Assembly (NCBI GenBank): GCA_017430145.1 | Contig: JAFRNP010000116.1 | Span: forward strand, 1-58,627 | Length of the DNA stretch: 58,627 bases | Origin: Clostridia bacterium | GTDB lineage: Bacteria; Bacillota; Clostridia; Oscillospirales; Acutalibacteraceae | Direction: 5' to 3' | Part shown: one piece after another, positions 1 to 58,627 of the stretch | Numbering within the stretch: position 1 is the stretch's first letter | Layout of the letters: each line of letters begins with the position of its first letter | Notes under the pieces: model-generated | What the model was told of the DNA's origin: nothing | Seen by the model: the letters and a program-made list of their open reading frames with translations, nothing else | The model's database searches: none | Made by a program: the position numbers and the translations under genes

Positions 1-1455
1 CAGGATCGCCGTTCCCAGCACCGCCAAAAAGAGGCAAAGCGCCCACCGCACGGTCGCCGTCTCCGGCGCCCGGATCCGGTCCGGGGTCTTCCGCTCGGCG
101 CCGAGCAGACAGAGCAGCGCCGTCAGGGAAAGGATCCCCCAAAGCACATAGTTCCCGGTCGCGGAGCACTTATAAAAGATCAGCACAAACCCATGCACGA
201 TGATAAACAGCATGACGGTCAGATGGTACTTTTTTGGAAGTCCCTGCGTCAGCGGTTCCCGCCGGATGCGGTTTTCGAGCACAAGATACAAAAGAATAAA
301 CGCCGGAATGCTCAAAAGCGCGTTTACAAGCAGATACTCCCGGATCAGCAGATTCATAATAATACCGCCGATAAGCATCGGAAGCGCCAGATAGGTCAGG
401 CACCGCCGGTACAGGTCGATCAGCGGGAGCCTGCGCAGCTGCATCAGACTCCGGATCCTGCCGAACAGCAGAAGCTGCGCCAGCAGGTACAGCGCAAACA
501 GCACGATCCCGTATGCGTACGGCTGAACGGTCAGGATCTTTACGAACAGGATAAAAGGCGCGATGAAAAGCAAAAACAGTTCGTCAAAAGCGGTCCCGCT
601 CTGCCAGACGCAGTCCTTATGCAGGTAGGACAGGCCGAAGGAAGCGCCGCCTGCCGCAACGGCGATCACGATCACCGCGACCCAGCCGAGCTTTCCCGTC
701 AGCGTGTCAAGGCTGACGTTCACCCGTCTGACCTGGACCAGGAACTGATACAGAAGAACGCTCAGGAGAACGAGGCAGGAAAAGAAGCTGGTGTTCCTGC
801 GAAAGCTCACTCCCCGCTTCGCGTGGAAATTGATGTTCCCGTTTTTTTGCGCAAACAGGACGGCAAAGATCCACATCAGAAGCAGCGGGACCGTGAGCGC
901 CAATACAGTACGCATGCCGGCGGTCCGCTCCTGCGTGCAGCCGTAGATCAGCGCTGCCAACGCGCCGAGAGAAAGCAGCATGGAAAAAACGATATCCGAA
1001 TTCTTGATGGATACAAACAGTCCGATGACCACGATGATCCCCGCCGCTATGACGACGAGGTTGCGCGGCAGACCGATACCGCCTCTGACCAGCCAATTGA
1101 GAAATTCCGTCAGCGCATGGACGCTTCCCGCCCGGAGGATCATATACCCGGCCAGGTCCGCGCCGAAAAGCGTAGGCAGGAGGTTGATCGCGGATTTTTC
1201 TTTGCGGGCGTTGAGAAACGTGATCAGAAGGGCAACAAGCTGGAGCGCGGCAAACACGCCGAGCAGGATCCCCTCCGCGCCGAAGAACGGGATCGAAAAA
1301 AAGAGTGCCGCAACAAGGCTCAGCAGCGCAAAACCGAAATTGGAGATATAAGAGAAGGTCTTCTGATCGATCTGCTTTTTCTCCTTCGGGATCTCCGCTG
1401 CCGAGGCGCCGCCGGCGTCAGGTGACAAGAAAGGACGATACGCAATGTGATTCAC
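1..1455 (-). CDS. Polytopic membrane protein, 3' end cut by window edge
   Basis: A frame of 485 codons stays open from a GTG start at 1455 to base 1, so the C-terminus lies outside the window. The GTG has GAAAGGAG eight bases upstream. The first 35 or so residues are polar (it begins MNHIAYRPFLSPDAGG); after that the protein is almost wholly hydrophobic, with roughly a dozen or more probable membrane helices separated by short basic loops. I see no catalytic motif and do not recognise the family. It lies 18 bases after the Sel1-like membrane protein and is the last visible gene of the run that starts with the GTPase, tubulin-like and VWA proteins, so it may be the integral membrane part of that system. 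That role is inferred from position only. Confidence 0.75.
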   Translation of the reverse strand, partial: MNHIAYRPFLSPDAGGASAAEIPKEKKQIDQKTFSYISNFGFALLSLVAALFFSIPFFGAEGILLGVFAALQLVALLITFLNARKEKSAINLLPTLFGADLAGYMILRAGSVHALTEFLNWLVRGGIGLPRNLVVIAAGIIVVIGLFVSIKNSDIVFSMLLSLGALAALIYGCTQERTAGMRTVLALTVPLLLMWIFAVLFAQKNGNINFHAKRGVSFRRNTSFFSCLVLLSVLLYQFLVQVRRVNVSLDTLTGKLGWVAVIVIAVAAGGASFGLSYLHKDCVWQSGTAFDELFLLFIAPFILFVKILTVQPYAYGIVLFALYLLAQLLLFGRIRSLMQLRRLPLIDLYRRCLTYLALPMLIGGIIMNLLIREYLLVNALLSIPAFILLYLVLENRIRREPLTQGLPKKYHLTVMLFIIVHGFVLIFYKCSATGNYVLWGILSLTALLCLLGAERKTPDRIRAPETATVRWALCLFLAVLGTAIL

Positions 1456-1473
1456 GGTTTTTTCTCCTTTCTC

Positions 1474-2559
1474 TTATAAAATGACCGCAAGCATGCCCGC
1501 CATCCAAACAAAGAACATACCGAACATGTAGATCGCATGGGAATTCAGCGGGTGCTGTTTGATCCTGACAGCGCCGAGCACGACCAGCAGGATCTCCGCC
1601 GCTGCGGCAAGGATCGGGATCAGGGGCCCGGCGGTTATGTTGAGGTCGATGCCCAGCAGAGGACGGCAAAACGGCAGAAGCAGGAAGCTGCCGATCAGGA
1701 CGATCGCAAGGAAGATGAAATTCTTCAGCAGCCTTTTCTGATAGACGCCGCTGTTGATCAGCGCCGCCACGCGCTCATGGGCGGGGGCGGAAGAATTCAG
1801 CTGCCCCAGCGTCGTCGCGTATTCCAGCGCCCGGCGGTAATGCACGTTCACATAGGGGGTGACGCGGGCGTTTTCGAAATGGTATTCGGTGAGCTGTTCC
1901 GTGGCAAGCTGGCTGCCGCGGGCGGCAGCGTTGCGCAGAAGCTGAACGCCCTCTTTTTCTTTGTAGGTGGAGATGTGCCCGTGGATCACCAGGTACCCCA
2001 GCAGCGCCCGCGCGTCGCGGTCGCCGCGGTTTGCGGCAGCTTCCAGCTTTTCCACCTGGTCGGGTATAACGGCGCCCGCATCGTCAAAAACCGTCTGCAT
2101 CGTCGGGCAGTCCGGGGTTTTGCGGTACTCAAGCCCGTCCCCGTCCGAATAGTCCCTGCACTCCGTCTCGTATAGCGCCGGCGCACGGCCGAGGGAATCG
2201 AGCATCGCATACAGGTATTTGAGGGCCAGGTTGCGGTTGAAATTGCGCAGGACCAACACCCGTACCACCCTGTCGAGGGCTGCGCGCTGCTCCGCGGTCG
2301 CGTCGACGGACAGCAGAAGCTGGATCTGCGCGGGGCATGCGTCAAGGATCAGCGCGATATCGTGCCTCTCCTGCTCGGTCATCCCCGCTTTTTCAGACGC
2401 CGCCATAAACTGTTCGCCGCCGGAATAGATCTCTGCCCCGCCGACGGCAACGGCCTGTCTGAGGCACTCCGTCAGCGTCCCCGCGCGGCGCATCTCCTTT
2501 GCGGTGAGGCGCGCGTCTGTCAATGTCAATTGTATATTTCTGATTGAAGCCTTTTTCAT
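1474..2559 (-). CDS. Sel1-like repeat protein with three C-terminal membrane helices
   Basis: A 361-residue protein of unknown function. The N-terminal 270 residues look soluble and helical. Residues about 165-225 contain two Sel1/TPR-like helical pairs (EAAANRGDRDARALLGYL, then LLRNAAARGSQLATEQL), a fold usually used for protein-protein contacts. The last 80 residues carry three hydrophobic segments at about 280-300, 308-330 and 342-361, so the soluble part should sit at the membrane, probably on the cytoplasmic side. The start lies 3 bases after the kinase-like gene, which implies translational coupling. It is most simply read as an adaptor linking the GTPase/kinase-like proteins to the envelope; no enzymatic motif is visible. 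Confidence 0.75.
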   Translation of the reverse strand: MKKASIRNIQLTLTDARLTAKEMRRAGTLTECLRQAVAVGGAEIYSGGEQFMAASEKAGMTEQERHDIALILDACPAQIQLLLSVDATAEQRAALDRVVRVLVLRNFNRNLALKYLYAMLDSLGRAPALYETECRDYSDGDGLEYRKTPDCPTMQTVFDDAGAVIPDQVEKLEAAANRGDRDARALLGYLVIHGHISTYKEKEGVQLLRNAAARGSQLATEQLTEYHFENARVTPYVNVHYRRALEYATTLGQLNSSAPAHERVAALINSGVYQKRLLKNFIFLAIVLIGSFLLLPFCRPLLGIDLNITAGPLIPILAAAAEILLVVLGAVRIKQHPLNSHAIYMFGMFFVWMAGMLAVIL

Positions 2560-2562
2560 CTC

Positions 2563-3696
2563 TTATTCATCCATCCACCCGATATCCGAAAAACACTGAA
2601 GCCACTGTTCGGGATCCGGCGTCACGGGTTCCCGGCGGCGCAGCGCATTGGAGGTCTTAAACGTGAGCAAAAACAGGTCTCTGAGCGCCTCAGGCGCCGC
2701 CTCCCACAGTTCGATCGTTGCCCCGAACATATCCGTCACGTCGGTCGTGATCCGGTTCCGGTTGTTTTCAGAGGGGTCGAAAATAAACTCGATGTTGCTT
2801 TCCTTGAGATAATAGTTCACCATATAATCGTAATGGGTGAACCGGTTGTTGACGTCGTCCTCACGCCCCATGAGCTGATGCCCGTCGTAGGGTTTTCTGC
2901 CGAACAGCAGGAAGAACAGCAGAGAAGCGAGACTGAAGTTCTGGGAATGGACGTCCGGCTGATGCAGCTTTTTGATCCCGCTGCCGGAGGTGACGTTGTT
3001 GATGGCAATATAGGGATCTGCAAATTCCAGGGGCATCCAGCCGTAGGAGACGTCAAAACGGACGTTTCCGTTCAGCGCCAGCAGCGGCGAAAAGTCCGGA
3101 TGGACGTCCAGCCGGCTGCCGACCATAAAGCGCGACAGATGAAAGTCATGGAAGTGGTAGTTGTACGCGTTGACCTTTTGGATCGCGCGCGTCAGATTGA
3201 CGGCGACCTTCCGGATGTTCGGGTTGCGGTAGTTGTTTTCTCCGCCGGAGGCGCCGCGCATCCAGACGTCAAGCGTCATGCAGGGCGGATAGCCGCCGGT
3301 CCCCGACGCAGGATCGTACCGGAACAAAAGCGCATGGTCGCTGGGGATCAGAACCGCGCCCTGTTCGTCTTCCAGATAATAGTGCCGCACGGCGGCGGAG
3401 ACCCGCGTCTCCTCTTTCAGCTCCACAAGGTCCGCCGGCCAGGAGGCAAACCCCACGCAGGGGTAAAGGATCTTATCGCGGTATTCGTTGATCGTGTTGA
3501 CGCTCTGGTAGAGCTTGATCTTTTTCAGAAAATATTTTTCATGCGTCAGAATGTTTTCCAGCAGCGGGACCTCATGCTGGTCCGTAAAAGGATCCGGCAG
3601 CGGAAGGGCGGAAAGCATTTCGCCGTTGTACGTATAAACGCCGCTGTTGAATATTTTGCTGAAATACAATTCATCCGCGTTGGTATAACTGCTCAT
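2563..3696 (-). CDS. Degenerate protein-kinase-like protein
   Basis: A 377-residue protein whose second half follows the outline of a protein kinase. HFHDFHLSRFMV at 181-192 resembles the catalytic loop H-x-D-x-H-x-x-N, with the Asp (184) kept but the metal-binding Asn replaced by Arg 189. FDVSYG at 214-219 sits where the DFG-type metal loop is expected. DVHSQNFSLASLLFFLLFGR at 248-267 resembles the conserved helix after the activation segment (D-x-x-S-L-x-x-x-L-x-x-L-L-x-G-R), and a closing R-R-R-x-P-T helix follows near 355. No clear glycine-rich loop is visible. It may therefore be a pseudokinase or a divergent kinase. The start has GAGGAG upstream. It follows the GAP1-like gene after a gap with four tandem hairpins. 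Confidence 0.65.
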   Translation of the reverse strand: MSSYTNADELYFSKIFNSGVYTYNGEMLSALPLPDPFTDQHEVPLLENILTHEKYFLKKIKLYQSVNTINEYRDKILYPCVGFASWPADLVELKEETRVSAAVRHYYLEDEQGAVLIPSDHALLFRYDPASGTGGYPPCMTLDVWMRGASGGENNYRNPNIRKVAVNLTRAIQKVNAYNYHFHDFHLSRFMVGSRLDVHPDFSPLLALNGNVRFDVSYGWMPLEFADPYIAINNVTSGSGIKKLHQPDVHSQNFSLASLLFFLLFGRKPYDGHQLMGREDDVNNRFTHYDYMVNYYLKESNIEFIFDPSENNRNRITTDVTDMFGATIELWEAAPEALRDLFLLTFKTSNALRRREPVTPDPEQWLQCFSDIGWMDE

Positions 3697-3722
3697 ATAT
3701 CTCCTCTGTCATCGGTTCTCGT

Positions 3723-3805
3723 TTTCCTGCCGCAGGTACGTCGGCAGGAAACGGGCAGACGCCCGCAAAGCCCGAACGTGATCGGGCCGGGCGGGCGCAA
3801 CGCCC
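3723..3805. other. Four tandem hairpins between the GAP1-like and kinase-like genes
   Basis: This 116-base gap between two collinear genes is nearly filled by four perfect inverted repeats. They are TTTCCTGCCG/CGGCAGGAAA (3723-3751, 10-bp stem), CGGGC/GCCCG (3752-3765), GCCCGA/TCGGGC (3770-3787) and GGGCG/CGCCC (3793-3805). None is followed by a strong T tract in the minus direction, so this looks more like an mRNA processing, stability or attenuation element than a plain terminator. It may set different expression for the upstream GAP1-like gene and the downstream kinase-like gene. Confidence 0.6.
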
Positions 3806-3812
3806 TTTTCAT

Positions 3813-6131
3813 TTACCTCTTGCCGTTCCTGGAATCAAAGCGCTGGACGTTCTTCGCCAGCTCCTTGACGAATTTGGAGGCATGCTTCTCGTCGCCTGCA
3901 CGCAGAAGCAGCGCACGGTACTTTTCTTCATTGAGCAGCTCGCTGTCCTCGTAAGCGTAGATCACTTTTTTATAGGAAAGCAGCGCAGGCTGCCAGGCAC
4001 CCGGATCCCGCGGCGTATCGAGCGTTGAGAACGGCGCGCGTCCGGCCAGTTCCTCGCAAAGCAGCCAGAGGTCGATGGGCGCCACCGCTTTGTCGGGATC
4101 CTCCGGCGAAAGCTTCTCGTCGTTGAGCTCGTTGAATTTTGCCATATCGAACAGCAGCCCTGAAACCATGGCGGCGACTTCGCGCCGCTGCATCAGAACG
4201 GGCATATTTTTATAAACGCTTCTGCACAGGGTGCGGTAATCAAGGGCCTTGAGATATCCCGCAAGCGTAAAGCAGAATCTGAGCGTCCCGCTGTCGGTGA
4301 ACAGCGCAAGGCCGATCCAGTCGGCGCAGATATCCGTGTCCTGCAGGCTCGGAAGCTGGCGCTTTGCCGTCGAATGCAAAAGCCCCGTCAGCTCCCGGAA
4401 CAGGGAGCATGCCTTGTTGACCTTCTCTTTTTCATTTTCCCAGACCGGCAGCGCCGACGCTACGGCGCCGTTAAGTCCAAGCAGGAACTGCTCGTAGGCC
4501 CCGGGAGAAGCGTGCTGCTTATCCATCAGCCCCACAAGCGCCGCGAAAAGATCCGATTTCATGCTCACGTACGTCAGATCCTGATCGTTCAGACGGAGCT
4601 TGGAGATCTGCATAAACTTATACTCTTCGCTGCGCTGGATCGTAAAGTCGGCAAGACGGAGGCTCGCCCAGTACGAGACGACCACGGGCTTCAGGCGTGC
4701 AACACACTCCGCTCTCGGGATCCCGGAGGCGTTGAGCACCGCCACCCACTGCTCCACACAGTCTTTGCCGCACTTCGGATCCGCCATAACGAGCTTGTTC
4801 ATCTCGTCGCCGATCATATCGAGCCAGCGGACCGTTTTTGCCTGCTTGTTTCTGGGGTCGGAGAGCTGGTCGGCAAGCGACGTCAGCTCCCGGAATACGG
4901 AGAGAACGGTATGGTTCCGGATACCGGCCGCCAGCTTCGGCTCCGTCACCTCGATCTTCGGCAGCAGATACCGGATATCGTTTTCGGACATGGAGACCTT
5001 TTGCGCGGCAGGCGCGGCAGTCGGTTCCGACATGCCGGGCATACCGGGCACGCCGGAGGCGCCGGGCACGCCGTTTGCCTGGGTATTATCGCCGGCAGTC
5101 GCCGGTACAAGACCGCGGGCGGCTGCCTCTTTTTCCCATTCGGCCAGCATCCCTTTGACGGCGTCCGAGATCTGGTAGCCGGTCTTTTTGACGAAGGCAA
5201 GCATGTCTGAGAGCCTTTCGTCCGGGACCTGCCGCAGTTTTTCCGCCGTCGGGTACAGGCACAGATAGTGAGCGACGCGCAGCTGCTCGTCGTTGGTCTC
5301 GCCGCCGATCTTTTCAGCCGCCCCTTGAAGCGCCGCAAAATAAGCGGCGATCTGTTCGGCGTCCCGGCAGTACGTCACCGCGTAATCCACGAACTCCAGC
5401 ATCCGGACGTTTTTGTCCACGTTTTCGGACAGAACGTTGTTGCGCCCGGTGGCAGGGTCGAAAAAGCGGTGGTGCCGGTCCGCATGGGAGGAGATCGCTA
5501 CGTTACGCACCTCGGAGTAGTTGTAGATCCCCACCGAAACGCTCATCTGCCTTGCCAGCGACGGCAGCATGCCGCGGTAGAGGCAGTACAGCAGCGCGCG
5601 GATCTTTAAGCTGTCGTTTTCACACTGGAGGGTCAGCACAGAACGGTTGCTGGAGCGGTGCGAGGTCTGGTACAGCGCACGGATCATGGCTGCGTAGTTC
5701 TCTCTGGTGAGCCCCAGAATGTTCATGGCGCTCTCCAGCGTAAAGGGCGGCAGCCGGTCAAAGGTATCCCGCGGGGCCTCCGCAGAAGGGATATCCTGAC
5801 AGAAATTGCTGTCGGCGACCGTTACGAATACGTTCGGGTCGAAAGTCGTTTTATCCAGCTCGATCTCAAACCCGTGGGAAAACATGTTCCGCCGTCCGCC
5901 GGCGCCGAAATCCTGCAGGCCGTAGCGGGTGCGGATCATCAGGACCCGGTCGTTTTCACCGATGGTCTCAAGGATCAGCAGCGGGTTGCCGTCCTCATCC
6001 AGATCATCGTCAGGCATGATCGCGTGTCTCGTCACTTCGCCGGATAACTTTCCGCAGTAATTGCCTTTAACGGCGACCGCCTGCCAGCCGTCGGCATTGG
6101 TATAACAGTACTGTATGATCTTATCCGCCAT
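3813..6131 (-). CDS. GTPase-associated protein 1 (GAP1-N2-like)
   Basis: A 772-residue soluble protein. The N-terminal 130 residues (IIQYCYTNADGW near the start, then a beta-rich segment with HGFEIELDKTTFDPNVF around 87-103) resemble, from memory, the N-terminal domain of GTPase-associated protein 1, which is encoded next to TRAFAC-type GTPases in proposed bacterial conflict or signalling systems. Helical regions follow. A Gly/Pro/Met/Ala-rich linker at about 340-372 (NGVPGASGVPGMPGM) separates the two halves, and the C-terminal 390 residues look all-helical with no catalytic motif. The gene ends 6 bases before the GTPase start in transcription order, which agrees with a direct GTPase partner. 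The family call is tentative; the partnership is supported by adjacency. Confidence 0.6.
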   Translation of the reverse strand: MADKIIQYCYTNADGWQAVAVKGNYCGKLSGEVTRHAIMPDDDLDEDGNPLLILETIGENDRVLMIRTRYGLQDFGAGGRRNMFSHGFEIELDKTTFDPNVFVTVADSNFCQDIPSAEAPRDTFDRLPPFTLESAMNILGLTRENYAAMIRALYQTSHRSSNRSVLTLQCENDSLKIRALLYCLYRGMLPSLARQMSVSVGIYNYSEVRNVAISSHADRHHRFFDPATGRNNVLSENVDKNVRMLEFVDYAVTYCRDAEQIAAYFAALQGAAEKIGGETNDEQLRVAHYLCLYPTAEKLRQVPDERLSDMLAFVKKTGYQISDAVKGMLAEWEKEAAARGLVPATAGDNTQANGVPGASGVPGMPGMSEPTAAPAAQKVSMSENDIRYLLPKIEVTEPKLAAGIRNHTVLSVFRELTSLADQLSDPRNKQAKTVRWLDMIGDEMNKLVMADPKCGKDCVEQWVAVLNASGIPRAECVARLKPVVVSYWASLRLADFTIQRSEEYKFMQISKLRLNDQDLTYVSMKSDLFAALVGLMDKQHASPGAYEQFLLGLNGAVASALPVWENEKEKVNKACSLFRELTGLLHSTAKRQLPSLQDTDICADWIGLALFTDSGTLRFCFTLAGYLKALDYRTLCRSVYKNMPVLMQRREVAAMVSGLLFDMAKFNELNDEKLSPEDPDKAVAPIDLWLLCEELAGRAPFSTLDTPRDPGAWQPALLSYKKVIYAYEDSELLNEEKYRALLLRAGDEKHASKFVKELAKNVQRFDSRNGKR

Positions 6132-6137
6132 CTTTTA

Positions 6138-7697
6138 TCACCCGATCTCGTTTCCGAGGTTGAAATACTGCTTGCAGCGCAGGCAGATGTAGTGGTATGT
6201 CACGTCGCGGGAACGGAAAAGCCCCGCTTTTTCACGGACGTTGGTGATCCTGAAACGGGTATGGTAGGAGCCGCACGCCGGGCAGCGGACGTCACGGCTT
6301 AATACGCCGTTGACCTCACAGTAGCCGTTTTTGGCAAGCAGCCACATCAGCGGGTCCTCCAGACGCTCCGGCGTCGGGGTCCCGATCATCTGATGGGTCT
6401 CCTCGTCGATGGGCGCGCCGCCCGTTGCGCTGAAGGCGAAGAACCGCTTCATCTCGTAGTTGTTGGCGGCGCTGATAATGCCGTTGTCGGGGTTTAATTC
6501 CAGCGCGTCGTACAGACTGTCGGAAAGGGCGTTGTACTGCTCCGCAGGGATGCCCTTGCGGTGGATATCGTAGGTCGCGCTCTGGGTCGCCAGCTCCTGC
6601 GTACGCTCGTCAAAGAAATACAGGAACTGCTCGGTATCCGACTTCGGGATGCAGACCGCAAGCGGCGTCGTCACCTTGGATTCCACCTTGCCGGCGCTCT
6701 GCAGCACCTGGTTGATGATGTTCAGCGCCGTCACGGCAGGGTTGCCCTGCCTGCCGTTGGACTGGAAGCTCAGGCCGTCCGTCTCCGTCAGCTGCTTGGG
6801 ATCGATCAGAAGGATGATCCCGTTGGCGTTTTCAAGCAGCGGGCGGCGGTGCTTATACTCCTTGGTGATATCGTACATGGGGTTGTTGTTGAAATATTCG
6901 CCCGCCAGGTCGTACAGCACGACCGTGTAGGTGGCGATACGGTTGTTGCCGATATCACGGGTCATATTGAAGATGATCGGCTGCTGGACCTCTTCCGCCT
7001 GGGTCGGGTCGGGCAGCTTTTTGCCTGCCTCCACCTTGTTGCGCTCGGCAAACGCGTAGGTACCGTTGCCGCTGGGCTTTGCGTCGTTGTAGCCGACCTT
7101 TGTCATGTAGTAATTGATCTTCCGAAGCAGCGTGGACATATACACGGTCTTACCGGAATTGGTCACGCCGATGATCGGGATCGTGATAACGGGCGCTTTG
7201 CCGTAGTTATCCGGCAGCGGGTTATTGCAGTACGGGCAGACCCGGCGGGAGCAGAGCATTTCGGGATGCAGGCGCGTAGCGCGCAGCTTGATGCCGCAGA
7301 CCATGTTGTCCGAGCCGCGGATCAGATAGCGTTCCCGGCTGTTGGGGACGGCCCGCTCGTTTTGCGGGACCAAATATTTCTGCCAGAAGGGCTCCTTCGG
7401 ATCGATGACGACACGGCGGTAAGGCAGCACGTAATTGGGGTCGCGCAGCTGCTCCGCCGGGTCCCGTTCACTGGAATTGAACACGTTGTTCCCCGTTTTG
7501 TCGGGACCGGTCCACCACTCTTTGTACGGCGTCATATAATTGTCGTTCAGGCTGATCGGCGAAAACGTACGCGCTTCGATCTGATCCGCTTCCGCAAGGT
7601 CGTCAAGCTCCGCGTGGTTCACAAACTCCGAACGGAACATGACCTCGTCGTCGCCGAACGCCCGGAAACAGTAGGGACATGTGATTCTGATTGCCAT
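6138..7697 (-). CDS. TRAFAC/double-GTPase-like GTPase with zinc ribbons
   Basis: A 519-residue P-loop GTPase. The motifs are clear: G1 GVTNSGKT at 177-184, G3 DLAG at 263-266, a G4-like PKSD at 351-354 (the usual form is [NT]KxD) and G5-like SATG at 423-426. Cysteine pairs frame the domain: C7/C10 (CPYC) at the N-terminus, C149/C154/C157 just before the P-loop, and C472/C475 with C505/C508 at the C-terminus, the last four forming a typical zinc ribbon. This matches the GTPases paired with GAP1 proteins (the DO-GTPase group, from memory). There are no membrane helices. The start has AAAGAGG upstream and overlaps the spacing of the preceding gene closely. It is probably the switch of the system; what it moves or controls is unknown. 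Confidence 0.75.
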   Translation of the reverse strand: MAIRITCPYCFRAFGDDEVMFRSEFVNHAELDDLAEADQIEARTFSPISLNDNYMTPYKEWWTGPDKTGNNVFNSSERDPAEQLRDPNYVLPYRRVVIDPKEPFWQKYLVPQNERAVPNSRERYLIRGSDNMVCGIKLRATRLHPEMLCSRRVCPYCNNPLPDNYGKAPVITIPIIGVTNSGKTVYMSTLLRKINYYMTKVGYNDAKPSGNGTYAFAERNKVEAGKKLPDPTQAEEVQQPIIFNMTRDIGNNRIATYTVVLYDLAGEYFNNNPMYDITKEYKHRRPLLENANGIILLIDPKQLTETDGLSFQSNGRQGNPAVTALNIINQVLQSAGKVESKVTTPLAVCIPKSDTEQFLYFFDERTQELATQSATYDIHRKGIPAEQYNALSDSLYDALELNPDNGIISAANNYEMKRFFAFSATGGAPIDEETHQMIGTPTPERLEDPLMWLLAKNGYCEVNGVLSRDVRCPACGSYHTRFRITNVREKAGLFRSRDVTYHYICLRCKQYFNLGNEIG

Positions 7698-7704
7698 CTC
7701 TCGT

Positions 7705-8388
7705 TTACCTCTTTCTGTTCAGATAGATTTTTTCGTTGCAAAGGTTCAGCATCTCCGGCTCGTTGGGCCCGGAATAGATGTAGAAACAACCGGTGCGAAG
7801 CATTTCCACCGTGATCGGGACCACGAAGCCGTTGACGGCGCAGGCGGCAAGTCCGTCCTGATAATAGTCGACGGCATCGCAGAACAGGCGGATCTCAAAG
7901 AACGGCGTATCCCGCTCCTCCTGCCCGTGGAACAGCCGCTTGACCATTTCGCGGTAACGCACGGCGGTCCAGGAGATCGTCATCGTGATATCCCGGTAGG
8001 GCTTCTGCGCGGGGCGGTCATAACGGGACTCATAAAGCTCCACGGTCTGGCCGTTGACCCGGTAGGAGAACACCGTATACCGGTGCAGGCTCCCGTCCAC
8101 CGCAAGCGTCTTATCCTGCTTGCGGGAAAACAGGACCTGCCGTTCGCCGTTTTTGTCCAGCGGGACCCACCGTTCAGCCAACAGCGAGCCGTCGGGCAGC
8201 AGCGCCTTCGGCAGCAGGTCCATAATGGACTCCAGCGTCTGCGTCTGCCCGGAGGGCGAGCGGACGAAGCAGGCGTAAAAGCCCGGCGCGTTGATCAGCG
8301 CCTTGAGGGACGTGCCGTTTCTCAGGACGTCGGTATTCAGCTTCATGGCGCTTTTGATCTCGTCGTGCGGATGGTACTCAAAATTCAT
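7705..8388 (-). CDS. Hypothetical protein of the GTPase/tubulin cluster
   Basis: A 227-residue soluble protein, mixed alpha/beta by eye and rich in Tyr, Phe and Arg, with no signal peptide, membrane helix or nucleotide-binding motif. I do not recognise the family. It starts with a good ribosome binding site (GGGGGAT, about 8 bases from ATG), 19 bases after the preceding 587-residue protein, and ends 7 bases before the GTPase start. Tight packing between those two genes suggests that it is a dedicated component, perhaps a regulator or adaptor of the GTPase. A role in substrate binding cannot be excluded. Confidence 0.7.
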   Translation of the reverse strand: MNFEYHPHDEIKSAMKLNTDVLRNGTSLKALINAPGFYACFVRSPSGQTQTLESIMDLLPKALLPDGSLLAERWVPLDKNGERQVLFSRKQDKTLAVDGSLHRYTVFSYRVNGQTVELYESRYDRPAQKPYRDITMTISWTAVRYREMVKRLFHGQEERDTPFFEIRLFCDAVDYYQDGLAACAVNGFVVPITVEMLRTGCFYIYSGPNEPEMLNLCNEKIYLNRKR

Positions 8389-8407
8389 CGTCTAATCCCC
8401 CTCTCCC

Positions 8408-10171
8408 TCAGCTGAACGTGTAAATGCGCAGCACTTCCACGCGGTTGTTCAGCGACGTATCGTAGATCTTGCTGTCCGGGATCTCCCGCCGGATATCCGC
8501 GCACAGTTCCGTCATGGCGTCCATAAAGATCAGTTTGCCGGAGACGTCCACGTCCAGATGGTAGAACGCGGTGGAGGCGTTGAAGTACCGCACCTCCGCG
8601 TTGATCCGGTCGCGCACGATCGCCGCCACGTCCGCCGTGGAATTGTTCAGACGCATCTTGAGCTCTTTTTCATAGGCATAGCCGAAGTACTCGTTGTTCT
8701 TGACGAAATTCATCATGTAATCGTGCAGCCACTGATCGATATTCTGGACGTACGCGGTACGGCTGATATCGGTAAAAGAGATCAGATCGGAAGCCTTGTT
8801 TTTATAATAGTTGAGAACCGCCTTATCGCCGCTCGGGATCTTCGCCGTACTGGCGCAGAGCTGGAACAGATGGTCGCGGTACTTTTTGGCCTCGGAGACG
8901 ACGTTTTCCACCGCCGACGCAAAGCATTCCTGAATGAACACGGTATAGCAATTGCGGCGGATCATTTCCTTTGCGTAGGTCAGCGGCGCCTGATGGGGGT
9001 TCACCGGCTGCTTCACACGGGCAAGCACGTCCCGGAAGATCGCATCGATCTCACCGCGTTTGTCATCCAGATAGCGCAGGATCTCATAATACGGGAGGTT
9101 GCTCTTCAGGTAGTTCTCATAAGCGGTCTTGATCACCTCGGCGTCCATGATCTTGCCTGAGGCGATCTGCCGCAGAAGGGCGTCGAACGACCCCATGGTC
9201 ATCCGGTTAAAGTCTGCAGCTGTACAGCCGTTGGTGTCCACGGGCTGCGGGGTGCGCAGCGGGAACAGCGCCATCTGCTCGGGAGAAGGCAGACGGGCGA
9301 ACGCGCGCTCATTGATATAGCGGTCAAGGAACGGGAAGCTGTTGTTGGTAAAGCCGAGCTTTTCCTCCACCTCGCTGACAAGGCCGACGTTTTTCGTGCT
9401 CTCCTCGTTCCAGGAGATCATCGCCTTATTGATCCCCTCCAGAAGCGCAAGCACCGTGCCGGCGGACATTTCGGTATAGGGCTTGGTCAGTTCCCGGTAG
9501 CTGACGGTATGGATCCGCGCGGCAAAGCCGATATCGGTCCACTGCGTCATGCGGATGATGCAAAGCAGGATATTATACAGCGCCGCCCAGCCGTTGTTCT
9601 CCTTCATCAGCATGCCGCCGTTGTCCAGCTTGTTTTCGATAAAGAAGGAGGCAATGTCTCCCAGCGCCCCGGGGTTCGTCTCGCACAGCTTGCGCAGCGG
9701 GATGCTGCAGGGGTTTTCCGTTTCCAGCAGAGCGACAAAGAACTCCCTGATATCATGCCCGGCAAGATACATCCGGACCTGCGAAGAGGCGTCGTTCACG
9801 TTTTGGAGAAGCGCCCCCGGGTCCTGCAGTGCAGTGGTATCGGCAACGTAGACCACGTCGCAGGTGCCGTATTGGAAATCGCTGAGATTACTGTCGATCA
9901 CAAACAGCGAGCGCATGGTCTGGTGCAGGTCCAACCCGTTTGCCGCCTGCATCCCGTCGGGGTAGGACACGTAGGAGATCTTATCCGTATAAACGGACCA
10001 GACGAACCCCATCGTCTCCTGCAGGTGTCCCTGTGCCTGTTTTGCCTCGGCGTCCATGAACACGATCAGCAGCGGGTGCATGGGCACCTTGCCGATCCGC
10101 GCCATACCGCTCTGGAATTCCCGTTTCACGATCAGGTCCCTGACCTGATCCATCAATTGTTTTCCGTCCAT
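8408..10171 (-). CDS. Hypothetical 587-residue protein of the GTPase/tubulin cluster
   Basis: A soluble 587-residue protein with GGGAGG eight bases before its ATG. The N-terminal 200 residues alternate hydrophobic strands and helices (HPLLIVFMDAEA near 32-43, RSLFVIDSNLSDF near 87-99, CDVVYVADTTALQDPGALL near 104-122), giving the impression of a Rossmann-like or VWA-like fold without a nucleotide loop or an intact MIDAS. The remaining 390 residues look helical. No family was recognised. It is the first gene after the structured gap at 10172-10569 and so may start a second transcript carrying the GTPase, GAP1-like and kinase-like genes. Confidence 0.7.
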   Translation of the reverse strand: MDGKQLMDQVRDLIVKREFQSGMARIGKVPMHPLLIVFMDAEAKQAQGHLQETMGFVWSVYTDKISYVSYPDGMQAANGLDLHQTMRSLFVIDSNLSDFQYGTCDVVYVADTTALQDPGALLQNVNDASSQVRMYLAGHDIREFFVALLETENPCSIPLRKLCETNPGALGDIASFFIENKLDNGGMLMKENNGWAALYNILLCIIRMTQWTDIGFAARIHTVSYRELTKPYTEMSAGTVLALLEGINKAMISWNEESTKNVGLVSEVEEKLGFTNNSFPFLDRYINERAFARLPSPEQMALFPLRTPQPVDTNGCTAADFNRMTMGSFDALLRQIASGKIMDAEVIKTAYENYLKSNLPYYEILRYLDDKRGEIDAIFRDVLARVKQPVNPHQAPLTYAKEMIRRNCYTVFIQECFASAVENVVSEAKKYRDHLFQLCASTAKIPSGDKAVLNYYKNKASDLISFTDISRTAYVQNIDQWLHDYMMNFVKNNEYFGYAYEKELKMRLNNSTADVAAIVRDRINAEVRYFNASTAFYHLDVDVSGKLIFMDAMTELCADIRREIPDSKIYDTSLNNRVEVLRIYTFS

Positions 10172-10491
10172 TCGTTACCTCCCGGTTTGATTTCGGTCAC
10201 GCAGGCGCCGCAAAAAAGCGCTGCGTTCGACGTTATAATGAAGTTTCTCCCCTGGATCATGAAGGGAAAAACGTCGATCGCAAATTAATGATTCAGTTTT
10301 TTGCCATCCGGTCTTTAAAACAGAAATGGGGAAGGCTGTTCCCCATATGGTTTACAGACAGATTATGCCGCCCGATCGCAGCAGAAACCGGCCATACACG
10401 GCGCAGTCCTGTCTGAACCGACTGCTGACAGGCAGCGCCTGTCCGAATATCGGGCAGGCGCAACCTCGCGTTCACCCCTGGTGCAAATGCC
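10172..10491. other. Structured non-coding gap upstream of the 587-residue gene
   Basis: No protein-coding frame with gene-like character is seen here. Several inverted repeats are present. ATGGGGAA/TTCCCCAT lies at 10326-10346, CCTGTC/GACAGG lies near 10408-10432, and an 11-bp stem lies at 10435-10461 (GCGCCTGTCCG against CGGGCAGGCGC). The last pairs fully, with one G-U, only when read as plus-strand RNA; on the minus strand it has an A-C mismatch. Near 10233-10238 TATAAC could be a -10 for the minus-strand gene, but no good -35 was found. The gap probably holds a promoter and leader for the downstream genes, or a small RNA. Confidence 0.35.
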
Positions 10492-10552
10492 AAAGAGAAA
10501 GGCGCCGGGCTTTCGCTGCAAACGAAGAAAAGCGTTTGGCGCCTTCTCTTTT
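10492..10552. terminator. Long hairpin after the tubulin-like gene
   Basis: AAAGAGAAAGGCGCC (10492-10506) pairs with GGCGCCTTCTCTTT (10538-10551), and an inner CAAACG/CGTTTG stem closes the top. It starts 18 bases beyond the tubulin-like stop codon, so it can end or attenuate the VWA-tubulin transcript. A long pure T run is missing; the T-rich arm itself takes that place. Confidence 0.6.
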
Positions 10553-10569
10553 AAAGGAACGCTGTTTTA

Positions 10570-13500
10570 TCAGAAGCTGTGATTCATTTTGAAGTTCTCA
10601 AACTGATCGTAAAGATCGGCAAGGAACTTTTCGATCTCCGCTTTCTCAGCGAATTTTGCGGTCTGGTTGTACCAGCCGTTGATACGCTTCATAAACGCTT
10701 CGATCTTCGTATCAAGCACTGCGGCGGGATCCGCGTAAAGATCATTCTCCTTGTCGTTTGCCATGTTCCAGATCTGTTCCTTCAGCTCGGGATCCATATT
10801 TTTAAAGGACAGGTAAGCCTGATAGGACGGGATGACTGCAAACGGGAACTTACCGAGTTCCTTCATGCAGGTGAGTTTTTCTTCGTTCGTCTTGCCGCGC
10901 TCGTTCCAGCTGTAGGAAAGATCGTTGCCGACGATATCAATAATACCCGTGAACAGAGCAAGACAGAAAGCGTCCATCGCAAGGGAGCCGCTCTTGAGCT
11001 CCTTGAAGCGCGCCTCATACAGCGGTTTCACGTCGGCGACCGCCGCCTGCAGCTTCTCCATACGCTCGATCTGCGCCTGGGTGTCCATGACAAGCTGCGG
11101 GGCTTTCACGAACAGGTCGCGGTAGAAGCGGGTCGTGTACTTCATGCCGTCCGGATCGTTCATCGGATCCTTGTATTCCGCCTTGAGCTCCGTAACTTCC
11201 TCGATCATCTCCAGCGCGCCGGCAACGTTTTCCTCAAGCGCCGCAATGCCGTCCTTGATGGCGGACGCGCTGAGTTCGGCAAGGTTCGCGGCAGAACGGA
11301 TCGCCGCGGTCAGGTCTTCGCCCGCCTTGATGAGCGCTGCCGCCTTGTCCTCCGAGACGCCGTAATACTGGATCTGGCCCTGGGAGGTGATCTTGATCAG
11401 GCCGGCTTCCATCGCGTCGTCAAAGACCTTGACGTAATCCTCGACATACTTCAGCGTGACGTTGGAAGAGTTGAAGAACTGGATGGGAGACAGCGGCGCC
11501 AGTTTTCCCCAGTCACGGAATTTGCCGGGGATCTGCGGCATGCCGAGATAAGAGTGCAGCTTGGAATTCTGCGGTACGTTGTTTTCGGCGATCGGGATCC
11601 CTGAGATCGCGCTGAGCGACACGCCGTCATGCCGCATTTCGATAAAGATACGGTCCGTAACGGCGGAGGGGTTCACGATCAGGTTATAATTGATATTGGT
11701 ATTGGCGGCAGCCTGCTGGATCGCGGCGGAGATCGAGGGGATCGTGACCCAGCCGCTCATGGTGAGCCCGCCGGTATCCTGTACCTTGGAGTTGGTCTCG
11801 AACAGCGGACGCGCCTTGTTGAACAGATTCTGCAGACGCGCCTGCACGTATTGGGTCACGTTGTCGTTGGTGACCTGCGTGTAATCGTGCAGGGAATTGT
11901 CGTGGGCGTACGCCATACGCAGATAGTCGTCGATGGTCTTGTTGACGAAGGAATTGAACAGGCCGTGCTCGGTATCGACAAAGAACTGGACGATGTAATC
12001 GCAGAACTGCGCTTTGTTCTCCGTGAACAGCATGTCGCGGTCGCGCATCAGATACGTCATGAAGTTGCCGAAGGCGTCCGGTACGTTCGGCACCGACTTG
12101 GCGATCTCCTCATCCAGCGTCTTTTTGATCTGGTCCATGGTCAGCAGATACTCGGCATAGGAGGTATCCACCGCCAGCGGCGTGTCGGATTCGATGTCCT
12201 TTTCGTTCTGCAGGAAAGTTTCCATCAGCTCGTTGAAAACGTTGAGCAGACGGATATAATAGGTATCGGCCTCCGTGATCAGCTGCTTTTTGAACTCATA
12301 CAGGATCTTGCCGAGGCGTCTGAACATATGGACCTCGGAAAGCTGCGCCATGTAGCCGATGAGCGCCTCTTCCGCGATGGCGCTCTTTTTCTTGAGCGAC
12401 AGGCTGCCGGCGGTCTTCGCGTCAAGGACCGCGTTGTTGTACTCGGCGACGCGGGACTGGATGTTCAGCTCCTTGTTGTTGAGGGTCTGGATGTTCTGGG
12501 CGATCAGGCCGTCGATGATGTTGACCAGGCTCCCCTTCTCCGCACGCTTGATGGCGCCGTAGGCGTAAGCCGGTCCCTTGGTCACGTCGCAGGCGACCAT
12601 GTTGAGCTGCCGCTTGATCTGCCCCAGCAGCGAACCGGAGTTGTTGATATCCAGCATGGACTTCATGTTGGTCTCATACACGCCGATCTTCTGGTTGAGC
12701 TGCGGTTCATAGTGATCGTAGAGCTGACGCGGGATCTGGATGTCCGCACCCATGCGGGCAAGCATATCCTTATCGGTGACGATGTTGTTCCAGTCGACGT
12801 CCTTGATGTCATACTGGAAGGGTGCAAACATGGTCGGGTTCGCCTTATTGTAAAGCTGGCGAAGAATGCCGTCGTAAACGGCGTTCTGGCCCATGCCGCC
12901 GCGGGCATACGCGTTGCATGCGATCCGCATGATATCGTCCGCGATCGGGAACGCAGTCCCCCTGGAGGTAAAGATCTTGTTAAATTCGCTGAACAGACGC
13001 GCGGTCAGATACGTGTTGATCTCACGGAACGGCACGATGGCGCAGGAGGAACCCATGGAGGAATAGTTGCAGTTATAGCCGCAGGTCCGCTTGGCTTCCG
13101 CCTGGTGCATCTTGGTATCGGCGTTGGAGATCTCGGAGATCATGTCGTGGTCTTTGCCCGCCGCGTCCACAAAGAAGTCCAGCAGATATTCCGTGACCAC
13201 GTTCATCGCGTAATTGTATGCCGTTTTGCCGTGGCCGTTCATCACGGCGCCCTGGTTGCTGATGATGTGGCAAAGGTGCACGGGGGCACTGCTCCACGGG
13301 ATCGGACGAACGGGAGACGTATTATAGACTTGATCGAACGCACCGTGGTTCTTCGCCAGAGACATGCAGTAATCCAGATCCTGCATCGCGCCGTAGCCGT
13401 TGTTGCGGATATACGCTTTCACGTCCGCAGCGGCGACCACGTCCTCGTTGACCTGGGGCAGGAAGAAATAGCCGATGATGTTGGCGTCCGGGAAGTATTC

Positions 13501-14100
13501 CTTGAGCATGTAGCACAGATCCAGGAAGGTACCGGAGCCGGTGCCGCCGCCCATACCGGAGATCACGTGGATGTACGCACGGGAGGCACCGTCCGCCATT
13601 TTGCTGATGGCAAGGCCGCTGGTGGCTTCATTATAGATATTCTGGATCCGGGTGATGACCTTTTGGGCGTTGCCCGCAAGATACAGTCTGCCCAGCGGAC
13701 GCACACCGGACGCGCCGGCGCCGCTGCCTGCCTTCAGGGACCCGTCCTTGGGCACCCAATCCTGCCACTGTACGCCGTCGTGCAGCGCGTCGATCAGGGA
13801 ATGGTCCTCGATGTTGATGATCTCGTCGGCGTCCAGACCCATGATGTTGCTTTCATCGTTCTGTCCGTCCGCCTTGATATCGGTATCGATGCTCAGGAAC
13901 TTGATGCGGTGGAACCTGCCGTTCGTGTCGTCGCCGTTGAAACGAAGACGCTGGAACGACTGCGTCTTGATCATCTTCGTGCAGAACGTTCCCGTTCCGC
14001 CGAGGCCGATCACGATGTTCGCACAGTTCTTCGCCTGTCTGCTCTTCTGCGCCATGCTGGTCACGCCGCCGCCGTTGATAAGTAACAGTTTGTTATACAT
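10570..14100 (-). CDS. Tubulin/FtsZ-superfamily GTPase-like protein (tubulin-like), 1176 residues
   Basis: The N-terminal 400 residues carry the tubulin/FtsZ nucleotide-binding signature: GLGGTG at 32-37 on the first strand and GMGGGTGSG at 182-190, the diagnostic glycine-rich T4 loop. Both are intact, so GTP binding is expected. The remaining 770 residues are mainly helical, with charged stretches that could form coiled coils, far longer than FtsZ (about 350-400 residues). No membrane helix is seen. This fits the Tubulin_2-type family of large bacterial tubulin-like proteins rather than the cell-division protein. The chosen ATG has GGGAGG 6-8 bases upstream; a second Met at residue 16 lacks a site. 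The gene follows the VWA gene by 23 bases and is probably co-transcribed. Whether it polymerises cannot be told from sequence. Confidence 0.8.
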   Translation of the reverse strand: MYNKLLLINGGGVTSMAQKSRQAKNCANIVIGLGGTGTFCTKMIKTQSFQRLRFNGDDTNGRFHRIKFLSIDTDIKADGQNDESNIMGLDADEIINIEDHSLIDALHDGVQWQDWVPKDGSLKAGSGAGASGVRPLGRLYLAGNAQKVITRIQNIYNEATSGLAISKMADGASRAYIHVISGMGGGTGSGTFLDLCYMLKEYFPDANIIGYFFLPQVNEDVVAAADVKAYIRNNGYGAMQDLDYCMSLAKNHGAFDQVYNTSPVRPIPWSSAPVHLCHIISNQGAVMNGHGKTAYNYAMNVVTEYLLDFFVDAAGKDHDMISEISNADTKMHQAEAKRTCGYNCNYSSMGSSCAIVPFREINTYLTARLFSEFNKIFTSRGTAFPIADDIMRIACNAYARGGMGQNAVYDGILRQLYNKANPTMFAPFQYDIKDVDWNNIVTDKDMLARMGADIQIPRQLYDHYEPQLNQKIGVYETNMKSMLDINNSGSLLGQIKRQLNMVACDVTKGPAYAYGAIKRAEKGSLVNIIDGLIAQNIQTLNNKELNIQSRVAEYNNAVLDAKTAGSLSLKKKSAIAEEALIGYMAQLSEVHMFRRLGKILYEFKKQLITEADTYYIRLLNVFNELMETFLQNEKDIESDTPLAVDTSYAEYLLTMDQIKKTLDEEIAKSVPNVPDAFGNFMTYLMRDRDMLFTENKAQFCDYIVQFFVDTEHGLFNSFVNKTIDDYLRMAYAHDNSLHDYTQVTNDNVTQYVQARLQNLFNKARPLFETNSKVQDTGGLTMSGWVTIPSISAAIQQAAANTNINYNLIVNPSAVTDRIFIEMRHDGVSLSAISGIPIAENNVPQNSKLHSYLGMPQIPGKFRDWGKLAPLSPIQFFNSSNVTLKYVEDYVKVFDDAMEAGLIKITSQGQIQYYGVSEDKAAALIKAGEDLTAAIRSAANLAELSASAIKDGIAALEENVAGALEMIEEVTELKAEYKDPMNDPDGMKYTTRFYRDLFVKAPQLVMDTQAQIERMEKLQAAVADVKPLYEARFKELKSGSLAMDAFCLALFTGIIDIVGNDLSYSWNERGKTNEEKLTCMKELGKFPFAVIPSYQAYLSFKNMDPELKEQIWNMANDKENDLYADPAAVLDTKIEAFMKRINGWYNQTAKFAEKAEIEKFLADLYDQFENFKMNHSF

Positions 14101-14123
14101 ACATATCCTCCCGAATATATTAT

Positions 14124-16535
14124 TTATCTTTTTCTTTTTCCGCCGGATTTCGGTTCATACAGGACCGTAAAGCTGATCGAACCGTTGCTGTAGCCGCCGT
14201 CGTCATAGCCGCCGTCGTAGCTGTCGTTGGCGTTGCCGCCGAAGCTGCCGCCGGTGTTGCCGAAGCCGTCGTAGCTGTAACCGCCGTTCTGGCCGTTGTC
14301 TCCGAAACCGCCGTCGCCGTAGCCGAAGCCGCCGCCGTTATTGTTTCCGAAGCCGCCGCCGTTGCCGCCGAAGCCGCCGAAACCGCCGAAACCGCCCTGC
14401 TGGCCGTTATTGCCGAAACCGCCGCCGGGCTTGCCGCCCTGGTTGCCCTTGGGCGCCGAAGGCTTGCCGGCCGGCGCGTTCGGTACGGTGATCATGTATT
14501 CCCTGCCTGCCTGGATCTTCATTTTCTTTGCGGGCTTGGACACGCCGCACGTGACCGGGCGGTCCGTAACAAAGGTAATGAAGTTGCCCGCCTGCGCCTG
14601 GAAATAGGACTTTCTCTGGTCAAGTCCGACGTTCGGCAGGCCGCTGAACTTAGCAAGGATACATTTGCCCTTTCCGGGGTATTCCAGAATGACCGGATTG
14701 TAGGTGTCCTGCGGCGTGATGGTGATCGGGCCGCGGAAGCGCATTCCGGCAAGCCGCACGGAAATGAAGATGAGCGCGCCGGCGCCGAGAAGGACCAGGA
14801 TCCCGAAAATGATCGCCGTGACCCTGCCGATGTGGTTGATCTTCAGCACCACCTTGAAATCCACGGATTCTCCGCGGGTATCGTAGCAGGTGAACCGGAA
14901 ATCGCCTTTTGAAGCGCCGGGCGAGTAAACGGTAAGTTCCTTCGTCTGCGGGTCGTAGGTAAAGTCCTTATCGTCAAAGGTCTTCGACGTCAGCTGCACT
15001 TCCAGATCCTCAATGGGATCCTGACTGTCGCTGAAATACTGCTTCAGGTCGTAGAGCTTTACGTTTTTCTTAAAGGGCCAGAGACTGATCTTGTCTTCCA
15101 GCACGGCCGGATTCACCGTGGGCGGGTCGTTGGGCAGCAGGTTCGGATCCAGCGTAAACTCGATCGGGCCGATCACGTCGGAAGCTCTGTGGATCTCAGA
15201 TCCGGGCTCGCCGTCCACGTCGAAATCCACGTCCACGTCGAATTTAAATGCGCCCTCTTCCATGGTCAGCGCCGCTTCCAGATGGTCGCCGTTTACCTTC
15301 ATGGGTTCGGAACGGATGACTTTACCGAATTTATCCCGGACGTTGACCTTCGCTTCAAAGCCCTGATAATCGTCGGCTGCAGCCGTTTTCGTATCGTCCT
15401 TCAGAAACGCCGTGATCGTGTACGGGTCATTAGGGCTGAGGATGGTCTCTGCCGACGCCGCCTGCGCGGTCACTTCCAGATACGTGTTCTCGAGGCATTG
15501 GATGCCGACTTCGTCGCCGGGCGTCCCGGTCAGGTGGAGCTTCCATTCGCCGCGTACAACGTCCGCGATCTTCAGCAGCTGATACGCGTTGCTGTCCAGG
15601 CCCTCCTGGCATTGGGCGTCGGAACCGTCCGGCTTCGTCACCTGATAACCGGTGACAGGTCCGTACAGGACGATATTGATCGCGTTGACGCCGATGCCCG
15701 GGACGTGGAAAACGGCGTCCAGGCTCCCGCTGGACGGGATCGTGATACGTCCGCCGTTATCGTCATCCGGAGGAGGCGCATCCTGGTTCAGCATCTGCAA
15801 TAACGTTGCAGACGCAAGCGGCAGATCGTTGGAATCATGGATCTCGATAAACCGTCCGTCAGTCTGCGTCGCCACCGCCTGCATTTCGTCGACCCTTGAG
15901 GTCCCGCCGGCGTTCAGGCAGAGGCTGAATACCTTGATCCCTTCGTCTCTGGCGTTCTGAATCGCGGTATCCTTCAGTTCCCGGGAGGCGGTCTCTTTCT
16001 TCGCGTCGCGCTGTCCCTTTCCGTTGAGGATCTCCGTGTTGCCGTCGCTGAAAAAGACGATCACGTTCGGCACGTCGGGGTTTGCGGCGTGCTCCGCCTT
16101 GAGCATATCCACCGCCACGTTCAGCGCCTCGCCGATATTGGTGTCGTCCGCCTTCGTGGGATCCGGCGCGCTCTGGATTTTCGTGAGCACTGAGGTCTTC
16201 ACGTCCGGCGTAATCGTCTGCAGGTCGACCTTTTCATCGACCTTGGTGGCAAAGCGCACGTAACCGAGCTTGTTGGGCTGCGAATCGTCCAGCAGTTCGA
16301 TAAACAGCTTTGCCGCTTCGTCGCGCAGGCGCTGCGGGTCGGAATTGGACGACAGCGAGCCGCTGGCGTCCATGACCAGCACCAAATTATAGGTGTTGCT
16401 GCCGGTCTGCGACGAACCGCCGGGCTGCGCAGGCGCGCCGGGCTGCGCGGCAGGCGGCGCCGACGCCGCTGCAAACGCAAAAAATGCCGTTGCGGCCAGC
16501 AGCAACGCCAGTACAACGCTCAAGCATTTTCTCAT
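14124..16535 (-). CDS. Secreted, membrane-anchored VWA protein with Gly-rich tail
   Basis: An 803-residue protein. Residues 1-25 form a signal peptide and residues 48-245 a von Willebrand A domain with MIDAS motif DASGS at 56-60, a TNIGEAL threonine and a later VFFSDGN aspartate, so metal-dependent ligand binding is likely. Beta-rich, Ig-like segments follow, then one membrane helix at about 572-597. The roughly 200 residues after it should be cytoplasmic: a small beta-rich domain, a 100-residue Gly/Asn/Phe/Tyr-rich stretch (repeats of GGFGGFGG), and a basic end (GGKRKR). I chose ATG 16535 because GAGGTG lies 7 bases upstream; an in-frame TTG at 16553 has no site and would spoil the signal peptide. 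It heads the operon and could link the outside to the tubulin-like protein. Confidence 0.8.
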   Translation of the reverse strand: MRKCLSVVLALLLAATAFFAFAAASAPPAAQPGAPAQPGGSSQTGSNTYNLVLVMDASGSLSSNSDPQRLRDEAAKLFIELLDDSQPNKLGYVRFATKVDEKVDLQTITPDVKTSVLTKIQSAPDPTKADDTNIGEALNVAVDMLKAEHAANPDVPNVIVFFSDGNTEILNGKGQRDAKKETASRELKDTAIQNARDEGIKVFSLCLNAGGTSRVDEMQAVATQTDGRFIEIHDSNDLPLASATLLQMLNQDAPPPDDDNGGRITIPSSGSLDAVFHVPGIGVNAINIVLYGPVTGYQVTKPDGSDAQCQEGLDSNAYQLLKIADVVRGEWKLHLTGTPGDEVGIQCLENTYLEVTAQAASAETILSPNDPYTITAFLKDDTKTAAADDYQGFEAKVNVRDKFGKVIRSEPMKVNGDHLEAALTMEEGAFKFDVDVDFDVDGEPGSEIHRASDVIGPIEFTLDPNLLPNDPPTVNPAVLEDKISLWPFKKNVKLYDLKQYFSDSQDPIEDLEVQLTSKTFDDKDFTYDPQTKELTVYSPGASKGDFRFTCYDTRGESVDFKVVLKINHIGRVTAIIFGILVLLGAGALIFISVRLAGMRFRGPITITPQDTYNPVILEYPGKGKCILAKFSGLPNVGLDQRKSYFQAQAGNFITFVTDRPVTCGVSKPAKKMKIQAGREYMITVPNAPAGKPSAPKGNQGGKPGGGFGNNGQQGGFGGFGGFGGNGGGFGNNNGGGFGYGDGGFGDNGQNGGYSYDGFGNTGGSFGGNANDSYDGGYDDGGYSNGSISFTVLYEPKSGGKRKR

Positions 16536-16575
16536 ATTCTTCACCTCATACAAAATATTTAAATCTATTTAGTTA

Positions 16576-16604
16576 ATTTTATCACCTATTTAAACAAAAG
16601 TCAA
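16576..16604 (-). promoter_or_regulatory. Sigma-A promoter of the VWA/tubulin operon
   Basis: On the minus strand, TTGACT (16599-16604) and TAAAAT (16576-16581) are separated by exactly 17 bases, with a TGA just before the -10 (extended -10). Transcription would start near 16569, leaving a short leader before the ATG at 16535. Confidence 0.7.
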
Positions 16605-16705
16605 CATAAATAGCCAAGGAACCGCCCGCTTTTATAAAAAAATATGCACTGTTTTTACTGTATAATATCCATAAAAAGCAGCGATCGAAAAACCGAAAAA
16701 AAGCA

Positions 16706-16734
16706 TTGCCTTCCACCGCCTTCTGTGATAAAAT
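16706..16734 (+). promoter_or_regulatory. Sigma-A promoter of the Cys-rich protein/oxidoreductase pair
   Basis: TTGCCT (16706-16711), 17 bases, then TAAAAT (16729-16734) preceded by TGA (extended -10). It points away from the VWA operon promoter, giving a divergent arrangement, and the start site would lie about 38 bases before the TTG start at 16779. Confidence 0.6.
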
Positions 16735-16778
16735 AGTATTCCGGCAAAACGATGATAAAGAACGTGGAGGCGATCCGG

Positions 16779-16952
16779 TTGACTGTCTGCGAAAACTGTT
16801 TATACTGCGGCGAAGATGAAGAAACGGGCGAAAGCGTCTGCTCGGCGCCGCTGGATATGGACGAGGCCGAACACTTTTTGGACGACCGCTTCCGCAATTG
16901 CCCGTACTACACCCCCGGAGACGAGTATACGATCGTAAAGAAACAGAACTGA
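16779..16952 (+). CDS. Small Cys-rich protein (DUF6472-like)
   Basis: A 57-residue protein with a TTG start placed 8 bases after GGAGG (16766-16770). Reading from the earlier in-frame ATG at 16752 would put the ribosome binding site inside the gene. It has two CxxC-like pairs, C4/C7 (CENCLYC) and a later C around 17, plus CPYY near 40-43 and the ending DEYTIVKKQN. This pattern recalls, from memory, the family DUF6472 of small clostridial proteins. The cysteines suggest a zinc or Fe-S site. It precedes the FAD-dependent oxidoreductase by 51 bases and shares its promoter, so the two may work together. Confidence 0.7.
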   Translation: MTVCENCLYCGEDEETGESVCSAPLDMDEAEHFLDDRFRNCPYYTPGDEYTIVKKQN

Positions 16953-17003
16953 ACAAAAAACGGCCGCCGGCAGGCTTCCGGCGACAGAAAAAAGGAGAAC
17001 CTT

Positions 17004-18413
17004 ATGAAAACCGATATTGTGATCGTCGGCGCAGGTCCCGCCGGGATCTTTACGGCGCTGGAGATGCTGCGCAGGGGCAGCAAACAGCGGATCGTGATCG
17101 TGGAAAAGGGAAAAGCGATCGAAAAACGCTCCTGCCCCAAGCAAAAGACGAAGCGCTGCATGAACTGCAAACCGAACTGCCATATCACCACCGGATTTTC
17201 CGGCGCCGGCGCATTTTCCGACGGAAAGCTTTCCCTCTCCTATGAAGTCGGCGGCGACCTGCCTTCCCTCATCGGAGAAGAGACCGCGCAGTCGCTCATT
17301 GACTACGCCGACAGCATTTATCTGGAATTCGGCGCGGACACGCACATTGAGGGGCTGGAGAACACCGAGGAGGTCAAGGCGATCCGCAAACGCGCCATCC
17401 AGGCGGGGCTCAAGCTTGTAGACTGCCCGATCCGGCACCTGGGAACCGAAAAAGCGCAGACGCTGTACTACGCGATCGAGCAGCACCTGCTTGAACAGGG
17501 CGTGGAGATCCTGTTCGACTGCGAATGCGAAACGCTGCTTCTGGATCAGGAGCACGGCGTTTGCCGCGGCGTCGTCGCGCGGCAGGGCGCACAGGAACTG
17601 TCCATTGAAGCAAAACACACCATCATCGCCACCGGGCGGCGCGGCGCGGACTGGCTGGAAAAGCTGTGCGCAGCGTACAATATCGCCCATCAGCCCGGCA
17701 CCGTGGATATCGGCGTCAGAGTGGAGGTGCGCAACGAGGTCATGGAGACCGTGAACCGGGCGCTGTATGAATCAAAGCTGATCGGCTACCCGAAGCCCTT
17801 CAAAAACAAGGTCCGCACCTTTTGCCAGAACCCGGGCGGCTTTGTGAGCCAGGAGAATTACGACAACAATCTGGCGGTCGTGAACGGCCACTCGTACAAG
17901 GAGCTGAAATCCGACAACACGAACCTGGCGATCCTGTGCTCCCACAATTTCAGCGTCCCGTTCAACCAGCCCATCGAGTACGCGCAGAAGGTCGGGGAAC
18001 TGACCAATATGCTCGCCAACGGCCATATTTTGGTCCAGCGCTTCGGCGATATTCTGGACGGCAAGCGGACCTGGCAAAAGGAGCTTGCCCGCGCAAACCT
18101 GCGCCCCACGCTCCCGGACGCCGTAGCGGGCGATATCACCGCCGCCATGCCTTACCGCGCCATGATCAATATCATCAATTTCATCCAGGCGGTGGACCAG
18201 GTCGTGCCCGGCTTTGCGGCGTACGAGACGCTGCTGTACTCGCCGGAGCTGAAATTTTACTCCAACCGCATCAAGATGGATGAGGATTTCAACACCAGCG
18301 TCAAGGGCCTGCACTGCCTCGGGGACTCCTCCGGCTGGACCCGCGGCCTGATGATGGCGTCCGTGATGGGCGTACAGATGGGGCGGATCCTTGCAAAGGA
18401 AACGGACAATTAA
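17004..18413 (+). CDS. NAD(P)/FAD-dependent oxidoreductase with Cys cluster
   Basis: A 469-residue flavoprotein. The N-terminus has the Rossmann FAD loop GAGPAG (residues 8-13) and an acidic end to the second strand (VEKG). A cysteine group follows at about 39-55 (CPKQKTKRCMNCKPNC), then FSGAGAFSDGKLS, characteristic of a widespread family of uncharacterised FAD-dependent oxidoreductases in Clostridia. IIATGRRGADW near 205-215 and GDSSGWTRGLMMASVMG near the C-terminus form the second FAD-contacting region. The cysteine cluster could bind Fe-S or act as a redox centre. The start has AAAAGGAG upstream. The substrate is unknown. It ends at a hairpin terminator. Confidence 0.8.
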   Translation: MKTDIVIVGAGPAGIFTALEMLRRGSKQRIVIVEKGKAIEKRSCPKQKTKRCMNCKPNCHITTGFSGAGAFSDGKLSLSYEVGGDLPSLIGEETAQSLIDYADSIYLEFGADTHIEGLENTEEVKAIRKRAIQAGLKLVDCPIRHLGTEKAQTLYYAIEQHLLEQGVEILFDCECETLLLDQEHGVCRGVVARQGAQELSIEAKHTIIATGRRGADWLEKLCAAYNIAHQPGTVDIGVRVEVRNEVMETVNRALYESKLIGYPKPFKNKVRTFCQNPGGFVSQENYDNNLAVVNGHSYKELKSDNTNLAILCSHNFSVPFNQPIEYAQKVGELTNMLANGHILVQRFGDILDGKRTWQKELARANLRPTLPDAVAGDITAAMPYRAMINIINFIQAVDQVVPGFAAYETLLYSPELKFYSNRIKMDEDFNTSVKGLHCLGDSSGWTRGLMMASVMGVQMGRILAKETDN

Positions 18414-18503
18414 AGCGAAATAAGCAACAAAGTATTCTTATTTGTCACTATCGTTTTTGCATTTTTGCTTTTTTATCTCTCCCATGTCTGATCAAAATAT
18501 GAA

Positions 18504-18545
18504 ATCTGCCGCAGCTGCTTTTACAGCTGCGGCAGATCTTTTTAT
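18504..18545 (+). terminator. Terminator after the FAD oxidoreductase
   Basis: ATCTGCCGCAGCTG (18504-18517) pairs perfectly with CAGCTGCGGCAGAT (18524-18537), followed by CTTTTTATTT on the plus strand. It lies between two converging genes. In the minus direction the stem is followed by a weaker T-poor stretch, so it may stop the giant gene's transcript only partly. Confidence 0.85.
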
Positions 18546-18584
18546 TTACTGTATCCGGCGATCAATGCGCCGTGGGAAACGGTG

Positions 18585-21500
18585 TTATCCTCTCTTGAAG
18601 AGAGACATGATCTTGGCGAACAGATCCTGGAACCACTTGATGAGCCTCTGGAAGAAGTTCAGATTCAATCCGGAACCGCCGCCGTCGTTTTCATCGCCCG
18701 TTTGCGTCTGCGAGGTCCCGTTGCCGCTGCCGTCGCCGTTTCCTGCACCGAAGCCGGGATCGTCATCGCCGTTGTTGGCGCCGTTGACGCTGGCGTAGGT
18801 GGTGTTCAGCTGGACGACGATCGGAGCCAGCCAGGAGACGTTCAGCTTGGTGAGCGCCTGGGAAAGCACGCCCCAGACCGCGCCGGTATTCTGGACAACG
18901 TTGATCGCGCCGTCCGTGCCGACGTCAGCCGCAAAGAATACGTAGTAGAGCGTACCCATCATCATGCTGATTCCGAAGGGCTGCAGCAGGAAGCTGCACA
19001 GGCCGTCGTAAACGTTGTGGACGTATCTTCTCGCGATCTCGTCGGTGACGTACTCGTTGATGAAGATACGGATGGTGGGCTGGTTCTCTTCCATCGTGAT
19101 CCACTTGAGCAGGAAGCGGAGGATGGTGGTGATCATATCCGCAGGAGAGGCGTAAAGCGATTCTGCGCCCGTGCCGCTGCCGGCGCTGCTGCCGTCAAGC
19201 GAATACCGCATGGTGAACGCATGGCCCTGCATGTTGTTCAACGGGTTCTTGCTGCCGAGCGTCTTGGAGTTATAAGGCTCGATCACACCCAGTGTGAACT
19301 CGCCGACGGCGTCCACGATCAAAGGCGTAAGGTTCGACAGGTTGCCGGGCAGCAGGCCGATGATCAGCTCGAACAGTTTCTGGAAGTCAAGCTCCTCAAG
19401 GCCGACGTCGATCAGCTTTTTAAGCTCGGTGTCGATCAGTTCGTTGATATCCGGAATGCTCTCGGAAAGCTCGCTGAGCGCGCTCATGATCGCAATGACC
19501 GGGTGGATGATATTCTGGACGACCGTGTAAACGCCCTTGGAGTTGATAAAGTACGCAAGTGCGGGCAGGCGCGCAAGCAGGCCGTTGAGCGGGTCTTCAA
19601 GCAGGCCGTCCACGATGTCGAGAAGCGGGTTGAGCACGTCGATGAGCACCGCGTTGGGATTGCTCTGGACGTGAGCCTTGTACTCGGCAAAGGTCTTGAT
19701 GTTGTCATTCTCGCCGCCGATGGCTTCGATCAGCGGAATGAACGCATACTCGTAACCTCTGCCGCCCGGGATCACGATCAGGTCTTCGTACCTGCCGTTG
19801 TAGAACAGCGCGATATCCTCATCCATCAGCAGCCACTTGAGCAAGGGGTTGAGCGGGCTGAAGAACTCGCTGAGCACAGCCACGAAGCCGTTGCGGTCGC
19901 CGTCCGCAAAGCCGAAGTCTGTCCTGTCCTTGTACGCCATGATATCGTCAAGGTCAATACCGAGCGCCACGCCGAGCACAGTGCTGATAAAGCCCTCTGA
20001 ATCCTGCTCCTGCAGGCTCGCGATACCGTTGCACACAAGCCCGGTGATCTTCGCCATATTCTCGTTGGAGTACAGCGTGCCGCCGATGAAGCTGGTGATC
20101 AGGGATTCGATGCTGTCAAGGGAGATCTCGCCGTCGCCGATCTTGATGCCGAGCAGCAGCAGGACCTTGTTGACCACGTCGAACAGATTCGCCGCAACGT
20201 ATTCCGCCATCTCTCTGGTCCAGTAACGGTCGTAACCCTTCGTACCGGTCAGCTTGGAGGTCTTGTTGAGCGGCGTGATCACCTGGTTCTGATACTCTGC
20301 GTCGATCTCGGAGAAATCGTTTGCGGCCTTGTGCGTATGCAGCCACGAATAATCAACGTAGTTTTCGTCACCCTCAAGGTTCAGCAGGTTATGGATGGCG
20401 TTGCAGATGTTTTCGGGAAGCAGCTTCTTGAACTGGTCAATGTTCGCGAAGGTGACGATACCTTCGTCGTCCTTCTCCTCATAGTTGAAGACGTTGACAA
20501 GCGTCGCCACCAGGATCGAGATCATATCGATGTTGGTAAGCGAACCGTTGGGATCCTGACCGTACGTATACGTACCGGGATCCATGCGGTATGCCGTGGA
20601 GCCGTTCTTGGAGGCGAAACGTGTGATGATACCCAGCGCCAGCGTCTTGTAGACGTTCTTGCCGTCGATGGTGACAGCCGCATTGATCTTGATACCGGTG
20701 ATCTTTTCGGCGATGCCGAAGATGCCGGTGATGGTCAGGTCGTTGAGCGAGAAGTCGTCGTCAAGCGGCAGGTCCGCCAGCGCTTCCTGATCCTTCAGCG
20801 CGTTGATCAGGATCGGGATCACGGCGTCGATGCCTTCAAAGTCGCCGACGTCCATGAACTCGCCGACCGCTTCGATCAGTTTGGAGACCGGCGCCAGCAG
20901 GTTACGGATGGAGACGGACAGGCCGTTGGTGTTGATGAAGTAGACAAGCTCGGGGATCATCGCCACAACGTCTTCCAGCGCGTGCCCGGAGGTCGCAATG
21001 CCGTCCACCAGCGTCAGAAGCTTCGTTGCGGTATACTTGATAGCGCCTACGCCCGTAATATCGCGTTTACCCGTCTCGGCGTCGATGACCGGGAACTTGG
21101 CGTCGTAATCGCTCATGTCGCAGCCGAACGCTTCAAGGATCGGGATGATCGCGGTCTGGAAGCCGTTTGCGCCGGTCAGGGAGATGGCGGGGCCGCCGTC
21201 CTTATCGTAGAACAGCTCCAGCGGCGTGTTCTCGCCGACCAGGAACCAGTTGAGAACAGGTGCGGCAGGCTCAAGCAGATTGCCGAGGACGTCCACGAAC
21301 TGTTCGATGCTGGTGATCTCGCCTTCATAAGGCTCAAGGTTCGTCAGATCGATGCCGAGCACAAGGTTGAGGATCATCTTGATGGTGTCGTCCAGGCCGT
21401 TGACCGCGCCGATGATCATATCGGAGACCTTGTTCACGTTTTCGGTCGAGCACAGATTCAGCGCCGTCCACTTGTCGGCGATGAACTCGTCGAGGGAAGC

Positions 21501-24500
21501 GTAATAGGTGCCGTCGTCCTTCTTCACAGCCTTGGATACGACCATGTTGACGATGTTATAGAAGTTCTGTCGGATATAGCCTGCGGTACCGGCGTTGATG
21601 TCGGTGCCGTCCGGGCCGTAGTTCCAGTAGTTCTTGTAAACCAGGTAACCGAGCGTGGATTCGTCTCTCTTTACCAGGTAGGTGTCGCCGTCGTTCGCGA
21701 GAATCTCGCCGTTCTCCGCCTGCTGCTTCGCGACCTCGCTGAAGTAGAACCAGTCGAAGGGCTCGTAGTTGATCTCGCCCATGGTGAAGTTGAGGATTTT
21801 TTCGATGGCGTTGTAGATATTCTCGCCGAGGACCCTGCGCAGGAAGGCGCCGTTGTCGGTGTACTTGAACACGTCGATCACCGTACAGATGAGGATGGTG
21901 AACATGTTGATCTTTTCCATGTCCTCACCCGCGTAGGTCATCTTGAAGTAGGTACGGTCGGCAGCGGACTCGTAGGGATAGACCTTACCGACGGCAAACT
22001 GCTGCAGGTAGCTGGGCTGGTAGTTGATGACTTCTTCGCCGGTCTCGGGATCGGTGCTGACCGTGTAGCGGGAGATCGCCTTCAGAATCTCAAGGCCCGG
22101 ATCGTCGTCCTTGGCGGTGAGGCCGGTGACAGCCTTGCAGATGCCCTCGAAGGACAGGTCATAGATGTCGATCCCCTTCTTGTCAAGGCCGAGCAGGCTG
22201 TTGATATCGCCCTTTTCGCCGCCCTGGATCGCCGCGACGCCTTCAAGAAGCGTGGTGACGGAGCGCAGCAGGTTCTGAACGGTCACGCTCAGGCCGTTGG
22301 CGTTGATGAAGTAGATCAGGTTCGGCAGCAGGCCCACGATCTGGTCGATCACATCGCCCTCGGCGGGGTTCAGGATGCTGTCGATGCGGTCAAGCAGCGA
22401 GTTGATCGTAAGCCGTACAGCCTCTTCACCGGTCAGTTCCGGATCGTTGACGGCAGCCGTATCAAATTCGCAGTCAAGCGCCTCCAGCAGCGGGACCAGC
22501 GCCTCTTTGAAGCCGTTGGCGCCGCCGAGAACGATCGCGTCGGTGTTGTCCTTCAGGAAGAACAGGCGGATGGCGTATTTTGCCTCGCCGTGCTCGTCGC
22601 GCATATCGCCGACCATCAGCCAGTTGAGCACCATCTGGAAGGAGGAGAAGATATCGACCAGGCCGTCCACGAACGCATCACGGTTATCGGCGTAATTCTC
22701 GTTCGCGATATAGGTGATCGTCTGCCCGTCATCGTTGACGTAGGTCGTGCCGATCTTTTCGGCGTCGTCCGTCGGCTCGTTGTAGATATATTCATCCCAG
22801 GCGTGCGGGTCAAAGCCCTCGATGAACACGCCGATGAGGTTTGCAAGGTTCTCGTCGATGTTGCCCATGGCGTTGCCGATGAGCGCGCCGACTTTGTAGA
22901 TGTTCGCCTTGGAGTACAGGTTCAGGCCGTCAAACAGGGATTTGAGGTAGACGCCCACCGGGTCGGCGGCGCCGTCCGGCACCACGCCGTCCTTATCGAC
23001 CGCCTGGATGACCAGCTTCATCAGCTCCTTGAACTGCTGCTCCACCGCCCGCGCGGTATCCTCTTTCCAGATGTTGGAGTCTGTGTAGTTCAGATAACCG
23101 GTCAGCAGCTGCTCCATGGTGGTGTCTTCTTTCTTCACCACATAATAGCCGTCCTCGTCGATCGTCTGGAGATAGATGGAAGCCAAAAGGTTGATCGCCT
23201 CTGCAAGCTCCTCGCCCGCCAGGTTCCGGGAGGTATACAGCTGACGGACCTGGTGGTCAAAGTAGAACCAGTCGTAGCCCTCATATCCCTGGACGGTGGT
23301 GTTGAGCATGGCGAGGATCTTGCGGAAGGTCCTTTCGCCCGCAGCGGTATCCTTGATCGGATCGCCGTTTTCGTCGAGGATCTTGTCGCCGTGTTCGTCC
23401 ACCATATCCGGGGAGAACATATCGATGAAGAACGCGTCGTTCTCGCCGCCCTCAAACACGTCGCAGACGGTGTAGAGCAGGATGGTGATCATATCGGCGC
23501 GGCTCTCTTCATCCGTGAAGTGCATCCGGTAGGACAGTCTGCCGTTGGCGGACTGATACGGATCGACGGCGCCGAGATAGAAGTCGGTCAGGTAGTTATA
23601 CTGAACGGTATCGCCTTCGCCGGTGCCGGGCAGCGTCATGGTCACAGCGGAGTTGATATCCAGACCCATGACGACGTTGAGCAGCTCGAAGATGTTTTCA
23701 AGGTCAAGGTCCGCGATGGAGAAGGTGTCGGGCAGCTTGCTGACGGTGGTGGTGCCGCCCTCGCCGTCGTCGACCTCTTCGGAGAACGCGTTCTTGATCA
23801 GGGTATCGACCATGGCGATAAACTTGTCGCGGTCGCACACAGGCTCTTCGCCCTCTTCACCCTCTTCGCTGACAAGCAGCGGCGCGATGGACATGGCAAG
23901 CGGGGCGAGCGGCGCCACAAGGTTGACGACGCTGGCAACGATGCCGTTGGCGTTGACAAAGTACAGGATATTCGCAAGGCGGTTGAGGACGTTGTCGAAC
24001 AGCGTCTCTCCCTCGGCAAGCGAGGTTCCGTTCACGATGCCCTTGACTTCGTTGAGAACGGCGGTGATCGCCTTGACCAGGATCGTGACGCCGGTGTCGC
24101 CCTCTTCCATGGCGGGAACCGTGAAGCCGAGCGCCTCAATGATCGGCACCAGCGCGCGCATGTAACCCTGCGCGCCCTTGATGACGATGCGGTCGACCGC
24201 ATGGTCGGAGGAATCCACCACGTAGGTGTTGCCGTGGTCGGTCTTATAGGTATAGAACAGCTTCAGGTCTCTGCCGGCAAGCAGCCAGGACAGAAGGCCG
24301 CCGTTCTCGGAATCTTCACCGCCGTCGAACGGGATGAACAGCTTGCCGAGCTCTTCGGCAAAGTCTTCGTTGGACAGGACCTGTGCGTCCTCCGCCTCGA
24401 TGACGGGGTACTTGGTCTCGTTCCAGTAGCTGGCGTCAAAGCCGAGGAAGATGTTCAGCAGCTCGCTGAAGGACTCAACCAGCGGGACGACCTTTTCACG

Positions 24501-27500
24501 CAGGAGCTTCGCGATATCGCTGATGGTCTTGTCGGTGAACAGGATCGCGCCGTCGTTCCAGAGGCCCTCCTTGAAGGTGCCGTCTTCAAGCTCCTCGCCG
24601 TTGAGAAGCGCCTGCAGGCTCGAGTAGTCCGTAACCATGCCGATGATCATATCCACCAGCGACGCAAAGGACTGATCGAGGTAATGCGCCATGTTGCTGG
24701 TCCAGAGGTTGGAGCTCTCGCTCAGTTCGCCCTGTTTCGCGTAACGCAGGTAGAAGATGGAACGCATGGGCATCGTCACGGCAGCCTCTGCCACCGGCAG
24801 GTTCCATACGTAGGTATGATGATCCGACTCGTTCTCATAGAAACCGTCGAAGTAGAACCAGTTGGGATCCATCATGTAGTTGTCGATCAGGCTGGCGTTG
24901 GTCAGCGCCTCCACAACGGTCGGGATCAGCTCGATGATCGGGTTGTCGCCCGCGATCTTGCCGATCAGATCCGTGATGATCTGGGCGTTGTCGCCGGTCA
25001 GGACCAGATCGAGTATCAGACTCAGAAGGATCGTAATGATATTGGCGGGGTCGTTGACGTTCGCAAACGTACCGGTCGCCTCATCATATGCATATGCGCC
25101 GTCAATGAAGGTAAGCCGCCGATAGGTGACGCCCGCATTGTTTGTGCTGACGGAGGATTTGGACAGGACGACCTTGGAGTTGACCGCGCAGATGGCGTCG
25201 ATACCGTAAACCAGAGGCGTTGCGTCAAAGGCTTTCTCGTCGGTAGACAGAAGCGCCTCGAGAATATCGGCGATCTTATGAACGGACAGATCCTTCAGGT
25301 CGATGCCGAAGGGGTTGATATCCACAAGCTCACCGGAGGCGGTGCGCTCAAACCCCATGTCCATCATGTTGTCGATCGTATCCGTGAGCATCTCATACAG
25401 GAAGTCGTTGACGTTGAAGATGGGACGCACGTCGTCGATGACCGTCAGCAGCGGCTGGATCAGGTTGCGCACGGCAACCGACAGGCCGTTGGACTGGATA
25501 AAGTAGATGATACTCGGCAGGCTCTCGGTAAGCACACGTCTGATGAAGACGTTGTAATCCTTGACGGGGTTGCCCTCTTCGTCCACGATCGGGTGTCCCT
25601 CGTCGTCCAGCTTGTCGGTGATATCGCCCATGATGTTCTCCAGGTAGCCGAACGCCACGTCGAACAGGTAGTCGACCTTTTCTTCGGGCGTGGGCAGCGC
25701 GTCGAATTCAACCTGGGTCTTCAGGCCCGTGAAGGACGGGTCGGTGTTCTTGTCGATGCCGATCGCCTCAAACAGCGGGACGATGGCGCTGTCGTAACCG
25801 TTGGAGCCGTAAATGGTCAGAAGGCTGGTGCCGTTGGCCTGCGGGAACAGCTTTCCTGTCTCGCCGGACAGGAAGATGTCGATGGCAGGCATCATGCCTT
25901 CCAGCATCGTGGCAAGCATATTCTCGAACGCTTCGCGGTCGCCCTCCGCAAGCTCGGCGCCGTTCAGGCTCCAGACAAAGCGGTTGTTCTTTCCGTCTTC
26001 AGCTTCCTCCGGGGAACGCTCGTCGCTGTTGGCGACGCGCACGCTGAAGCTGCGCAGGACGTTGGTGTCCGCAGAGCCGGACGTGTAGGTAAAGCTCATA
26101 TCCTCGGGATCGATCGTCAGGCCCTCGGGCATGCCGCCGGTCGCCGCGAAATAAGCGGTGATGTAATTGTACAGATCCGTGATGGTCGCCTGCTCCTGAT
26201 TGTACAGGTCGATCCAGTCGTAGAAGTCTTTCTCGCCGATGGGATAAGTAACGGTGACGTTGTTTTCGTCGTCCGTGACCTCTTCGGTCACCGCGTCGGC
26301 ATACAGGAAGCCCCAGTAACGGTTCCACTGGGTCAGGTCCATGCCCTCTTCCGTGAAGCGGCTGATCACATATTTCAGCAGGTCGGAATCCAGCGCGCCG
26401 CCCATCTTGACGAGCAGCCGCATGACCATGGTCAGCGCTTCGTTGGACCACGCCTGGGAGATCCAGTACTGCAGCCATTCCCCGAAGGAGTTGACTTCAC
26501 GCTCCTTGAGCTGGTTCTCCAGCAGCTTCGTGATGATGATATCGGCGTTTTCGACGAAGGTGTTCGCCTTGACGTAGGTCCAGTCGTTGCCGTAGTTAAG
26601 GTACAGATAGCTCGAGATCGGCTTGCTCTGCATATCCTCCACTGCGGACTTGTTGCTGGTGTACCAGACGTAGTCGGCGACCTTGTAAGTGGAATTGATG
26701 TAGATACCGGAGTTGCGCACCTTCGGCTGGAACAGCTCCACAAGCGCGCAGACGAACGCCGCGGGCCCGCCGTCCCGGATGCCGGTGAGCACGTCTGCAA
26801 TGATGCCCTCCTGCCGTTCGTTGGTGTGCGTGATGATGGACATCAGCTGCCCGATAAACGACTCGTTCTGGAAGGCCTTGCCGACCCACGACAAAATGTC
26901 GTAGAACATATCGGCCTGATCGGCGGTGAATTTCTTCCGGGTCGTCGCGTTATTATTGGCATCCAGCGCCTTGGAGGAGGCGTTGCGGGTCAGCCACGTA
27001 CGCGCCAACACCGAGCCGACGTCGACGATCGGCACCTCCATGCCGCTCATAGACGGCATCGCCATATCGATCACGAAACGGACGATATCGTTCAGGTCGG
27101 TGATATCGACCTGCTCGATCAGTTCATTGACGCTGTTCTTGCCCATGACGTGCAGGATGTTGATCACGACCCAGTCTCCGTCTGTAGAAACCGGAACGTC
27201 GATAAACGCGCCGAGCACGTTGATGATCGTGGAGATCTTAAAGAATGCGACCTTGCCTTTCGCCTTGATATTCAGGGTCCTGACCAGCTCGTCAATGGTG
27301 CCGAACGCCAGGAAATAGAGCAGGTTCGGCAGAACGTCCAGGATCTTCGCCAGCGGCGCGGTCGCGATCTGGTCCGTGACCAGATGGACGATCGGGTCAA
27401 AGATCGCGTTCACAAGCGCTGCGGTCGAATTTGAACTCTGCTGATACAGTCTCTGGTTCACCTGACCGGAAGGAATGATGTCGGCGTCCGCGCAGCCGAG

Positions 27501-30500
27501 CGCTTCCAGAAGCGGTACGATCACGCGGGAATAACCGTTGATGCCCTGGATCTCAAAATCTTCAAGGTTCGGCTTGCCGCTGAAGATCGCCAGAACCTTC
27601 AGTCTTACGACGTCCACAACGTCGTCGGCGTTATAGGTCTGGTTTGCAAACAGGGCAAACGCAATATCCTTTAAGCAGTTCAGCACGCCTGTCAGCGCCA
27701 CCTTAAAGGCGCCCACTCTGCGCGTAAACCATGCTTCATAGGATTCGTTTGCGCCTTTTTCCACGGCGTCAATGCCCCAGACGAAGTCCAGATCGCCGTC
27801 TTCGTTCATCAGGCTGGTCCACTCATCCGCGCGGTAGAAATCGCCGCGGCTGTAGGTAGCCTGGTTCATGCGCGCCGCGACCTGTGAAAGCTGCGGGATC
27901 GAGCTGAACACGTTTTTGATCTGTGAAGGATAGGCGGCAATGTGAAGCTGGTCGGCGATATAGTAGATGGTCTTACCGCCGTCAAGCGTGTAAACCGACG
28001 CGTACCATTCGCCCTTGCCGTCCAGCTCACGCCAGAGGAGCTCAAGCTTTTCGGTCAGGGTCGGGAAGATCAGCTTGGTCAGCTTGTTCATGATCTCATC
28101 CGTGAACAGCTTTTCAGAGAGGAGCTTCATGACGTACTCGCTGAGGTTGACGTCCTGAAGCATATCGGAATCGATCAGGGTGGAAAGGATCGCGACCATG
28201 TCGCCCGACTGCAGGAAGGTGTCGAGCTGATTGATCAGGTCGTTCATCTTGGTCTTCGTTACGGTATAGGTGTCGTTCGCCAGCGTATCGTTGCCTCTGC
28301 CGAGGTCATCCGCGTACGGCAGACGGTTGATGATGGGCGCGGTATTGGACGCATACTTTACCTGGTTGACTTCGTTTGCGCCCGCAACTGCGGATTCGCT
28401 CGTCATGGTACCGTCCGTTCTGTAGAAGTGGAGCTGGTTCCAGTGATCGAGGCCGCCGGTGGCGACGAATGCTTCATACCGCTGCATGAAGTCGCCGTTC
28501 ATGATGATATCGTAGGCGTTCGCAAAGGAGTACACGGCGCCGTTGCTCATCGTGACGTTGACGTTGAAGATATTGCCGAAGGTGATATCGTAGAAATTGC
28601 CGATCAGATGGCCTTCGCCGTCGTTCGAGGTCTGTCCCTTGATACTGGCGACGTTCAGCAGCCAGTCGTGGATATAGACCTGTTCCTCATGCGCGTCGTC
28701 GCCTTCGCCGACCGTGACGGTATAGGTCGTCATATAGTTGTTGCGCACGCGGTCCACCGAGGTCTTGATCAGCGAGAAGTTGTTCAGCGTGATCTCCGCA
28801 GTGCCGGCCTCCGTGTAGTTCATGGCATCCGTAACCTTGACGACCAGATCGTCCGCCAGCGCCTGATGCAGGCTCTTCATATACGCCTGCAGGTCCTCGT
28901 TGAAGGTATCGAGCAGCTCAAGGAAGTCTTCCCTGATCAGCGTGTTGGGTTTATACGCATTGTAAAGGGGGATATAGCAGCGATAGGTGTCCTCCGTCAG
29001 GTCCACGCCTTCCGGCTCCCAGGTTTCTCCCTGATAGATCGCCTTGTCCTCATTGATGCGCGCCTCCAGCTGCGCGGGCGTAAAGCTGAGCAGGTTGGAG
29101 TTGAACAGCGGCATAAAGTGCGCCATGATGGGCATCAGCTCGGAATGGAAGTCACGGCGGGTGACCTCATATTCGATCTCCTCCAGATAGTCCTTCACAT
29201 ACTGGTACCCTTCGGGGAACACACGGTTCTTGACCTTGGCGGAATACTCGTTGCTGTCAAGGATGTCGACCCAGCCGTCCACAGTGGAATAAAGGATATC
29301 GATCTCCTCGTCACTGACCGTCGTCAGGTCACGGTAAACCTCTCTGGTAAACAGCTCTATCTTTTCGTCGATGGTCTCTTTCAGCTTCTTGAGATCGATG
29401 TACTCCCAGTAGTCCTCCAGGAGAGTGAGGACCGTGATGGTGTCTTCAAGATAATAACCGTCCACCGTACCGAGCTTGGAATACCCCTTCGTAGGCTTGG
29501 TGGAGGCATAGATATCCTCGATACTGTTCTTTTTCGACGTCAGCGTTGACCAAAGGTTATACGCGGCGTTGCGCTCCATGTAGGAGGTGTCGAGGTTGTC
29601 AAGACGGATCCGGTCTAACGCATGATCACCGCTCAGGTAATCGGCGATATACTCCGCATAGGGCTTGGCTTTATAGTAGTTGACCGCGTCAACGCACGCC
29701 GCCATATATTTTACGACAGCATTATAGAAACCGGTGGAACCGACGGTATCCCCGGCGATCGTCGTCACCTGCCCGCCGAAATAATTGATGATGTTCTGGT
29801 CGGAGGTCACATTCTTATCCCAGCGGGATGTGCCGAAGACCGCATTCCATGCGGTATTGTTCGCGCTGACAGCCGCCTGCGCTTCAGTCAGATTCGCATA
29901 AACCGCAAACGGATCTTCCGCTATACGCGCAGAAGTAAAACGGTTAAAGAAGGTATACAAATCATCCCGGTAATTCTTGATACTGAATGTTTCCGCAGTG
30001 TCAGCAGGACCCGAGGGGAAATAATAGAATTCAACCGTCGTATAATGCTTTGCTGTAAGATAACGCTTTTCGGCGCCGGTCTGATACAAACCAGTCTTAT
30101 ATTCGATTGAATACTTTTTTCTGACAGTCTCGGGAATAGAAGAAGACGTCAGATCCGCAAGTGTATAATCATAAAGAGCCTGCTTTTCAGTACGCTCTGC
30201 GGTGCCAACGGGGTTCCCCTGATTGGAAAGCTGATAATAATCCGAATAAGATGTATTATCGTTTCCGACTTCCCATCCGTCGCCGAAGTTAATATTCCAA
30301 AGCTTGTTCGCCGACGAATAGGCTTCAAGGGAGGAATCATTCCCGTAATAAGGCATAAGACTGTTGATCAGCGTCTTTTGCGTATTGTTGCCGCAATACC
30401 CCAAAATGACATCCCGGATCTCTTTCATAAAAGGCGCTGTCTTGTCGCCTTGCGTTTCGGAATGCTCCCAGTTGCTCCATGGCATTGTGCCATGGGATAT

Positions 30501-30797
30501 TGACGCGGAAGGCCAGGATGACGGGGACGTCACCAGATCCTGTACCGCAGGAAACAGGGCTTCTGCTACATGCACAGCCGCGTTTGCCGCCCTATCGGTA
30601 TTACTTGCAACATTGGAATATGCAGTCAATGCATTTTGCAAAGCAGTTCTGTGAGCAGCCGTCACGGTTCCGATCGCCGCGTCCGCTTTCAGACCGAACG
30701 TATCGGCCAGAGACGGGAATGCCACAAAGCACGCGGACATTACCATCAGGAACGACAGGAACACGCTCAAAGCTTTTGTTGTCTTTGTGTGTTTCAT
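18585..30797 (-). CDS. Giant secreted repeat protein, 4070 residues
   Basis: One unbroken frame of 12.2 kb. Residues 1-40 form a signal peptide (basic KHTKTTK, then a long hydrophobic core, likely cleavage after ADA near 40). About 1000 unique, mostly helical residues follow. Then come six degenerate repeats. Each has a [GY/GF]xxAxxPL[LI]EA[ILF] motif (near 1092, 1671, 2216, 2769, 3217, 3686) and, 60-100 residues later, a Lxx[LI]xYFIxxNGL motif with VxNL (near 1163, 1767, 2281, 2831, 3286, 3749). A Gly/Asp/Asn linker near 4010-4040 precedes a final amphipathic stretch (FFQRLIKWFQDLFAKIMSLF). There is no LPxTG motif, dockerin or SLH domain. AAGGAG lies 8 bases before the ATG. Function is unknown; surface scaffold or adhesin are possibilities. 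Confidence 0.85.
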   Translation of the reverse strand: MKHTKTTKALSVFLSFLMVMSACFVAFPSLADTFGLKADAAIGTVTAAHRTALQNALTAYSNVASNTDRAANAAVHVAEALFPAVQDLVTSPSSWPSASISHGTMPWSNWEHSETQGDKTAPFMKEIRDVILGYCGNNTQKTLINSLMPYYGNDSSLEAYSSANKLWNINFGDGWEVGNDNTSYSDYYQLSNQGNPVGTAERTEKQALYDYTLADLTSSSIPETVRKKYSIEYKTGLYQTGAEKRYLTAKHYTTVEFYYFPSGPADTAETFSIKNYRDDLYTFFNRFTSARIAEDPFAVYANLTEAQAAVSANNTAWNAVFGTSRWDKNVTSDQNIINYFGGQVTTIAGDTVGSTGFYNAVVKYMAACVDAVNYYKAKPYAEYIADYLSGDHALDRIRLDNLDTSYMERNAAYNLWSTLTSKKNSIEDIYASTKPTKGYSKLGTVDGYYLEDTITVLTLLEDYWEYIDLKKLKETIDEKIELFTREVYRDLTTVSDEEIDILYSTVDGWVDILDSNEYSAKVKNRVFPEGYQYVKDYLEEIEYEVTRRDFHSELMPIMAHFMPLFNSNLLSFTPAQLEARINEDKAIYQGETWEPEGVDLTEDTYRCYIPLYNAYKPNTLIREDFLELLDTFNEDLQAYMKSLHQALADDLVVKVTDAMNYTEAGTAEITLNNFSLIKTSVDRVRNNYMTTYTVTVGEGDDAHEEQVYIHDWLLNVASIKGQTSNDGEGHLIGNFYDITFGNIFNVNVTMSNGAVYSFANAYDIIMNGDFMQRYEAFVATGGLDHWNQLHFYRTDGTMTSESAVAGANEVNQVKYASNTAPIINRLPYADDLGRGNDTLANDTYTVTKTKMNDLINQLDTFLQSGDMVAILSTLIDSDMLQDVNLSEYVMKLLSEKLFTDEIMNKLTKLIFPTLTEKLELLWRELDGKGEWYASVYTLDGGKTIYYIADQLHIAAYPSQIKNVFSSIPQLSQVAARMNQATYSRGDFYRADEWTSLMNEDGDLDFVWGIDAVEKGANESYEAWFTRRVGAFKVALTGVLNCLKDIAFALFANQTYNADDVVDVVRLKVLAIFSGKPNLEDFEIQGINGYSRVIVPLLEALGCADADIIPSGQVNQRLYQQSSNSTAALVNAIFDPIVHLVTDQIATAPLAKILDVLPNLLYFLAFGTIDELVRTLNIKAKGKVAFFKISTIINVLGAFIDVPVSTDGDWVVINILHVMGKNSVNELIEQVDITDLNDIVRFVIDMAMPSMSGMEVPIVDVGSVLARTWLTRNASSKALDANNNATTRKKFTADQADMFYDILSWVGKAFQNESFIGQLMSIITHTNERQEGIIADVLTGIRDGGPAAFVCALVELFQPKVRNSGIYINSTYKVADYVWYTSNKSAVEDMQSKPISSYLYLNYGNDWTYVKANTFVENADIIITKLLENQLKEREVNSFGEWLQYWISQAWSNEALTMVMRLLVKMGGALDSDLLKYVISRFTEEGMDLTQWNRYWGFLYADAVTEEVTDDENNVTVTYPIGEKDFYDWIDLYNQEQATITDLYNYITAYFAATGGMPEGLTIDPEDMSFTYTSGSADTNVLRSFSVRVANSDERSPEEAEDGKNNRFVWSLNGAELAEGDREAFENMLATMLEGMMPAIDIFLSGETGKLFPQANGTSLLTIYGSNGYDSAIVPLFEAIGIDKNTDPSFTGLKTQVEFDALPTPEEKVDYLFDVAFGYLENIMGDITDKLDDEGHPIVDEEGNPVKDYNVFIRRVLTESLPSIIYFIQSNGLSVAVRNLIQPLLTVIDDVRPIFNVNDFLYEMLTDTIDNMMDMGFERTASGELVDINPFGIDLKDLSVHKIADILEALLSTDEKAFDATPLVYGIDAICAVNSKVVLSKSSVSTNNAGVTYRRLTFIDGAYAYDEATGTFANVNDPANIITILLSLILDLVLTGDNAQIITDLIGKIAGDNPIIELIPTVVEALTNASLIDNYMMDPNWFYFDGFYENESDHHTYVWNLPVAEAAVTMPMRSIFYLRYAKQGELSESSNLWTSNMAHYLDQSFASLVDMIIGMVTDYSSLQALLNGEELEDGTFKEGLWNDGAILFTDKTISDIAKLLREKVVPLVESFSELLNIFLGFDASYWNETKYPVIEAEDAQVLSNEDFAEELGKLFIPFDGGEDSENGGLLSWLLAGRDLKLFYTYKTDHGNTYVVDSSDHAVDRIVIKGAQGYMRALVPIIEALGFTVPAMEEGDTGVTILVKAITAVLNEVKGIVNGTSLAEGETLFDNVLNRLANILYFVNANGIVASVVNLVAPLAPLAMSIAPLLVSEEGEEGEEPVCDRDKFIAMVDTLIKNAFSEEVDDGEGGTTTVSKLPDTFSIADLDLENIFELLNVVMGLDINSAVTMTLPGTGEGDTVQYNYLTDFYLGAVDPYQSANGRLSYRMHFTDEESRADMITILLYTVCDVFEGGENDAFFIDMFSPDMVDEHGDKILDENGDPIKDTAAGERTFRKILAMLNTTVQGYEGYDWFYFDHQVRQLYTSRNLAGEELAEAINLLASIYLQTIDEDGYYVVKKEDTTMEQLLTGYLNYTDSNIWKEDTARAVEQQFKELMKLVIQAVDKDGVVPDGAADPVGVYLKSLFDGLNLYSKANIYKVGALIGNAMGNIDENLANLIGVFIEGFDPHAWDEYIYNEPTDDAEKIGTTYVNDDGQTITYIANENYADNRDAFVDGLVDIFSSFQMVLNWLMVGDMRDEHGEAKYAIRLFFLKDNTDAIVLGGANGFKEALVPLLEALDCEFDTAAVNDPELTGEEAVRLTINSLLDRIDSILNPAEGDVIDQIVGLLPNLIYFINANGLSVTVQNLLRSVTTLLEGVAAIQGGEKGDINSLLGLDKKGIDIYDLSFEGICKAVTGLTAKDDDPGLEILKAISRYTVSTDPETGEEVINYQPSYLQQFAVGKVYPYESAADRTYFKMTYAGEDMEKINMFTILICTVIDVFKYTDNGAFLRRVLGENIYNAIEKILNFTMGEINYEPFDWFYFSEVAKQQAENGEILANDGDTYLVKRDESTLGYLVYKNYWNYGPDGTDINAGTAGYIRQNFYNIVNMVVSKAVKKDDGTYYASLDEFIADKWTALNLCSTENVNKVSDMIIGAVNGLDDTIKMILNLVLGIDLTNLEPYEGEITSIEQFVDVLGNLLEPAAPVLNWFLVGENTPLELFYDKDGGPAISLTGANGFQTAIIPILEAFGCDMSDYDAKFPVIDAETGKRDITGVGAIKYTATKLLTLVDGIATSGHALEDVVAMIPELVYFINTNGLSVSIRNLLAPVSKLIEAVGEFMDVGDFEGIDAVIPILINALKDQEALADLPLDDDFSLNDLTITGIFGIAEKITGIKINAAVTIDGKNVYKTLALGIITRFASKNGSTAYRMDPGTYTYGQDPNGSLTNIDMISILVATLVNVFNYEEKDDEGIVTFANIDQFKKLLPENICNAIHNLLNLEGDENYVDYSWLHTHKAANDFSEIDAEYQNQVITPLNKTSKLTGTKGYDRYWTREMAEYVAANLFDVVNKVLLLLGIKIGDGEISLDSIESLITSFIGGTLYSNENMAKITGLVCNGIASLQEQDSEGFISTVLGVALGIDLDDIMAYKDRTDFGFADGDRNGFVAVLSEFFSPLNPLLKWLLMDEDIALFYNGRYEDLIVIPGGRGYEYAFIPLIEAIGGENDNIKTFAEYKAHVQSNPNAVLIDVLNPLLDIVDGLLEDPLNGLLARLPALAYFINSKGVYTVVQNIIHPVIAIMSALSELSESIPDINELIDTELKKLIDVGLEELDFQKLFELIIGLLPGNLSNLTPLIVDAVGEFTLGVIEPYNSKTLGSKNPLNNMQGHAFTMRYSLDGSSAGSGTGAESLYASPADMITTILRFLLKWITMEENQPTIRIFINEYVTDEIARRYVHNVYDGLCSFLLQPFGISMMMGTLYYVFFAADVGTDGAINVVQNTGAVWGVLSQALTKLNVSWLAPIVVQLNTTYASVNGANNGDDDPGFGAGNGDGSGNGTSQTQTGDENDGGGSGLNLNFFQRLIKWFQDLFAKIMSLFKRG

Positions 30798-30896
30798 AGT
30801 GTTTACTCCTTTTTTGAAGAATCAGGTCCGTGGCGCGACGTCCGCTCTCCCCGCCCGGAAGGCAGACTTCGCCCACTTATGCATTTTACCAAGTAT

Positions 30897-30925
30897 AGTA
30901 TAGCGTTTTGCTTTAAAAAAATCAA
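30897..30925 (-). promoter_or_regulatory. Sigma-A promoter of the giant protein gene
   Basis: Minus-strand TTGATT (30920-30925), 17 bases, TATACT (30897-30902). The leader would be about 95 bases, ending in AAGGAGTAAACACT before the ATG. The rest of the 317-base gap from 30798 to 31114 is AT-rich, shows no coding frame, and contains only this promoter and the terminator at 31060-31084. Confidence 0.65.
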
Positions 30926-31059
30926 GAACCAATCTGCAAATTTGTTGCTTTTACAATAATTTTTACACTTTATTCTTTTTTTTCGTAAACTGTTTTCAAA
31001 ATTTCACATTTCAGAAAACACTTCATTCAAAACCTATGAAAACAGCCGTAAAAATCCGT

Positions 31060-31084
31060 AAAAAAACAGGGGATCGCTCCCCTG
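31060..31084 (-). terminator. Terminator of the capsule operon
   Basis: On the minus strand CAGGGG and CCCCTG (31067-31084) form a 6-bp stem directly followed by seven T residues (31060-31066). It lies 30 bases beyond the stop codon of the last glycosyltransferase and separates the capsule locus from the giant protein gene. Confidence 0.85.
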
Positions 31085-31114
31085 CCATAATTTAATAAAT
31101 ATCCATAAAATCCT

Positions 31115-32278
31115 TCACTGCTTCTGCATGTATTCCAGCACCTGCCGGCAGCCGGTCCCGTTATCATAGCCGCCCAGCATCTCATAATGCCGCGCCATCG
31201 CTTCTTTGAACGCGTCCGCGTCAAAGGTCCCGATCGCCGAAAGCAGCCCGTCAAAGGTCTCGCACACCGGAAAGCCCCAGTCCATGATATCCACAAAAAA
31301 ACTGGTTTTATCCCGGTACAGATCCAGATCGTACGCATACAGAAGGCACGGTTTTTTCATCAGGCAATCGTCCCAGATGCTGGAGGAATAGTCGGAGATC
31401 AGCATATCGCAGCTCAGCAGCAGCTCCTGCATATCGGGATACCCGCCGGCGTCGACCGTATCGCCCTCGATTTTTTTCTTTGTCAGATGGTGTACGCGGG
31501 TCACCACCGCCCACTCGCCGCCGAAGCGCGCCGCAAGCGCAGCTTTCAGCCGGTCGGCGTCAAAAGTGAAATGTACCAGCGCGTCATCCTTACGGTACGT
31601 CGGCGCGTACAGGACCCACTTTGTATCGGACGAAAGCCCAAGCGCCTGCCGGACCTTTGTTTGGATCTTTTCGCGCACGGCGGCGTCCGAAAACAGGATA
31701 TCGTTGCGCGGCAGCCCGGTGTTCAGGACCTCGCCTTTGTACTGCATCCCCTCGCGGATAAAGTACTTTGTAAACAGGCGGCTGGAGGAAAGATAAACGG
31801 ACGTGTTTTTCTGCCAGTACCGGATGGTCGCCGCATAGCTGCGGGGGTCCGACGTGTTTGCGGTCAGCCCCACTTTTTTGTACGCGCCGCCGCCGTGCCA
31901 CGTATTGATCATCACCTGATTTTTCTTTTTGGGGATCAGATGGTAGGGGAACACGTTGGAGATCAGATACTTCGAACTCAGGTGCGCCATGAAAAACGCC
32001 GGGCTCTGGTATTTTATGACCTTCACGCCCGCAGGCACCTGGCTGCGGAACTTCTCCGGATCCCGGAACGCCCAAATCATATCATACGCGCCGGGGCATT
32101 CTTTATTGATGTAATTACATATATATTTCGGCGAGCAGGAATACTGGTTCCCCACAAAGCTGTAAAACAGGACGCGGTTCTTTTTGACGGGGACCAACTT
32201 TCCGAAAACGCCGAAAAAGCTTTGCCCTGCCCGCTCCACGCAATATTTTATGCGCGCTTTCAACATCTGTGCGTTCAT
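31115..32278 (-). CDS. CDP-glycerol glycerophosphotransferase family protein
   Basis: A 387-residue TagB/TagF-type transferase. NTWHGGGAYKKVG (about 133-145) and the C-terminal ISDYSSSIWDDCLMKKP (about 289-305) are the usual active-site and nucleotide-binding segments, and YDLDLYRDKTSFF follows as in the family. It consists of little more than the catalytic domain and has no membrane helix; it probably acts at the cytoplasmic membrane face. By family it transfers a polyol phosphate (glycerol or ribitol phosphate) to a lipid-linked glycan, so the polymer of this locus may carry phosphodiester-linked polyol. The ATG overlaps the previous stop by four bases (ATGA) with GGGAGGA upstream. It is the last gene before the terminator. 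Confidence 0.85.
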   Translation of the reverse strand: MNAQMLKARIKYCVERAGQSFFGVFGKLVPVKKNRVLFYSFVGNQYSCSPKYICNYINKECPGAYDMIWAFRDPEKFRSQVPAGVKVIKYQSPAFFMAHLSSKYLISNVFPYHLIPKKKNQVMINTWHGGGAYKKVGLTANTSDPRSYAATIRYWQKNTSVYLSSSRLFTKYFIREGMQYKGEVLNTGLPRNDILFSDAAVREKIQTKVRQALGLSSDTKWVLYAPTYRKDDALVHFTFDADRLKAALAARFGGEWAVVTRVHHLTKKKIEGDTVDAGGYPDMQELLLSCDMLISDYSSSIWDDCLMKKPCLLYAYDLDLYRDKTSFFVDIMDWGFPVCETFDGLLSAIGTFDADAFKEAMARHYEMLGGYDNGTGCRQVLEYMQKQ

Positions 32279-33441
32279 TTGTGTTTCCTCCCCGAAGCAG
32301 CCGCAAGTTTTTGGTAAACGGCGGCAAGCGTTTTAGCGGCGTCGGAGATCTCAAAACGGCTGATTTCAGCCGCGTGCGTCCCGTAAAACGATTCACGGAC
32401 GGAATTTGGCTGCAGCTTTATGATCGCGTCCGCCCATGGCGTCGGATCCTTTGTCAGCGGTAAAAAGGAGATCGCTTTCGGATCAAGCACCACGTCGCGC
32501 GGGACGGCGTCGCTTGCAAGACAGGGCAGCCCGCTGATCTGGGCTTCAAGAAATACGATCCCGAGCCCTTCAAACTGCGTCGGCAGCACAAACGCGTCGA
32601 CAGCGCTGAAAACGTCCTCGGGGTGCGCCGCGTTGCCGTAATAGACGATCCGGTCCTTAAAAGGATGTTCGGCGATCATAGAGAGGATATGTTCGCGTTC
32701 TGGGCCGTCCCCGGCGATCAGGAGCGCCAAATCGGGCCGCGTCTTTGCCGCCGCTTCAAAAATCTGCAGCAGATAGGGATAATTTTTGGATACGTTCAGC
32801 CGGGAGACCGCGCCGATCACAAACCGGTCCTGCAGACCGGACCGGGTACAGACCTCTTCCCGCTTTTCCGGATCGAAAATAAAACGACGAGTATCAAAGG
32901 CATTCGGCAGCACCGTGAACGGACGGTCACGGAACAGCCACTTGCCTGCGGCCGTACTGCAGGCAAAGCCTTTTGTATATGTATGACAAAAAAGAGGCCA
33001 CAGGAGCTTATGCGCTTTCATATGGTCGCACGTCACGCTGTGCGCGTGCGCGATCCGCACTTTCACGCCGCGCAGCAGACAGATCATCAGCTCCGCCGTG
33101 ATCGTAGCGGAATTGCCGTGCACATGGACGATATCGTACTTTTTTCCGGACACCTCTTTCATCAGCGCAGGGAAAAAGTGCGCGGGGTCCTTTGTTTTGT
33201 CCGGCAGTACGATCAGCCGGACGCCCAGCTCCCGGCAGCGTTCGACTGCGATATCGTCGACCGGAGAAGCCGTGATCACCGTTGATCCGATCGCGTTTGC
33301 AGGTATATTTCCGCAGTAACTCAGTACGACGTTCGTGATCCCGTTAGCGCGCAGGTTTGTCGTCAGATGTGCGACCCGGACCTTTTTTCCGCCATTACTG
33401 CGTTTCATATCGGTAGTTTTATTTGTAGCTGATCCATCCAT
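32275..33441 (-). CDS. Glycosyltransferase family 4 (GT-B)
   Basis: A 388-residue retaining-type GT-B glycosyltransferase. The N-terminal acceptor half begins VRVAHLTTNLRANGITNVVL, in the style of EpsF-like capsule transferases. The C-terminal half has VIGAVSRLNVSKNYPYLLQI (start of the GT4 domain), LLIAGDGPER, and the E-x7-E motif in FEGLGIVFLEA (about 292-302) that contacts the nucleotide sugar. There is no membrane helix. The first ATG at 33441 has only a weak GGGTG upstream; an internal Met at residue 12 has none, so the start is uncertain by a few codons. The sugar is unknown. Confidence 0.85.
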   Translation of the reverse strand: MDGSATNKTTDMKRSNGGKKVRVAHLTTNLRANGITNVVLSYCGNIPANAIGSTVITASPVDDIAVERCRELGVRLIVLPDKTKDPAHFFPALMKEVSGKKYDIVHVHGNSATITAELMICLLRGVKVRIAHAHSVTCDHMKAHKLLWPLFCHTYTKGFACSTAAGKWLFRDRPFTVLPNAFDTRRFIFDPEKREEVCTRSGLQDRFVIGAVSRLNVSKNYPYLLQIFEAAAKTRPDLALLIAGDGPEREHILSMIAEHPFKDRIVYYGNAAHPEDVFSAVDAFVLPTQFEGLGIVFLEAQISGLPCLASDAVPRDVVLDPKAISFLPLTKDPTPWADAIIKLQPNSVRESFYGTHAAEISRFEISDAAKTLAAVYQKLAAASGRKHK

Positions 33442-33458
33442 TTGTATACACCCGCGTA

Positions 33459-33941
33459 TCAGAGCCTTCCGTTCAAAAACCGGTCGATGCTGTCTATAAT
33501 CGTCTGCGTATTGCTTTCGTACCGGTTATAGGTCGTCGCTTTGACTTCCTGCAGCGCGTCGGCAAGCTTTTCACAGTCGTCGCAGGCGCAGATCAGCCCC
33601 AGTTCCGTAAACTGTTCCAGAAGCTGCGTCTGGTGGTCGTCCACGTGTTCGCCGTATTTTTTCAGGCGCGGCACGGCGATCACCTTTTTCCCCTGCTTGA
33701 CGGCGCCGATGATGGCGCCCGTCCCGCCGTGGGTGATGACGATATCCGCCTGGGCCGTCTTTTCGGCAAACGCTTCGCGGCTCATAAAAGGCTCAAAATC
33801 GAAATGCTGCGGCTGATAGTCCGAATAGCCTGTCTGGGCAAATACCGGCTCCGTGATCGTCCCGTTTTCCACAAGGGCGTCCACGGCTTTCAAAAGCCGG
33901 TCGAACTGGAATTTCTGAGAGCCCAAAGTAATAAAAATCAT
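33459..33941 (-). CDS. PssE/Alg13-like glycosyltransferase catalytic subunit
   Basis: A 160-residue protein equal to the C-terminal nucleotide-sugar-binding half of a GT28 transferase. MIFITLGSQKFQFDRLLKAV opens it, THGGTGAI (about 90-97) is the family's UDP-binding glycine motif, and PRLKKYGEHVDDHQ follows. Proteins of this type need an Alg14/PssD partner at the membrane; that partner is encoded 12 bases upstream. Together they should add the second sugar to the lipid-linked primer. AAGGAGG lies 7 bases before the ATG. Confidence 0.85.
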   Translation of the reverse strand: MIFITLGSQKFQFDRLLKAVDALVENGTITEPVFAQTGYSDYQPQHFDFEPFMSREAFAEKTAQADIVITHGGTGAIIGAVKQGKKVIAVPRLKKYGEHVDDHQTQLLEQFTELGLICACDDCEKLADALQEVKATTYNRYESNTQTIIDSIDRFLNGRL

Positions 33942-33953
33942 CGCGCGCCCTCC

Positions 33954-34421
33954 TTAATAGATACCGCCCAGGTAGATCGCCTTTGGGTAGATCTGTTTCA
34001 TCTGCGGCCACTGTACGTAAAACTGGTCGGCAAACCGGTACAGAAGCTTCCCGGTCTCCGTGGGGGAGGTCACCTTTGCAAAGGATTCGATGTAGATCAG
34101 CTTTTTCCCGAACAGCTTCGCAAGCAGGCACATGGGGATCATCGCGAGCACGCCCGTACAGATCACGACGTCCGGGCGCTCTTTAAGGAAGATCCCGAGA
34201 GACGTGAACGCGTTTCGCAGCATATTGGGCAGCATGCTTTTTTCCCGGCGGTTCACCTGCTTAAGGCAGTACATCCTGACCCCTTTGACCTGGGTCTTGT
34301 AAAGCGTCTCCTCGGTCAGGATAAAGCTGTCGTACTTTTCCATCAGGGGACGCAGCATGAGAAGCTGCTCGTAATGGCCGCCCGTAGAAGCGGCAAAACA
34401 AATCTTTTTTTGCTTGTTCAT
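33954..34421 (-). CDS. PssD/Alg14-like glycosyltransferase membrane subunit
   Basis: A 155-residue Alg14-type protein. ICFAASTGGHYEQLLML near the N-terminus (S-x-GGH) is the family hallmark, and DVVICTGVLAMIPMCLLAKL (about 86-105) is the hydrophobic segment that brings the catalytic PssE subunit to the membrane. FAKVTSPTETGKLLYRFADQ and the final YLGGIY are typical. I placed the start at ATG 34421, with GGAAGGA 8 bases upstream; an in-frame ATG at 34469 has no ribosome binding site. It pairs with the next gene. Confidence 0.85.
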   Translation of the reverse strand: MNKQKKICFAASTGGHYEQLLMLRPLMEKYDSFILTEETLYKTQVKGVRMYCLKQVNRREKSMLPNMLRNAFTSLGIFLKERPDVVICTGVLAMIPMCLLAKLFGKKLIYIESFAKVTSPTETGKLLYRFADQFYVQWPQMKQIYPKAIYLGGIY

Positions 34422-34526
34422 TGCAAAGGTCCTTCCGTTATTTTGCTGATAATAAAAGCTTTCATTCAAAAATCAAAGCGCTTCCGGGGCCTACTTTTCG
34501 CATTCCGGATCCTGTTCCGGCGTTTT

Positions 34527-35740
34527 TCAGTCCCGGCGGAACAGGTCGCGCGTGTATACTTTACTTTTGACGTCTTCCAAAGACGCGTCGTACCGGTTCG
34601 CGGCGATCACGTCGCTGAGCTTCCGGAAAGCCGCGGGGTCGTTCACCACCCGGCAGCCGAACACCGTCGAGCCGTCCGGCAGCGTCGGCTCATAGACGAT
34701 CACTTCAGCGCCCTTCCTCTGCAGGATACCGATCACGTCCTGCACAGCGCTGCTGCGGAAATTATCGGAGCCGCTTTTCATCGTCAGGCGGAAGATCCCG
34801 ATCACTACCCTTTTCTGCGGATCTGCGCGCCGTGCCACCGCTTTTGCCAGAAGCCGGTCCGCGATAAATTCCTTTCGCGTGCGGTTGCCCTCCACGACGG
34901 CGCGTATCATGTTCTGAGGTACGCCGTCAAAATTCGCAAGGAGCTGTCTGGAATCCTTCGGCAGGCAGTAGCCGCCGTAGCCGAAGCTGGGGTTATTGTA
35001 GTGCGTCCCGATGCGCGGATCCAGGCCGACCCTTCAATAATCCGGCGGGCGTCCATCCCCTTCATCTCGGCATAGGTATCCAGCTCATTGAAATACGCCA
35101 CCCGCATGGCGAGATACGTATTCGCGAACAGCTTGACCGCCTCCGCCTCCGGATAGGACATCAGAAGCACCGGCACGTCCTTTTTTTCGGCGCCCTCAAG
35201 CAGCAGCGACGCAAACGCCGCCGCGTCCGCTTTCAACGCGGGATCCTCGGGATCCGCACCCACAATGATCCGGCTGGGGGACAGGTTGTCGGACAGCGCG
35301 TGTCCCTCGCGCAGAAACTCCGGACTGAACAGCAGCCGCGTCAGACCGAGCCGGGACCTGATTTCGGCGGTATACCCGACTGGCACCGTGGACTTGATCA
35401 CGCATACCGCTTCCGGCGCATAGCGCTTTGCCTGTATCAGCACCTGCTCCACGGCGGAGGTGTTAAAGAAATGCCGGTCGGGATCGTAATCCGTCGGCGC
35501 CGCAACGATCACCCAGTCCGCGCCGGAAAACGCCCTTACGGGGTCGGTCGTCGCAGTAAGCAGGAGCCGTTTTTCGGAGAAGAACCGCCGGATCCCGTCG
35601 TCCCCGATGGGTGAGCGCCCGGCGTTGACCGCCGCCGCTTTCTCCGGCAGGATATCCAGCGCCGTCACAGGGTTGCGCTGCGCCAGCAGCACCGCCAGCG
35701 AAAGCCCCACGTATCCGATGCCCGCAACGGCAATTTTCAT
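34527..35740 (-). CDS. ugd: UDP-glucose 6-dehydrogenase, broken by a one-base frameshift
   Basis: By family this enzyme oxidises UDP-glucose to UDP-glucuronate with two NAD+. The upstream frame (35740 to about 35033) has the NAD loop [10 protein letters not shown] (7-16), [16 protein letters not shown] and the central helix with [15 protein letters not shown]. It goes out of frame just after RRIIEG. The correct continuation, [20 protein letters not shown] with the catalytic Cys, then LPKD, lies in the next frame down to 34527. Restoring one G to the GGG at 35030-35032 (minus strand) rejoins both halves into about 404 residues, the normal length. This is either a sequencing or assembly error in a G run or a recent null mutation. 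AGAAGGG precedes the start. Confidence 0.85.
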
Positions 35741-35766
35741 TTTGACACGCCCTTCTTTTGCCGCGC

Positions 35767-36846
35767 TCAGCCGTAATACGCCTTATACCACGCGGCAAAG
35801 CGCCCCAGCCCCTCGCGGATGCCGATCCCGGGTCGGAACCCGAAATCACGCTCCAAGGCAGAGGCGTCGGCGAACGTCACGGGCACATCTCCGGGCTGCA
35901 TGGGAACCAGCTCACGGTGCGCGCCAAAATCGTAGTCTTCGGGCAGCACGCCTGCGTTCACAAGCGCCTGCTGAAGCGCAGAGATGTAGTCGAGCAGGTT
36001 TTCGGGCGTGCCGCCGCCGATGTTATACAAACGGTACGGCGGAACGGGCAGGCCGTCTTCGCCGGCGCGGCGTTCGGGCGCGCCCTGCATGACGAGGAAG
36101 ACCCCCTGCACGATGTCGTCAATATATGTAAAATCGCGTTTACAGTTGCCGTAATTGAAGATTTTGATCGTTTCCCCTGCCGCCAGCTTCCTTGTCGCGG
36201 AATAATAAAACATATCGGGCCTGCCTGCGGGGCCGTAGACCGTAAAGAAACGCAGGCCGGTACACGGGATATCATACAGCTTCGCGTACGCGTGCGCCAG
36301 CAGCTCGTTGGATTTTTTGGTGGCGGCGTACAGGGATACCGGACGGTCCACCGGGTCCTCCACGCTGAACGGGACCTTTTTGCTGCCCCCGTAAACGGAA
36401 GAGGAGGAGGCGTAAACGAGATGTTCCACGCCCTTTCCGCCGCCGTCATAGCTGTGCCGGCAGGCTTCAAGGATATTGTAAAAGCCGATGACGTTCGACT
36501 CCATATACACGTCCGGGCGGTCAATGGAATACCGCACACCCGCCTGCGCCGCAAGGTTTACGACGATATCGGGATGATAACGGGCAAACAGCCCGTCCAC
36601 CAGCGCTTTATCCGCAATGGACCCCCGCACGAATTTCCACTGTCCGGGCGCCGCCGCTGCCTCCAGCCGCCTAAGCCTGTATTCCTTGAGCGCCGGGTCA
36701 TAATAATCGTTGACGTTATCCACTCCCACGACCAGAGCGTCCGGGGCTTCCTTAAAAAGCCGCTCGGCCAGCGCCGCGCCGATAAATCCGGCGGCGCCGG
36801 TCACAAGGATGGATTTACCGTTGAGACTCACATTCAGAGGAACCAT
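35767..36846 (-). CDS. UDP-glucuronate 4-epimerase (NAD-dependent epimerase)
   Basis: A 359-residue extended SDR enzyme. TGAAGFIGAALAERL (about 16-30) binds NAD, NLAAQAGVRYSIDRPDVYME (about 96-115) is the segment typical of UDP-glucuronate epimerases, and YAATKK carries the catalytic Tyr and Lys with SSSSVYG before it. RFFTVYGPAGRPDM follows. It should interconvert UDP-glucuronate and UDP-galacturonate in the cytoplasm, directly downstream of the dehydrogenase step. GGAAGAG stands before the ATG. The gene is downstream of the nucleotidyltransferase (20-base gap) and upstream of the dehydrogenase gene (26-base gap). Confidence 0.85.
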   Translation of the reverse strand: MVPLNVSLNGKSILVTGAAGFIGAALAERLFKEAPDALVVGVDNVNDYYDPALKEYRLRRLEAAAAPGQWKFVRGSIADKALVDGLFARYHPDIVVNLAAQAGVRYSIDRPDVYMESNVIGFYNILEACRHSYDGGGKGVEHLVYASSSSVYGGSKKVPFSVEDPVDRPVSLYAATKKSNELLAHAYAKLYDIPCTGLRFFTVYGPAGRPDMFYYSATRKLAAGETIKIFNYGNCKRDFTYIDDIVQGVFLVMQGAPERRAGEDGLPVPPYRLYNIGGGTPENLLDYISALQQALVNAGVLPEDYDFGAHRELVPMQPGDVPVTFADASALERDFGFRPGIGIREGLGRFAAWYKAYYG

Positions 36847-36866
36847 TTTTTCTCTTCCCGGATCAA

Positions 36867-37610
36867 TTATAAGTATCCTTTATAATTCTCCTGTACCGCC
36901 TCATAACTCTTTATATCCCCGATATCATACCGCGCGCCCGGCATCTCCATGGCGTACACCGGGCTGTGGCGGCACAGCCAGGCGATAAAGCTGCCCGGCG
37001 CGTCCGTGCCGCAGCCGTCCGCGATCGCATCCGGGATCCGTTTCGCGTCTTCGGCGGTATAATAGTAAAAAGCGGGGCAGCACCAGTGGGTCGCCGGCGC
37101 CGGCGATTTTTCGGTCATTTCGAGGACCAGATCGTTTTCGTCCACAACGACCACGCCGCTTTTTTTCAGACGCGCGTCATCCGCTTCATAATACCGCATG
37201 ATGCAGCTTTTGCCTTTTTGCTTTGCATAGTCTGTAAACCGGCACAGACTGAAATCCAGCAGATTGTCGCCCGCCAGCACAAGCAGGTCGCCGGACAGCT
37301 CCAGCGTTTCAACGGCGAACTGCACGTCTTTGACGGCGCCGAGGCGCGTCTCGTTGGAGGAAGTCCCGTCGTCCAGCACCCGCACGGGGTACCCCTGCAG
37401 CCGTTTCTCCCCTGCCCAGCTTTCAAAAACGGACGCAAATTTATGGTTGGAGATCACGATATACTCTTCTATTTCGGCACAGGTACGCATATCTTCCAGC
37501 AGCCAGTCCAAAATCGCTTTGTCCCGCACTTTCAAAAGGGGCTTCGGAAAATTCTCCGTCAGCGGATATAGGCGGGTCGCATAGCCCGCCGCAAGGATCA
37601 GACACCTCAT
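36867..37610 (-). CDS. Sugar-phosphate nucleotidyltransferase
   Basis: A 247-residue NTP-transferase. MRCLILAAGYATRLYPLT holds the signature loop (L-A-A-G-x-x-x-R-x), and FPKPLLKV follows at about 20-27. LVLAGDNLLDF (about 110-120) contains the metal-binding Asp, and the C-terminal DIGDIKSYEAV is typical of RmlA/choline-phosphate cytidylyltransferase relatives. It activates a sugar-1-phosphate or a similar phosphate as an NDP derivative. Its start overlaps the stop of the GHMP kinase by four bases, so the two enzymes probably catalyse consecutive steps: phosphorylation, then nucleotide transfer. Confidence 0.8.
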   Translation of the reverse strand: MRCLILAAGYATRLYPLTENFPKPLLKVRDKAILDWLLEDMRTCAEIEEYIVISNHKFASVFESWAGEKRLQGYPVRVLDDGTSSNETRLGAVKDVQFAVETLELSGDLLVLAGDNLLDFSLCRFTDYAKQKGKSCIMRYYEADDARLKKSGVVVVDENDLVLEMTEKSPAPATHWCCPAFYYYTAEDAKRIPDAIADGCGTDAPGSFIAWLCRHSPVYAMEMPGARYDIGDIKSYEAVQENYKGYL

Positions 37611-38779
37611 ACCTTCACCCCGTCGGCGCTGTGGCAGATATGTACCGAATACTTGTCTTTCAGGTCCGGGAACTGCGCCAGATACCCCGCCGTTACCTTT
37701 TCAACGATCTTTTCTTCAAACGCAGGGTCCACCAGCGCCATGCAGCAGCCCTTGAATCCGGCGCCGGAAAACCTGCCGCCGTACACGCCGTCGGTCTGCG
37801 AAAGCAGCATATACAGAGTCTTAAGTTCATCGGAGCCCGTCTCCCAGTTGACGATGGAGGAATTGCCGCTTTCAAACGAGAGCTTGCCGAAAACGTCCAT
37901 ATCGCCCCGCCGCCAGGCGGCGACGCCCATTTCCACCCGTTCGTATTCCTCAAACCAGTGCTGGGCGCGCTTGCGCCAGTTGTCGGGCAGCCGGTAACGG
38001 TAGGTCTCAAACAGCTCCCGCGGGACGGCGCGCATATACGCCTCTTTGAATTTGCCGTACTGCAGCCCGCCGTACGCGCTGAGCGCATACGCGGCGGCGC
38101 GGCACTCGTCCACGCGCATATTGAATTTGGATCCCGCAAGCGTGCGCTCAATGCCGCTGAAGAACACAAGGATCTCGTACGGCTTCATATTGGGCGCGGT
38201 GGGGATCAGCTCATAGCTGTCATCCAGCGTATCCAGATACAGCAGATGGTCTTTTTTCGCGTAGATCTCGCAGCTCTGATCCAGCTTTCCGCACTGGACG
38301 CCGACATATTCGTTTTCCGCAAGCAATGAAAACTGGATCAGCTCCTGTGCCGTCAGATGGATCCGGTTAACGGCGCAAAGCGCCTGCAGAAACGCGATCA
38401 CCACCGAGGCGGAGGAAGAAAGCCCGCCGATCGGCAGAGAGCCCTCGATCACGCCGCAGATCCCGTAATCAAGATCGTACTTCCTGCCCAGGGCGATCGT
38501 CGCGCCGCGCAGGTAATCCGCCCAGTCCTCGCACTTTTCTTCCGGCACGCTGCGCACATGGAACTGCGCCCGCTTGTCAAACTGCAGCGAGTTCATCTCG
38601 ATCACGCCGTTTTTCTTGATCGAGTATACGATCCGGATCCCCTTGTCCAGCGCCAGCCCCGTGATCTTTCCGTACTGGTGATCGCTGTGGGCGCCGATGG
38701 GGCAGATCCGGTACGGACAGAACGATTCTCCTTCCGGGTAACGCTTATATACTTCGAAAAACCGCTCTTCAGCATTCAT
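37607..38779 (-). CDS. Galacturonokinase-like GHMP kinase (galactokinase family)
   Basis: A 390-residue GHMP kinase. The substrate-contacting motif near 22-38 reads PYRICPIGAHSDHQYG, where true galactokinases have a GRxNLIGEHxDYN-type motif. From memory this is close to plant galacturonokinase (PYRICPLGAHIDHQ). GLSSSAS (119-125) is the ATP loop, and GRFSGAGFKGCC near 343-354 is the third GHMP motif. The NMRVDECRAAA and RAQHWFEEYERV segments also match that subgroup as I recall it. So phosphorylation of D-galacturonate at C1 is likelier than of galactose. ATG 38779 is chosen because GGAAGGTG lies upstream; the earlier ATG at 38830 sits inside a hairpin. The gene overlaps the nucleotidyltransferase. 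Confidence 0.75.
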   Translation of the reverse strand: MNAEERFFEVYKRYPEGESFCPYRICPIGAHSDHQYGKITGLALDKGIRIVYSIKKNGVIEMNSLQFDKRAQFHVRSVPEEKCEDWADYLRGATIALGRKYDLDYGICGVIEGSLPIGGLSSSASVVIAFLQALCAVNRIHLTAQELIQFSLLAENEYVGVQCGKLDQSCEIYAKKDHLLYLDTLDDSYELIPTAPNMKPYEILVFFSGIERTLAGSKFNMRVDECRAAAYALSAYGGLQYGKFKEAYMRAVPRELFETYRYRLPDNWRKRAQHWFEEYERVEMGVAAWRRGDMDVFGKLSFESGNSSIVNWETGSDELKTLYMLLSQTDGVYGGRFSGAGFKGCCMALVDPAFEEKIVEKVTAGYLAQFPDLKDKYSVHICHSADGVKV

Positions 38780-38813
38780 CCGAGTCACCTTCCCGCTTTC
38801 GTTAGTGTATGCA

Positions 38814-38849
38814 AAATACTGCTGTTTCATACAAAAAACAGCAGTATTT
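38814..38849 (-). terminator. Intra-operon hairpin between sugar transferase and GHMP kinase
   Basis: AAATACTGCTGTTT (38814-38827) and AAACAGCAGTATTT (38836-38849) form a perfect 14-bp inverted repeat with an 8-base loop, followed on the minus strand by a short TTTT (counting the last bases of the stem). It lies 20 bases beyond the sugar transferase stop and just upstream of the GHMP kinase ribosome binding site. It probably reduces, rather than fully stops, transcription into the precursor and glycosyltransferase genes. No strong new promoter is evident after it. Confidence 0.6.
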
Positions 38850-38869
38850 CCGGCGGCAGCGCGCCGTTT

Positions 38870-39598
38870 TTATTCGCCGTCGCCTCTGAAAACAGCCAGA
38901 ACCGTTTTCAGTATGATCTTCCAGTCCGTGAACAGACTGCGCTCGGATATATACTTCATATCCAGCGCCATCCACTCGTCAAAGCTCACCTGGTTGCGGT
39001 TAGGCGTGATCTGCCAGTAGCAGGTGAGGCCGGGCGTAACGCTCAGGCGCTTTTTCTGATAATCGTTGTACTGCGCCACCTCTCTGGGCAGAGGGGGACG
39101 CGGCCCCACCAGCTTCATATCCCCTTTGAGGATGTTGACAAGCTGGGGCAGCTCGTCCAGACTGGTCTTGCGGATAAACCGGCCGATCTTCGTGATGCGC
39201 GGATCGTCCTTGATCTTGAACGCAGGGCCGTCCGCCTCGTTCTGGTGCATCAGGGAATCCACCATGCTTTCGGCGTTCACGACCATACTGCGGAACTTAT
39301 AGAATTTGAATTCGCGGCCGTCCTTTCCGACGCGGGTCTGTGTAAAGATCGGGCTGCCGTTGGGGTCGTCCGCGTAGATCGCGATCGCGAGGGCCGCCAT
39401 CAGGGGAGACGCTGCGACCAGCGCCGCGGCGCTGACGACAACGTCCTGCAGCCGGCTGAAAAACGCGTACAGCTTTTCCGACCGCTCCCGGCGTCTCACA
39501 TCCTCCGAAAAATCGACCTTTATGATTTTTTCTTCAACAGTTTTTTGTCCGCCTGTACTGTCGGCATACACCGGAGCAGTCGCAGTGAACATTTCCAT
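38870..39598 (-). CDS. Priming sugar transferase (polyprenyl-phosphate glycosylphosphotransferase)
   Basis: A 242-residue protein of the bacterial sugar transferase family (WcaJ/CpsE/PglC type). One hydrophobic segment lies near 49-73, followed by FTQTRVGKDGREFKFYKFRS, then DELPQLVNILKGDMKLVGPR (the catalytic and phosphate-binding part) and TPGLTCYWQI. It transfers a sugar-1-phosphate to undecaprenyl phosphate on the inner membrane face, the first step of repeat-unit assembly. It is the short form, without the four extra helices of WbaP/WcaJ. Start chosen at ATG 39598, with AAAGGA 8-9 bases upstream; an ATG three codons earlier would overlap that site. Confidence 0.85.
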   Translation of the reverse strand: MEMFTATAPVYADSTGGQKTVEEKIIKVDFSEDVRRRERSEKLYAFFSRLQDVVVSAAALVAASPLMAALAIAIYADDPNGSPIFTQTRVGKDGREFKFYKFRSMVVNAESMVDSLMHQNEADGPAFKIKDDPRITKIGRFIRKTSLDELPQLVNILKGDMKLVGPRPPLPREVAQYNDYQKKRLSVTPGLTCYWQITPNRNQVSFDEWMALDMKYISERSLFTDWKIILKTVLAVFRGDGE

Positions 39599-39699
39599 CT
39601 GGCTCATCCTTTCCGTTCTGACATCCTGCCTGCCGGAAGGCAGCGCATACGTTTTATCCGGGGCGCCGGGACCTTCCCCGATCCCGTTCCCGCAAACTG

Positions 39700-41280
39700 T
39701 CAGTTGAGGTCGGCGTCGGTGACGGCCTCTCCGGCAAGCACCTTCTTCAGAAGGATCTGCGCCTTGTCGACCGAAACCTCGCTCTGGTACATGACATACA
39801 GATTCTGCTGGGGCATGGAATACGTGACGTCAAACCCGCCGCGGCCGGTGACGGCATAGGAGTGGACGGTCCACTTCGCGTTGTCGGTGAGCTGCCGCTT
39901 GACGAGCCGGGAGATCTCTTCCACCGGGACGTTGGTCACGAACATGCCGTTGAGGCTGTCCATAATGGACGCGTAGTTGGTCAGGACCGTCGTCGCCGAC
40001 ATTTTATCGATGACGGCGGAGATGATCTTCATCTGGTTTTTACCGCGGTCGTTGTCGCCGCCGGAAAGCGCGTAACGCTCCCGGGCGAAGCCCAGCGCCG
40101 CGGCGCCGTCGAGGTCATTGTTCCCCTCGTGGATCTGGTACCCGCCGTGCTTCGTGGTAAAAGCAACGTCGGAATACACGGTGACGCCGCCGATGGCGTC
40201 GATCAGCTTTTCAAAGCCGGTGAAATTGATCTGCGCGTAATAGTCGACGCCCACGCCGTAAAGATGCTCCAGCGTGCCGATCGAACATTTGATGCCGTAA
40301 ACGCCGGCATGGGTCAGTTTGTCATACGCATCGCCGCTGACGGTGGTCTGTACGTAGTAGTCACGGGGTGTGTTGACCATCATGACCTGGTGAGTATCCA
40401 GATTCACCGCGACAAGGATGTTGACGTCGCTGCGGCTGGTCGTCAGGCGTTCGTTGCGCGTGTCGGAGCCGCTCAGATAGATCAGATACGCCTCGTCGCT
40501 CTTTTCAAAATCCTTGTTCTTTTCCGCCTGGGTATCCTCCGGCACGGTCGGATCGCTGTCCAGCATGAACTCGTAGATCTGACGGGTCCGGTCTTCAAAA
40601 TCGTCGTATTCGCTCTCTTCAAGCAGCGCCGCCATGGCGACGCTGATGACGATGGCGTCCATATCCCCGTCGTAAAGCGCCTTGACAAGCTCCGTGTTGC
40701 TCTGGTAGACCTCGCTCCTGAGCTGCTGCCCGGCAGCCTCCTCCACGTTTTGCATGAGAAGCGCCGTATCCGTCTGGTTCTGCGCGGAGACGCCGAACCG
40801 GAGATCGGTCATGGCAGGCAGCGTGCTGTGGGGACTTTCTTTCAGTACGTACACGCCGAAAGCCTCAGACTGGACGTCCGACGGCTGCGTCACGTTTTTC
40901 AGGGACGCGTTGAGGACCCCGATCGCCCAGCAGCCGACGATACAGCCGATCACGATCAGAACGGAGATCACGATTCCCGCGATATTTAAGCCGGACATTC
41001 TTCTGTGCCTGCCGGAACGCTTTTTGACAAGGAAAAAGCAGAGCGTAAACACCAGCATCAGCACAAAGCCGGCGGCAACAAGCCCCAAAAGCAGATTCGG
41101 CAGCATGTTCAGGCGCAGGATCGCAATGAACGCGGCGGCCTCCGCCAAAAACTGCACCGCCCAGACGATCCAGAGGATCACGGTGACCTTGTTCGATCCG
41201 TGCCGCCGGGAGCTGTGATGCTGCGAAGGCGTATCGGCGGCGCTTCCGCCGACCGCCGGGGTGTTGTCATATTCACTCAT
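39700..41280 (-). CDS. LytR-CpsA-Psr (LCP) family glycan ligase
   Basis: A 526-residue membrane protein. Three hydrophobic segments at about 31-52, 58-85 and 101-125 anchor it; most LCP proteins have only one. The extracellular part has a variable domain at 130-265 and then the LCP domain: SRSDVNILVAVNLDTHQVMM, TPRDYYV, YYAQINFTGFEKLIDAIGGV and GFARERYALSGGDNDRGKNQ, the last containing the conserved Arg residues that bind the lipid pyrophosphate. It should attach the finished capsule polymer to peptidoglycan. GGAAGGTG stands 7 bases before the ATG and overlaps the end of cpsB. Confidence 0.85.
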   Translation of the reverse strand: MSEYDNTPAVGGSAADTPSQHHSSRRHGSNKVTVILWIVWAVQFLAEAAAFIAILRLNMLPNLLLGLVAAGFVLMLVFTLCFFLVKKRSGRHRRMSGLNIAGIVISVLIVIGCIVGCWAIGVLNASLKNVTQPSDVQSEAFGVYVLKESPHSTLPAMTDLRFGVSAQNQTDTALLMQNVEEAAGQQLRSEVYQSNTELVKALYDGDMDAIVISVAMAALLEESEYDDFEDRTRQIYEFMLDSDPTVPEDTQAEKNKDFEKSDEAYLIYLSGSDTRNERLTTSRSDVNILVAVNLDTHQVMMVNTPRDYYVQTTVSGDAYDKLTHAGVYGIKCSIGTLEHLYGVGVDYYAQINFTGFEKLIDAIGGVTVYSDVAFTTKHGGYQIHEGNNDLDGAAALGFARERYALSGGDNDRGKNQMKIISAVIDKMSATTVLTNYASIMDSLNGMFVTNVPVEEISRLVKRQLTDNAKWTVHSYAVTGRGGFDVTYSMPQQNLYVMYQSEVSVDKAQILLKKVLAGEAVTDADLN

Positions 41281-41282
41281 AG

Positions 41283-41984
41283 TTATTCACCTTCCAATAT
41301 CTCTTCACCGAGGGCGTCGATCTCTTCAAGCACCGCCGCGCCGCATTTGGCGGCGATCACGGCGCGCCCCTCGGCAAGATTCTGGGGACGCGACTCCAGA
41401 TTGTGGCAGTCGGAGCCCAGAAGATGTGCCTGCCCGTTTTTGAAAAGCTTCAACGGGATCTTGCGCGTTCTGCGGTCCAGAAGACATTCCGCGTTGATCT
41501 GCACGCAGACAGGCATCTCCAGCAGCGCAGGGATGATCCCCTTGTCCGTCTGGAACTGATAGAACCGCTCAAGGTGCGCGATGCACACCTCCATATCCTG
41601 CAATATCCGCTCCACCTCGTCCAGATCCCGTCCGGACCAGGCGCGGAACGGCATTTCGATCAGCATCATCCCGGTATCGCCGATGGTGAGACGGTCGATC
41701 CCTTCCGCACGGCTGATCCCCGGAAAGAACGCGACCTCTGCGCCGGGAATGATCCGGATGCCCGCAGCCTCAGCCAGCGGGAGCGTCGCTTCATACGCCG
41801 CTTTGCGCCGCTCCAGGAATCCGGAGATACGCATACTGTCCGCGTAGAAATGGGGGGTGGCGACCACGGTCCCGATCCCCTGCCGGCGGGAGACGTTCAG
41901 CATCTCGCGGGTCATATCCGGATTTTTGCTGCCGTCGTCGATCCCCGGGAGGATGTGGCAGTGAAAATCGATACAGTTCGCCAT
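41283..41984 (-). CDS. cpsB: CpsB/YwqE-type tyrosine-protein phosphatase (PHP)
   Basis: A 233-residue PHP-fold metallophosphatase. DFHCHILPGIDDGS (6-19) provides the first metal ligands, TPHF and the middle GAEVAFFPG segment provide more, and LLGSDCHNLESRPQ (about 190-203) closes the active site. These ligands match the CpsB/YwqE family, which removes phosphate from the tyrosine cluster of the partner BY-kinase and so resets capsule export. It begins 6 bases after the kinase stop; the ribosome binding site is weak, suggesting coupling to the kinase. Confidence 0.85.
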   Translation of the reverse strand: MANCIDFHCHILPGIDDGSKNPDMTREMLNVSRRQGIGTVVATPHFYADSMRISGFLERRKAAYEATLPLAEAAGIRIIPGAEVAFFPGISRAEGIDRLTIGDTGMMLIEMPFRAWSGRDLDEVERILQDMEVCIAHLERFYQFQTDKGIIPALLEMPVCVQINAECLLDRRTRKIPLKLFKNGQAHLLGSDCHNLESRPQNLAEGRAVIAAKCGAAVLEEIDALGEEILEGE

Positions 41985-41989
41985 TTCCG

Positions 41990-42778
41990 TCAGATGGTCT
42001 CAAAATCGTTGGACGACCTGGAGCCGCCGGAAGACGAAGAGGACCGGTTCTGGTGCGCGTGCGCATAGCCGTAAGAATAGGAATAATGGCTTTTATATTT
42101 GGTAACTTTTTCGTTGGCAACGCCGTTGAATACGAACCCGAGGACCTTCGCCTCCGAAAAGCTGAGCTTCTGCAGCGTCTCGGAAACGCTCTCCTGGGTA
42201 GCGACGCCCTGCTTGCAGACGATGACCACGCCCGATACGATCTTGGCAAGGATCGCGGCGTCGGACACGGTGGTAACGGGCGGCGTGTCGATAATGATAT
42301 ATTCGTAGTGGTTTGAAAGGGCGTCCAGGATCTGCCGCATCCGCTCGGAGCCGAGCAGCTCGGTGGGGTTCGGCGGGATCGTGCCGGCGGCAAGGAAATC
42401 CAGTCCGGTCGGCAGGTGCTGGATCGCGTCGGTCAGTTTGTTGATGCCGATCATCACATCCGTGATGCCGGGCTGGTTTTTCACCTTCAGCTTGCTGGCG
42501 TCGGTAGGCAGACGCAGGTCGCAGTCGATCAGGATCACCCGGGAATGGTTCTGCGCAAAGGCAATGCCGAGATTGACCGCCGTGGTGCTTTTGCCTTCGC
42601 CCTGCATGGACGAAGTGATCAGCACCGTTTTTCCTTTGTCCTCGGTGGTTGAAAAGATCAGGTTCGTACGCAGCAGCTTATACGCCTCCTGCACCGCAAA
42701 GGGAGAATCCTCGGAGAGCAAAAACTGCTGTTTTCTTCTGCTGCCGGTCTGTCTTGTCGTCTTTTTTGTCTTGCTCAT
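41990..42778 (-). CDS. cpsD: CpsD/CapB-type bacterial tyrosine kinase
   Basis: A 262-residue BY-kinase. The Walker A loop SSMQGEGKST (56-65), Walker A' LIDCDLRLP (83-91) and Walker B IIIDTPP (about 156-162) are intact. The C-terminus has the tyrosine cluster YKSHYSYSYGYAHAH that is expected to be autophosphorylated, followed by a Ser-rich end. It works with the CpsC adaptor at the membrane to control polymer length and export, and is reset by CpsB. Its ATG overlaps the cpsC stop by four bases and GGAGG lies upstream. Confidence 0.9.
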   Translation of the reverse strand: MSKTKKTTRQTGSRRKQQFLLSEDSPFAVQEAYKLLRTNLIFSTTEDKGKTVLITSSMQGEGKSTTAVNLGIAFAQNHSRVILIDCDLRLPTDASKLKVKNQPGITDVMIGINKLTDAIQHLPTGLDFLAAGTIPPNPTELLGSERMRQILDALSNHYEYIIIDTPPVTTVSDAAILAKIVSGVVIVCKQGVATQESVSETLQKLSFSEAKVLGFVFNGVANEKVTKYKSHYSYSYGYAHAHQNRSSSSSGGSRSSNDFETI

Positions 42779-43614
42779 TTCTTTGCCTCCGTTTTCGACT
42801 TGTCGCGCTGCGCGGCGCTCTGTCTGGATTTCGCCTTTTTATGGGCGTTGGCATAGGCGTAGGAGGTGTATCCGTAGGTATAGCCCTTGGCGTCCTCTTT
42901 GATCGCCTCCGAAATGTCGGGGATGGAAACCAGGACCGGCAGACCGAAATGCTCGAAATCGGCAGCGGTTTTGAGGGTGGTATCCTGCAGCTTGATCAGG
43001 ATAAAGATCCCCGTGCTGAGGACCGCCCCGAGCAGCAGGCCGAGAGCGGCGTTGCGGGTGTAATTCGGCGAATAGCGCGAGGTCGGCACCTTGGCGCGGT
43101 CAACGATCTTCACCGAGCTGCCCTCGATGATGTCAGGCAGCTGCTGGGGCGCGATGTTCGCGATGGAGTTGGCGATACGCGCAGCCGTTTCGGCGTTGGC
43201 GTCCTTGACGTACACCATAAAGACCTCGGTGTCGTTCACGGGAGAAGTCGTGATATTGGAGATCAGGGACGAGACGGAACGGTCCTGCACCCCGGCGTCC
43301 TCCACCACACGGTCCATAAAGGCGTCGCTTTTGATGATCGCGGCATAGGTGTTGACCAGATGCGTGGAAGCGTTCAGGTCGCCCTGCGTGATGCTGGCCG
43401 TCGCCTCTTTGTTGGCGGTGTTGTTGACGTAGAGCGTAATATGGGCACGGTACATCGGCGTCACAAGGAAATACGTGCCGATATAGGTCAGCGCGCCGGC
43501 AAGAACTGCCACAAGGATAATATGGACAAGATGTTTCAGCAGATAGCTGACGATTTCCCCCAGATCAACGGTGATCGTATCACTGTCGCCGGATTTGCTG
43601 ATAATACTGCTCAA
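42775..43614 (-). CDS. cpsC: CpsC/Wzz-type chain-length regulator and kinase adaptor
   Basis: A 279-residue protein with the Wzz layout. A cytoplasmic start is followed by membrane helix 1 (about 22-45, HIILVAVLAGALTYIGTYFL), an extracellular domain with the YRAHITLYVNN start, and helix 2 at about 195-218 before a cytoplasmic tail. It recruits and activates the BY-kinase. The tail contains a Tyr-rich stretch, YTYGYTSYAYANAH, close to that of CpsD. I place the start at TTG 43614: GGGAGG is 7 bases upstream and residue numbering then fits the family. A longer frame to 43788 would include an Arg/Phe-rich leader that is really 5' untranslated sequence. It is the first gene of the capsule operon. 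Confidence 0.85.
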   Translation of the reverse strand: MSSIISKSGDSDTITVDLGEIVSYLLKHLVHIILVAVLAGALTYIGTYFLVTPMYRAHITLYVNNTANKEATASITQGDLNASTHLVNTYAAIIKSDAFMDRVVEDAGVQDRSVSSLISNITTSPVNDTEVFMVYVKDANAETAARIANSIANIAPQQLPDIIEGSSVKIVDRAKVPTSRYSPNYTRNAALGLLLGAVLSTGIFILIKLQDTTLKTAADFEHFGLPVLVSIPDISEAIKEDAKGYTYGYTSYAYANAHKKAKSRQSAAQRDKSKTEAKK

Positions 43615-43651
43615 TGAACTTCCTCCCACGCATACGGCAACAACGACCGGA

Positions 43652-43672
43652 TTTCCGCAAAAACTGCGGAAA
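43652..43672. other. Hairpin in the capsule operon leader
   Basis: TTTCCGCA (43652-43659) and TGCGGAAA (43665-43672) form an 8-bp stem with a 5-base loop, within the predicted 105-base leader of cpsC. No T tract follows on the minus strand. It could be part of an attenuator or a transcript-stabilising structure. Confidence 0.35.
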
Positions 43673-43726
43673 CGAAGGCGCCGTACGACGTTTTTCTGTA
43701 AAAAGCATTCGGCAAAAGCCCTACTA

Positions 43727-43755
43727 AATTTACCATATAAATGCCTTTTTGTCAA
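43727..43755 (-). promoter_or_regulatory. Promoter of the capsule operon
   Basis: Minus-strand TTGACA (43750-43755), a 17-base spacer and TAAATT (43727-43732). The -35 is perfect, the -10 four of six. It is back-to-back with the promoter of the Fe-S operon; the two -35 elements lie 26 bases apart, so regulator binding could affect both. Confidence 0.6.
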
Positions 43756-43781
43756 CCTCTTTTTTCTTCCAGCTTTTCTGC

Positions 43782-43810
43782 TTGACAAACGCTTTCGGGT
43801 ATGCTATGAT
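43782..43810 (+). promoter_or_regulatory. Promoter of the Fe-S operon
   Basis: TTGACA (43782-43787), exactly 17 bases, TATGAT (43805-43810). This is a near-consensus sigma-A promoter. Transcription would start near 43817, inside the inverted repeat that follows. Confidence 0.8.
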
Positions 43811-43814
43811 TGAT

Positions 43815-43837
43815 TTACCCTCCATTGCAGGGGGTAA
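43815..43837. promoter_or_regulatory. Inverted repeat over the start site of the Fe-S operon (candidate Rrf2/IscR operator)
   Basis: TTACCC (43815-43820) and GGGTAA (43832-43837) are centred on 43826, directly after the -10 and over the predicted transcription start. A dyad in this place suits a repressor. The operon's last gene encodes an IscR-like Rrf2 protein, the natural candidate. The sequence does not match a site I know with certainty, so the assignment is inferred from position and symmetry. Confidence 0.4.
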
Positions 43838-43864
43838 GTTTTGCACAAAAAGGAGCGGATACTT

Positions 43865-45055
43865 TTGACAATATACGCAGATAACGCAGCAACGACACGG
43901 CTCAGCGACGCCGCCCTGCAGGCGATGATCCCGTTTCTGACCGACAACTACGGCAACCCCTCCAGCCTGCATTCCGTGGGCCAGCGGGCAAACGAGGCGC
44001 TGACCGCCGCCAGGGAGTCCGTCGCCGGATCCCTGGGCGCCCAGCCGCGGGAGATCACCTTTACCTCCGGCGGCAGCGAAGCGGACAACCAGGCGATCAT
44101 GACCGCCGCCGCGCTCGGCGCAAAAAAAGGGAAAAAACATATCGTTTCCACCGCTTTTGAGCACCACGCGGTCCTGCATACGCTGAACAAACTTCAGAAA
44201 CAGGGGTACGAGATCACGCTGCTGGACGTTCACGAAAACGGCATGGTCACGCCCGAACAGGTCGCCGAAGCTATCCGGGAGGATACCTGCCTCGTCACGG
44301 TCATGACGGCGAACAACGAGATCGGCACGATCCAGCCGATCAAAGAGATCGCCGCCGTTTGCCGGGAGAAAAAAGTCCTGTGCCATACGGACGCCGTTCA
44401 GGCTGTGGGGCACATCCCGGTGGACGTGAAGGACCTTGGCGTCGACATGCTCTCCCTTTCGGGCCATAAATTCCACGGTCCCAAGGGCGTGGGCGCGCTG
44501 TACTGCCGGCGCGGTATCCTGCTTTCCTCCCTGATCGAGGGCGGCGCGCAGGAGCGCGGCAAGCGTGCGGGCACCGAAAACATCGCCGGGATCGTCGGCA
44601 TGGCGGCGGCGCTGGAAGAGAGCGTGCGCAACCTTGCGGACAACATGGCAAAAATGCAGCGCGTCCGCGACCGCCTGATCGAAGGCCTCGGCGAGATCGA
44701 ACACAGCGTCCTCAACGGCGACCGGGCCCAAAGACTTCCCGGCAACGTCAATTACTGTTTTGAAGGCATCGAGGGCGAATCCATTTTGCTGCTGCTGGAC
44801 GACAAGGGCGTATGCGCCTCCTCCGGCTCCGCGTGCACCTCCGGTTCGCTGGACCCGAGCCACGTGCTGCTTGCCATCGGCCGCCCGCACGAGATCGCCC
44901 ACGGCTCGCTGAGACTCTCCATCGATGAGACCATGACGCTCAACGACGCGGACTATATCATTCGATCGGTAAAAGAAACGGTGGCGCTGCTGCGCGGCAT
45001 GTCCCCGGTCTGGCGCGACCTTGTCAGCGGCAAAAAAGAATTTATTACAAAGTGA
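43865..45055 (+). CDS. iscS: Cysteine desulfurase (IscS/NifS-like)
   Basis: A 396-residue PLP enzyme that takes sulfur from cysteine and hands it to the scaffold NifU/IscU and to MnmA. It opens [11 protein letters not shown] as usual for the family. [13 protein letters not shown] holds phosphate-contacting residues, [14 protein letters not shown] (about 197-210) holds the PLP lysine, and the loop with the persulfide cysteine reads [10 protein letters not shown] (about 319-328). The start is TTG at 43865, 9 bases after AAGGAG; an in-frame TTG at 43841 comes before that site and is unlikely. It is the first gene of the operon. Confidence 0.9.
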
Positions 45056-45065
45056 GGGAACCAAC

Positions 45066-45500
45066 ATGGCGCTTTACAGTGAAAAAGTAATGGACCACTT
45101 CCGCAATCCCCGCAACGTCGGCGTGATCGAAGACGCGGACGCCGTGGGCGAAGTGGGCAACGCAAAATGCGGCGATATCATGAAGATCTATCTGAAGATC
45201 GATAACGACGTCATTACGGACGTCAAATTTGAAACCTTCGGCTGCGGCAGCGCGATCGCTTCCGCCTCCATGGCCACGGAGCTCATCAAGGGCAAGCCGC
45301 TTTCGGAAGCGCTGGAGCTGACGAACCGCGCGGTGGTGGAGGCGCTTGACGGGCTGCCGACCCACAAGATCCACTGCTCCGTTCTGGCGGAGGAGGTCAT
45401 CAAGGCGGCGCTCAAGGACTATTACGACCGCAACGGCATCGCCTACGACCCCGCCATGTTCCCGGATGACCACGACTGTGAAAACTGCGAGCTGCACTGA
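45066..45500 (+). CDS. iscU: NifU/IscU-type Fe-S scaffold protein
   Basis: A 144-residue scaffold on which Fe-S clusters are built from sulfur delivered by the desulfurase. The three cluster cysteines are present: C35 (NAKCGD), C60 (FGCGSA) and C104 (HCSVLAEE). It opens MALYSEKVMDHFRNPRNVG, as in the family. Compared with the core family it has a short extra C-terminal end with a CENCELH motif (C138, C141), seen in clostridial members. It starts 10 bases after the desulfurase gene. Confidence 0.9.
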   Translation: MALYSEKVMDHFRNPRNVGVIEDADAVGEVGNAKCGDIMKIYLKIDNDVITDVKFETFGCGSAIASASMATELIKGKPLSEALELTNRAVVEALDGLPTHKIHCSVLAEEVIKAALKDYYDRNGIAYDPAMFPDDHDCENCELH

Positions 45501-45517
45501 GAAAAAGGAGAACGGCT

Positions 45518-46438
45518 GTGACAACGAGAGAACTGCAGGATGAAATCATCCGTCTGAAAAAAGAAAAGGACGTGTGCGTCCTTGCCCACGCCTATATGAG
45601 CCGCGATATCTGCGAGGTCGCCGATTTCGTGGGCGATTCCTTCGGTCTCAGCCGGCAGGCGGCAAAGGCGGAACAGCAGACCGTACTGATGTGCGGCGTG
45701 CGCTTCATGGCGGAGACCGTTAAAATGCTCTCCCCGCAAAAAAAGGTCATTCTCTCAAATCCGGTCGCCGGCTGCCCCATGGCGGAGCAGATCGACCGCG
45801 ATATGCTGCTGCAGCTCAAAGAGAGCTATCCCGGCTACACCGTGGTGGCGTATATCAACACCACCGCCGAGCTCAAGACCGTATGCGACGTATGCGTGAC
45901 CTCCTCCTCGGCCGTACAGATCATCCGCAATATCGACAACGACAAGATCCTGTTCGTGCCGGACTGCAACCTCGGCAGCTATATCGCGCAGCAGGTCCCC
46001 GAAAAAGAGATCGCCCTGATGCGCGGCGGCTGCCCCACGCACGTAAGGATCAGCGAACAGGAGGTCCTTGACGCCAAAAAGCGGCACCCCGAGGCGCTGC
46101 TTCTGATGCACCCCGAATGCCGTCCGGAGATCGTAAAGTACGCCGATTACGTGGGCAGCACCACCGGCATCATGGCCTACGCCGAAAAGAGCGACCGGAA
46201 AGAATTCGTGATCGGCACCGAAAACGCCATCGTGCAGCACCTGCAGTTTGCCTGTCCCGATAAAAAGTTTTACGCCCTTTCCAAAGACTGCGTGTGCCAC
46301 AATATGAAGGCGACCACGCTTATGGACGTGCTTGACTGCGTCAAGGGGGAAGCGGGCGAAGAGATCGTGATGTCCGAAGCCCTGATCCGCGACGCGCGGC
46401 GCTGCATCGACGAAATGCTGAGGCTCGGCGATGGCTAA
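45518..46438 (+). CDS. nadA: Quinolinate synthase NadA
   Basis: A 306-residue [4Fe-4S] enzyme that condenses iminoaspartate and dihydroxyacetone phosphate to quinolinate for NAD synthesis. Family segments are clear: AHAYMSRDICEVADFVGDS, then MCGVRFMAET, NPVAGCPMAEQ, HPECRPEI and the C-terminal KDCVCHNMKATTL, giving the cysteines needed for the cluster. The start is GTG with AAAAGGAG upstream. nadB and nadC do not follow, so here nadA sits with the machinery that builds its cluster rather than with its pathway. It overlaps mnmA by eight bases. Confidence 0.9.
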   Translation: MTTRELQDEIIRLKKEKDVCVLAHAYMSRDICEVADFVGDSFGLSRQAAKAEQQTVLMCGVRFMAETVKMLSPQKKVILSNPVAGCPMAEQIDRDMLLQLKESYPGYTVVAYINTTAELKTVCDVCVTSSSAVQIIRNIDNDKILFVPDCNLGSYIAQQVPEKEIALMRGGCPTHVRISEQEVLDAKKRHPEALLLMHPECRPEIVKYADYVGSTTGIMAYAEKSDRKEFVIGTENAIVQHLQFACPDKKFYALSKDCVCHNMKATTLMDVLDCVKGEAGEEIVMSEALIRDARRCIDEMLRLGDG

Positions 46439-47492
46439 GGCGCTGATCGCCATGAGCGGCGGCGTGGATTCCTCCGTCGCGGCGCTTCTGACAAAAAACG
46501 CAGGCTATGAATGCGTGGGCTGCACCATGCGGCTGTTTACGAACGAAGACGCGGGCGTACAGTCGCGTACCTGCTGCTCTTTAAACGACGTGGAGGACGC
46601 GCGTTCCGTCGCCTGCCGGCTCGGCATGCCCTATTACGTTTTCAATTTTTCGGACGATTTCAGAAAACAGGTCATCGGAAAATTCATCGACTGCTATTTT
46701 GCGGGAGCGACGCCCAACCCCTGCATCGACTGCAACCGGTATATGAAGTTCGGCAAGCTCTGCGAGCGGGCCGAGATCCTCGGGTGCGACGTGATCGTGA
46801 CCGGGCATTACGCCCGGATCGAAAAAAGCGGCGGCCGCTTTCTGCTGAAAAAAGGGCTGGACGCCTGCAAGGACCAGAGCTACGTGCTCTACGCCATGAC
46901 GCAGGCGGAGCTTTCCCGTACCCTTCTGCCGCTGGGCGGGCTGCACAAGAGCGAGGTGCGCGCCGTTGCCGCGGAAAACGGGTTCCTGAACGCGGACAAG
47001 CCCGATTCGCAGGATATCTGCTTCGTACCCGACGGCGACTACGCCGCCGCGATCGAACGGTTCTCCGACCGCGTCTCCCCGCCCGGAGACTTCATTGACG
47101 CCGAAGGGCGCGTGCTCGGCAAACACAAGGGGATCATCCACTACACCGTGGGCCAGCGCCGGCGGCTCGGGATCTCCATCGGCAGCCGCTGTTACGTTTC
47201 GGCGATCGACCCGGAAAAGAACACCGTCACGCTCACAGCCGGGGAGGGCCTGTTTACAAACGTCGTCACGGTGCGGGACGTAAACTGGATCGCCTGCGAC
47301 GGGCTCGGGCGGCCCGAAAAACTGACGGCAAAGCTCCGCTACCGCCATCCGGCGCAGCCCGCCGTCGTCGAACAGACCGGCGAAGATACCGTCAGGCTGA
47401 CGTTTGATACCCCGCAGCGCGCAGCAACCCGCGGGCAGGCAGCCGTTTTTTACGACGGCGATACCGTGGTCGGCGGCGGCACGATCGCATAA
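46431..47492 (+). CDS. mnmA: tRNA-specific 2-thiouridylase MnmA
   Basis: A 353-residue enzyme that thiolates U34 of tRNAs for Lys, Glu and Gln, using sulfur from the cysteine desulfurase. The PP-loop SGGVDSSVAA (9-18), first catalytic Cys in NPCIDCNRYMKFG (about 94-106), GHYAR, KDQSYVLY and DICFVPDGDY (with the second catalytic Cys near 197) are all intact, as is the C-terminal barrel (YTVGQRRRLGI). The length is normal. The gene overlaps nadA, so translation is coupled. Confidence 0.9.
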   Translation: MAKALIAMSGGVDSSVAALLTKNAGYECVGCTMRLFTNEDAGVQSRTCCSLNDVEDARSVACRLGMPYYVFNFSDDFRKQVIGKFIDCYFAGATPNPCIDCNRYMKFGKLCERAEILGCDVIVTGHYARIEKSGGRFLLKKGLDACKDQSYVLYAMTQAELSRTLLPLGGLHKSEVRAVAAENGFLNADKPDSQDICFVPDGDYAAAIERFSDRVSPPGDFIDAEGRVLGKHKGIIHYTVGQRRRLGISIGSRCYVSAIDPEKNTVTLTAGEGLFTNVVTVRDVNWIACDGLGRPEKLTAKLRYRHPAQPAVVEQTGEDTVRLTFDTPQRAATRGQAAVFYDGDTVVGGGTIA

Positions 47493-47507
47493 AGGAGAAA
47501 AGATACC

Positions 47508-47924
47508 ATGATCGTTTCAACGAGAGGCAGAAGTTTACTGCGCGTGATGATCGATCTCGCGGAGCATGCCGGCGACGGCTATACGCCCATGAAGGACGTG
47601 GCGGCCCGGCAGGATATCTCTTTGAAATATATTGAAAAAATCATGCCCCTGCTCTCCAAAAACAACTACGTGGAGGGCGTGCACGGCAAAGGAGGCGGCT
47701 ACCGCCTCACCCGCCCGCCGGAGGCGTACACCGTGGGCGAGCTGCTGAAGCTCACCGAGGGGGACCTTGCGCCCGTGGCTTGCCTCGAATGCGGCGCCGA
47801 GCCCTGCGGACGCGCTTCCGACTGCCGCACCAAACCCATGTGGGCGGAATTCCACGATATGGTGAACGGGTATTTTGACAAGGTGACGCTGGCGGACCTG
47901 GTTAAAAAAAGTATGAAAGTATGA
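47508..47924 (+). CDS. iscR: Rrf2 family regulator, IscR-like with four cysteines
   Basis: A 138-residue winged-helix regulator. MIVSTRGRSLLRVMIDLAEH opens it, as in Rrf2 proteins; LKYIEKIMPLLSKNNYVEGV and GKGGGYRLTR form the recognition helix and wing. Cysteines C92, C95, C100 and C106 sit where IscR binds its cluster, so it probably senses Fe-S status. It is the last gene of the operon, 15 bases after mnmA, and probably represses the promoter at 43782, forming a feedback loop. Its stop codon lies inside the AAAGTA-type repeat described at 47908-47967, so the last residues may have been altered by that repeat. Confidence 0.85.
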   Translation: MIVSTRGRSLLRVMIDLAEHAGDGYTPMKDVAARQDISLKYIEKIMPLLSKNNYVEGVHGKGGGYRLTRPPEAYTVGELLKLTEGDLAPVACLECGAEPCGRASDCRTKPMWAEFHDMVNGYFDKVTLADLVKKSMKV

Positions 47925-47967
47925 AAGATACAAAGTAACAAATGAGGAACGCCGCTTGCGCGGCGTT
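47908..47967. repeat. Dispersed intergenic repeat, copy 1
   Basis: Imperfect 8-base tandem units (AAAGTATG, AAAGATAC, AAAGTAAC) lead into AAAGTAACAAATGAGGAA (47932-47949), then a GC hairpin. The 18-base core occurs again, exactly, on the other strand at 51475-51492. This copy takes in the last codons of the Rrf2 gene. Confidence 0.55.
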
Positions 47968-47975
47968 GATTTTGT
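47948..47975 (+). terminator. Terminator of the Fe-S operon
   Basis: AACGCCGC (47948-47955) pairs with GCGGCGTT (47960-47967) across a TTGC loop, followed by GATTTTGTT. It begins 24 bases after the Rrf2 stop and forms part of the dispersed repeat. Confidence 0.7.
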
Positions 47976-48051
47976 TAAAATGATGTAAAAGGAAGGGCTG
48001 CTTGATTTTCTTCTGAAGGATCTGCTCAACTGATCATAATCCTTTTCTGTG

Positions 48052-48094
48052 AAAAGCCGTACCGTGCACGTAGACATGCAAAGTACGGCTTTTT
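48052..48094. terminator. Bidirectional terminator between Rrf2 and M50 protease genes
   Basis: AAAAGCCGTAC (48052-48062) and GTACGGCTTTT (48083-48093) make a perfect 11-bp stem with A and T runs on either side, serving the converging genes in both directions. It begins two bases beyond the M50 protease stop on the minus strand. Confidence 0.8.
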
Positions 48095-48095
48095 G

Positions 48096-48725
48096 TTATA
48101 TGTCGTTTGTTTTTCTCCGGTCTCTGTTTTGAAGCCATGGTTTCAGAGGCGGCAGCAGCGTTTTTACCAGACAGTAGCCCGCAAAAAGCTGCACGGACCC
48201 GATCTCCCGCCGGCGCAGGAACAGAAAGGCGGCAAACGCCGTCAAAAGAGACAGAGACGCGGCGCCGAGGACGGTGCAGACCGTCTCCGCCTGCGTCGGC
48301 AGGTATCGCCCCGAAAGCGCCGAAAGGATCCTGCCCCCGTCAAGGACCGGCAGCGGGAGCAGATTGCAGAGCCCCAAAAGAAGCTGCATCCGGATCAGCG
48401 TCTGCGTTCCCGGCAGAACGACGCGCAGGATCAGCGCCAGCAGCAGGTTGACCGCCGGGCCTGCCGCCGAAACCAGAACGGTCTGCAGGCAGGTAAGCGT
48501 TTCCAGCGGGCAGCCGGTGATCGCAGCGCCCCCGGGATGCAGTACCAGCGTCGGGCGCCTGCAGCCGCAGGCGAACAGAAAGATCAGGTGCCCGCATTCG
48601 TGCAGCAGGGCGCTGACAAAAAGCAGCAGCAGCCCCTCTCCCCGTCCGGTGTTGGCGGCGTACGCCAATACGGCGGCAAAAGGAAGCGTCACGTGCACGC
48701 GCACGGGCCCGAACTTCAGATACAA
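48096..48725 (-). CDS. spoIVFB: SpoIVFB-like site-2 protease (M50)
   Basis: A 209-residue multi-helix membrane metalloprotease. HECGH (42-46) supplies the zinc-binding HExxH, and NLLPLPVLDGGRIL (121-134) supplies the third ligand, Asp 129. Both lie in hydrophobic segments, as in site-2 proteases. By family and by its pairing with a LytM protein it corresponds to SpoIVFB, which frees sigma-K during sporulation. The TTG start lies three bases after the previous stop and in the same reading frame (TGA GCC TTG); no separate ribosome binding site is evident, so coupled or reinitiating translation is likely. A CBS domain, present in some relatives, is absent. Confidence 0.8.
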   Translation of the reverse strand: MYLKFGPVRVHVTLPFAAVLAYAANTGRGEGLLLLFVSALLHECGHLIFLFACGCRRPTLVLHPGGAAITGCPLETLTCLQTVLVSAAGPAVNLLLALILRVVLPGTQTLIRMQLLLGLCNLLPLPVLDGGRILSALSGRYLPTQAETVCTVLGAASLSLLTAFAAFLFLRRREIGSVQLFAGYCLVKTLLPPLKPWLQNRDRRKTNDI

Positions 48726-48728
48726 GGC

Positions 48729-49517
48729 TCACGCAACGACGCAGGCGTCCTTCAGCAGGCAGTCCGGGTCGCTGCGCACGCCGTCGATCCGGACCTCAAA
48801 ATGCAGATGCGGCCCGGTGGCAAGCCCGGTCTGTCCCACAAATGCGATCACGTCGCCCTTGCGCACGCGCACCCCCTCTTCCACGTTCAGCCGGCAGCAG
48901 TGGCAGTACAGCGTTTCCAATCCGTCGTCGTGGCGCAGCTTCACGTAGTTGCCCGCGCTCTCGCCCCAGCCGGCGCCGATGACCTCGCCGTCCAGCGCCG
49001 CATAAATGGGGCTCCCCTCCGGGACCGCCAGGTCCTTTCCGGCATGGAAACCCTGGGTCCCGTAGATCGGGTGGATCCGCTCGCCGAATTCCGACGTGAC
49101 CGTGGCGCCCGAAACCGGCATCACCGCCCGTTCGCCGATCTCATACAGCTCCGAGTTCACAAGGGCGCTCACCTGCGCGCCGGTCAGGTCCACGCCCCCG
49201 GCGCCCGCCGTGTCCGGCTCCGTCAGTTCTTCGTTTTCCGTTTCTGCAGCCGTGCTTTCATCCGCAGCCGAAGTCTCTGCAGAACCGTCAACCGTCGTGA
49301 CTTTGTTTTCCTTTGCGAAAAACGTCACGGCTTTCAGGTCCAGGTCCTTTTCCATCCTGCCGGAGAACTCCTTTTTCAGCGTCTCAAAAACCGGGGCGTG
49401 GAACTGCATCGCCAAAACAAGAAATCCCAGCAGCAGGAGGCAGACCACCAGCTGCACCGTCAGGATCCGGGGCGTCCTCCCTTTTTTTGTTTCCCGGGTC
49501 TCTGTTACCTTCCGCAT
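48729..49517 (-). CDS. spoIVFA: SpoIVFA-like LytM/M23 membrane protein
   Basis: A 262-residue protein with a short cytoplasmic start, one membrane helix (19-38) and a linker rich in Glu, Thr and Ala up to about 110. The M23/LytM domain follows: HAGKD gives zinc ligands H158 and D162, GPHLHF gives H237 and H239, and LYCHC contains H206. All ligands are intact, so it could be an active endopeptidase, although SpoIVFA serves mainly to hold SpoIVFB and respond to signals. ATG 49517 was chosen because GGAAGGAG lies 8 bases upstream; a longer frame to 49667 would run through the promoter. It is the first gene of a two-gene unit with SpoIVFB. Confidence 0.75.
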   Translation of the reverse strand: MRKVTETRETKKGRTPRILTVQLVVCLLLLGFLVLAMQFHAPVFETLKKEFSGRMEKDLDLKAVTFFAKENKVTTVDGSAETSAADESTAAETENEELTEPDTAGAGGVDLTGAQVSALVNSELYEIGERAVMPVSGATVTSEFGERIHPIYGTQGFHAGKDLAVPEGSPIYAALDGEVIGAGWGESAGNYVKLRHDDGLETLYCHCCRLNVEEGVRVRKGDVIAFVGQTGLATGPHLHFEVRIDGVRSDPDCLLKDACVVA

Positions 49518-49547
49518 ACGTTGCGCTCCTTCCTTTTCTTCAAGGTC

Positions 49548-49576
49548 AGTGTATGCCCCGGAACTGCGCTTTATAC
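49548..49576 (-). promoter_or_regulatory. Candidate sigma-E promoter of the spoIVFA-spoIVFB pair
   Basis: Minus-strand CATACACT (49548-49555) matches the sigma-E -10 element, and GTATAAA (49570-49576) stands in the -35 place with a 14-base spacer. The start would lie some 24 bases before the ATG. In Bacillus the spoIVF operon is transcribed by sigma-E, which agrees with this reading. Confidence 0.45.
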
Positions 49577-49601
49577 CGGATCTTTTCAAAGCTCTGCATA
49601 A

Positions 49602-49638
49602 AACGCATGAAAAACCCAAGCAACGCATGAAAAACCCA
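49602..49638. repeat. Two 17-bp direct repeats between divergent promoters
   Basis: AACGCATGAAAAACCCA occurs at 49602-49618 and again, without change, at 49622-49638, a spacing of 20 bases (about two helical turns). They lie between the candidate sigma-E promoter and the hydrolase promoter and could be a tandem operator or a simple local duplication. Confidence 0.6.
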
Positions 49639-49651
49639 CGGAACGCAGCGC

Positions 49652-49681
49652 TTGACAACCGAATCAAAGAAATGGTACAAT
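49652..49681 (+). promoter_or_regulatory. Promoter of the alpha/beta hydrolase
   Basis: TTGACA (49652-49657), 18 bases, TACAAT (49676-49681). Transcription would begin near 49688, about 77 bases before the ATG. Confidence 0.7.
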
Positions 49682-49764
49682 ATGCAAAAAGACGGGCGTA
49701 CTGCCGCCCGCATATAAAGAAAGGAACGATACGGGCGGCGGCGTCCGTATCAGTGGCAGACTAT

Positions 49765-50709
49765 ATGGCATTGGCAAAGCATCTGATCAGAACGGGCGTC
49801 GGCCTCGGCGCAGCGGTCCTCGGCATAGGGGCGCTTGTGTACGAGTGCGCGCTGAATACGAAGCTGAACGCGTTTTTCGTCTCCAAATTCGACCATCCGG
49901 ATCCGGAGCAGGAGGCGCTTTACAACGGCGACACGTATACCGACGGCAGGGCGTGGTTCAACGAGCACATGGGCGAAGACCGGATGATCTCCACCGAAAA
50001 GACCGGCCGCATCCATGCGTATATCTTTATGAATGAAAAGCCCACCCACCGCTGGGCGATCTGCTGCCACGGCTACAACTCCTCGCCGCAGGGCACCACC
50101 TGCTTCACGCAGCATTTCTTCAACATGGGCTTCAACGTCATCACGCCCTCCATGCGCGGCTGGGGCAACGACGAGACCCGTTACTGCACGATGGCGTGGC
50201 ACGACAAGGACGTCCTGCTTGCCTGGATCGACTTCGTGAACGCCACCGACCCCGAAGCTGAGATCATTCTGCACGGATATTCCATGGGCGCCGCCACCGT
50301 GATGCTCGCCACCGGCGAAAAGCTGCCCGAGAACGTCAAAGCCGCCGTCGCGGACTGCGGGTTCTCCAACTGCTACGAGCAGTTCCGGCACGTGCTGAAA
50401 TCCTACACGGGGCTGCCACCCTTCCCGCTGCTGGACGCGATGAATCTGGTCTCCATGGTGCGCGCCGGGCACGATTTCCGCAAAAACTCCCCGATCGACG
50501 CGGTGCGCCGCTCCGTAACGCCCACGGTGTTCCTGCACGGCACCGCCGACGATTTCGTGCCGTTCTATATGATGGACGAGCTGTACGAGGCCTGCGCCGC
50601 CCCCAAGGCGAAGCAGTCCATTGAAGGCGGCTTCCACGCCACCTCCGTACTCAAAGACCCCGAGACCTACTGGAAGGCGGTGGACGCCTTTCTGGCAGAC
50701 AAGATCTGA
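49765..50709 (+). CDS. Alpha/beta hydrolase with N-terminal membrane anchor
   Basis: A 314-residue serine hydrolase. A hydrophobic segment at about 10-25 (GVGLGAAVLGIGALVY) anchors the N-terminus. ICCHGYNSSP (about 94-103) is the oxyanion loop, GYSMGA (about 171-176) the nucleophile elbow (G-x-S-x-G), HGTADDFVP carries the acid Asp and GGFHATSV the His. This is the BAAT/dipeptidyl-peptidase-like or YqkD-like group found in Firmicutes; the substrate is unknown. The start is uncertain: no good ribosome binding site precedes ATG 49765, and GTG 49753 is an alternative. Longer frames cross the promoter and were dismissed. It is followed by a HAD phosphatase 20 bases downstream. Confidence 0.8.
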   Translation: MALAKHLIRTGVGLGAAVLGIGALVYECALNTKLNAFFVSKFDHPDPEQEALYNGDTYTDGRAWFNEHMGEDRMISTEKTGRIHAYIFMNEKPTHRWAICCHGYNSSPQGTTCFTQHFFNMGFNVITPSMRGWGNDETRYCTMAWHDKDVLLAWIDFVNATDPEAEIILHGYSMGAATVMLATGEKLPENVKAAVADCGFSNCYEQFRHVLKSYTGLPPFPLLDAMNLVSMVRAGHDFRKNSPIDAVRRSVTPTVFLHGTADDFVPFYMMDELYEACAAPKAKQSIEGGFHATSVLKDPETYWKAVDAFLADKI

Positions 50710-50729
50710 CGGCGGACGGGAAATAGGAT

Positions 50730-51332
50730 ATGATAAAAAACATCGTATTTGACCTTGGCAGGGTCATGGTGGAGTTTGACCCCATGGCGTATATCGAAGG
50801 CTTCGGCTTTCCTGCCGAAACGGAGAAAAGGCTGTATGAGACCGTGTTCGGGTACGACTGGTACCTGCACGACCGCGGCGATTACGAAACGATCGAAGAC
50901 CTGCGGGATACGCTTGCAAAGCGGCATCCGGAGCTGCAGCGCGAGATCCGCGCCGTTTTAAACGGCGACTGGGTGAAGATCCATTATCTCAAGGCCGACA
51001 CCGCCGACTATCTTGCCGGGCTCAAAGACCGCGGCTACGGGATCTATATCCTCTCGAACCTCTCCAAAGAGAGCTACGACTTTATCTCGCGTTACGACTT
51101 TTTCCGCCTGATCGACGGCGGCGTATACTCCTATCAGGAGCGCGCCTGCAAGCCGGAGGAAAAGATCTACCGCGTCCTGCTGGACCGCTACGGCCTCGAC
51201 CCGGAGGAAACCGTCTTCCTTGACGATAACCCCGACAACGTGGCAGCCGCCGAACGCTTCGGGATCCGCGCGATCCTGTTCAGGGATATCGCGCAGGCAA
51301 GAGCCGAAACGGAAAAACTGCTCACACAATAA
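50730..51332 (+). CDS. HAD family phosphatase (YihX-like)
   Basis: A 200-residue HAD hydrolase of subfamily IA. Motif I is FDLGRVMVEFD (7-17), with a nucleophile Asp but Gly rather than the usual second Asp, as in YihX-type sugar-phosphate phosphatases. Motif II is YILSNLS (about 107-113), the motif III lysine is in CKPEEKIY (about 137-144) and motif IV is FLDDNPDN (about 157-164). An alpha-helical cap lies between motifs I and II. It probably acts on a phosphorylated sugar or nucleotide in the cytoplasm. It follows the hydrolase and is ended by the hairpin at 51338. Confidence 0.85.
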   Translation: MIKNIVFDLGRVMVEFDPMAYIEGFGFPAETEKRLYETVFGYDWYLHDRGDYETIEDLRDTLAKRHPELQREIRAVLNGDWVKIHYLKADTADYLAGLKDRGYGIYILSNLSKESYDFISRYDFFRLIDGGVYSYQERACKPEEKIYRVLLDRYGLDPEETVFLDDNPDNVAAAERFGIRAILFRDIAQARAETEKLLTQ

Positions 51333-51337
51333 TTTTT

Positions 51338-51376
51338 CCGCCGTGCCCCTCTCAGGGAGACACGGCGGATCTGTTT
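51338..51376 (+). terminator. Terminator after the HAD phosphatase
   Basis: TCCGCCGTG (51338-51346) pairs with CACGGCGGA (51362-51370), with a further CCCT/AGGG pairing inside; TCTGTTT follows. It begins five bases beyond the stop codon. Confidence 0.7.
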
Positions 51377-51400
51377 ATGAAAGGATAAGAATAATAATCA

Positions 51401-51520
51401 AAGCAACAAATACCGGCGGGGCGCCGCCCCCGAAAAAAGATGCATCCCATCTCCTATGATCAAGGGCGAAGCCCTTCCTCATTTGTTACTTTTTTACTTT
51501 CTTACTTTGTTACTTTCCCT
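51401..51520. repeat. Dispersed intergenic repeat, copy 2, with inverted partner
   Basis: The 18-base core AAAGTAACAAATGAGGAA lies on the minus strand at 51475-51492, preceded by 8-base tandem units (51493-51520) that include the last codons and stop of the MFS gene, and followed by the hairpin AAGGGC/GCCCTT (51462-51476). On the plus strand AAAGCAACAAAT (51401-51412) starts a second, converging arm with a GC hairpin (51416-51431). The two arms give a segment of about 92 bases with imperfect terminal inverted repeats. Confidence 0.55.
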
Positions 51521-52782
51521 TCTCCCCCTGTATACAGCGCGGGATAGGCTTTTTTATCCCTGCCGATCAGGAACAGGGTCATCAGGCACGCCGCGCCGAG
51601 GACGGAGAGGACCAGCGTCCAGGCGGCGAGCGAACCGAAGCGGTCGTACAGCGCGCCTACGCCAAGCTCCGCGCCGCCCTGGATCACGGATCCCAGTACC
51701 GACGTCAAGCCGTTGATGCGGCCCCGGTGGCTGGCGGGAATCCGGTTGGAGATGTAAGGGCCGTCCGCGATCGTGGTGAAGATCTCCCCCCATGTAAACA
51801 GCGTAATGGCTGCGTAATACACGGGGATATTGCCTAAAAGGGTCAGGAACAGCGCATAGCCCGCCCCCGCCAGCAGCTCGCCGACCAGGATCTTTCTGAC
51901 GTCCGTCAGTTTTTCGAACACACGGGTGATCACCGGCGTAAAGATCACCACGATTATGCAGTTGAGGCTTGAGACTGTGCCGAACAGCACGGCGCCGTCT
52001 TCCCCGTGGGCAGCCGCCATATCCAACGGCATCAGAAAACTGTACTGCCCGTACGCCGCATAATACAGGGCAATGGCGACAGTATAGACCGTGAGGATCG
52101 GGTTGCGCTTCAGGATCTCCCACAGGTCCGCGTCCTTCACTTCCGCCTGATAGACCGCAGCCGTATCTGTATCGTTCACGGGCGTCACGTCCTGTACCAG
52201 CCGCGCGATCAGAATCGTTGAGATCCCGATGGAAACGCCGCTGATCAGAAACGCCAGCGGCAGGTGTTTTTCAAACAGCAGCCCCGCAATGGTGGGAGAC
52301 AGCACCAGCCCCAGGTTTGAGCCGAGGTATTGCAGCGAAAAGGCGCGGTCCCGGTCCTTCGTCAGCGTCAGGTCCGCCACCAGCGCGTTGTAGGCTGGGT
52401 ACTCCATGCTTTGAAGGATCCCTGCGAAGACCATGGACGCCACCGTCCATAAAGACAGCGGCAGCGCGGCGCTGATAAGGTAGCACAGGACGGATACCGC
52501 GTCCGCAGCGACGATGATGCGTTTTTTGTCGTATTTATCCGCAAGCCTGCCGCCAAGCAGGTTCGCCGGCAGCATCAACGCGCCGGAAGCGACGAAGAAG
52601 AAAGAGATCGTCTGCGCGTTCATGCCCATTTTCCGGCTCAGGATCATGGTCAGCATCGGCCAGACCATGGCGCCGAGGTTGGTCACCACTCTGCCGAAGA
52701 ACAAAACGTAGATTTCCCGCCGCAGCCCGCGGTACTGCGTAAACATAGACGTTACGGTCCGCTTTTTTTCGGATCCATCCAT
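51502..52782 (-). CDS. MFS transporter
   Basis: A 426-residue permease with about 12 membrane helices and the usual short basic loops. GGRLADKYDKKRII (about 77-90) is the MFS loop 2-3 signature, and the second half repeats the layout more weakly. This recalls YfmO/MdtH-type proton-driven drug exporters; the substrate is unknown. Start at ATG 52782, with AAAGGA some 10-12 bases upstream; a TTG at 52812 overlaps the previous gene and is less likely. The gene follows the SDR gene and ends inside the dispersed repeat, so that its last residues (KVTK) are encoded by repeat units. Confidence 0.8.
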   Translation of the reverse strand: MDGSEKKRTVTSMFTQYRGLRREIYVLFFGRVVTNLGAMVWPMLTMILSRKMGMNAQTISFFFVASGALMLPANLLGGRLADKYDKKRIIVAADAVSVLCYLISAALPLSLWTVASMVFAGILQSMEYPAYNALVADLTLTKDRDRAFSLQYLGSNLGLVLSPTIAGLLFEKHLPLAFLISGVSIGISTILIARLVQDVTPVNDTDTAAVYQAEVKDADLWEILKRNPILTVYTVAIALYYAAYGQYSFLMPLDMAAAHGEDGAVLFGTVSSLNCIIVVIFTPVITRVFEKLTDVRKILVGELLAGAGYALFLTLLGNIPVYYAAITLFTWGEIFTTIADGPYISNRIPASHRGRINGLTSVLGSVIQGGAELGVGALYDRFGSLAAWTLVLSVLGAACLMTLFLIGRDKKAYPALYTGGEGKVTK

Positions 52783-52798
52783 AGTGTCAAAAGTCCTT

Positions 52799-53458
52799 TT
52801 ATTTCCATACAAAAATATCGGCGAGGTCGGTTTCCCCGTTGTCGATCAGCAGGTTCTGTCCCGACATGGAGCGGTTGGTCAGCGTCAGAAACACCGCCCA
52901 GTCGGCGACCTCGTCGGGCGTCATCCATTTTTTCATGGGGGTCACGTCCATGATCCGCCGCCAGCAGTCGGGATCTTCCGTGACGGGGGCGTTGAGCGGC
53001 GTCAAAACGCCGCCGGGGGAGATCGCGTTGCAGGTGACGCCCAGAGGCGCCAGCCGGACCGCGACGTTTTTCATATACCCCACGAGCCCCGCCTTGGCGG
53101 CGGCGTACAGCGGAAATTCCCTGCCCGTGATGCTGGACGCGGAGGCGTTGAACAGCACCGAGCAAAGCGCCGGATTATCGGCGATGTATTTTTCGGTCAC
53201 GTTGACGGCGCCCGTCAGGTTGTTGCCGATGTCGTCGCCGCTGTTCTGCGCGCCGGCGTTATTGAAGATCACATGAACGTCCGGGATCTTCGGCAGAGCC
53301 GCCGCGTCCCGGATATCCGCCATATAATGGATATACGCCGGATGGGTAACGGCGGCGGGCGCCAGATCGATCCCGTAAACGGTGTGCCCCAGCGATAGAA
53401 AGCGTTTGACAGCCGCGGCGCCGATGCCGCCCGAAGCGCCGGTGATCAGAACGTTCAT
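52799..53458 (-). CDS. Short-chain dehydrogenase/reductase
   Basis: A 219-residue classical SDR. TGASGGIG (6-13) binds the nucleotide, NNAG (66-69) follows, and Ser near 108 with YAAAK (Y118, K122) completes the catalytic set. ISPGGVLTPL comes after. Substrate and direction are unknown. The start ATG 53458 overlaps the stop of the VUT transporter gene (ATGA) and has GGGAGG upstream; longer frames to 53596 overlap that gene and were dismissed. Confidence 0.85.
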   Translation of the reverse strand: MNVLITGASGGIGAAAVKRFLSLGHTVYGIDLAPAAVTHPAYIHYMADIRDAAALPKIPDVHVIFNNAGAQNSGDDIGNNLTGAVNVTEKYIADNPALCSVLFNASASSITGREFPLYAAAKAGLVGYMKNVAVRLAPLGVTCNAISPGGVLTPLNAPVTEDPDCWRRIMDVTPMKKWMTPDEVADWAVFLTLTNRSMSGQNLLIDNGETDLADIFVWK

Positions 53459-54183
53459 ACCGCAGCCTCCCGTTTTCTGTAATCCGCGCCGACGCCGTCG
53501 CGTTCCCACTGTTTCAGGACGTAATAGCCGATCGGCGAAAAAACGACCTCCATCACGAGTTCCAGCCCTGCGCCGAGCAGTGAGCAGGTCACGCACTGCA
53601 CGGCCGTCCAGTGAAAACCGTCCCAGTAGATCGGGGCGAACACCGTAAAGGTCAGCACGGCAAAGATCAGGTTGTCAAAAAACTGGCCGAGGAACGTGGA
53701 GATATAGCTGCGCGTCACGAACGCCGCCTTTCCGTCCGGGTTTTTCTTAAACAGCCTGCCGATGCCCCAGTTCATGAAGTTATTGATGACGGCAGAGCAG
53801 AAAAAGGCCACGGTACTGCTGAGCAATATGAACCATGTCCCCCCGATGATGGAATTGAAAGCGGTGTAATCCGTTTCGGTGGGGATCACGCTGACGATGT
53901 AGTAGATCAGGCACACCAGCAGGTTCACGGCGATGGCAAAAAGGCTCAGCTTCGTCGCCGCCTTCGGGCCGAACGCCTTTGTTACGATATCCATACACAA
54001 AAACGACAGCCAGGACACTAAGATCCCGCCGTCGAGAGCAAGCAGCTCCGACTGATAGATCGTCTTGTTGGCGAGCAGATTCATACAGACCACCGAAATG
54101 GCAAACAGCGCGGGAATGACCGCAGGGATACTGCGGAACAGGCGTTTCGTATCCGCCAGTTCCTCTTTCAGTCGATTTTTCAT
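53455..54183 (-). CDS. VUT family (YhhQ/QueT-like) queuosine precursor transporter
   Basis: A 242-residue membrane protein with about six helices. SIPAVIPALFAISVVCMNLL, then DGGILVSWLSFLCMDIVTKA and FGPKAATK are hallmarks of the VUT (formerly DUF165) family, whose members take up preQ0/preQ1 or related bases for queuosine synthesis. INNFMNWGIG and FLGQFFDNLIF follow in the second half, as in the family. AGAGGA precedes the ATG. It is the first gene of a three-gene unit and is preceded by a leader that looks like a preQ1 riboswitch, which supports the substrate call. Confidence 0.8.
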   Translation of the reverse strand: MKNRLKEELADTKRLFRSIPAVIPALFAISVVCMNLLANKTIYQSELLALDGGILVSWLSFLCMDIVTKAFGPKAATKLSLFAIAVNLLVCLIYYIVSVIPTETDYTAFNSIIGGTWFILLSSTVAFFCSAVINNFMNWGIGRLFKKNPDGKAAFVTRSYISTFLGQFFDNLIFAVLTFTVFAPIYWDGFHWTAVQCVTCSLLGAGLELVMEVVFSPIGYYVLKQWERDGVGADYRKREAAV

Positions 54184-54197
54184 TTTTGTTTCCTCTT

Positions 54198-54242
54198 TGG
54201 TTTTATTATTTTAAGCGAAGGATTTAGAGCCCGAACTCCGCT
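54198..54242 (-). promoter_or_regulatory. Candidate preQ1-I-like riboswitch
   Basis: In the minus-strand leader, AGCGGAG (54236-54242) pairs with CTTCGCT (54214-54220) over a 15-base loop starting TTCGGG. An A-rich tail, TAAAATAATAAAACC, ends just before the ribosome binding site AGAGGA. A short stem, a loop beginning UUC, and an A-rich tail whose end can pair with the loop (CC with GG) is the layout of preQ1-I pseudoknots. Only two tail-loop pairs are evident, so the call is tentative. Confidence 0.45.
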
Positions 54243-54273
54243 GATACGGCGCCGTCAGGCGGCGCTTGCCGGT

Positions 54274-54302
54274 ATTATAGCACATCTTTTTATGAAAAGC
54301 AA
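54274..54302 (-). promoter_or_regulatory. Promoter of the VUT-SDR-MFS operon
   Basis: Minus-strand TATAAT (54274-54279) is perfect and is preceded by TGC (extended -10); TTGCTT (54297-54302) stands 17 bases upstream as a weak -35. A GCGCCG/CGGCGC hairpin (near 54250-54266) starts the leader. Confidence 0.65.
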
Positions 54303-54350
54303 TCAAAAAAAAGAATTTCCGCGCCGCCAAAAAAGATTTTCCGCGCCGCC

Positions 54351-54379
54351 TTGCAAAAAGGCGTCTGACGTGGTATCAT
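54351..54379 (+). promoter_or_regulatory. Promoter of the Cys-cluster protein and CapA-like genes
   Basis: TTGCAA (54351-54356), 17 bases, TATCAT (54374-54379). Just upstream, TTTCCGCGCCGCC is repeated (54316-54328 and 54338-54350). The leader would be about 87 bases. Confidence 0.55.
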
Positions 54380-54472
54380 GATTCATACAAACCGAAAACG
54401 TGTCCGCCGATCAAGGTGGTCTTTACCGAGGACTTTACGGTCTGTCTGACCAAACCGAAAGGAAGAAAACGC

Positions 54473-54991
54473 ATGTCCACCGATTATGATGATCTTTACC
54501 GAAAGCTTTACCGTCTGTTTGACGGCGTCACGCCCTTAAAAACAGACTGCGGCGTACTGTGCAAAGGCGCCTGCTGCCGGGGCGACGGCGAAACGGGGAT
54601 GCTGCTGTTCCCGTTTGAAAAGACCTCGCTGCCGGTCCGGGAGGAAAACGGGCGGCGGCTGGCGGTGTGCGACGGCACGTGCGACCGGAGGGCCCGGCCG
54701 CTGTCCTGCCGGATCTTCCCATTTTTCCCGACCCTCGATGAAAACGGCAGAGTCCGTATCGTCGCGGACCCCAGGGGGCGCGGCGTGTGCCCGCTGGTGC
54801 GGCACAGCGGGGAGGCGCTGTTTGACCCGCGCTTTCTGGGCAGGGTCCGCGCCGTCGGCTGTCTGCTCAAAAAAGACCCCGCCTGCCGCGCGTTTCTGAC
54901 GGCGGCGACTGCGGAGATCAACGAAACGAAAGCGCTTGCGGCGCGTTTTGATACTCGTTCCGACAAAAAGGAGGAAAAATCATGCATCTGA
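54473..54991 (+). CDS. YkgJ-like cysteine cluster protein
   Basis: A 172-residue protein with cysteines grouped in three places: DCGVLCKGACC (about 25-35), CDGTCDRRARPLSC (about 67-80) and GVCPLV (about 103-108). The C-x-x-x-CC start and the R-P-x-x-C-R-x-F-P element recall the YkgJ/UPF0153 family, thought to bind zinc or an Fe-S cluster. Function is unknown. ATG 54473 is used, with AAAGGAAG about 9 bases upstream; an earlier in-frame GTG would add 19 residues without a site. It overlaps the next gene by ten bases. Confidence 0.75.
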   Translation: MSTDYDDLYRKLYRLFDGVTPLKTDCGVLCKGACCRGDGETGMLLFPFEKTSLPVREENGRRLAVCDGTCDRRARPLSCRIFPFFPTLDENGRVRIVADPRGRGVCPLVRHSGEALFDPRFLGRVRAVGCLLKKDPACRAFLTAATAEINETKALAARFDTRSDKKEEKSCI

Positions 54992-56064
54992 TCTTTTGCG
55001 GCGACGTAGTGCCGACCCCGGAGACCCGCGCAGGCTTTGACGCCGGCGATATCGCAGCGCTCGTCGGCGACGCCGCCGACGTGATCCGCTCCGGCGATTT
55101 TGCCGTTGCCAATCTGGAGTGCGCCCTGACGGAAAGGGATACGCCGATCAAAAAGCTCGGCGCGCTTTTAAAAGGGGTGCCCGCCGACGCCGGCGTGTTC
55201 AGAAAGATGGGCTTTTCGCACATGGGCTTAAGCAACAACCACACGCTGGATTACGGCGTCGCCGGCATGCGCGACACGGTGCAGGCGGTCAAAGACGCCG
55301 GGATGGTCCCCTTCGGGTACGGCGAGAACGACCGGGACTCCCGCAAAACACTGTTCCTTGAAAAGGACGGCATGAAAGTCGGCGTGGTGGCGGTGTGCGA
55401 GCACGAATACACCTACGCGCTGCCGGACCGGTTCGGCGCGAACCCCTTTGACCCCTTCGACACCATGGAGGATATCGCCGACGCAAAAGCGGCGGCGGAC
55501 CGGGTCGTGGTGCTGTACCACGGCGGCAAGGAGCACAGCGTATATCCCTCCCCGCGCCTGCGCAAGGCCTGCCGCGCCATGGTGCGCGCGGGGGCAGACC
55601 TGGTACTGACCCAGCACAGCCACTGCATCGGCTGCCGGGAAGCCTACCGGGGCGGCGAGATCCTGTACGGGCAGGGCAATTTTCTGTTTCTGGAAGAAAA
55701 CGACAATCCCCAGTGGCACAGCGGCCTGATCGTTGACGTTACCTTCGGCAAAGAGACCGCCGTCCGGTACGTCCCCGTCGTGACGACAAAAACGGGCGTC
55801 CGCCTGGCAGACGCCGAAGAAAAGAAAACGCTGCTCGCGGCGTTCACGCAAAGCAGCGACGTATTACAGGATGAAAAACAGTGGCTCGCGCAGTGGGAGG
55901 CGTTCTGCCGCGCCATCCCCGATTACGAGAACGCCGTGCGCAACGCCTTCCGGGACATCCCGCCCGGCGATTACTGCAACCAGGTCTTTCCGCATTATCT
56001 GGACTGCGAGGCGCATACAGACGTGTGGCGCACGGTTTTTCCGAGCTGGCATAAAACCAACTGA
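54982..56064 (+). CDS. CapA-like metallophosphoesterase (poly-gamma-glutamate type)
   Basis: A 360-residue protein of the CapA/PgsA family. FCGDVVP (5-11) is the first metal motif, NLECALT (about 45-51) the second, SNNHTLDYG (about 83-91) the third, then YHGGKEHS and TQHSHCIG. The set shows a calcineurin-like metal-dependent phosphoesterase fold. Usual CapA proteins are exported, but no signal peptide or membrane helix is seen here, so it may act in the cytoplasm. It is co-translated with the Cys-cluster protein. Confidence 0.8.
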   Translation: MHLIFCGDVVPTPETRAGFDAGDIAALVGDAADVIRSGDFAVANLECALTERDTPIKKLGALLKGVPADAGVFRKMGFSHMGLSNNHTLDYGVAGMRDTVQAVKDAGMVPFGYGENDRDSRKTLFLEKDGMKVGVVAVCEHEYTYALPDRFGANPFDPFDTMEDIADAKAAADRVVVLYHGGKEHSVYPSPRLRKACRAMVRAGADLVLTQHSHCIGCREAYRGGEILYGQGNFLFLEENDNPQWHSGLIVDVTFGKETAVRYVPVVTTKTGVRLADAEEKKTLLAAFTQSSDVLQDEKQWLAQWEAFCRAIPDYENAVRNAFRDIPPGDYCNQVFPHYLDCEAHTDVWRTVFPSWHKTN

Positions 56065-56100
56065 CGTGCGCATCCCGCAAAAAAACAAAAAAATCAAAAA

Positions 56101-56139
56101 ATCGTCTGACAGAACATCGACGCTGTCAGGCGATCTTTT
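56101..56139. terminator. Bidirectional terminator
   Basis: ATCGTCTGACAG (56101-56112) pairs with CTGTCAGGCGAT (56123-56134), one mismatch, with CTTTTT after it on the plus strand and TTTTTGATTTTTTT on the minus strand. It separates the converging CapA-like and glycoside hydrolase genes. Confidence 0.85.
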
Positions 56140-56152
56140 TGAGAGAACTACG

Positions 56153-57811
56153 TTATTCGATTTCAACAAAACGTTTTTCATATTCGTCCCAAACCGACTG
56201 GATCTCCCTTAGTTCTTCGTCTGTAAGGGGCCAAAGCCCGTACAGCGACGGCACGCCGACGCTGACGGCCGCCCGGTTATGGTACAGGATATGCTGGCTG
56301 TTGCCGGTAAAAAAGTTTGCGCCGTCGGTATCGATCAGAGCGTTCGGGAACACCGCCCGGACGAAAGCCGCCCGGAATCTCATAATGGAAACCGTGGAAC
56401 GCTGCGCGGCGTTATAATCGTGCAGGCGGATCTGGTCGAAGACGTCTGCAAAATACGGGTGGGCGACGCTGGTGTTGATCAGCGCGTCCGGTTTCACGCT
56501 TTTGGCGATCCGGTAGACCGTCTCATAATACCGGTGCATCAGCTCCATACCGGCAACGCCCGGTTCATAAGGCGCGCCGCAGATATCGGACGGCGGAAGG
56601 CGGTAGATATAATCGAGCTTAAACCCGTCGCAATCCATGCAGCCTTTCCCGCTGCCGAGCAGCCGCCGGATGACCGTTTCCAGCCGTTCGCGGTACGCCG
56701 GGGACGTGGGGTCCGCCGTCACATTAACGCCGGCGTCCCGGATACACTCCGTATCCGACAGCCCGTCGGGCGCCCACAGCCGCCACCAAAGCAGTACCTT
56801 TCTGCCTTCGGCGTGCCTGCGGTCGCAAAATGCGCGCAGATCCGGCCACTTGTCCGCGTCCGGCTCCATAGTTCCGTAATCCGTCTGCCATTTATCGTCG
56901 ATGATGATAATACCCGGATCCAGCCCCGCACGGTCCATGCGGGCAATCATTGCCTCGTAATTGACCTGTGTTGCAGCCTGTTTGGTCCTCCCGCTGCCGT
57001 TGCCCATGATAAAAACCTGCTCCAGCCAGCCGCAAAAAATGGGACGCTTCCACCACGCCGGCTGACGGGCGGGATCCGGCGGCGCCGGATATCCGAAATA
57101 CGCGCGGCACCAGTCGGCATATTCGGCAATCAGACCGAAATCACTGTCCCCGAAGCCGAACCAGACGGTGGGGGCGGTCCACTGCGTCTCAAACGCGGCG
57201 CCGGTATCAAAGGGCAGCTCCAGCCACATGGCCTGCGGCTTGACATAACGGACGTTCAAACGCGAATAGACGTTTTTTCCTCTTTCCGCGGCAACGCCCA
57301 GCGCCATCACACTGTCGTTGCAGTCGTTAAAAAACGGGAACACAAAGGGCGGCGGGGACGCCATGCCGGGATACATAAACAGATCCTGTCCCACGAACCG
57401 CTTTTCCCGCTCATAGTCCATATCCTCCGCCTGACAGTACAGGCACGCGGAGACATAATAGCGGGCTGCAGGCGAATTTGCACCGCCGCGAAAATACAAA
57501 ATCCCCTTCGGCTGTCCGCCGCCCTGGACGCGCATCTCATAGGAGACATGGTCCCGGCAGACGCTGACGACGTATTCCTTTTTTTCCCACAGCGCGTTTT
57601 CCGCCCGCCAGACAAGCTTTGTGACGCCGTTTTCTTCCGTCTCGCCCGAATAATACAGGGAGAGGTCCGCATCCGTTCCTGCATCCGTTTCAACGGCCGA
57701 GGAGACCGGGAAGGAAAACAGCTGCCAGTCCGCCGCAAAAAAATCCAGCCGGCCGTTTTCCACCAGAAGGCGAAATCCCGGCCTGTCCGGAAAAGTAAAT
57801 TCCCGCCGCAT
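56153..57811 (-). CDS. Alpha-galactosidase-like glycoside hydrolase (GH36/GH31 clan)
   Basis: A 552-residue hydrolase. An N-terminal beta-rich domain (to about 250) is followed by a TIM barrel. IIIIDDKWQTDYG (about 299-311) resembles the substrate-binding strand of alpha-galactosidases, and CDGFKLDYIYRLP (about 393-405) contains the probable nucleophile Asp; QIRLHD further on may hold the acid/base Asp. There is no signal peptide, so it should act on imported oligosaccharides. I chose ATG 57811, with GGAGG 7 bases upstream, rather than ATG 57838, which overlaps the SGNH gene. Substrate is uncertain; alpha-galactosides are the first guess. Confidence 0.75.
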   Translation of the reverse strand: MRREFTFPDRPGFRLLVENGRLDFFAADWQLFSFPVSSAVETDAGTDADLSLYYSGETEENGVTKLVWRAENALWEKKEYVVSVCRDHVSYEMRVQGGGQPKGILYFRGGANSPAARYYVSACLYCQAEDMDYEREKRFVGQDLFMYPGMASPPPFVFPFFNDCNDSVMALGVAAERGKNVYSRLNVRYVKPQAMWLELPFDTGAAFETQWTAPTVWFGFGDSDFGLIAEYADWCRAYFGYPAPPDPARQPAWWKRPIFCGWLEQVFIMGNGSGRTKQAATQVNYEAMIARMDRAGLDPGIIIIDDKWQTDYGTMEPDADKWPDLRAFCDRRHAEGRKVLLWWRLWAPDGLSDTECIRDAGVNVTADPTSPAYRERLETVIRRLLGSGKGCMDCDGFKLDYIYRLPPSDICGAPYEPGVAGMELMHRYYETVYRIAKSVKPDALINTSVAHPYFADVFDQIRLHDYNAAQRSTVSIMRFRAAFVRAVFPNALIDTDGANFFTGNSQHILYHNRAAVSVGVPSLYGLWPLTDEELREIQSVWDEYEKRFVEIE

Positions 57812-57827
57812 CCTGCCGCCTCCGGCC

Positions 57828-58382
57828 TCAGCTGACATTGCGGATCACCTCCGCCGTCTGCTCTGCGCACCGTTTGATCCCCTGTTCGGAAAGATGGATG
57901 TTATCGTCGCAGACGTTTGCATAGATATCTTCGGCGACGACCGCATACAGGTCGTTGACCACGACGCCTGCCTTCTGCAGCTGAGGCACGATCAGTTCGT
58001 TGAACCGGCGGATAACGTCGTTATGGTTGTGCGGGTTCTCCTCTCTGACCGGCGTCGTCGTTGCAAAAACGACGGTTTTACCCCACGACTGCAGGATCTT
58101 AACCACCCGCATCACCTGCGACACGTACATATCGGGCGGCGTAAAGGGCCCGTCCCCGAACAGCTCGCAGATATCCCATTCGCCGCTGTTGAAATGGACG
58201 ATCTGCGCTTTTCCGATCTGCTCGCGGTAATCGAAGATCTGCCGCAGGATATATTGGATAAACCTGCCGTTGTCCTCCGGCTGCCAGACCTCATATCCGT
58301 CGCCGAGCAGCGCCGGGATCCTGCTGCCGTACCCCATCAGGCGGATGGAATCACCCAGCAGCACTACTTTTTTTGTCTCCAT
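57828..58382 (-). CDS. SGNH/GDSL hydrolase
   Basis: A 184-residue hydrolase. GDSIR (about 9-13) is block I with the nucleophile Ser, NSGEWD (about 65-70) stands for block III, where an Asn is usual, and DDNIHLS (about 164-170) gives the catalytic Asp and His. There is no signal peptide. Such enzymes often remove acyl groups from sugars, and it is encoded just before an alpha-galactosidase-like enzyme, so it may de-esterify the same oligosaccharide. ATG 58382 gives the usual start of the family (METKKVVLLGDS); the ribosome binding site GGTG is weak. Confidence 0.8.
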   Translation of the reverse strand: METKKVVLLGDSIRLMGYGSRIPALLGDGYEVWQPEDNGRFIQYILRQIFDYREQIGKAQIVHFNSGEWDICELFGDGPFTPPDMYVSQVMRVVKILQSWGKTVVFATTTPVREENPHNHNDVIRRFNELIVPQLQKAGVVVNDLYAVVAEDIYANVCDDNIHLSEQGIKRCAEQTAEVIRNVS

Positions 58383-58627
58383 AAAATTCACCACACGATC
58401 CGGACTGCACGCAGCGGAATGGGTCTCCGGGCGTTTGCGCCTGAATCGCTCCTTTCTAAAAAAACTATTTATAACCAAAAGGTTTTCCTTTAAGGCAACA
58501 CCGCATAATTCCGGTGTGCGGATTGCGCAGTAGATTTTTTCGTCAGATTGTACAGATTTGACGCCGTCAACCTGGCGGTTGGCAAGGAAAATCTGTGCAG
58601 GATGACGGAATAAAGATCAAGCAAGGC
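58383..58627. other. Non-coding end of the window with repeat-like sequence
   Basis: No convincing gene is seen in the last 245 bases. On the minus strand a weak promoter (TATAAA near 58466-58471) and an unused AAAGGAG occur before the SGNH gene. From about 58495 on there are dense inverted repeats (ACACCG/CGGTGT at about 58499-58518 and GCCGTCAACC/GGTTGGC near 58563-58583). The composition and symmetry look like the edge of a repeated or mobile non-coding element. No transposase is seen. Confidence 0.3.

Follow-up and report, generated by a model that had tools for sequence, protein, structure and literature searches.

The cassette of nine genes at one end of the window (the whole 58,627-nt stretch of Clostridia bacterium DNA analyzed here, contig JAFRNP010000116.1 of assembly GCA_017430145.1) is almost certainly a GAP1-N2-type DO-GTPase system of the tubulin theme, as described, in the parts of the article available to us, by Kaur, Burroughs, Iyer and Aravind in 2020 (PMC7159879). 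Judged by its sequence, it is a divergent further member of an already described kind of gene set, not one new in kind. It also overlaps the operons combining FtsZl1, vWA, GTPase and protein kinase genes with those of membrane proteins reported by Makarova and Koonin in 2010 (PMC2875224, likewise available in part). In the portions at hand, these two genome studies disagree about what such gene sets do, proposing membrane remodelling in one case and conflict with invaders in the other, and the only experimental record that we found in the literature concerns transcripts of a methanogen operon, related or not. We favour, with some reserve, the explanation that the cassette encodes a membrane-spanning, GTP-switched assembly; if this is true, a bacterium would here be using a dedicated GTPase to put a tubulin-family protein under the control of an outside receptor.

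Gene Content and Layout

At this end of the window, ORF calls gave nine long ORFs, all open and all on the minus strand, running from 16553 to 1 (Table 1), with gaps of 23, 398, 19, 7, 6, 116, 3, and 18 bp from the vWA gene to the polytopic one in gene order. The first-pass annotation had described a nine-gene system, and all nine genes are indeed there; as the cassette lies at the end of contig C100, the ninth runs off it, the operon may continue and nine is a minimum. Only the vWA, tubulin-like, and GTPase proteins have significant Pfam matches of their own; among the other six, homologues of two (GAP1 and the kinase-like protein) do match Pfam at E ≤ 0.1.

Table 1. Features of the cassette, in gene order.
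Feature	Position	Strand	Basis or remark
vWA protein, putative receptor	14124..16553	−	alternative ATG at 16535
Tubulin_2/FtsZl1-type tubulin-like protein, 1176 aa	10570..14100	−	Pfam and glycine loop
398-bp gap between the tubulin-like gene and u587	10172..10569	−	hairpin, terminator-like matches
u587, third core gene	8408..10171	−	no membrane segment
u227, small protein	7705..8388	−	place in cassette
DO-GTPase2-type TRAFAC GTPase	6138..7697	−	Pfam, motifs
GAP1 (GTPase-associated protein 1, N2 type)	3813..6131	−	via homologues
Kinase-fold protein, probable pseudokinase	2563..3696	−	family profile
Sel1-like domain with three C-terminal membrane segments	1474..2559	−	hydropathy, consensus
Polytopic membrane protein, cut by contig end	1..1455	−	hydropathy

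For comparison, we used 32 other loci with a close relative of the GTPase, found by a profile search of genome contigs; a search with the single GTPase sequence returned none. Their consensus gene order is vWA, tubulin-like, a protein of about 600 aa, one of about 220 aa, zinc-ribbon GTPase, and GAP1. From this we delimit a six-gene core (vWA, tubulin-like, u587, u227, GTPase, and GAP1), apart from which stands an optional arm made of the kinase-like, Sel1-like, polytopic, and second vWA genes.

The Core Proteins

The GTPase matches Pfam DO-GTPase2 (PF19993) at 2e-8, with 34.6 bits for a cut-off of 27, and carries the motifs GVTNSGKT at residue 177 and DLAGE at 263. Across 21 aligned members, G182, K183, T184, D263, G266, E267, and D354 are invariant and K352 nearly so; the conserved Walker B glutamate of the DO-GTPase family is thus present (D263 and E267). 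Four CxxC pairs were found, at 7 and 154 on the N-terminal side, where the two zinc knuckles are about 140 residues apart, and at 472 and 505 at the C-terminus. The neighbouring GAP1 protein has no Pfam match of its own; at E ≤ 0.1, 15 of its 23 homologues match GAP1-N2 (PF20013, best 2.7e-8) and seven match GAP1-M (PF20014, best 2.8e-6), and these matches place the cassette in the tubulin theme of the GAP1-N2 DO-GTPase systems. GAP1 adjoins the GTPase in 31 of the 32 close loci. The GTPase/GAP1-like pair proposed initially is therefore borne out and can be refined to the GAP1-N2/DO-GTPase2 type.

The tubulin-like protein matches Pfam Tubulin_2 (PF13809) over residues 29-372 at 7.8e-48, the model that FtsZl1 proteins carry according to the accessible part of PMC9871819. 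Its glycine loop, GGGTGSG at 184, is of the GGGTG(S/T)G form of the FtsZl1 family and lies in the N-terminal FtsZ-like domain; a lone hydrophobic segment was picked up at 1040-1058 by hydropathy scan. The family is further characterized, in the sources available in part, by a coiled coil and an alpha-helical C-terminal domain. The gene is present in 26/32 close loci, four of the six misses being contig ends, and six of the 32 (L038, L041, L054, L055, L057, and L066) have at least two tubulin matches, which include split ORFs. Searching plasmids with this protein returned only three records (Meiothermus, Allomeiothermus, and Thermus), covering 19-28% of the query.

The vWA protein (Pfam VWA, 1.1e-14) has its MIDAS, DASGS, at residue 62 and hydrophobic segments at 10-28 and 581-599 in a simple hydropathy scan, that is, a signal-peptide-like start, a MIDAS-bearing vWA domain, an ectodomain, one membrane segment, and a Gly-rich cytosolic tail. 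It had been described from the letters alone as a membrane-anchored protein facing outside, with which these elements agree. A second vWA gene lies nearby in 10 of the 32 close loci; the window has one before the contig ends. Searching the source genome with the second vWA protein of locus L036 gave no match, and a profile search brought up a 513-aa vWA2-like protein with five segments on another contig, C45 (7.9e-19). The neighbours of that gene match no cassette profile, and none of the 20-mers at the ends of C45 recurs at the C100 end; seeing no link to the cassette, we did not retain it as the second vWA gene.

u587 and u227 have counterparts in 27 and 30 of the 32 close loci, respectively. 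We found no convincing Pfam or solved-structure relative for u587. A diverged tubulin was considered, and profile comparison gave nothing; sub-threshold Tubulin_2 matches appeared in one of 20 u587 members (0.092) and in the gene at its place in locus L076 (0.03). u227 has a lone hydrophobic segment at 179-197 (hydropathy scan), and neither Pfam nor PDB searches gave an fn3 match for it; by its place, it is possibly the counterpart of the FNIII component of the Kaur tubulin theme.

One Unit or Two

For the tubulin-like, u587, u227, GTPase, and GAP1 genes, pairwise distances over 19 loci, that of the window among them, show correlations of r = 0.95-0.98; for the vWA gene with the other core genes, the values are lower, at 0.46-0.87. 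Five locus pairs allowed dN/dS to be scored and gave 0.04-0.44; purifying selection thus acts in the relatives. Among 391 genomes of the class, all three strong tubulin-like matches (>600 bits) have a GTPase match no more than 10 kb away.

The initial reading of a vWA protein, a GTP switch, and a tubulin-family protein as one unit could have failed if related clusters consistently lacked one half; in the close clade they do not, and the order is kept. We nevertheless considered two independent operons (vWA-tubulin-like and GTPase-GAP1-kinase) placed side by side by chance and split at the 398-bp gap. This gap holds a hairpin at 10480-10572 (−28.8 kcal/mol, z −2.17, a stability that 4 of 200 shuffles reach) together with four terminator-like matches on the minus strand; in more distant relatives, each half can be found by itself (the tubulin-like gene stands beside a vWA match and no GTPase match in L013, L014, and L017), and the L053/L054 pair looks like a mosaic, with identities of 69% for the GTPase, 33% for the tubulin-like protein, and 22% for u587. 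However, the tubulin-like gene correlates at 0.98, 0.97, and 0.95 with u587, u227, and the GTPase, which all lie beyond the gap, the GTPase and tubulin-like genes are together in 26/32 close loci, and, where both flanking genes are called, the same gap in relatives runs from an overlap of 4 bp up to 128 bp (each ORF being counted from its first start codon), so the window's is longer. Two chance neighbours are thus highly improbable, and for the close clade we reject them on shared order, co-occurrence, and the strong matches near the GTPase. No minus-strand promoter-like site was found within the gap, and the hairpin may be a processing or partial termination site.

Farther away, L033, L076, and L077 hold a tubulin-like gene, a gene of about 590-780 aa, a second vWA, a gene of about 170-210 aa, and a GTPase, in that order, the two unnamed genes corresponding to u587 and u227 by place and size only. 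u587 gave nothing significant against the third gene of these loci, with three sequences to compare, and the equivalence therefore rests on place.

The Optional Arm

The kinase-like and Sel1-like genes follow the core in 21-22 of the 32 close loci (the Sel1-like gene in 21), and the polytopic protein has a profile counterpart in 15. Eight close loci that do have downstream sequence lack the kinase/Sel1 part, so the arm is optional. Pfam Pkinase was matched by four of 20 kinase-like homologues (best 4e-4, E ≤ 0.1), and the profile of the 20 members matches PDB protein kinases (best 6.9e-11). With motif columns assigned by eye, the DFG glycine is found in none of the 20, the catalytic Asn in three, and the catalytic Asp in 11; the absence of the DFG glycine makes the protein probably a pseudokinase, and the degeneracy first noticed in the window extends to all members aligned. 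The Sel1-like protein owes its name to a repeat-like consensus recognized by eye, with no Pfam match, and has three segments within 277-361; the polytopic protein has 14 (both by hydropathy scan). It is a tentative and rather doubtful idea that these three genes form an exchangeable membrane arm making the vWA-tubulin-GTPase core a transmembrane stress receptor, in which the pseudokinase would gate a GTPase, and the GTPase in turn would control a scaffold of the tubulin family at the inner membrane.

Comparison with Described Systems

With the Kaur tubulin theme, as far as the accessible text describes it, the cassette has in common a zinc-knuckle DO-GTPase, GAP1-N2 downstream, a tubulin-domain protein, a membrane-anchored vWA protein, and Firmicutes as hosts; in some relatives there are, again as in that theme, two tubulin-like genes plus a further vWA protein with several helices. 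The window itself, cut by the contig end, has one of each, whereas the theme has two tubulin-domain genes in Firmicutes and two vWA genes, one of them with several membrane helices. The window GTPase has two C-terminal CxxC pairs, while two N-terminal zinc ribbons are given for the theme; the FNIII-repeat component was not recognized in the cassette, and its conserved pseudokinase, Sel1-like three-helix, and polytopic proteins are not mentioned for the theme in that part of the source. Also listed there are a vWA domain fused to YtkA, a polar C-terminal extension of GAP1, and a coiled coil after the tubulin domain (PMC7159879); a Pfam scan of the window vWA protein gave no YtkA match.

The 2010 FtsZl1 operons, in the text available, share with the cassette Tubulin_2, vWA (there mostly with intact MIDAS), a P-loop GTPase, kinases, and membrane proteins; unlike there, the kinase is degenerate here, and GAP1 is not named for those operons. 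None of the nine cassette proteins has a Pfam match to PP2C or MoxR, and, the kinase being degenerate, we find neither the active kinase with PP2C of another GAP1-N2 theme nor the MoxR component of a MoxR-vWA ternary system. Tubulin_2 modules with large membrane proteins and no GTPase were seen in L014, L016, L017, L018, L019, and L079, where the Tubulin_2 protein sits between a secreted protein (with a vWA match in L014 and L017, and so named in the others by place and appearance only) and the large membrane proteins. In about 19 kb of each, the profiles of GTPase, GAP1, u587, and u227 matched nothing; their third gene was tried as a relative of u587 and set aside, with no detectable relation.

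Proposed Working and Possible Roles

A membrane-proximal, GTP-controlled assembly is somewhat more likely than not. The signal flow, polymerization, and output that we infer would run as follows. The vWA ectodomain, with the second vWA protein in some relatives, might bind a peptide, a metal-coordinated ligand, or a strained part of the envelope; the vWA tail, the Sel1-like protein, and the polytopic membrane protein could then relay the signal to the GTPase-GAP1 pair. This pair would act as an on/off switch, the pseudokinase serving as a scaffold or allosteric partner and not as an enzyme. The GTP-bound switch would let the tubulin-like protein assemble with u587 and u227 on the inner side of the membrane, and the assembly may brace, remodel, or seal that membrane. 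Of the membrane-spanning machine first imagined, our results support one conserved unit comprising a vWA protein that faces outside, a GTP switch in the cytosol, and a protein of the tubulin family. In six of the seven family alignments (the kinase-like one being the exception), the cassette's own protein ranks with the most divergent, with an end branch of 2.24 for the GTPase, and function could have drifted.

As to role, we give about even odds to envelope stress or remodelling, and lower odds to an anti-invader role. The latter was proposed for the GAP1-N2 DO-GTPase class by Kaur et al. (PMC7159879, in the part available): a phage or plasmid at the membrane would throw the switch, and the tubulin-like assembly would contain the invader or kill the cell. 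The cassette belongs to the same class and its occurrence is patchy: the GTPase is in one of 26 genomes of the genus, and the tubulin-like gene and GTPase are together at strong scores in three of the 391 class genomes, with a fourth, G681, recognized by inspection of its stretch. A Lactococcus GTPase is placed beside a Clostridia one (100/97), fitting transfer. On the other hand, the nine cassette proteins have no convincing PADLOC match (best 0.002), no known effector domain was seen, and the vWA protein evolves no faster than GAP1 or u227 in close pairs, so this sign of an arms race is not seen. Nor was there a clear defence neighbour among 57 flanking ORFs of relatives (of 73 listed, 16 having been dropped by eye, mostly as likely shadow ORFs, some of them maybe real genes): seven PADLOC models matched one ORF each, three being Cas-type, two being pVip models on a single ORF, and the RT_UG29 and RTasDnaG-like matches falling on one DnaG-primase-like ORF, where they cover no reverse-transcriptase part. 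A motif look at this ORF found no reverse-transcriptase signature, and we do not read it as a reverse transcriptase. Taken as a whole, this conflict reading is unlikely.

We hold equally unlikely a machine of ordinary physiology for membrane remodelling, vesicles, or cell shape, following the remodelling role proposed for FtsZl1 operons by Makarova and Koonin (PMC2875224, consulted in its available part). That study places FtsZl1 genes among those of vWA, GTPase, kinase, and membrane proteins, and several membrane proteins are conserved in the cassette; yet the very patchy presence in close relatives speaks against a core physiological role, and the T6-H7 elements of the family could not be aligned in that study, so that filament-forming elements are not identified and filaments, in the literature seen in part, are expected, not proven, and doubted. 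The named relatives, which include Lactococcus hodotermopsidis Hs30E4-3 and [Eubacterium] cellulosolvens LD2006, are places where these rival roles could be tested. Many of the relatives have record titles naming rumen, reticulum, or other animal samples.

Gene content of the cassette

Contig C100, whose end forms the window, belongs to a host genome of 3.03 Mb (86.6% complete, 180 contigs). The cassette codes, in order, for a vWA protein, a tubulin-like protein, two proteins of 587 and 227 aa (u587 and u227), a DO-GTPase2-type GTPase, GAP1, and kinase-like, Sel1-like, and polytopic membrane proteins, separated by 23, 398, 19, 7, 6, 116, 3, and 18 bp. The first-pass annotation had described a nine-gene system; nine ORFs are indeed present on one strand, but this gene set is a minimum because the contig end cuts the ninth gene. 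The G+C content of the cassette (0.55-0.60 per 2 kb) is unremarkable. Outright Pfam matches were obtained for three of the nine proteins (Tubulin_2, VWA, and DO-GTPase2); searched with all nine, NCBIfam gave nothing approaching its cut-offs, and PADLOC gave 0.002 at best.

Kaur et al. 2020 (PMC7159879), who define DO-GTPase/GAP1 systems, report that about 52% of GAP1-N2 neighbourhoods follow a tubulin theme, give its Firmicutes form as two tubulin and two vWA genes, and propose a role in conflict with invaders. That our cassette is a divergent member of these GAP1-N2 tubulin-theme systems is well supported.

Coordinates of the cassette and of other features in the window, the host genome, and related loci
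Sequence	Position	Strand	Feature	Basis
Window	16553 to 1	minus	Nine ORFs of the cassette	ORF reading
Window	6138-7697	minus	Cassette GTPase; N-terminal zinc knuckles ~140 residues apart, vs about a dozen in the distant DO-GTPase of locus L021	by eye
Window	18585-30797	minus	Single 4070-aa ORF, signal-peptide-like start, no Pfam match	
Window	31115-38830	minus	Probable surface polysaccharide cluster, with genes for a glycerophosphotransferase, glycosyltransferase, UDP-sugar dehydrogenase, epimerase, nucleotidyltransferase, and GHMP kinase	
L085, elsewhere in host genome	3815-5353	minus	Second vWA-type gene, five membrane segments; adjoins AbiEii-type nucleotidyltransferase-like and recombinase-like genes	neighbours by eye
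L056, Bifidobacterium callimiconis record	2-17709		Four DO-GTPase matches in one stretch, with GAP1, kinase-like, and Sel1-like; no tubulin-like match in the stretch examined	
L044, close locus	14735-20635		Cassette adjoins TerD-like genes and a probable P-type ATPase	translations, named by eye
L040, close locus	15013-21554		Cassette adjoins genes resembling Tad/Flp-type secretion	by eye

Co-inheritance in the close clade

A single GTPase query matched 7 of the 394 genomes of the order, including the host genome and three other strong matches. In genomes G343 and G097, the order of the window recurs from the tubulin-like gene through u587, u227, the GTPase, and GAP1 to the kinase-like gene; in the third, G267, the contig end falls inside the tubulin-like gene. 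Scanned against named genome contigs, a four-GTPase profile then gave 41 distinct loci, and a cut-off of E < 1e-115 for the GTPase defined a close clade of 32 loci (33 with the window). Independent cases are fewer than 32, because L037, L053, and L066 repeat G267, G343, and G097, L055 is near-identical to L057, and L042, L043, L044, L046, L047, and L051 form one tight group.

With absences that include contig ends and the 10-kb limit on the DNA examined, GAP1 was found in 31 of the 32 other close loci, u227 in 30, u587 in 27, the tubulin-like gene in 26, the kinase-like gene in 22, the Sel1-like gene in 21, a first vWA gene in 20, the polytopic protein (by profile) in 15, and a second vWA gene in 10. 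Among the six loci missing the tubulin-like gene, the contigs of L035, L042, L058, and L062 extend less than 2.3 kb upstream of the GTPase; the real exceptions are L056 and L050, the latter a lone GTPase after gyrase-like and other genes, on a contig stopping 82 bp past it. The kinase-like gene is missing from ten loci, eight of which have downstream sequence (L040, L042, L043, with only 3.9 kb after the GTPase, L044, L047, L051, L063, and L071). The nine more distant of the 41 loci (L064, L065, L067-L070, and L072-L074) gave no tubulin-like match in the stretches examined.

We then compared pairwise distances across the 19 loci, window included, that hold all six core genes (vWA, tubulin-like, u587, u227, GTPase, and GAP1). 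Pairwise correlations among the last five are 0.95-0.98, a value reached in 0/500 permutations, and vWA correlates with these five at 0.79-0.87 and with the kinase-like protein at 0.46 (n = 12; 4/500 permutations as high), all of these values being also fed by host relatedness and by five tight-group loci among the 19. Such co-inheritance supports the reading, drawn from sequence comparison, that the cassette would act as a single machine. The pair L053/L054 departs from the common pattern, with identities of 69% for the GTPase, 33% for the tubulin-like protein, and 22% for u587; it seems that part of the cassette was exchanged or that paralogues were compared. GTPase and tubulin-like identities lie nearer each other in most other listed pairs, though L061/L066 (56% vs 34%, on a partial tubulin-like gene) and L053/L059 (49% vs 33%) are departures too.

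The two halves in more distant genomes

One has to consider that the vWA-tubulin pair and the GTPase half could be chance neighbours, in which case related clusters should consistently lack one or the other. In 391 genomes of the class (E <= 1e-10), the GTPase profile matched nine and the tubulin-like profile seven. Within 10 kb of each of the three strong tubulin-like matches (> 600 bits; G000, G097, and G709) lies a match to the GTPase, the remaining genes of G709 (L076) being of more distant form. Of the four weaker ones (G681, G514, G493, and G554), the neighbourhood was read for the first three: that of G681 includes a GTPase gene missed by the profile scan, and G514 and G493 have none in about 20 kb. 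Conversely, six of the nine GTPase-bearing genomes are without a tubulin-like match at this threshold. In the genus, the GTPase occurs in 1 of 26 genomes; G006, G019, and G024 match the tubulin-like protein weakly, with no GTPase in the neighbourhood of that match in G006 and G019. From the class and genus scans, the halves are therefore separable in distant relatives and joined in the close clade. In the close clade they are not what chance neighbours would look like, and this supports the one-unit claim of the first-pass annotation.

A GTPase-less module was seen in L014, L016, L017, L018, L019, and L079, with a Tubulin_2 protein, a protein of ~650-750 aa, a very large multi-helix membrane protein, and, in front, a secreted protein whose vWA matches are confined to L014 and L017; it is possibly a separate system.

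Selection, possible transfer, and possible output

Five locus pairs, four inside the tight group, gave dN/dS values of 0.04-0.44 (a sixth was saturated, and no locus is close enough to the window to pair with it). Of the six core genes, the GTPase and tubulin-like ones usually had the lowest values; vWA is comparable to GAP1 and u227. The GTPase tree, with L050 left out, groups the Lactococcus sequence with one from Clostridia (100/97) and splits the Actinomycetota rows between two positions; the position of the window is unsure because its branch is very long (2.24).

The output may be envelope stress or remodelling, or it may be defence. When 57 flanking ORFs of relatives were scanned with PADLOC, seven models each hit a single ORF: two share a DnaG-primase-like ORF, two of viperin type share an ORF of L055, and the remaining three are Cas-type; no clear defence neighbour emerged among these 57. 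Makarova and Koonin 2010 (PMC2875224) describe FtsZl1 in the company of vWA, GTPase, and protein kinases and propose membrane remodelling, PMC9871819 links FtsZl1 to the Tubulin_2 model, and PMC11237479 mentions DO-GTPase in phage-shock operons. PMC12008871 describes a methanogen operon, coding for vWA proteins together with a tubulin-like protein that it calls CetZ, that rises under motion and may or may not be of the same kind. Our literature search, with subscription papers mostly and supplements outside its reach, found no experimental study of a cassette-type system.

Individual proteins

Among 21 aligned GTPases, the P-loop residues, D263, G266, E267, and D354 are invariant and K352 nearly so; the window protein reads KSD, without the usual preceding N or T. 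For GAP1, Pfam matches were obtained for homologues only (E <= 0.1), the distant L076 protein matching GAP1-N2 at 2.2e-39. No recognised relatives of u587 and u227 were found in Pfam and PDB searches, and the Sel1-like name comes from a repeat-like consensus, with no database match. A PDB search with the kinase-like family profile gave 826 sequences at E <= 1, of which the 60 listed are kinases or Tribbles, a pseudokinase with the kinase fold. With motif columns placed by eye, 11 of 20 members keep the catalytic Asp and 3 the catalytic Asn, 14 keep the Asp of the DFG motif, and none keeps its Gly; the loss of this Gly and the rarity of the Asn bear out the earlier description of a degenerate kinase.
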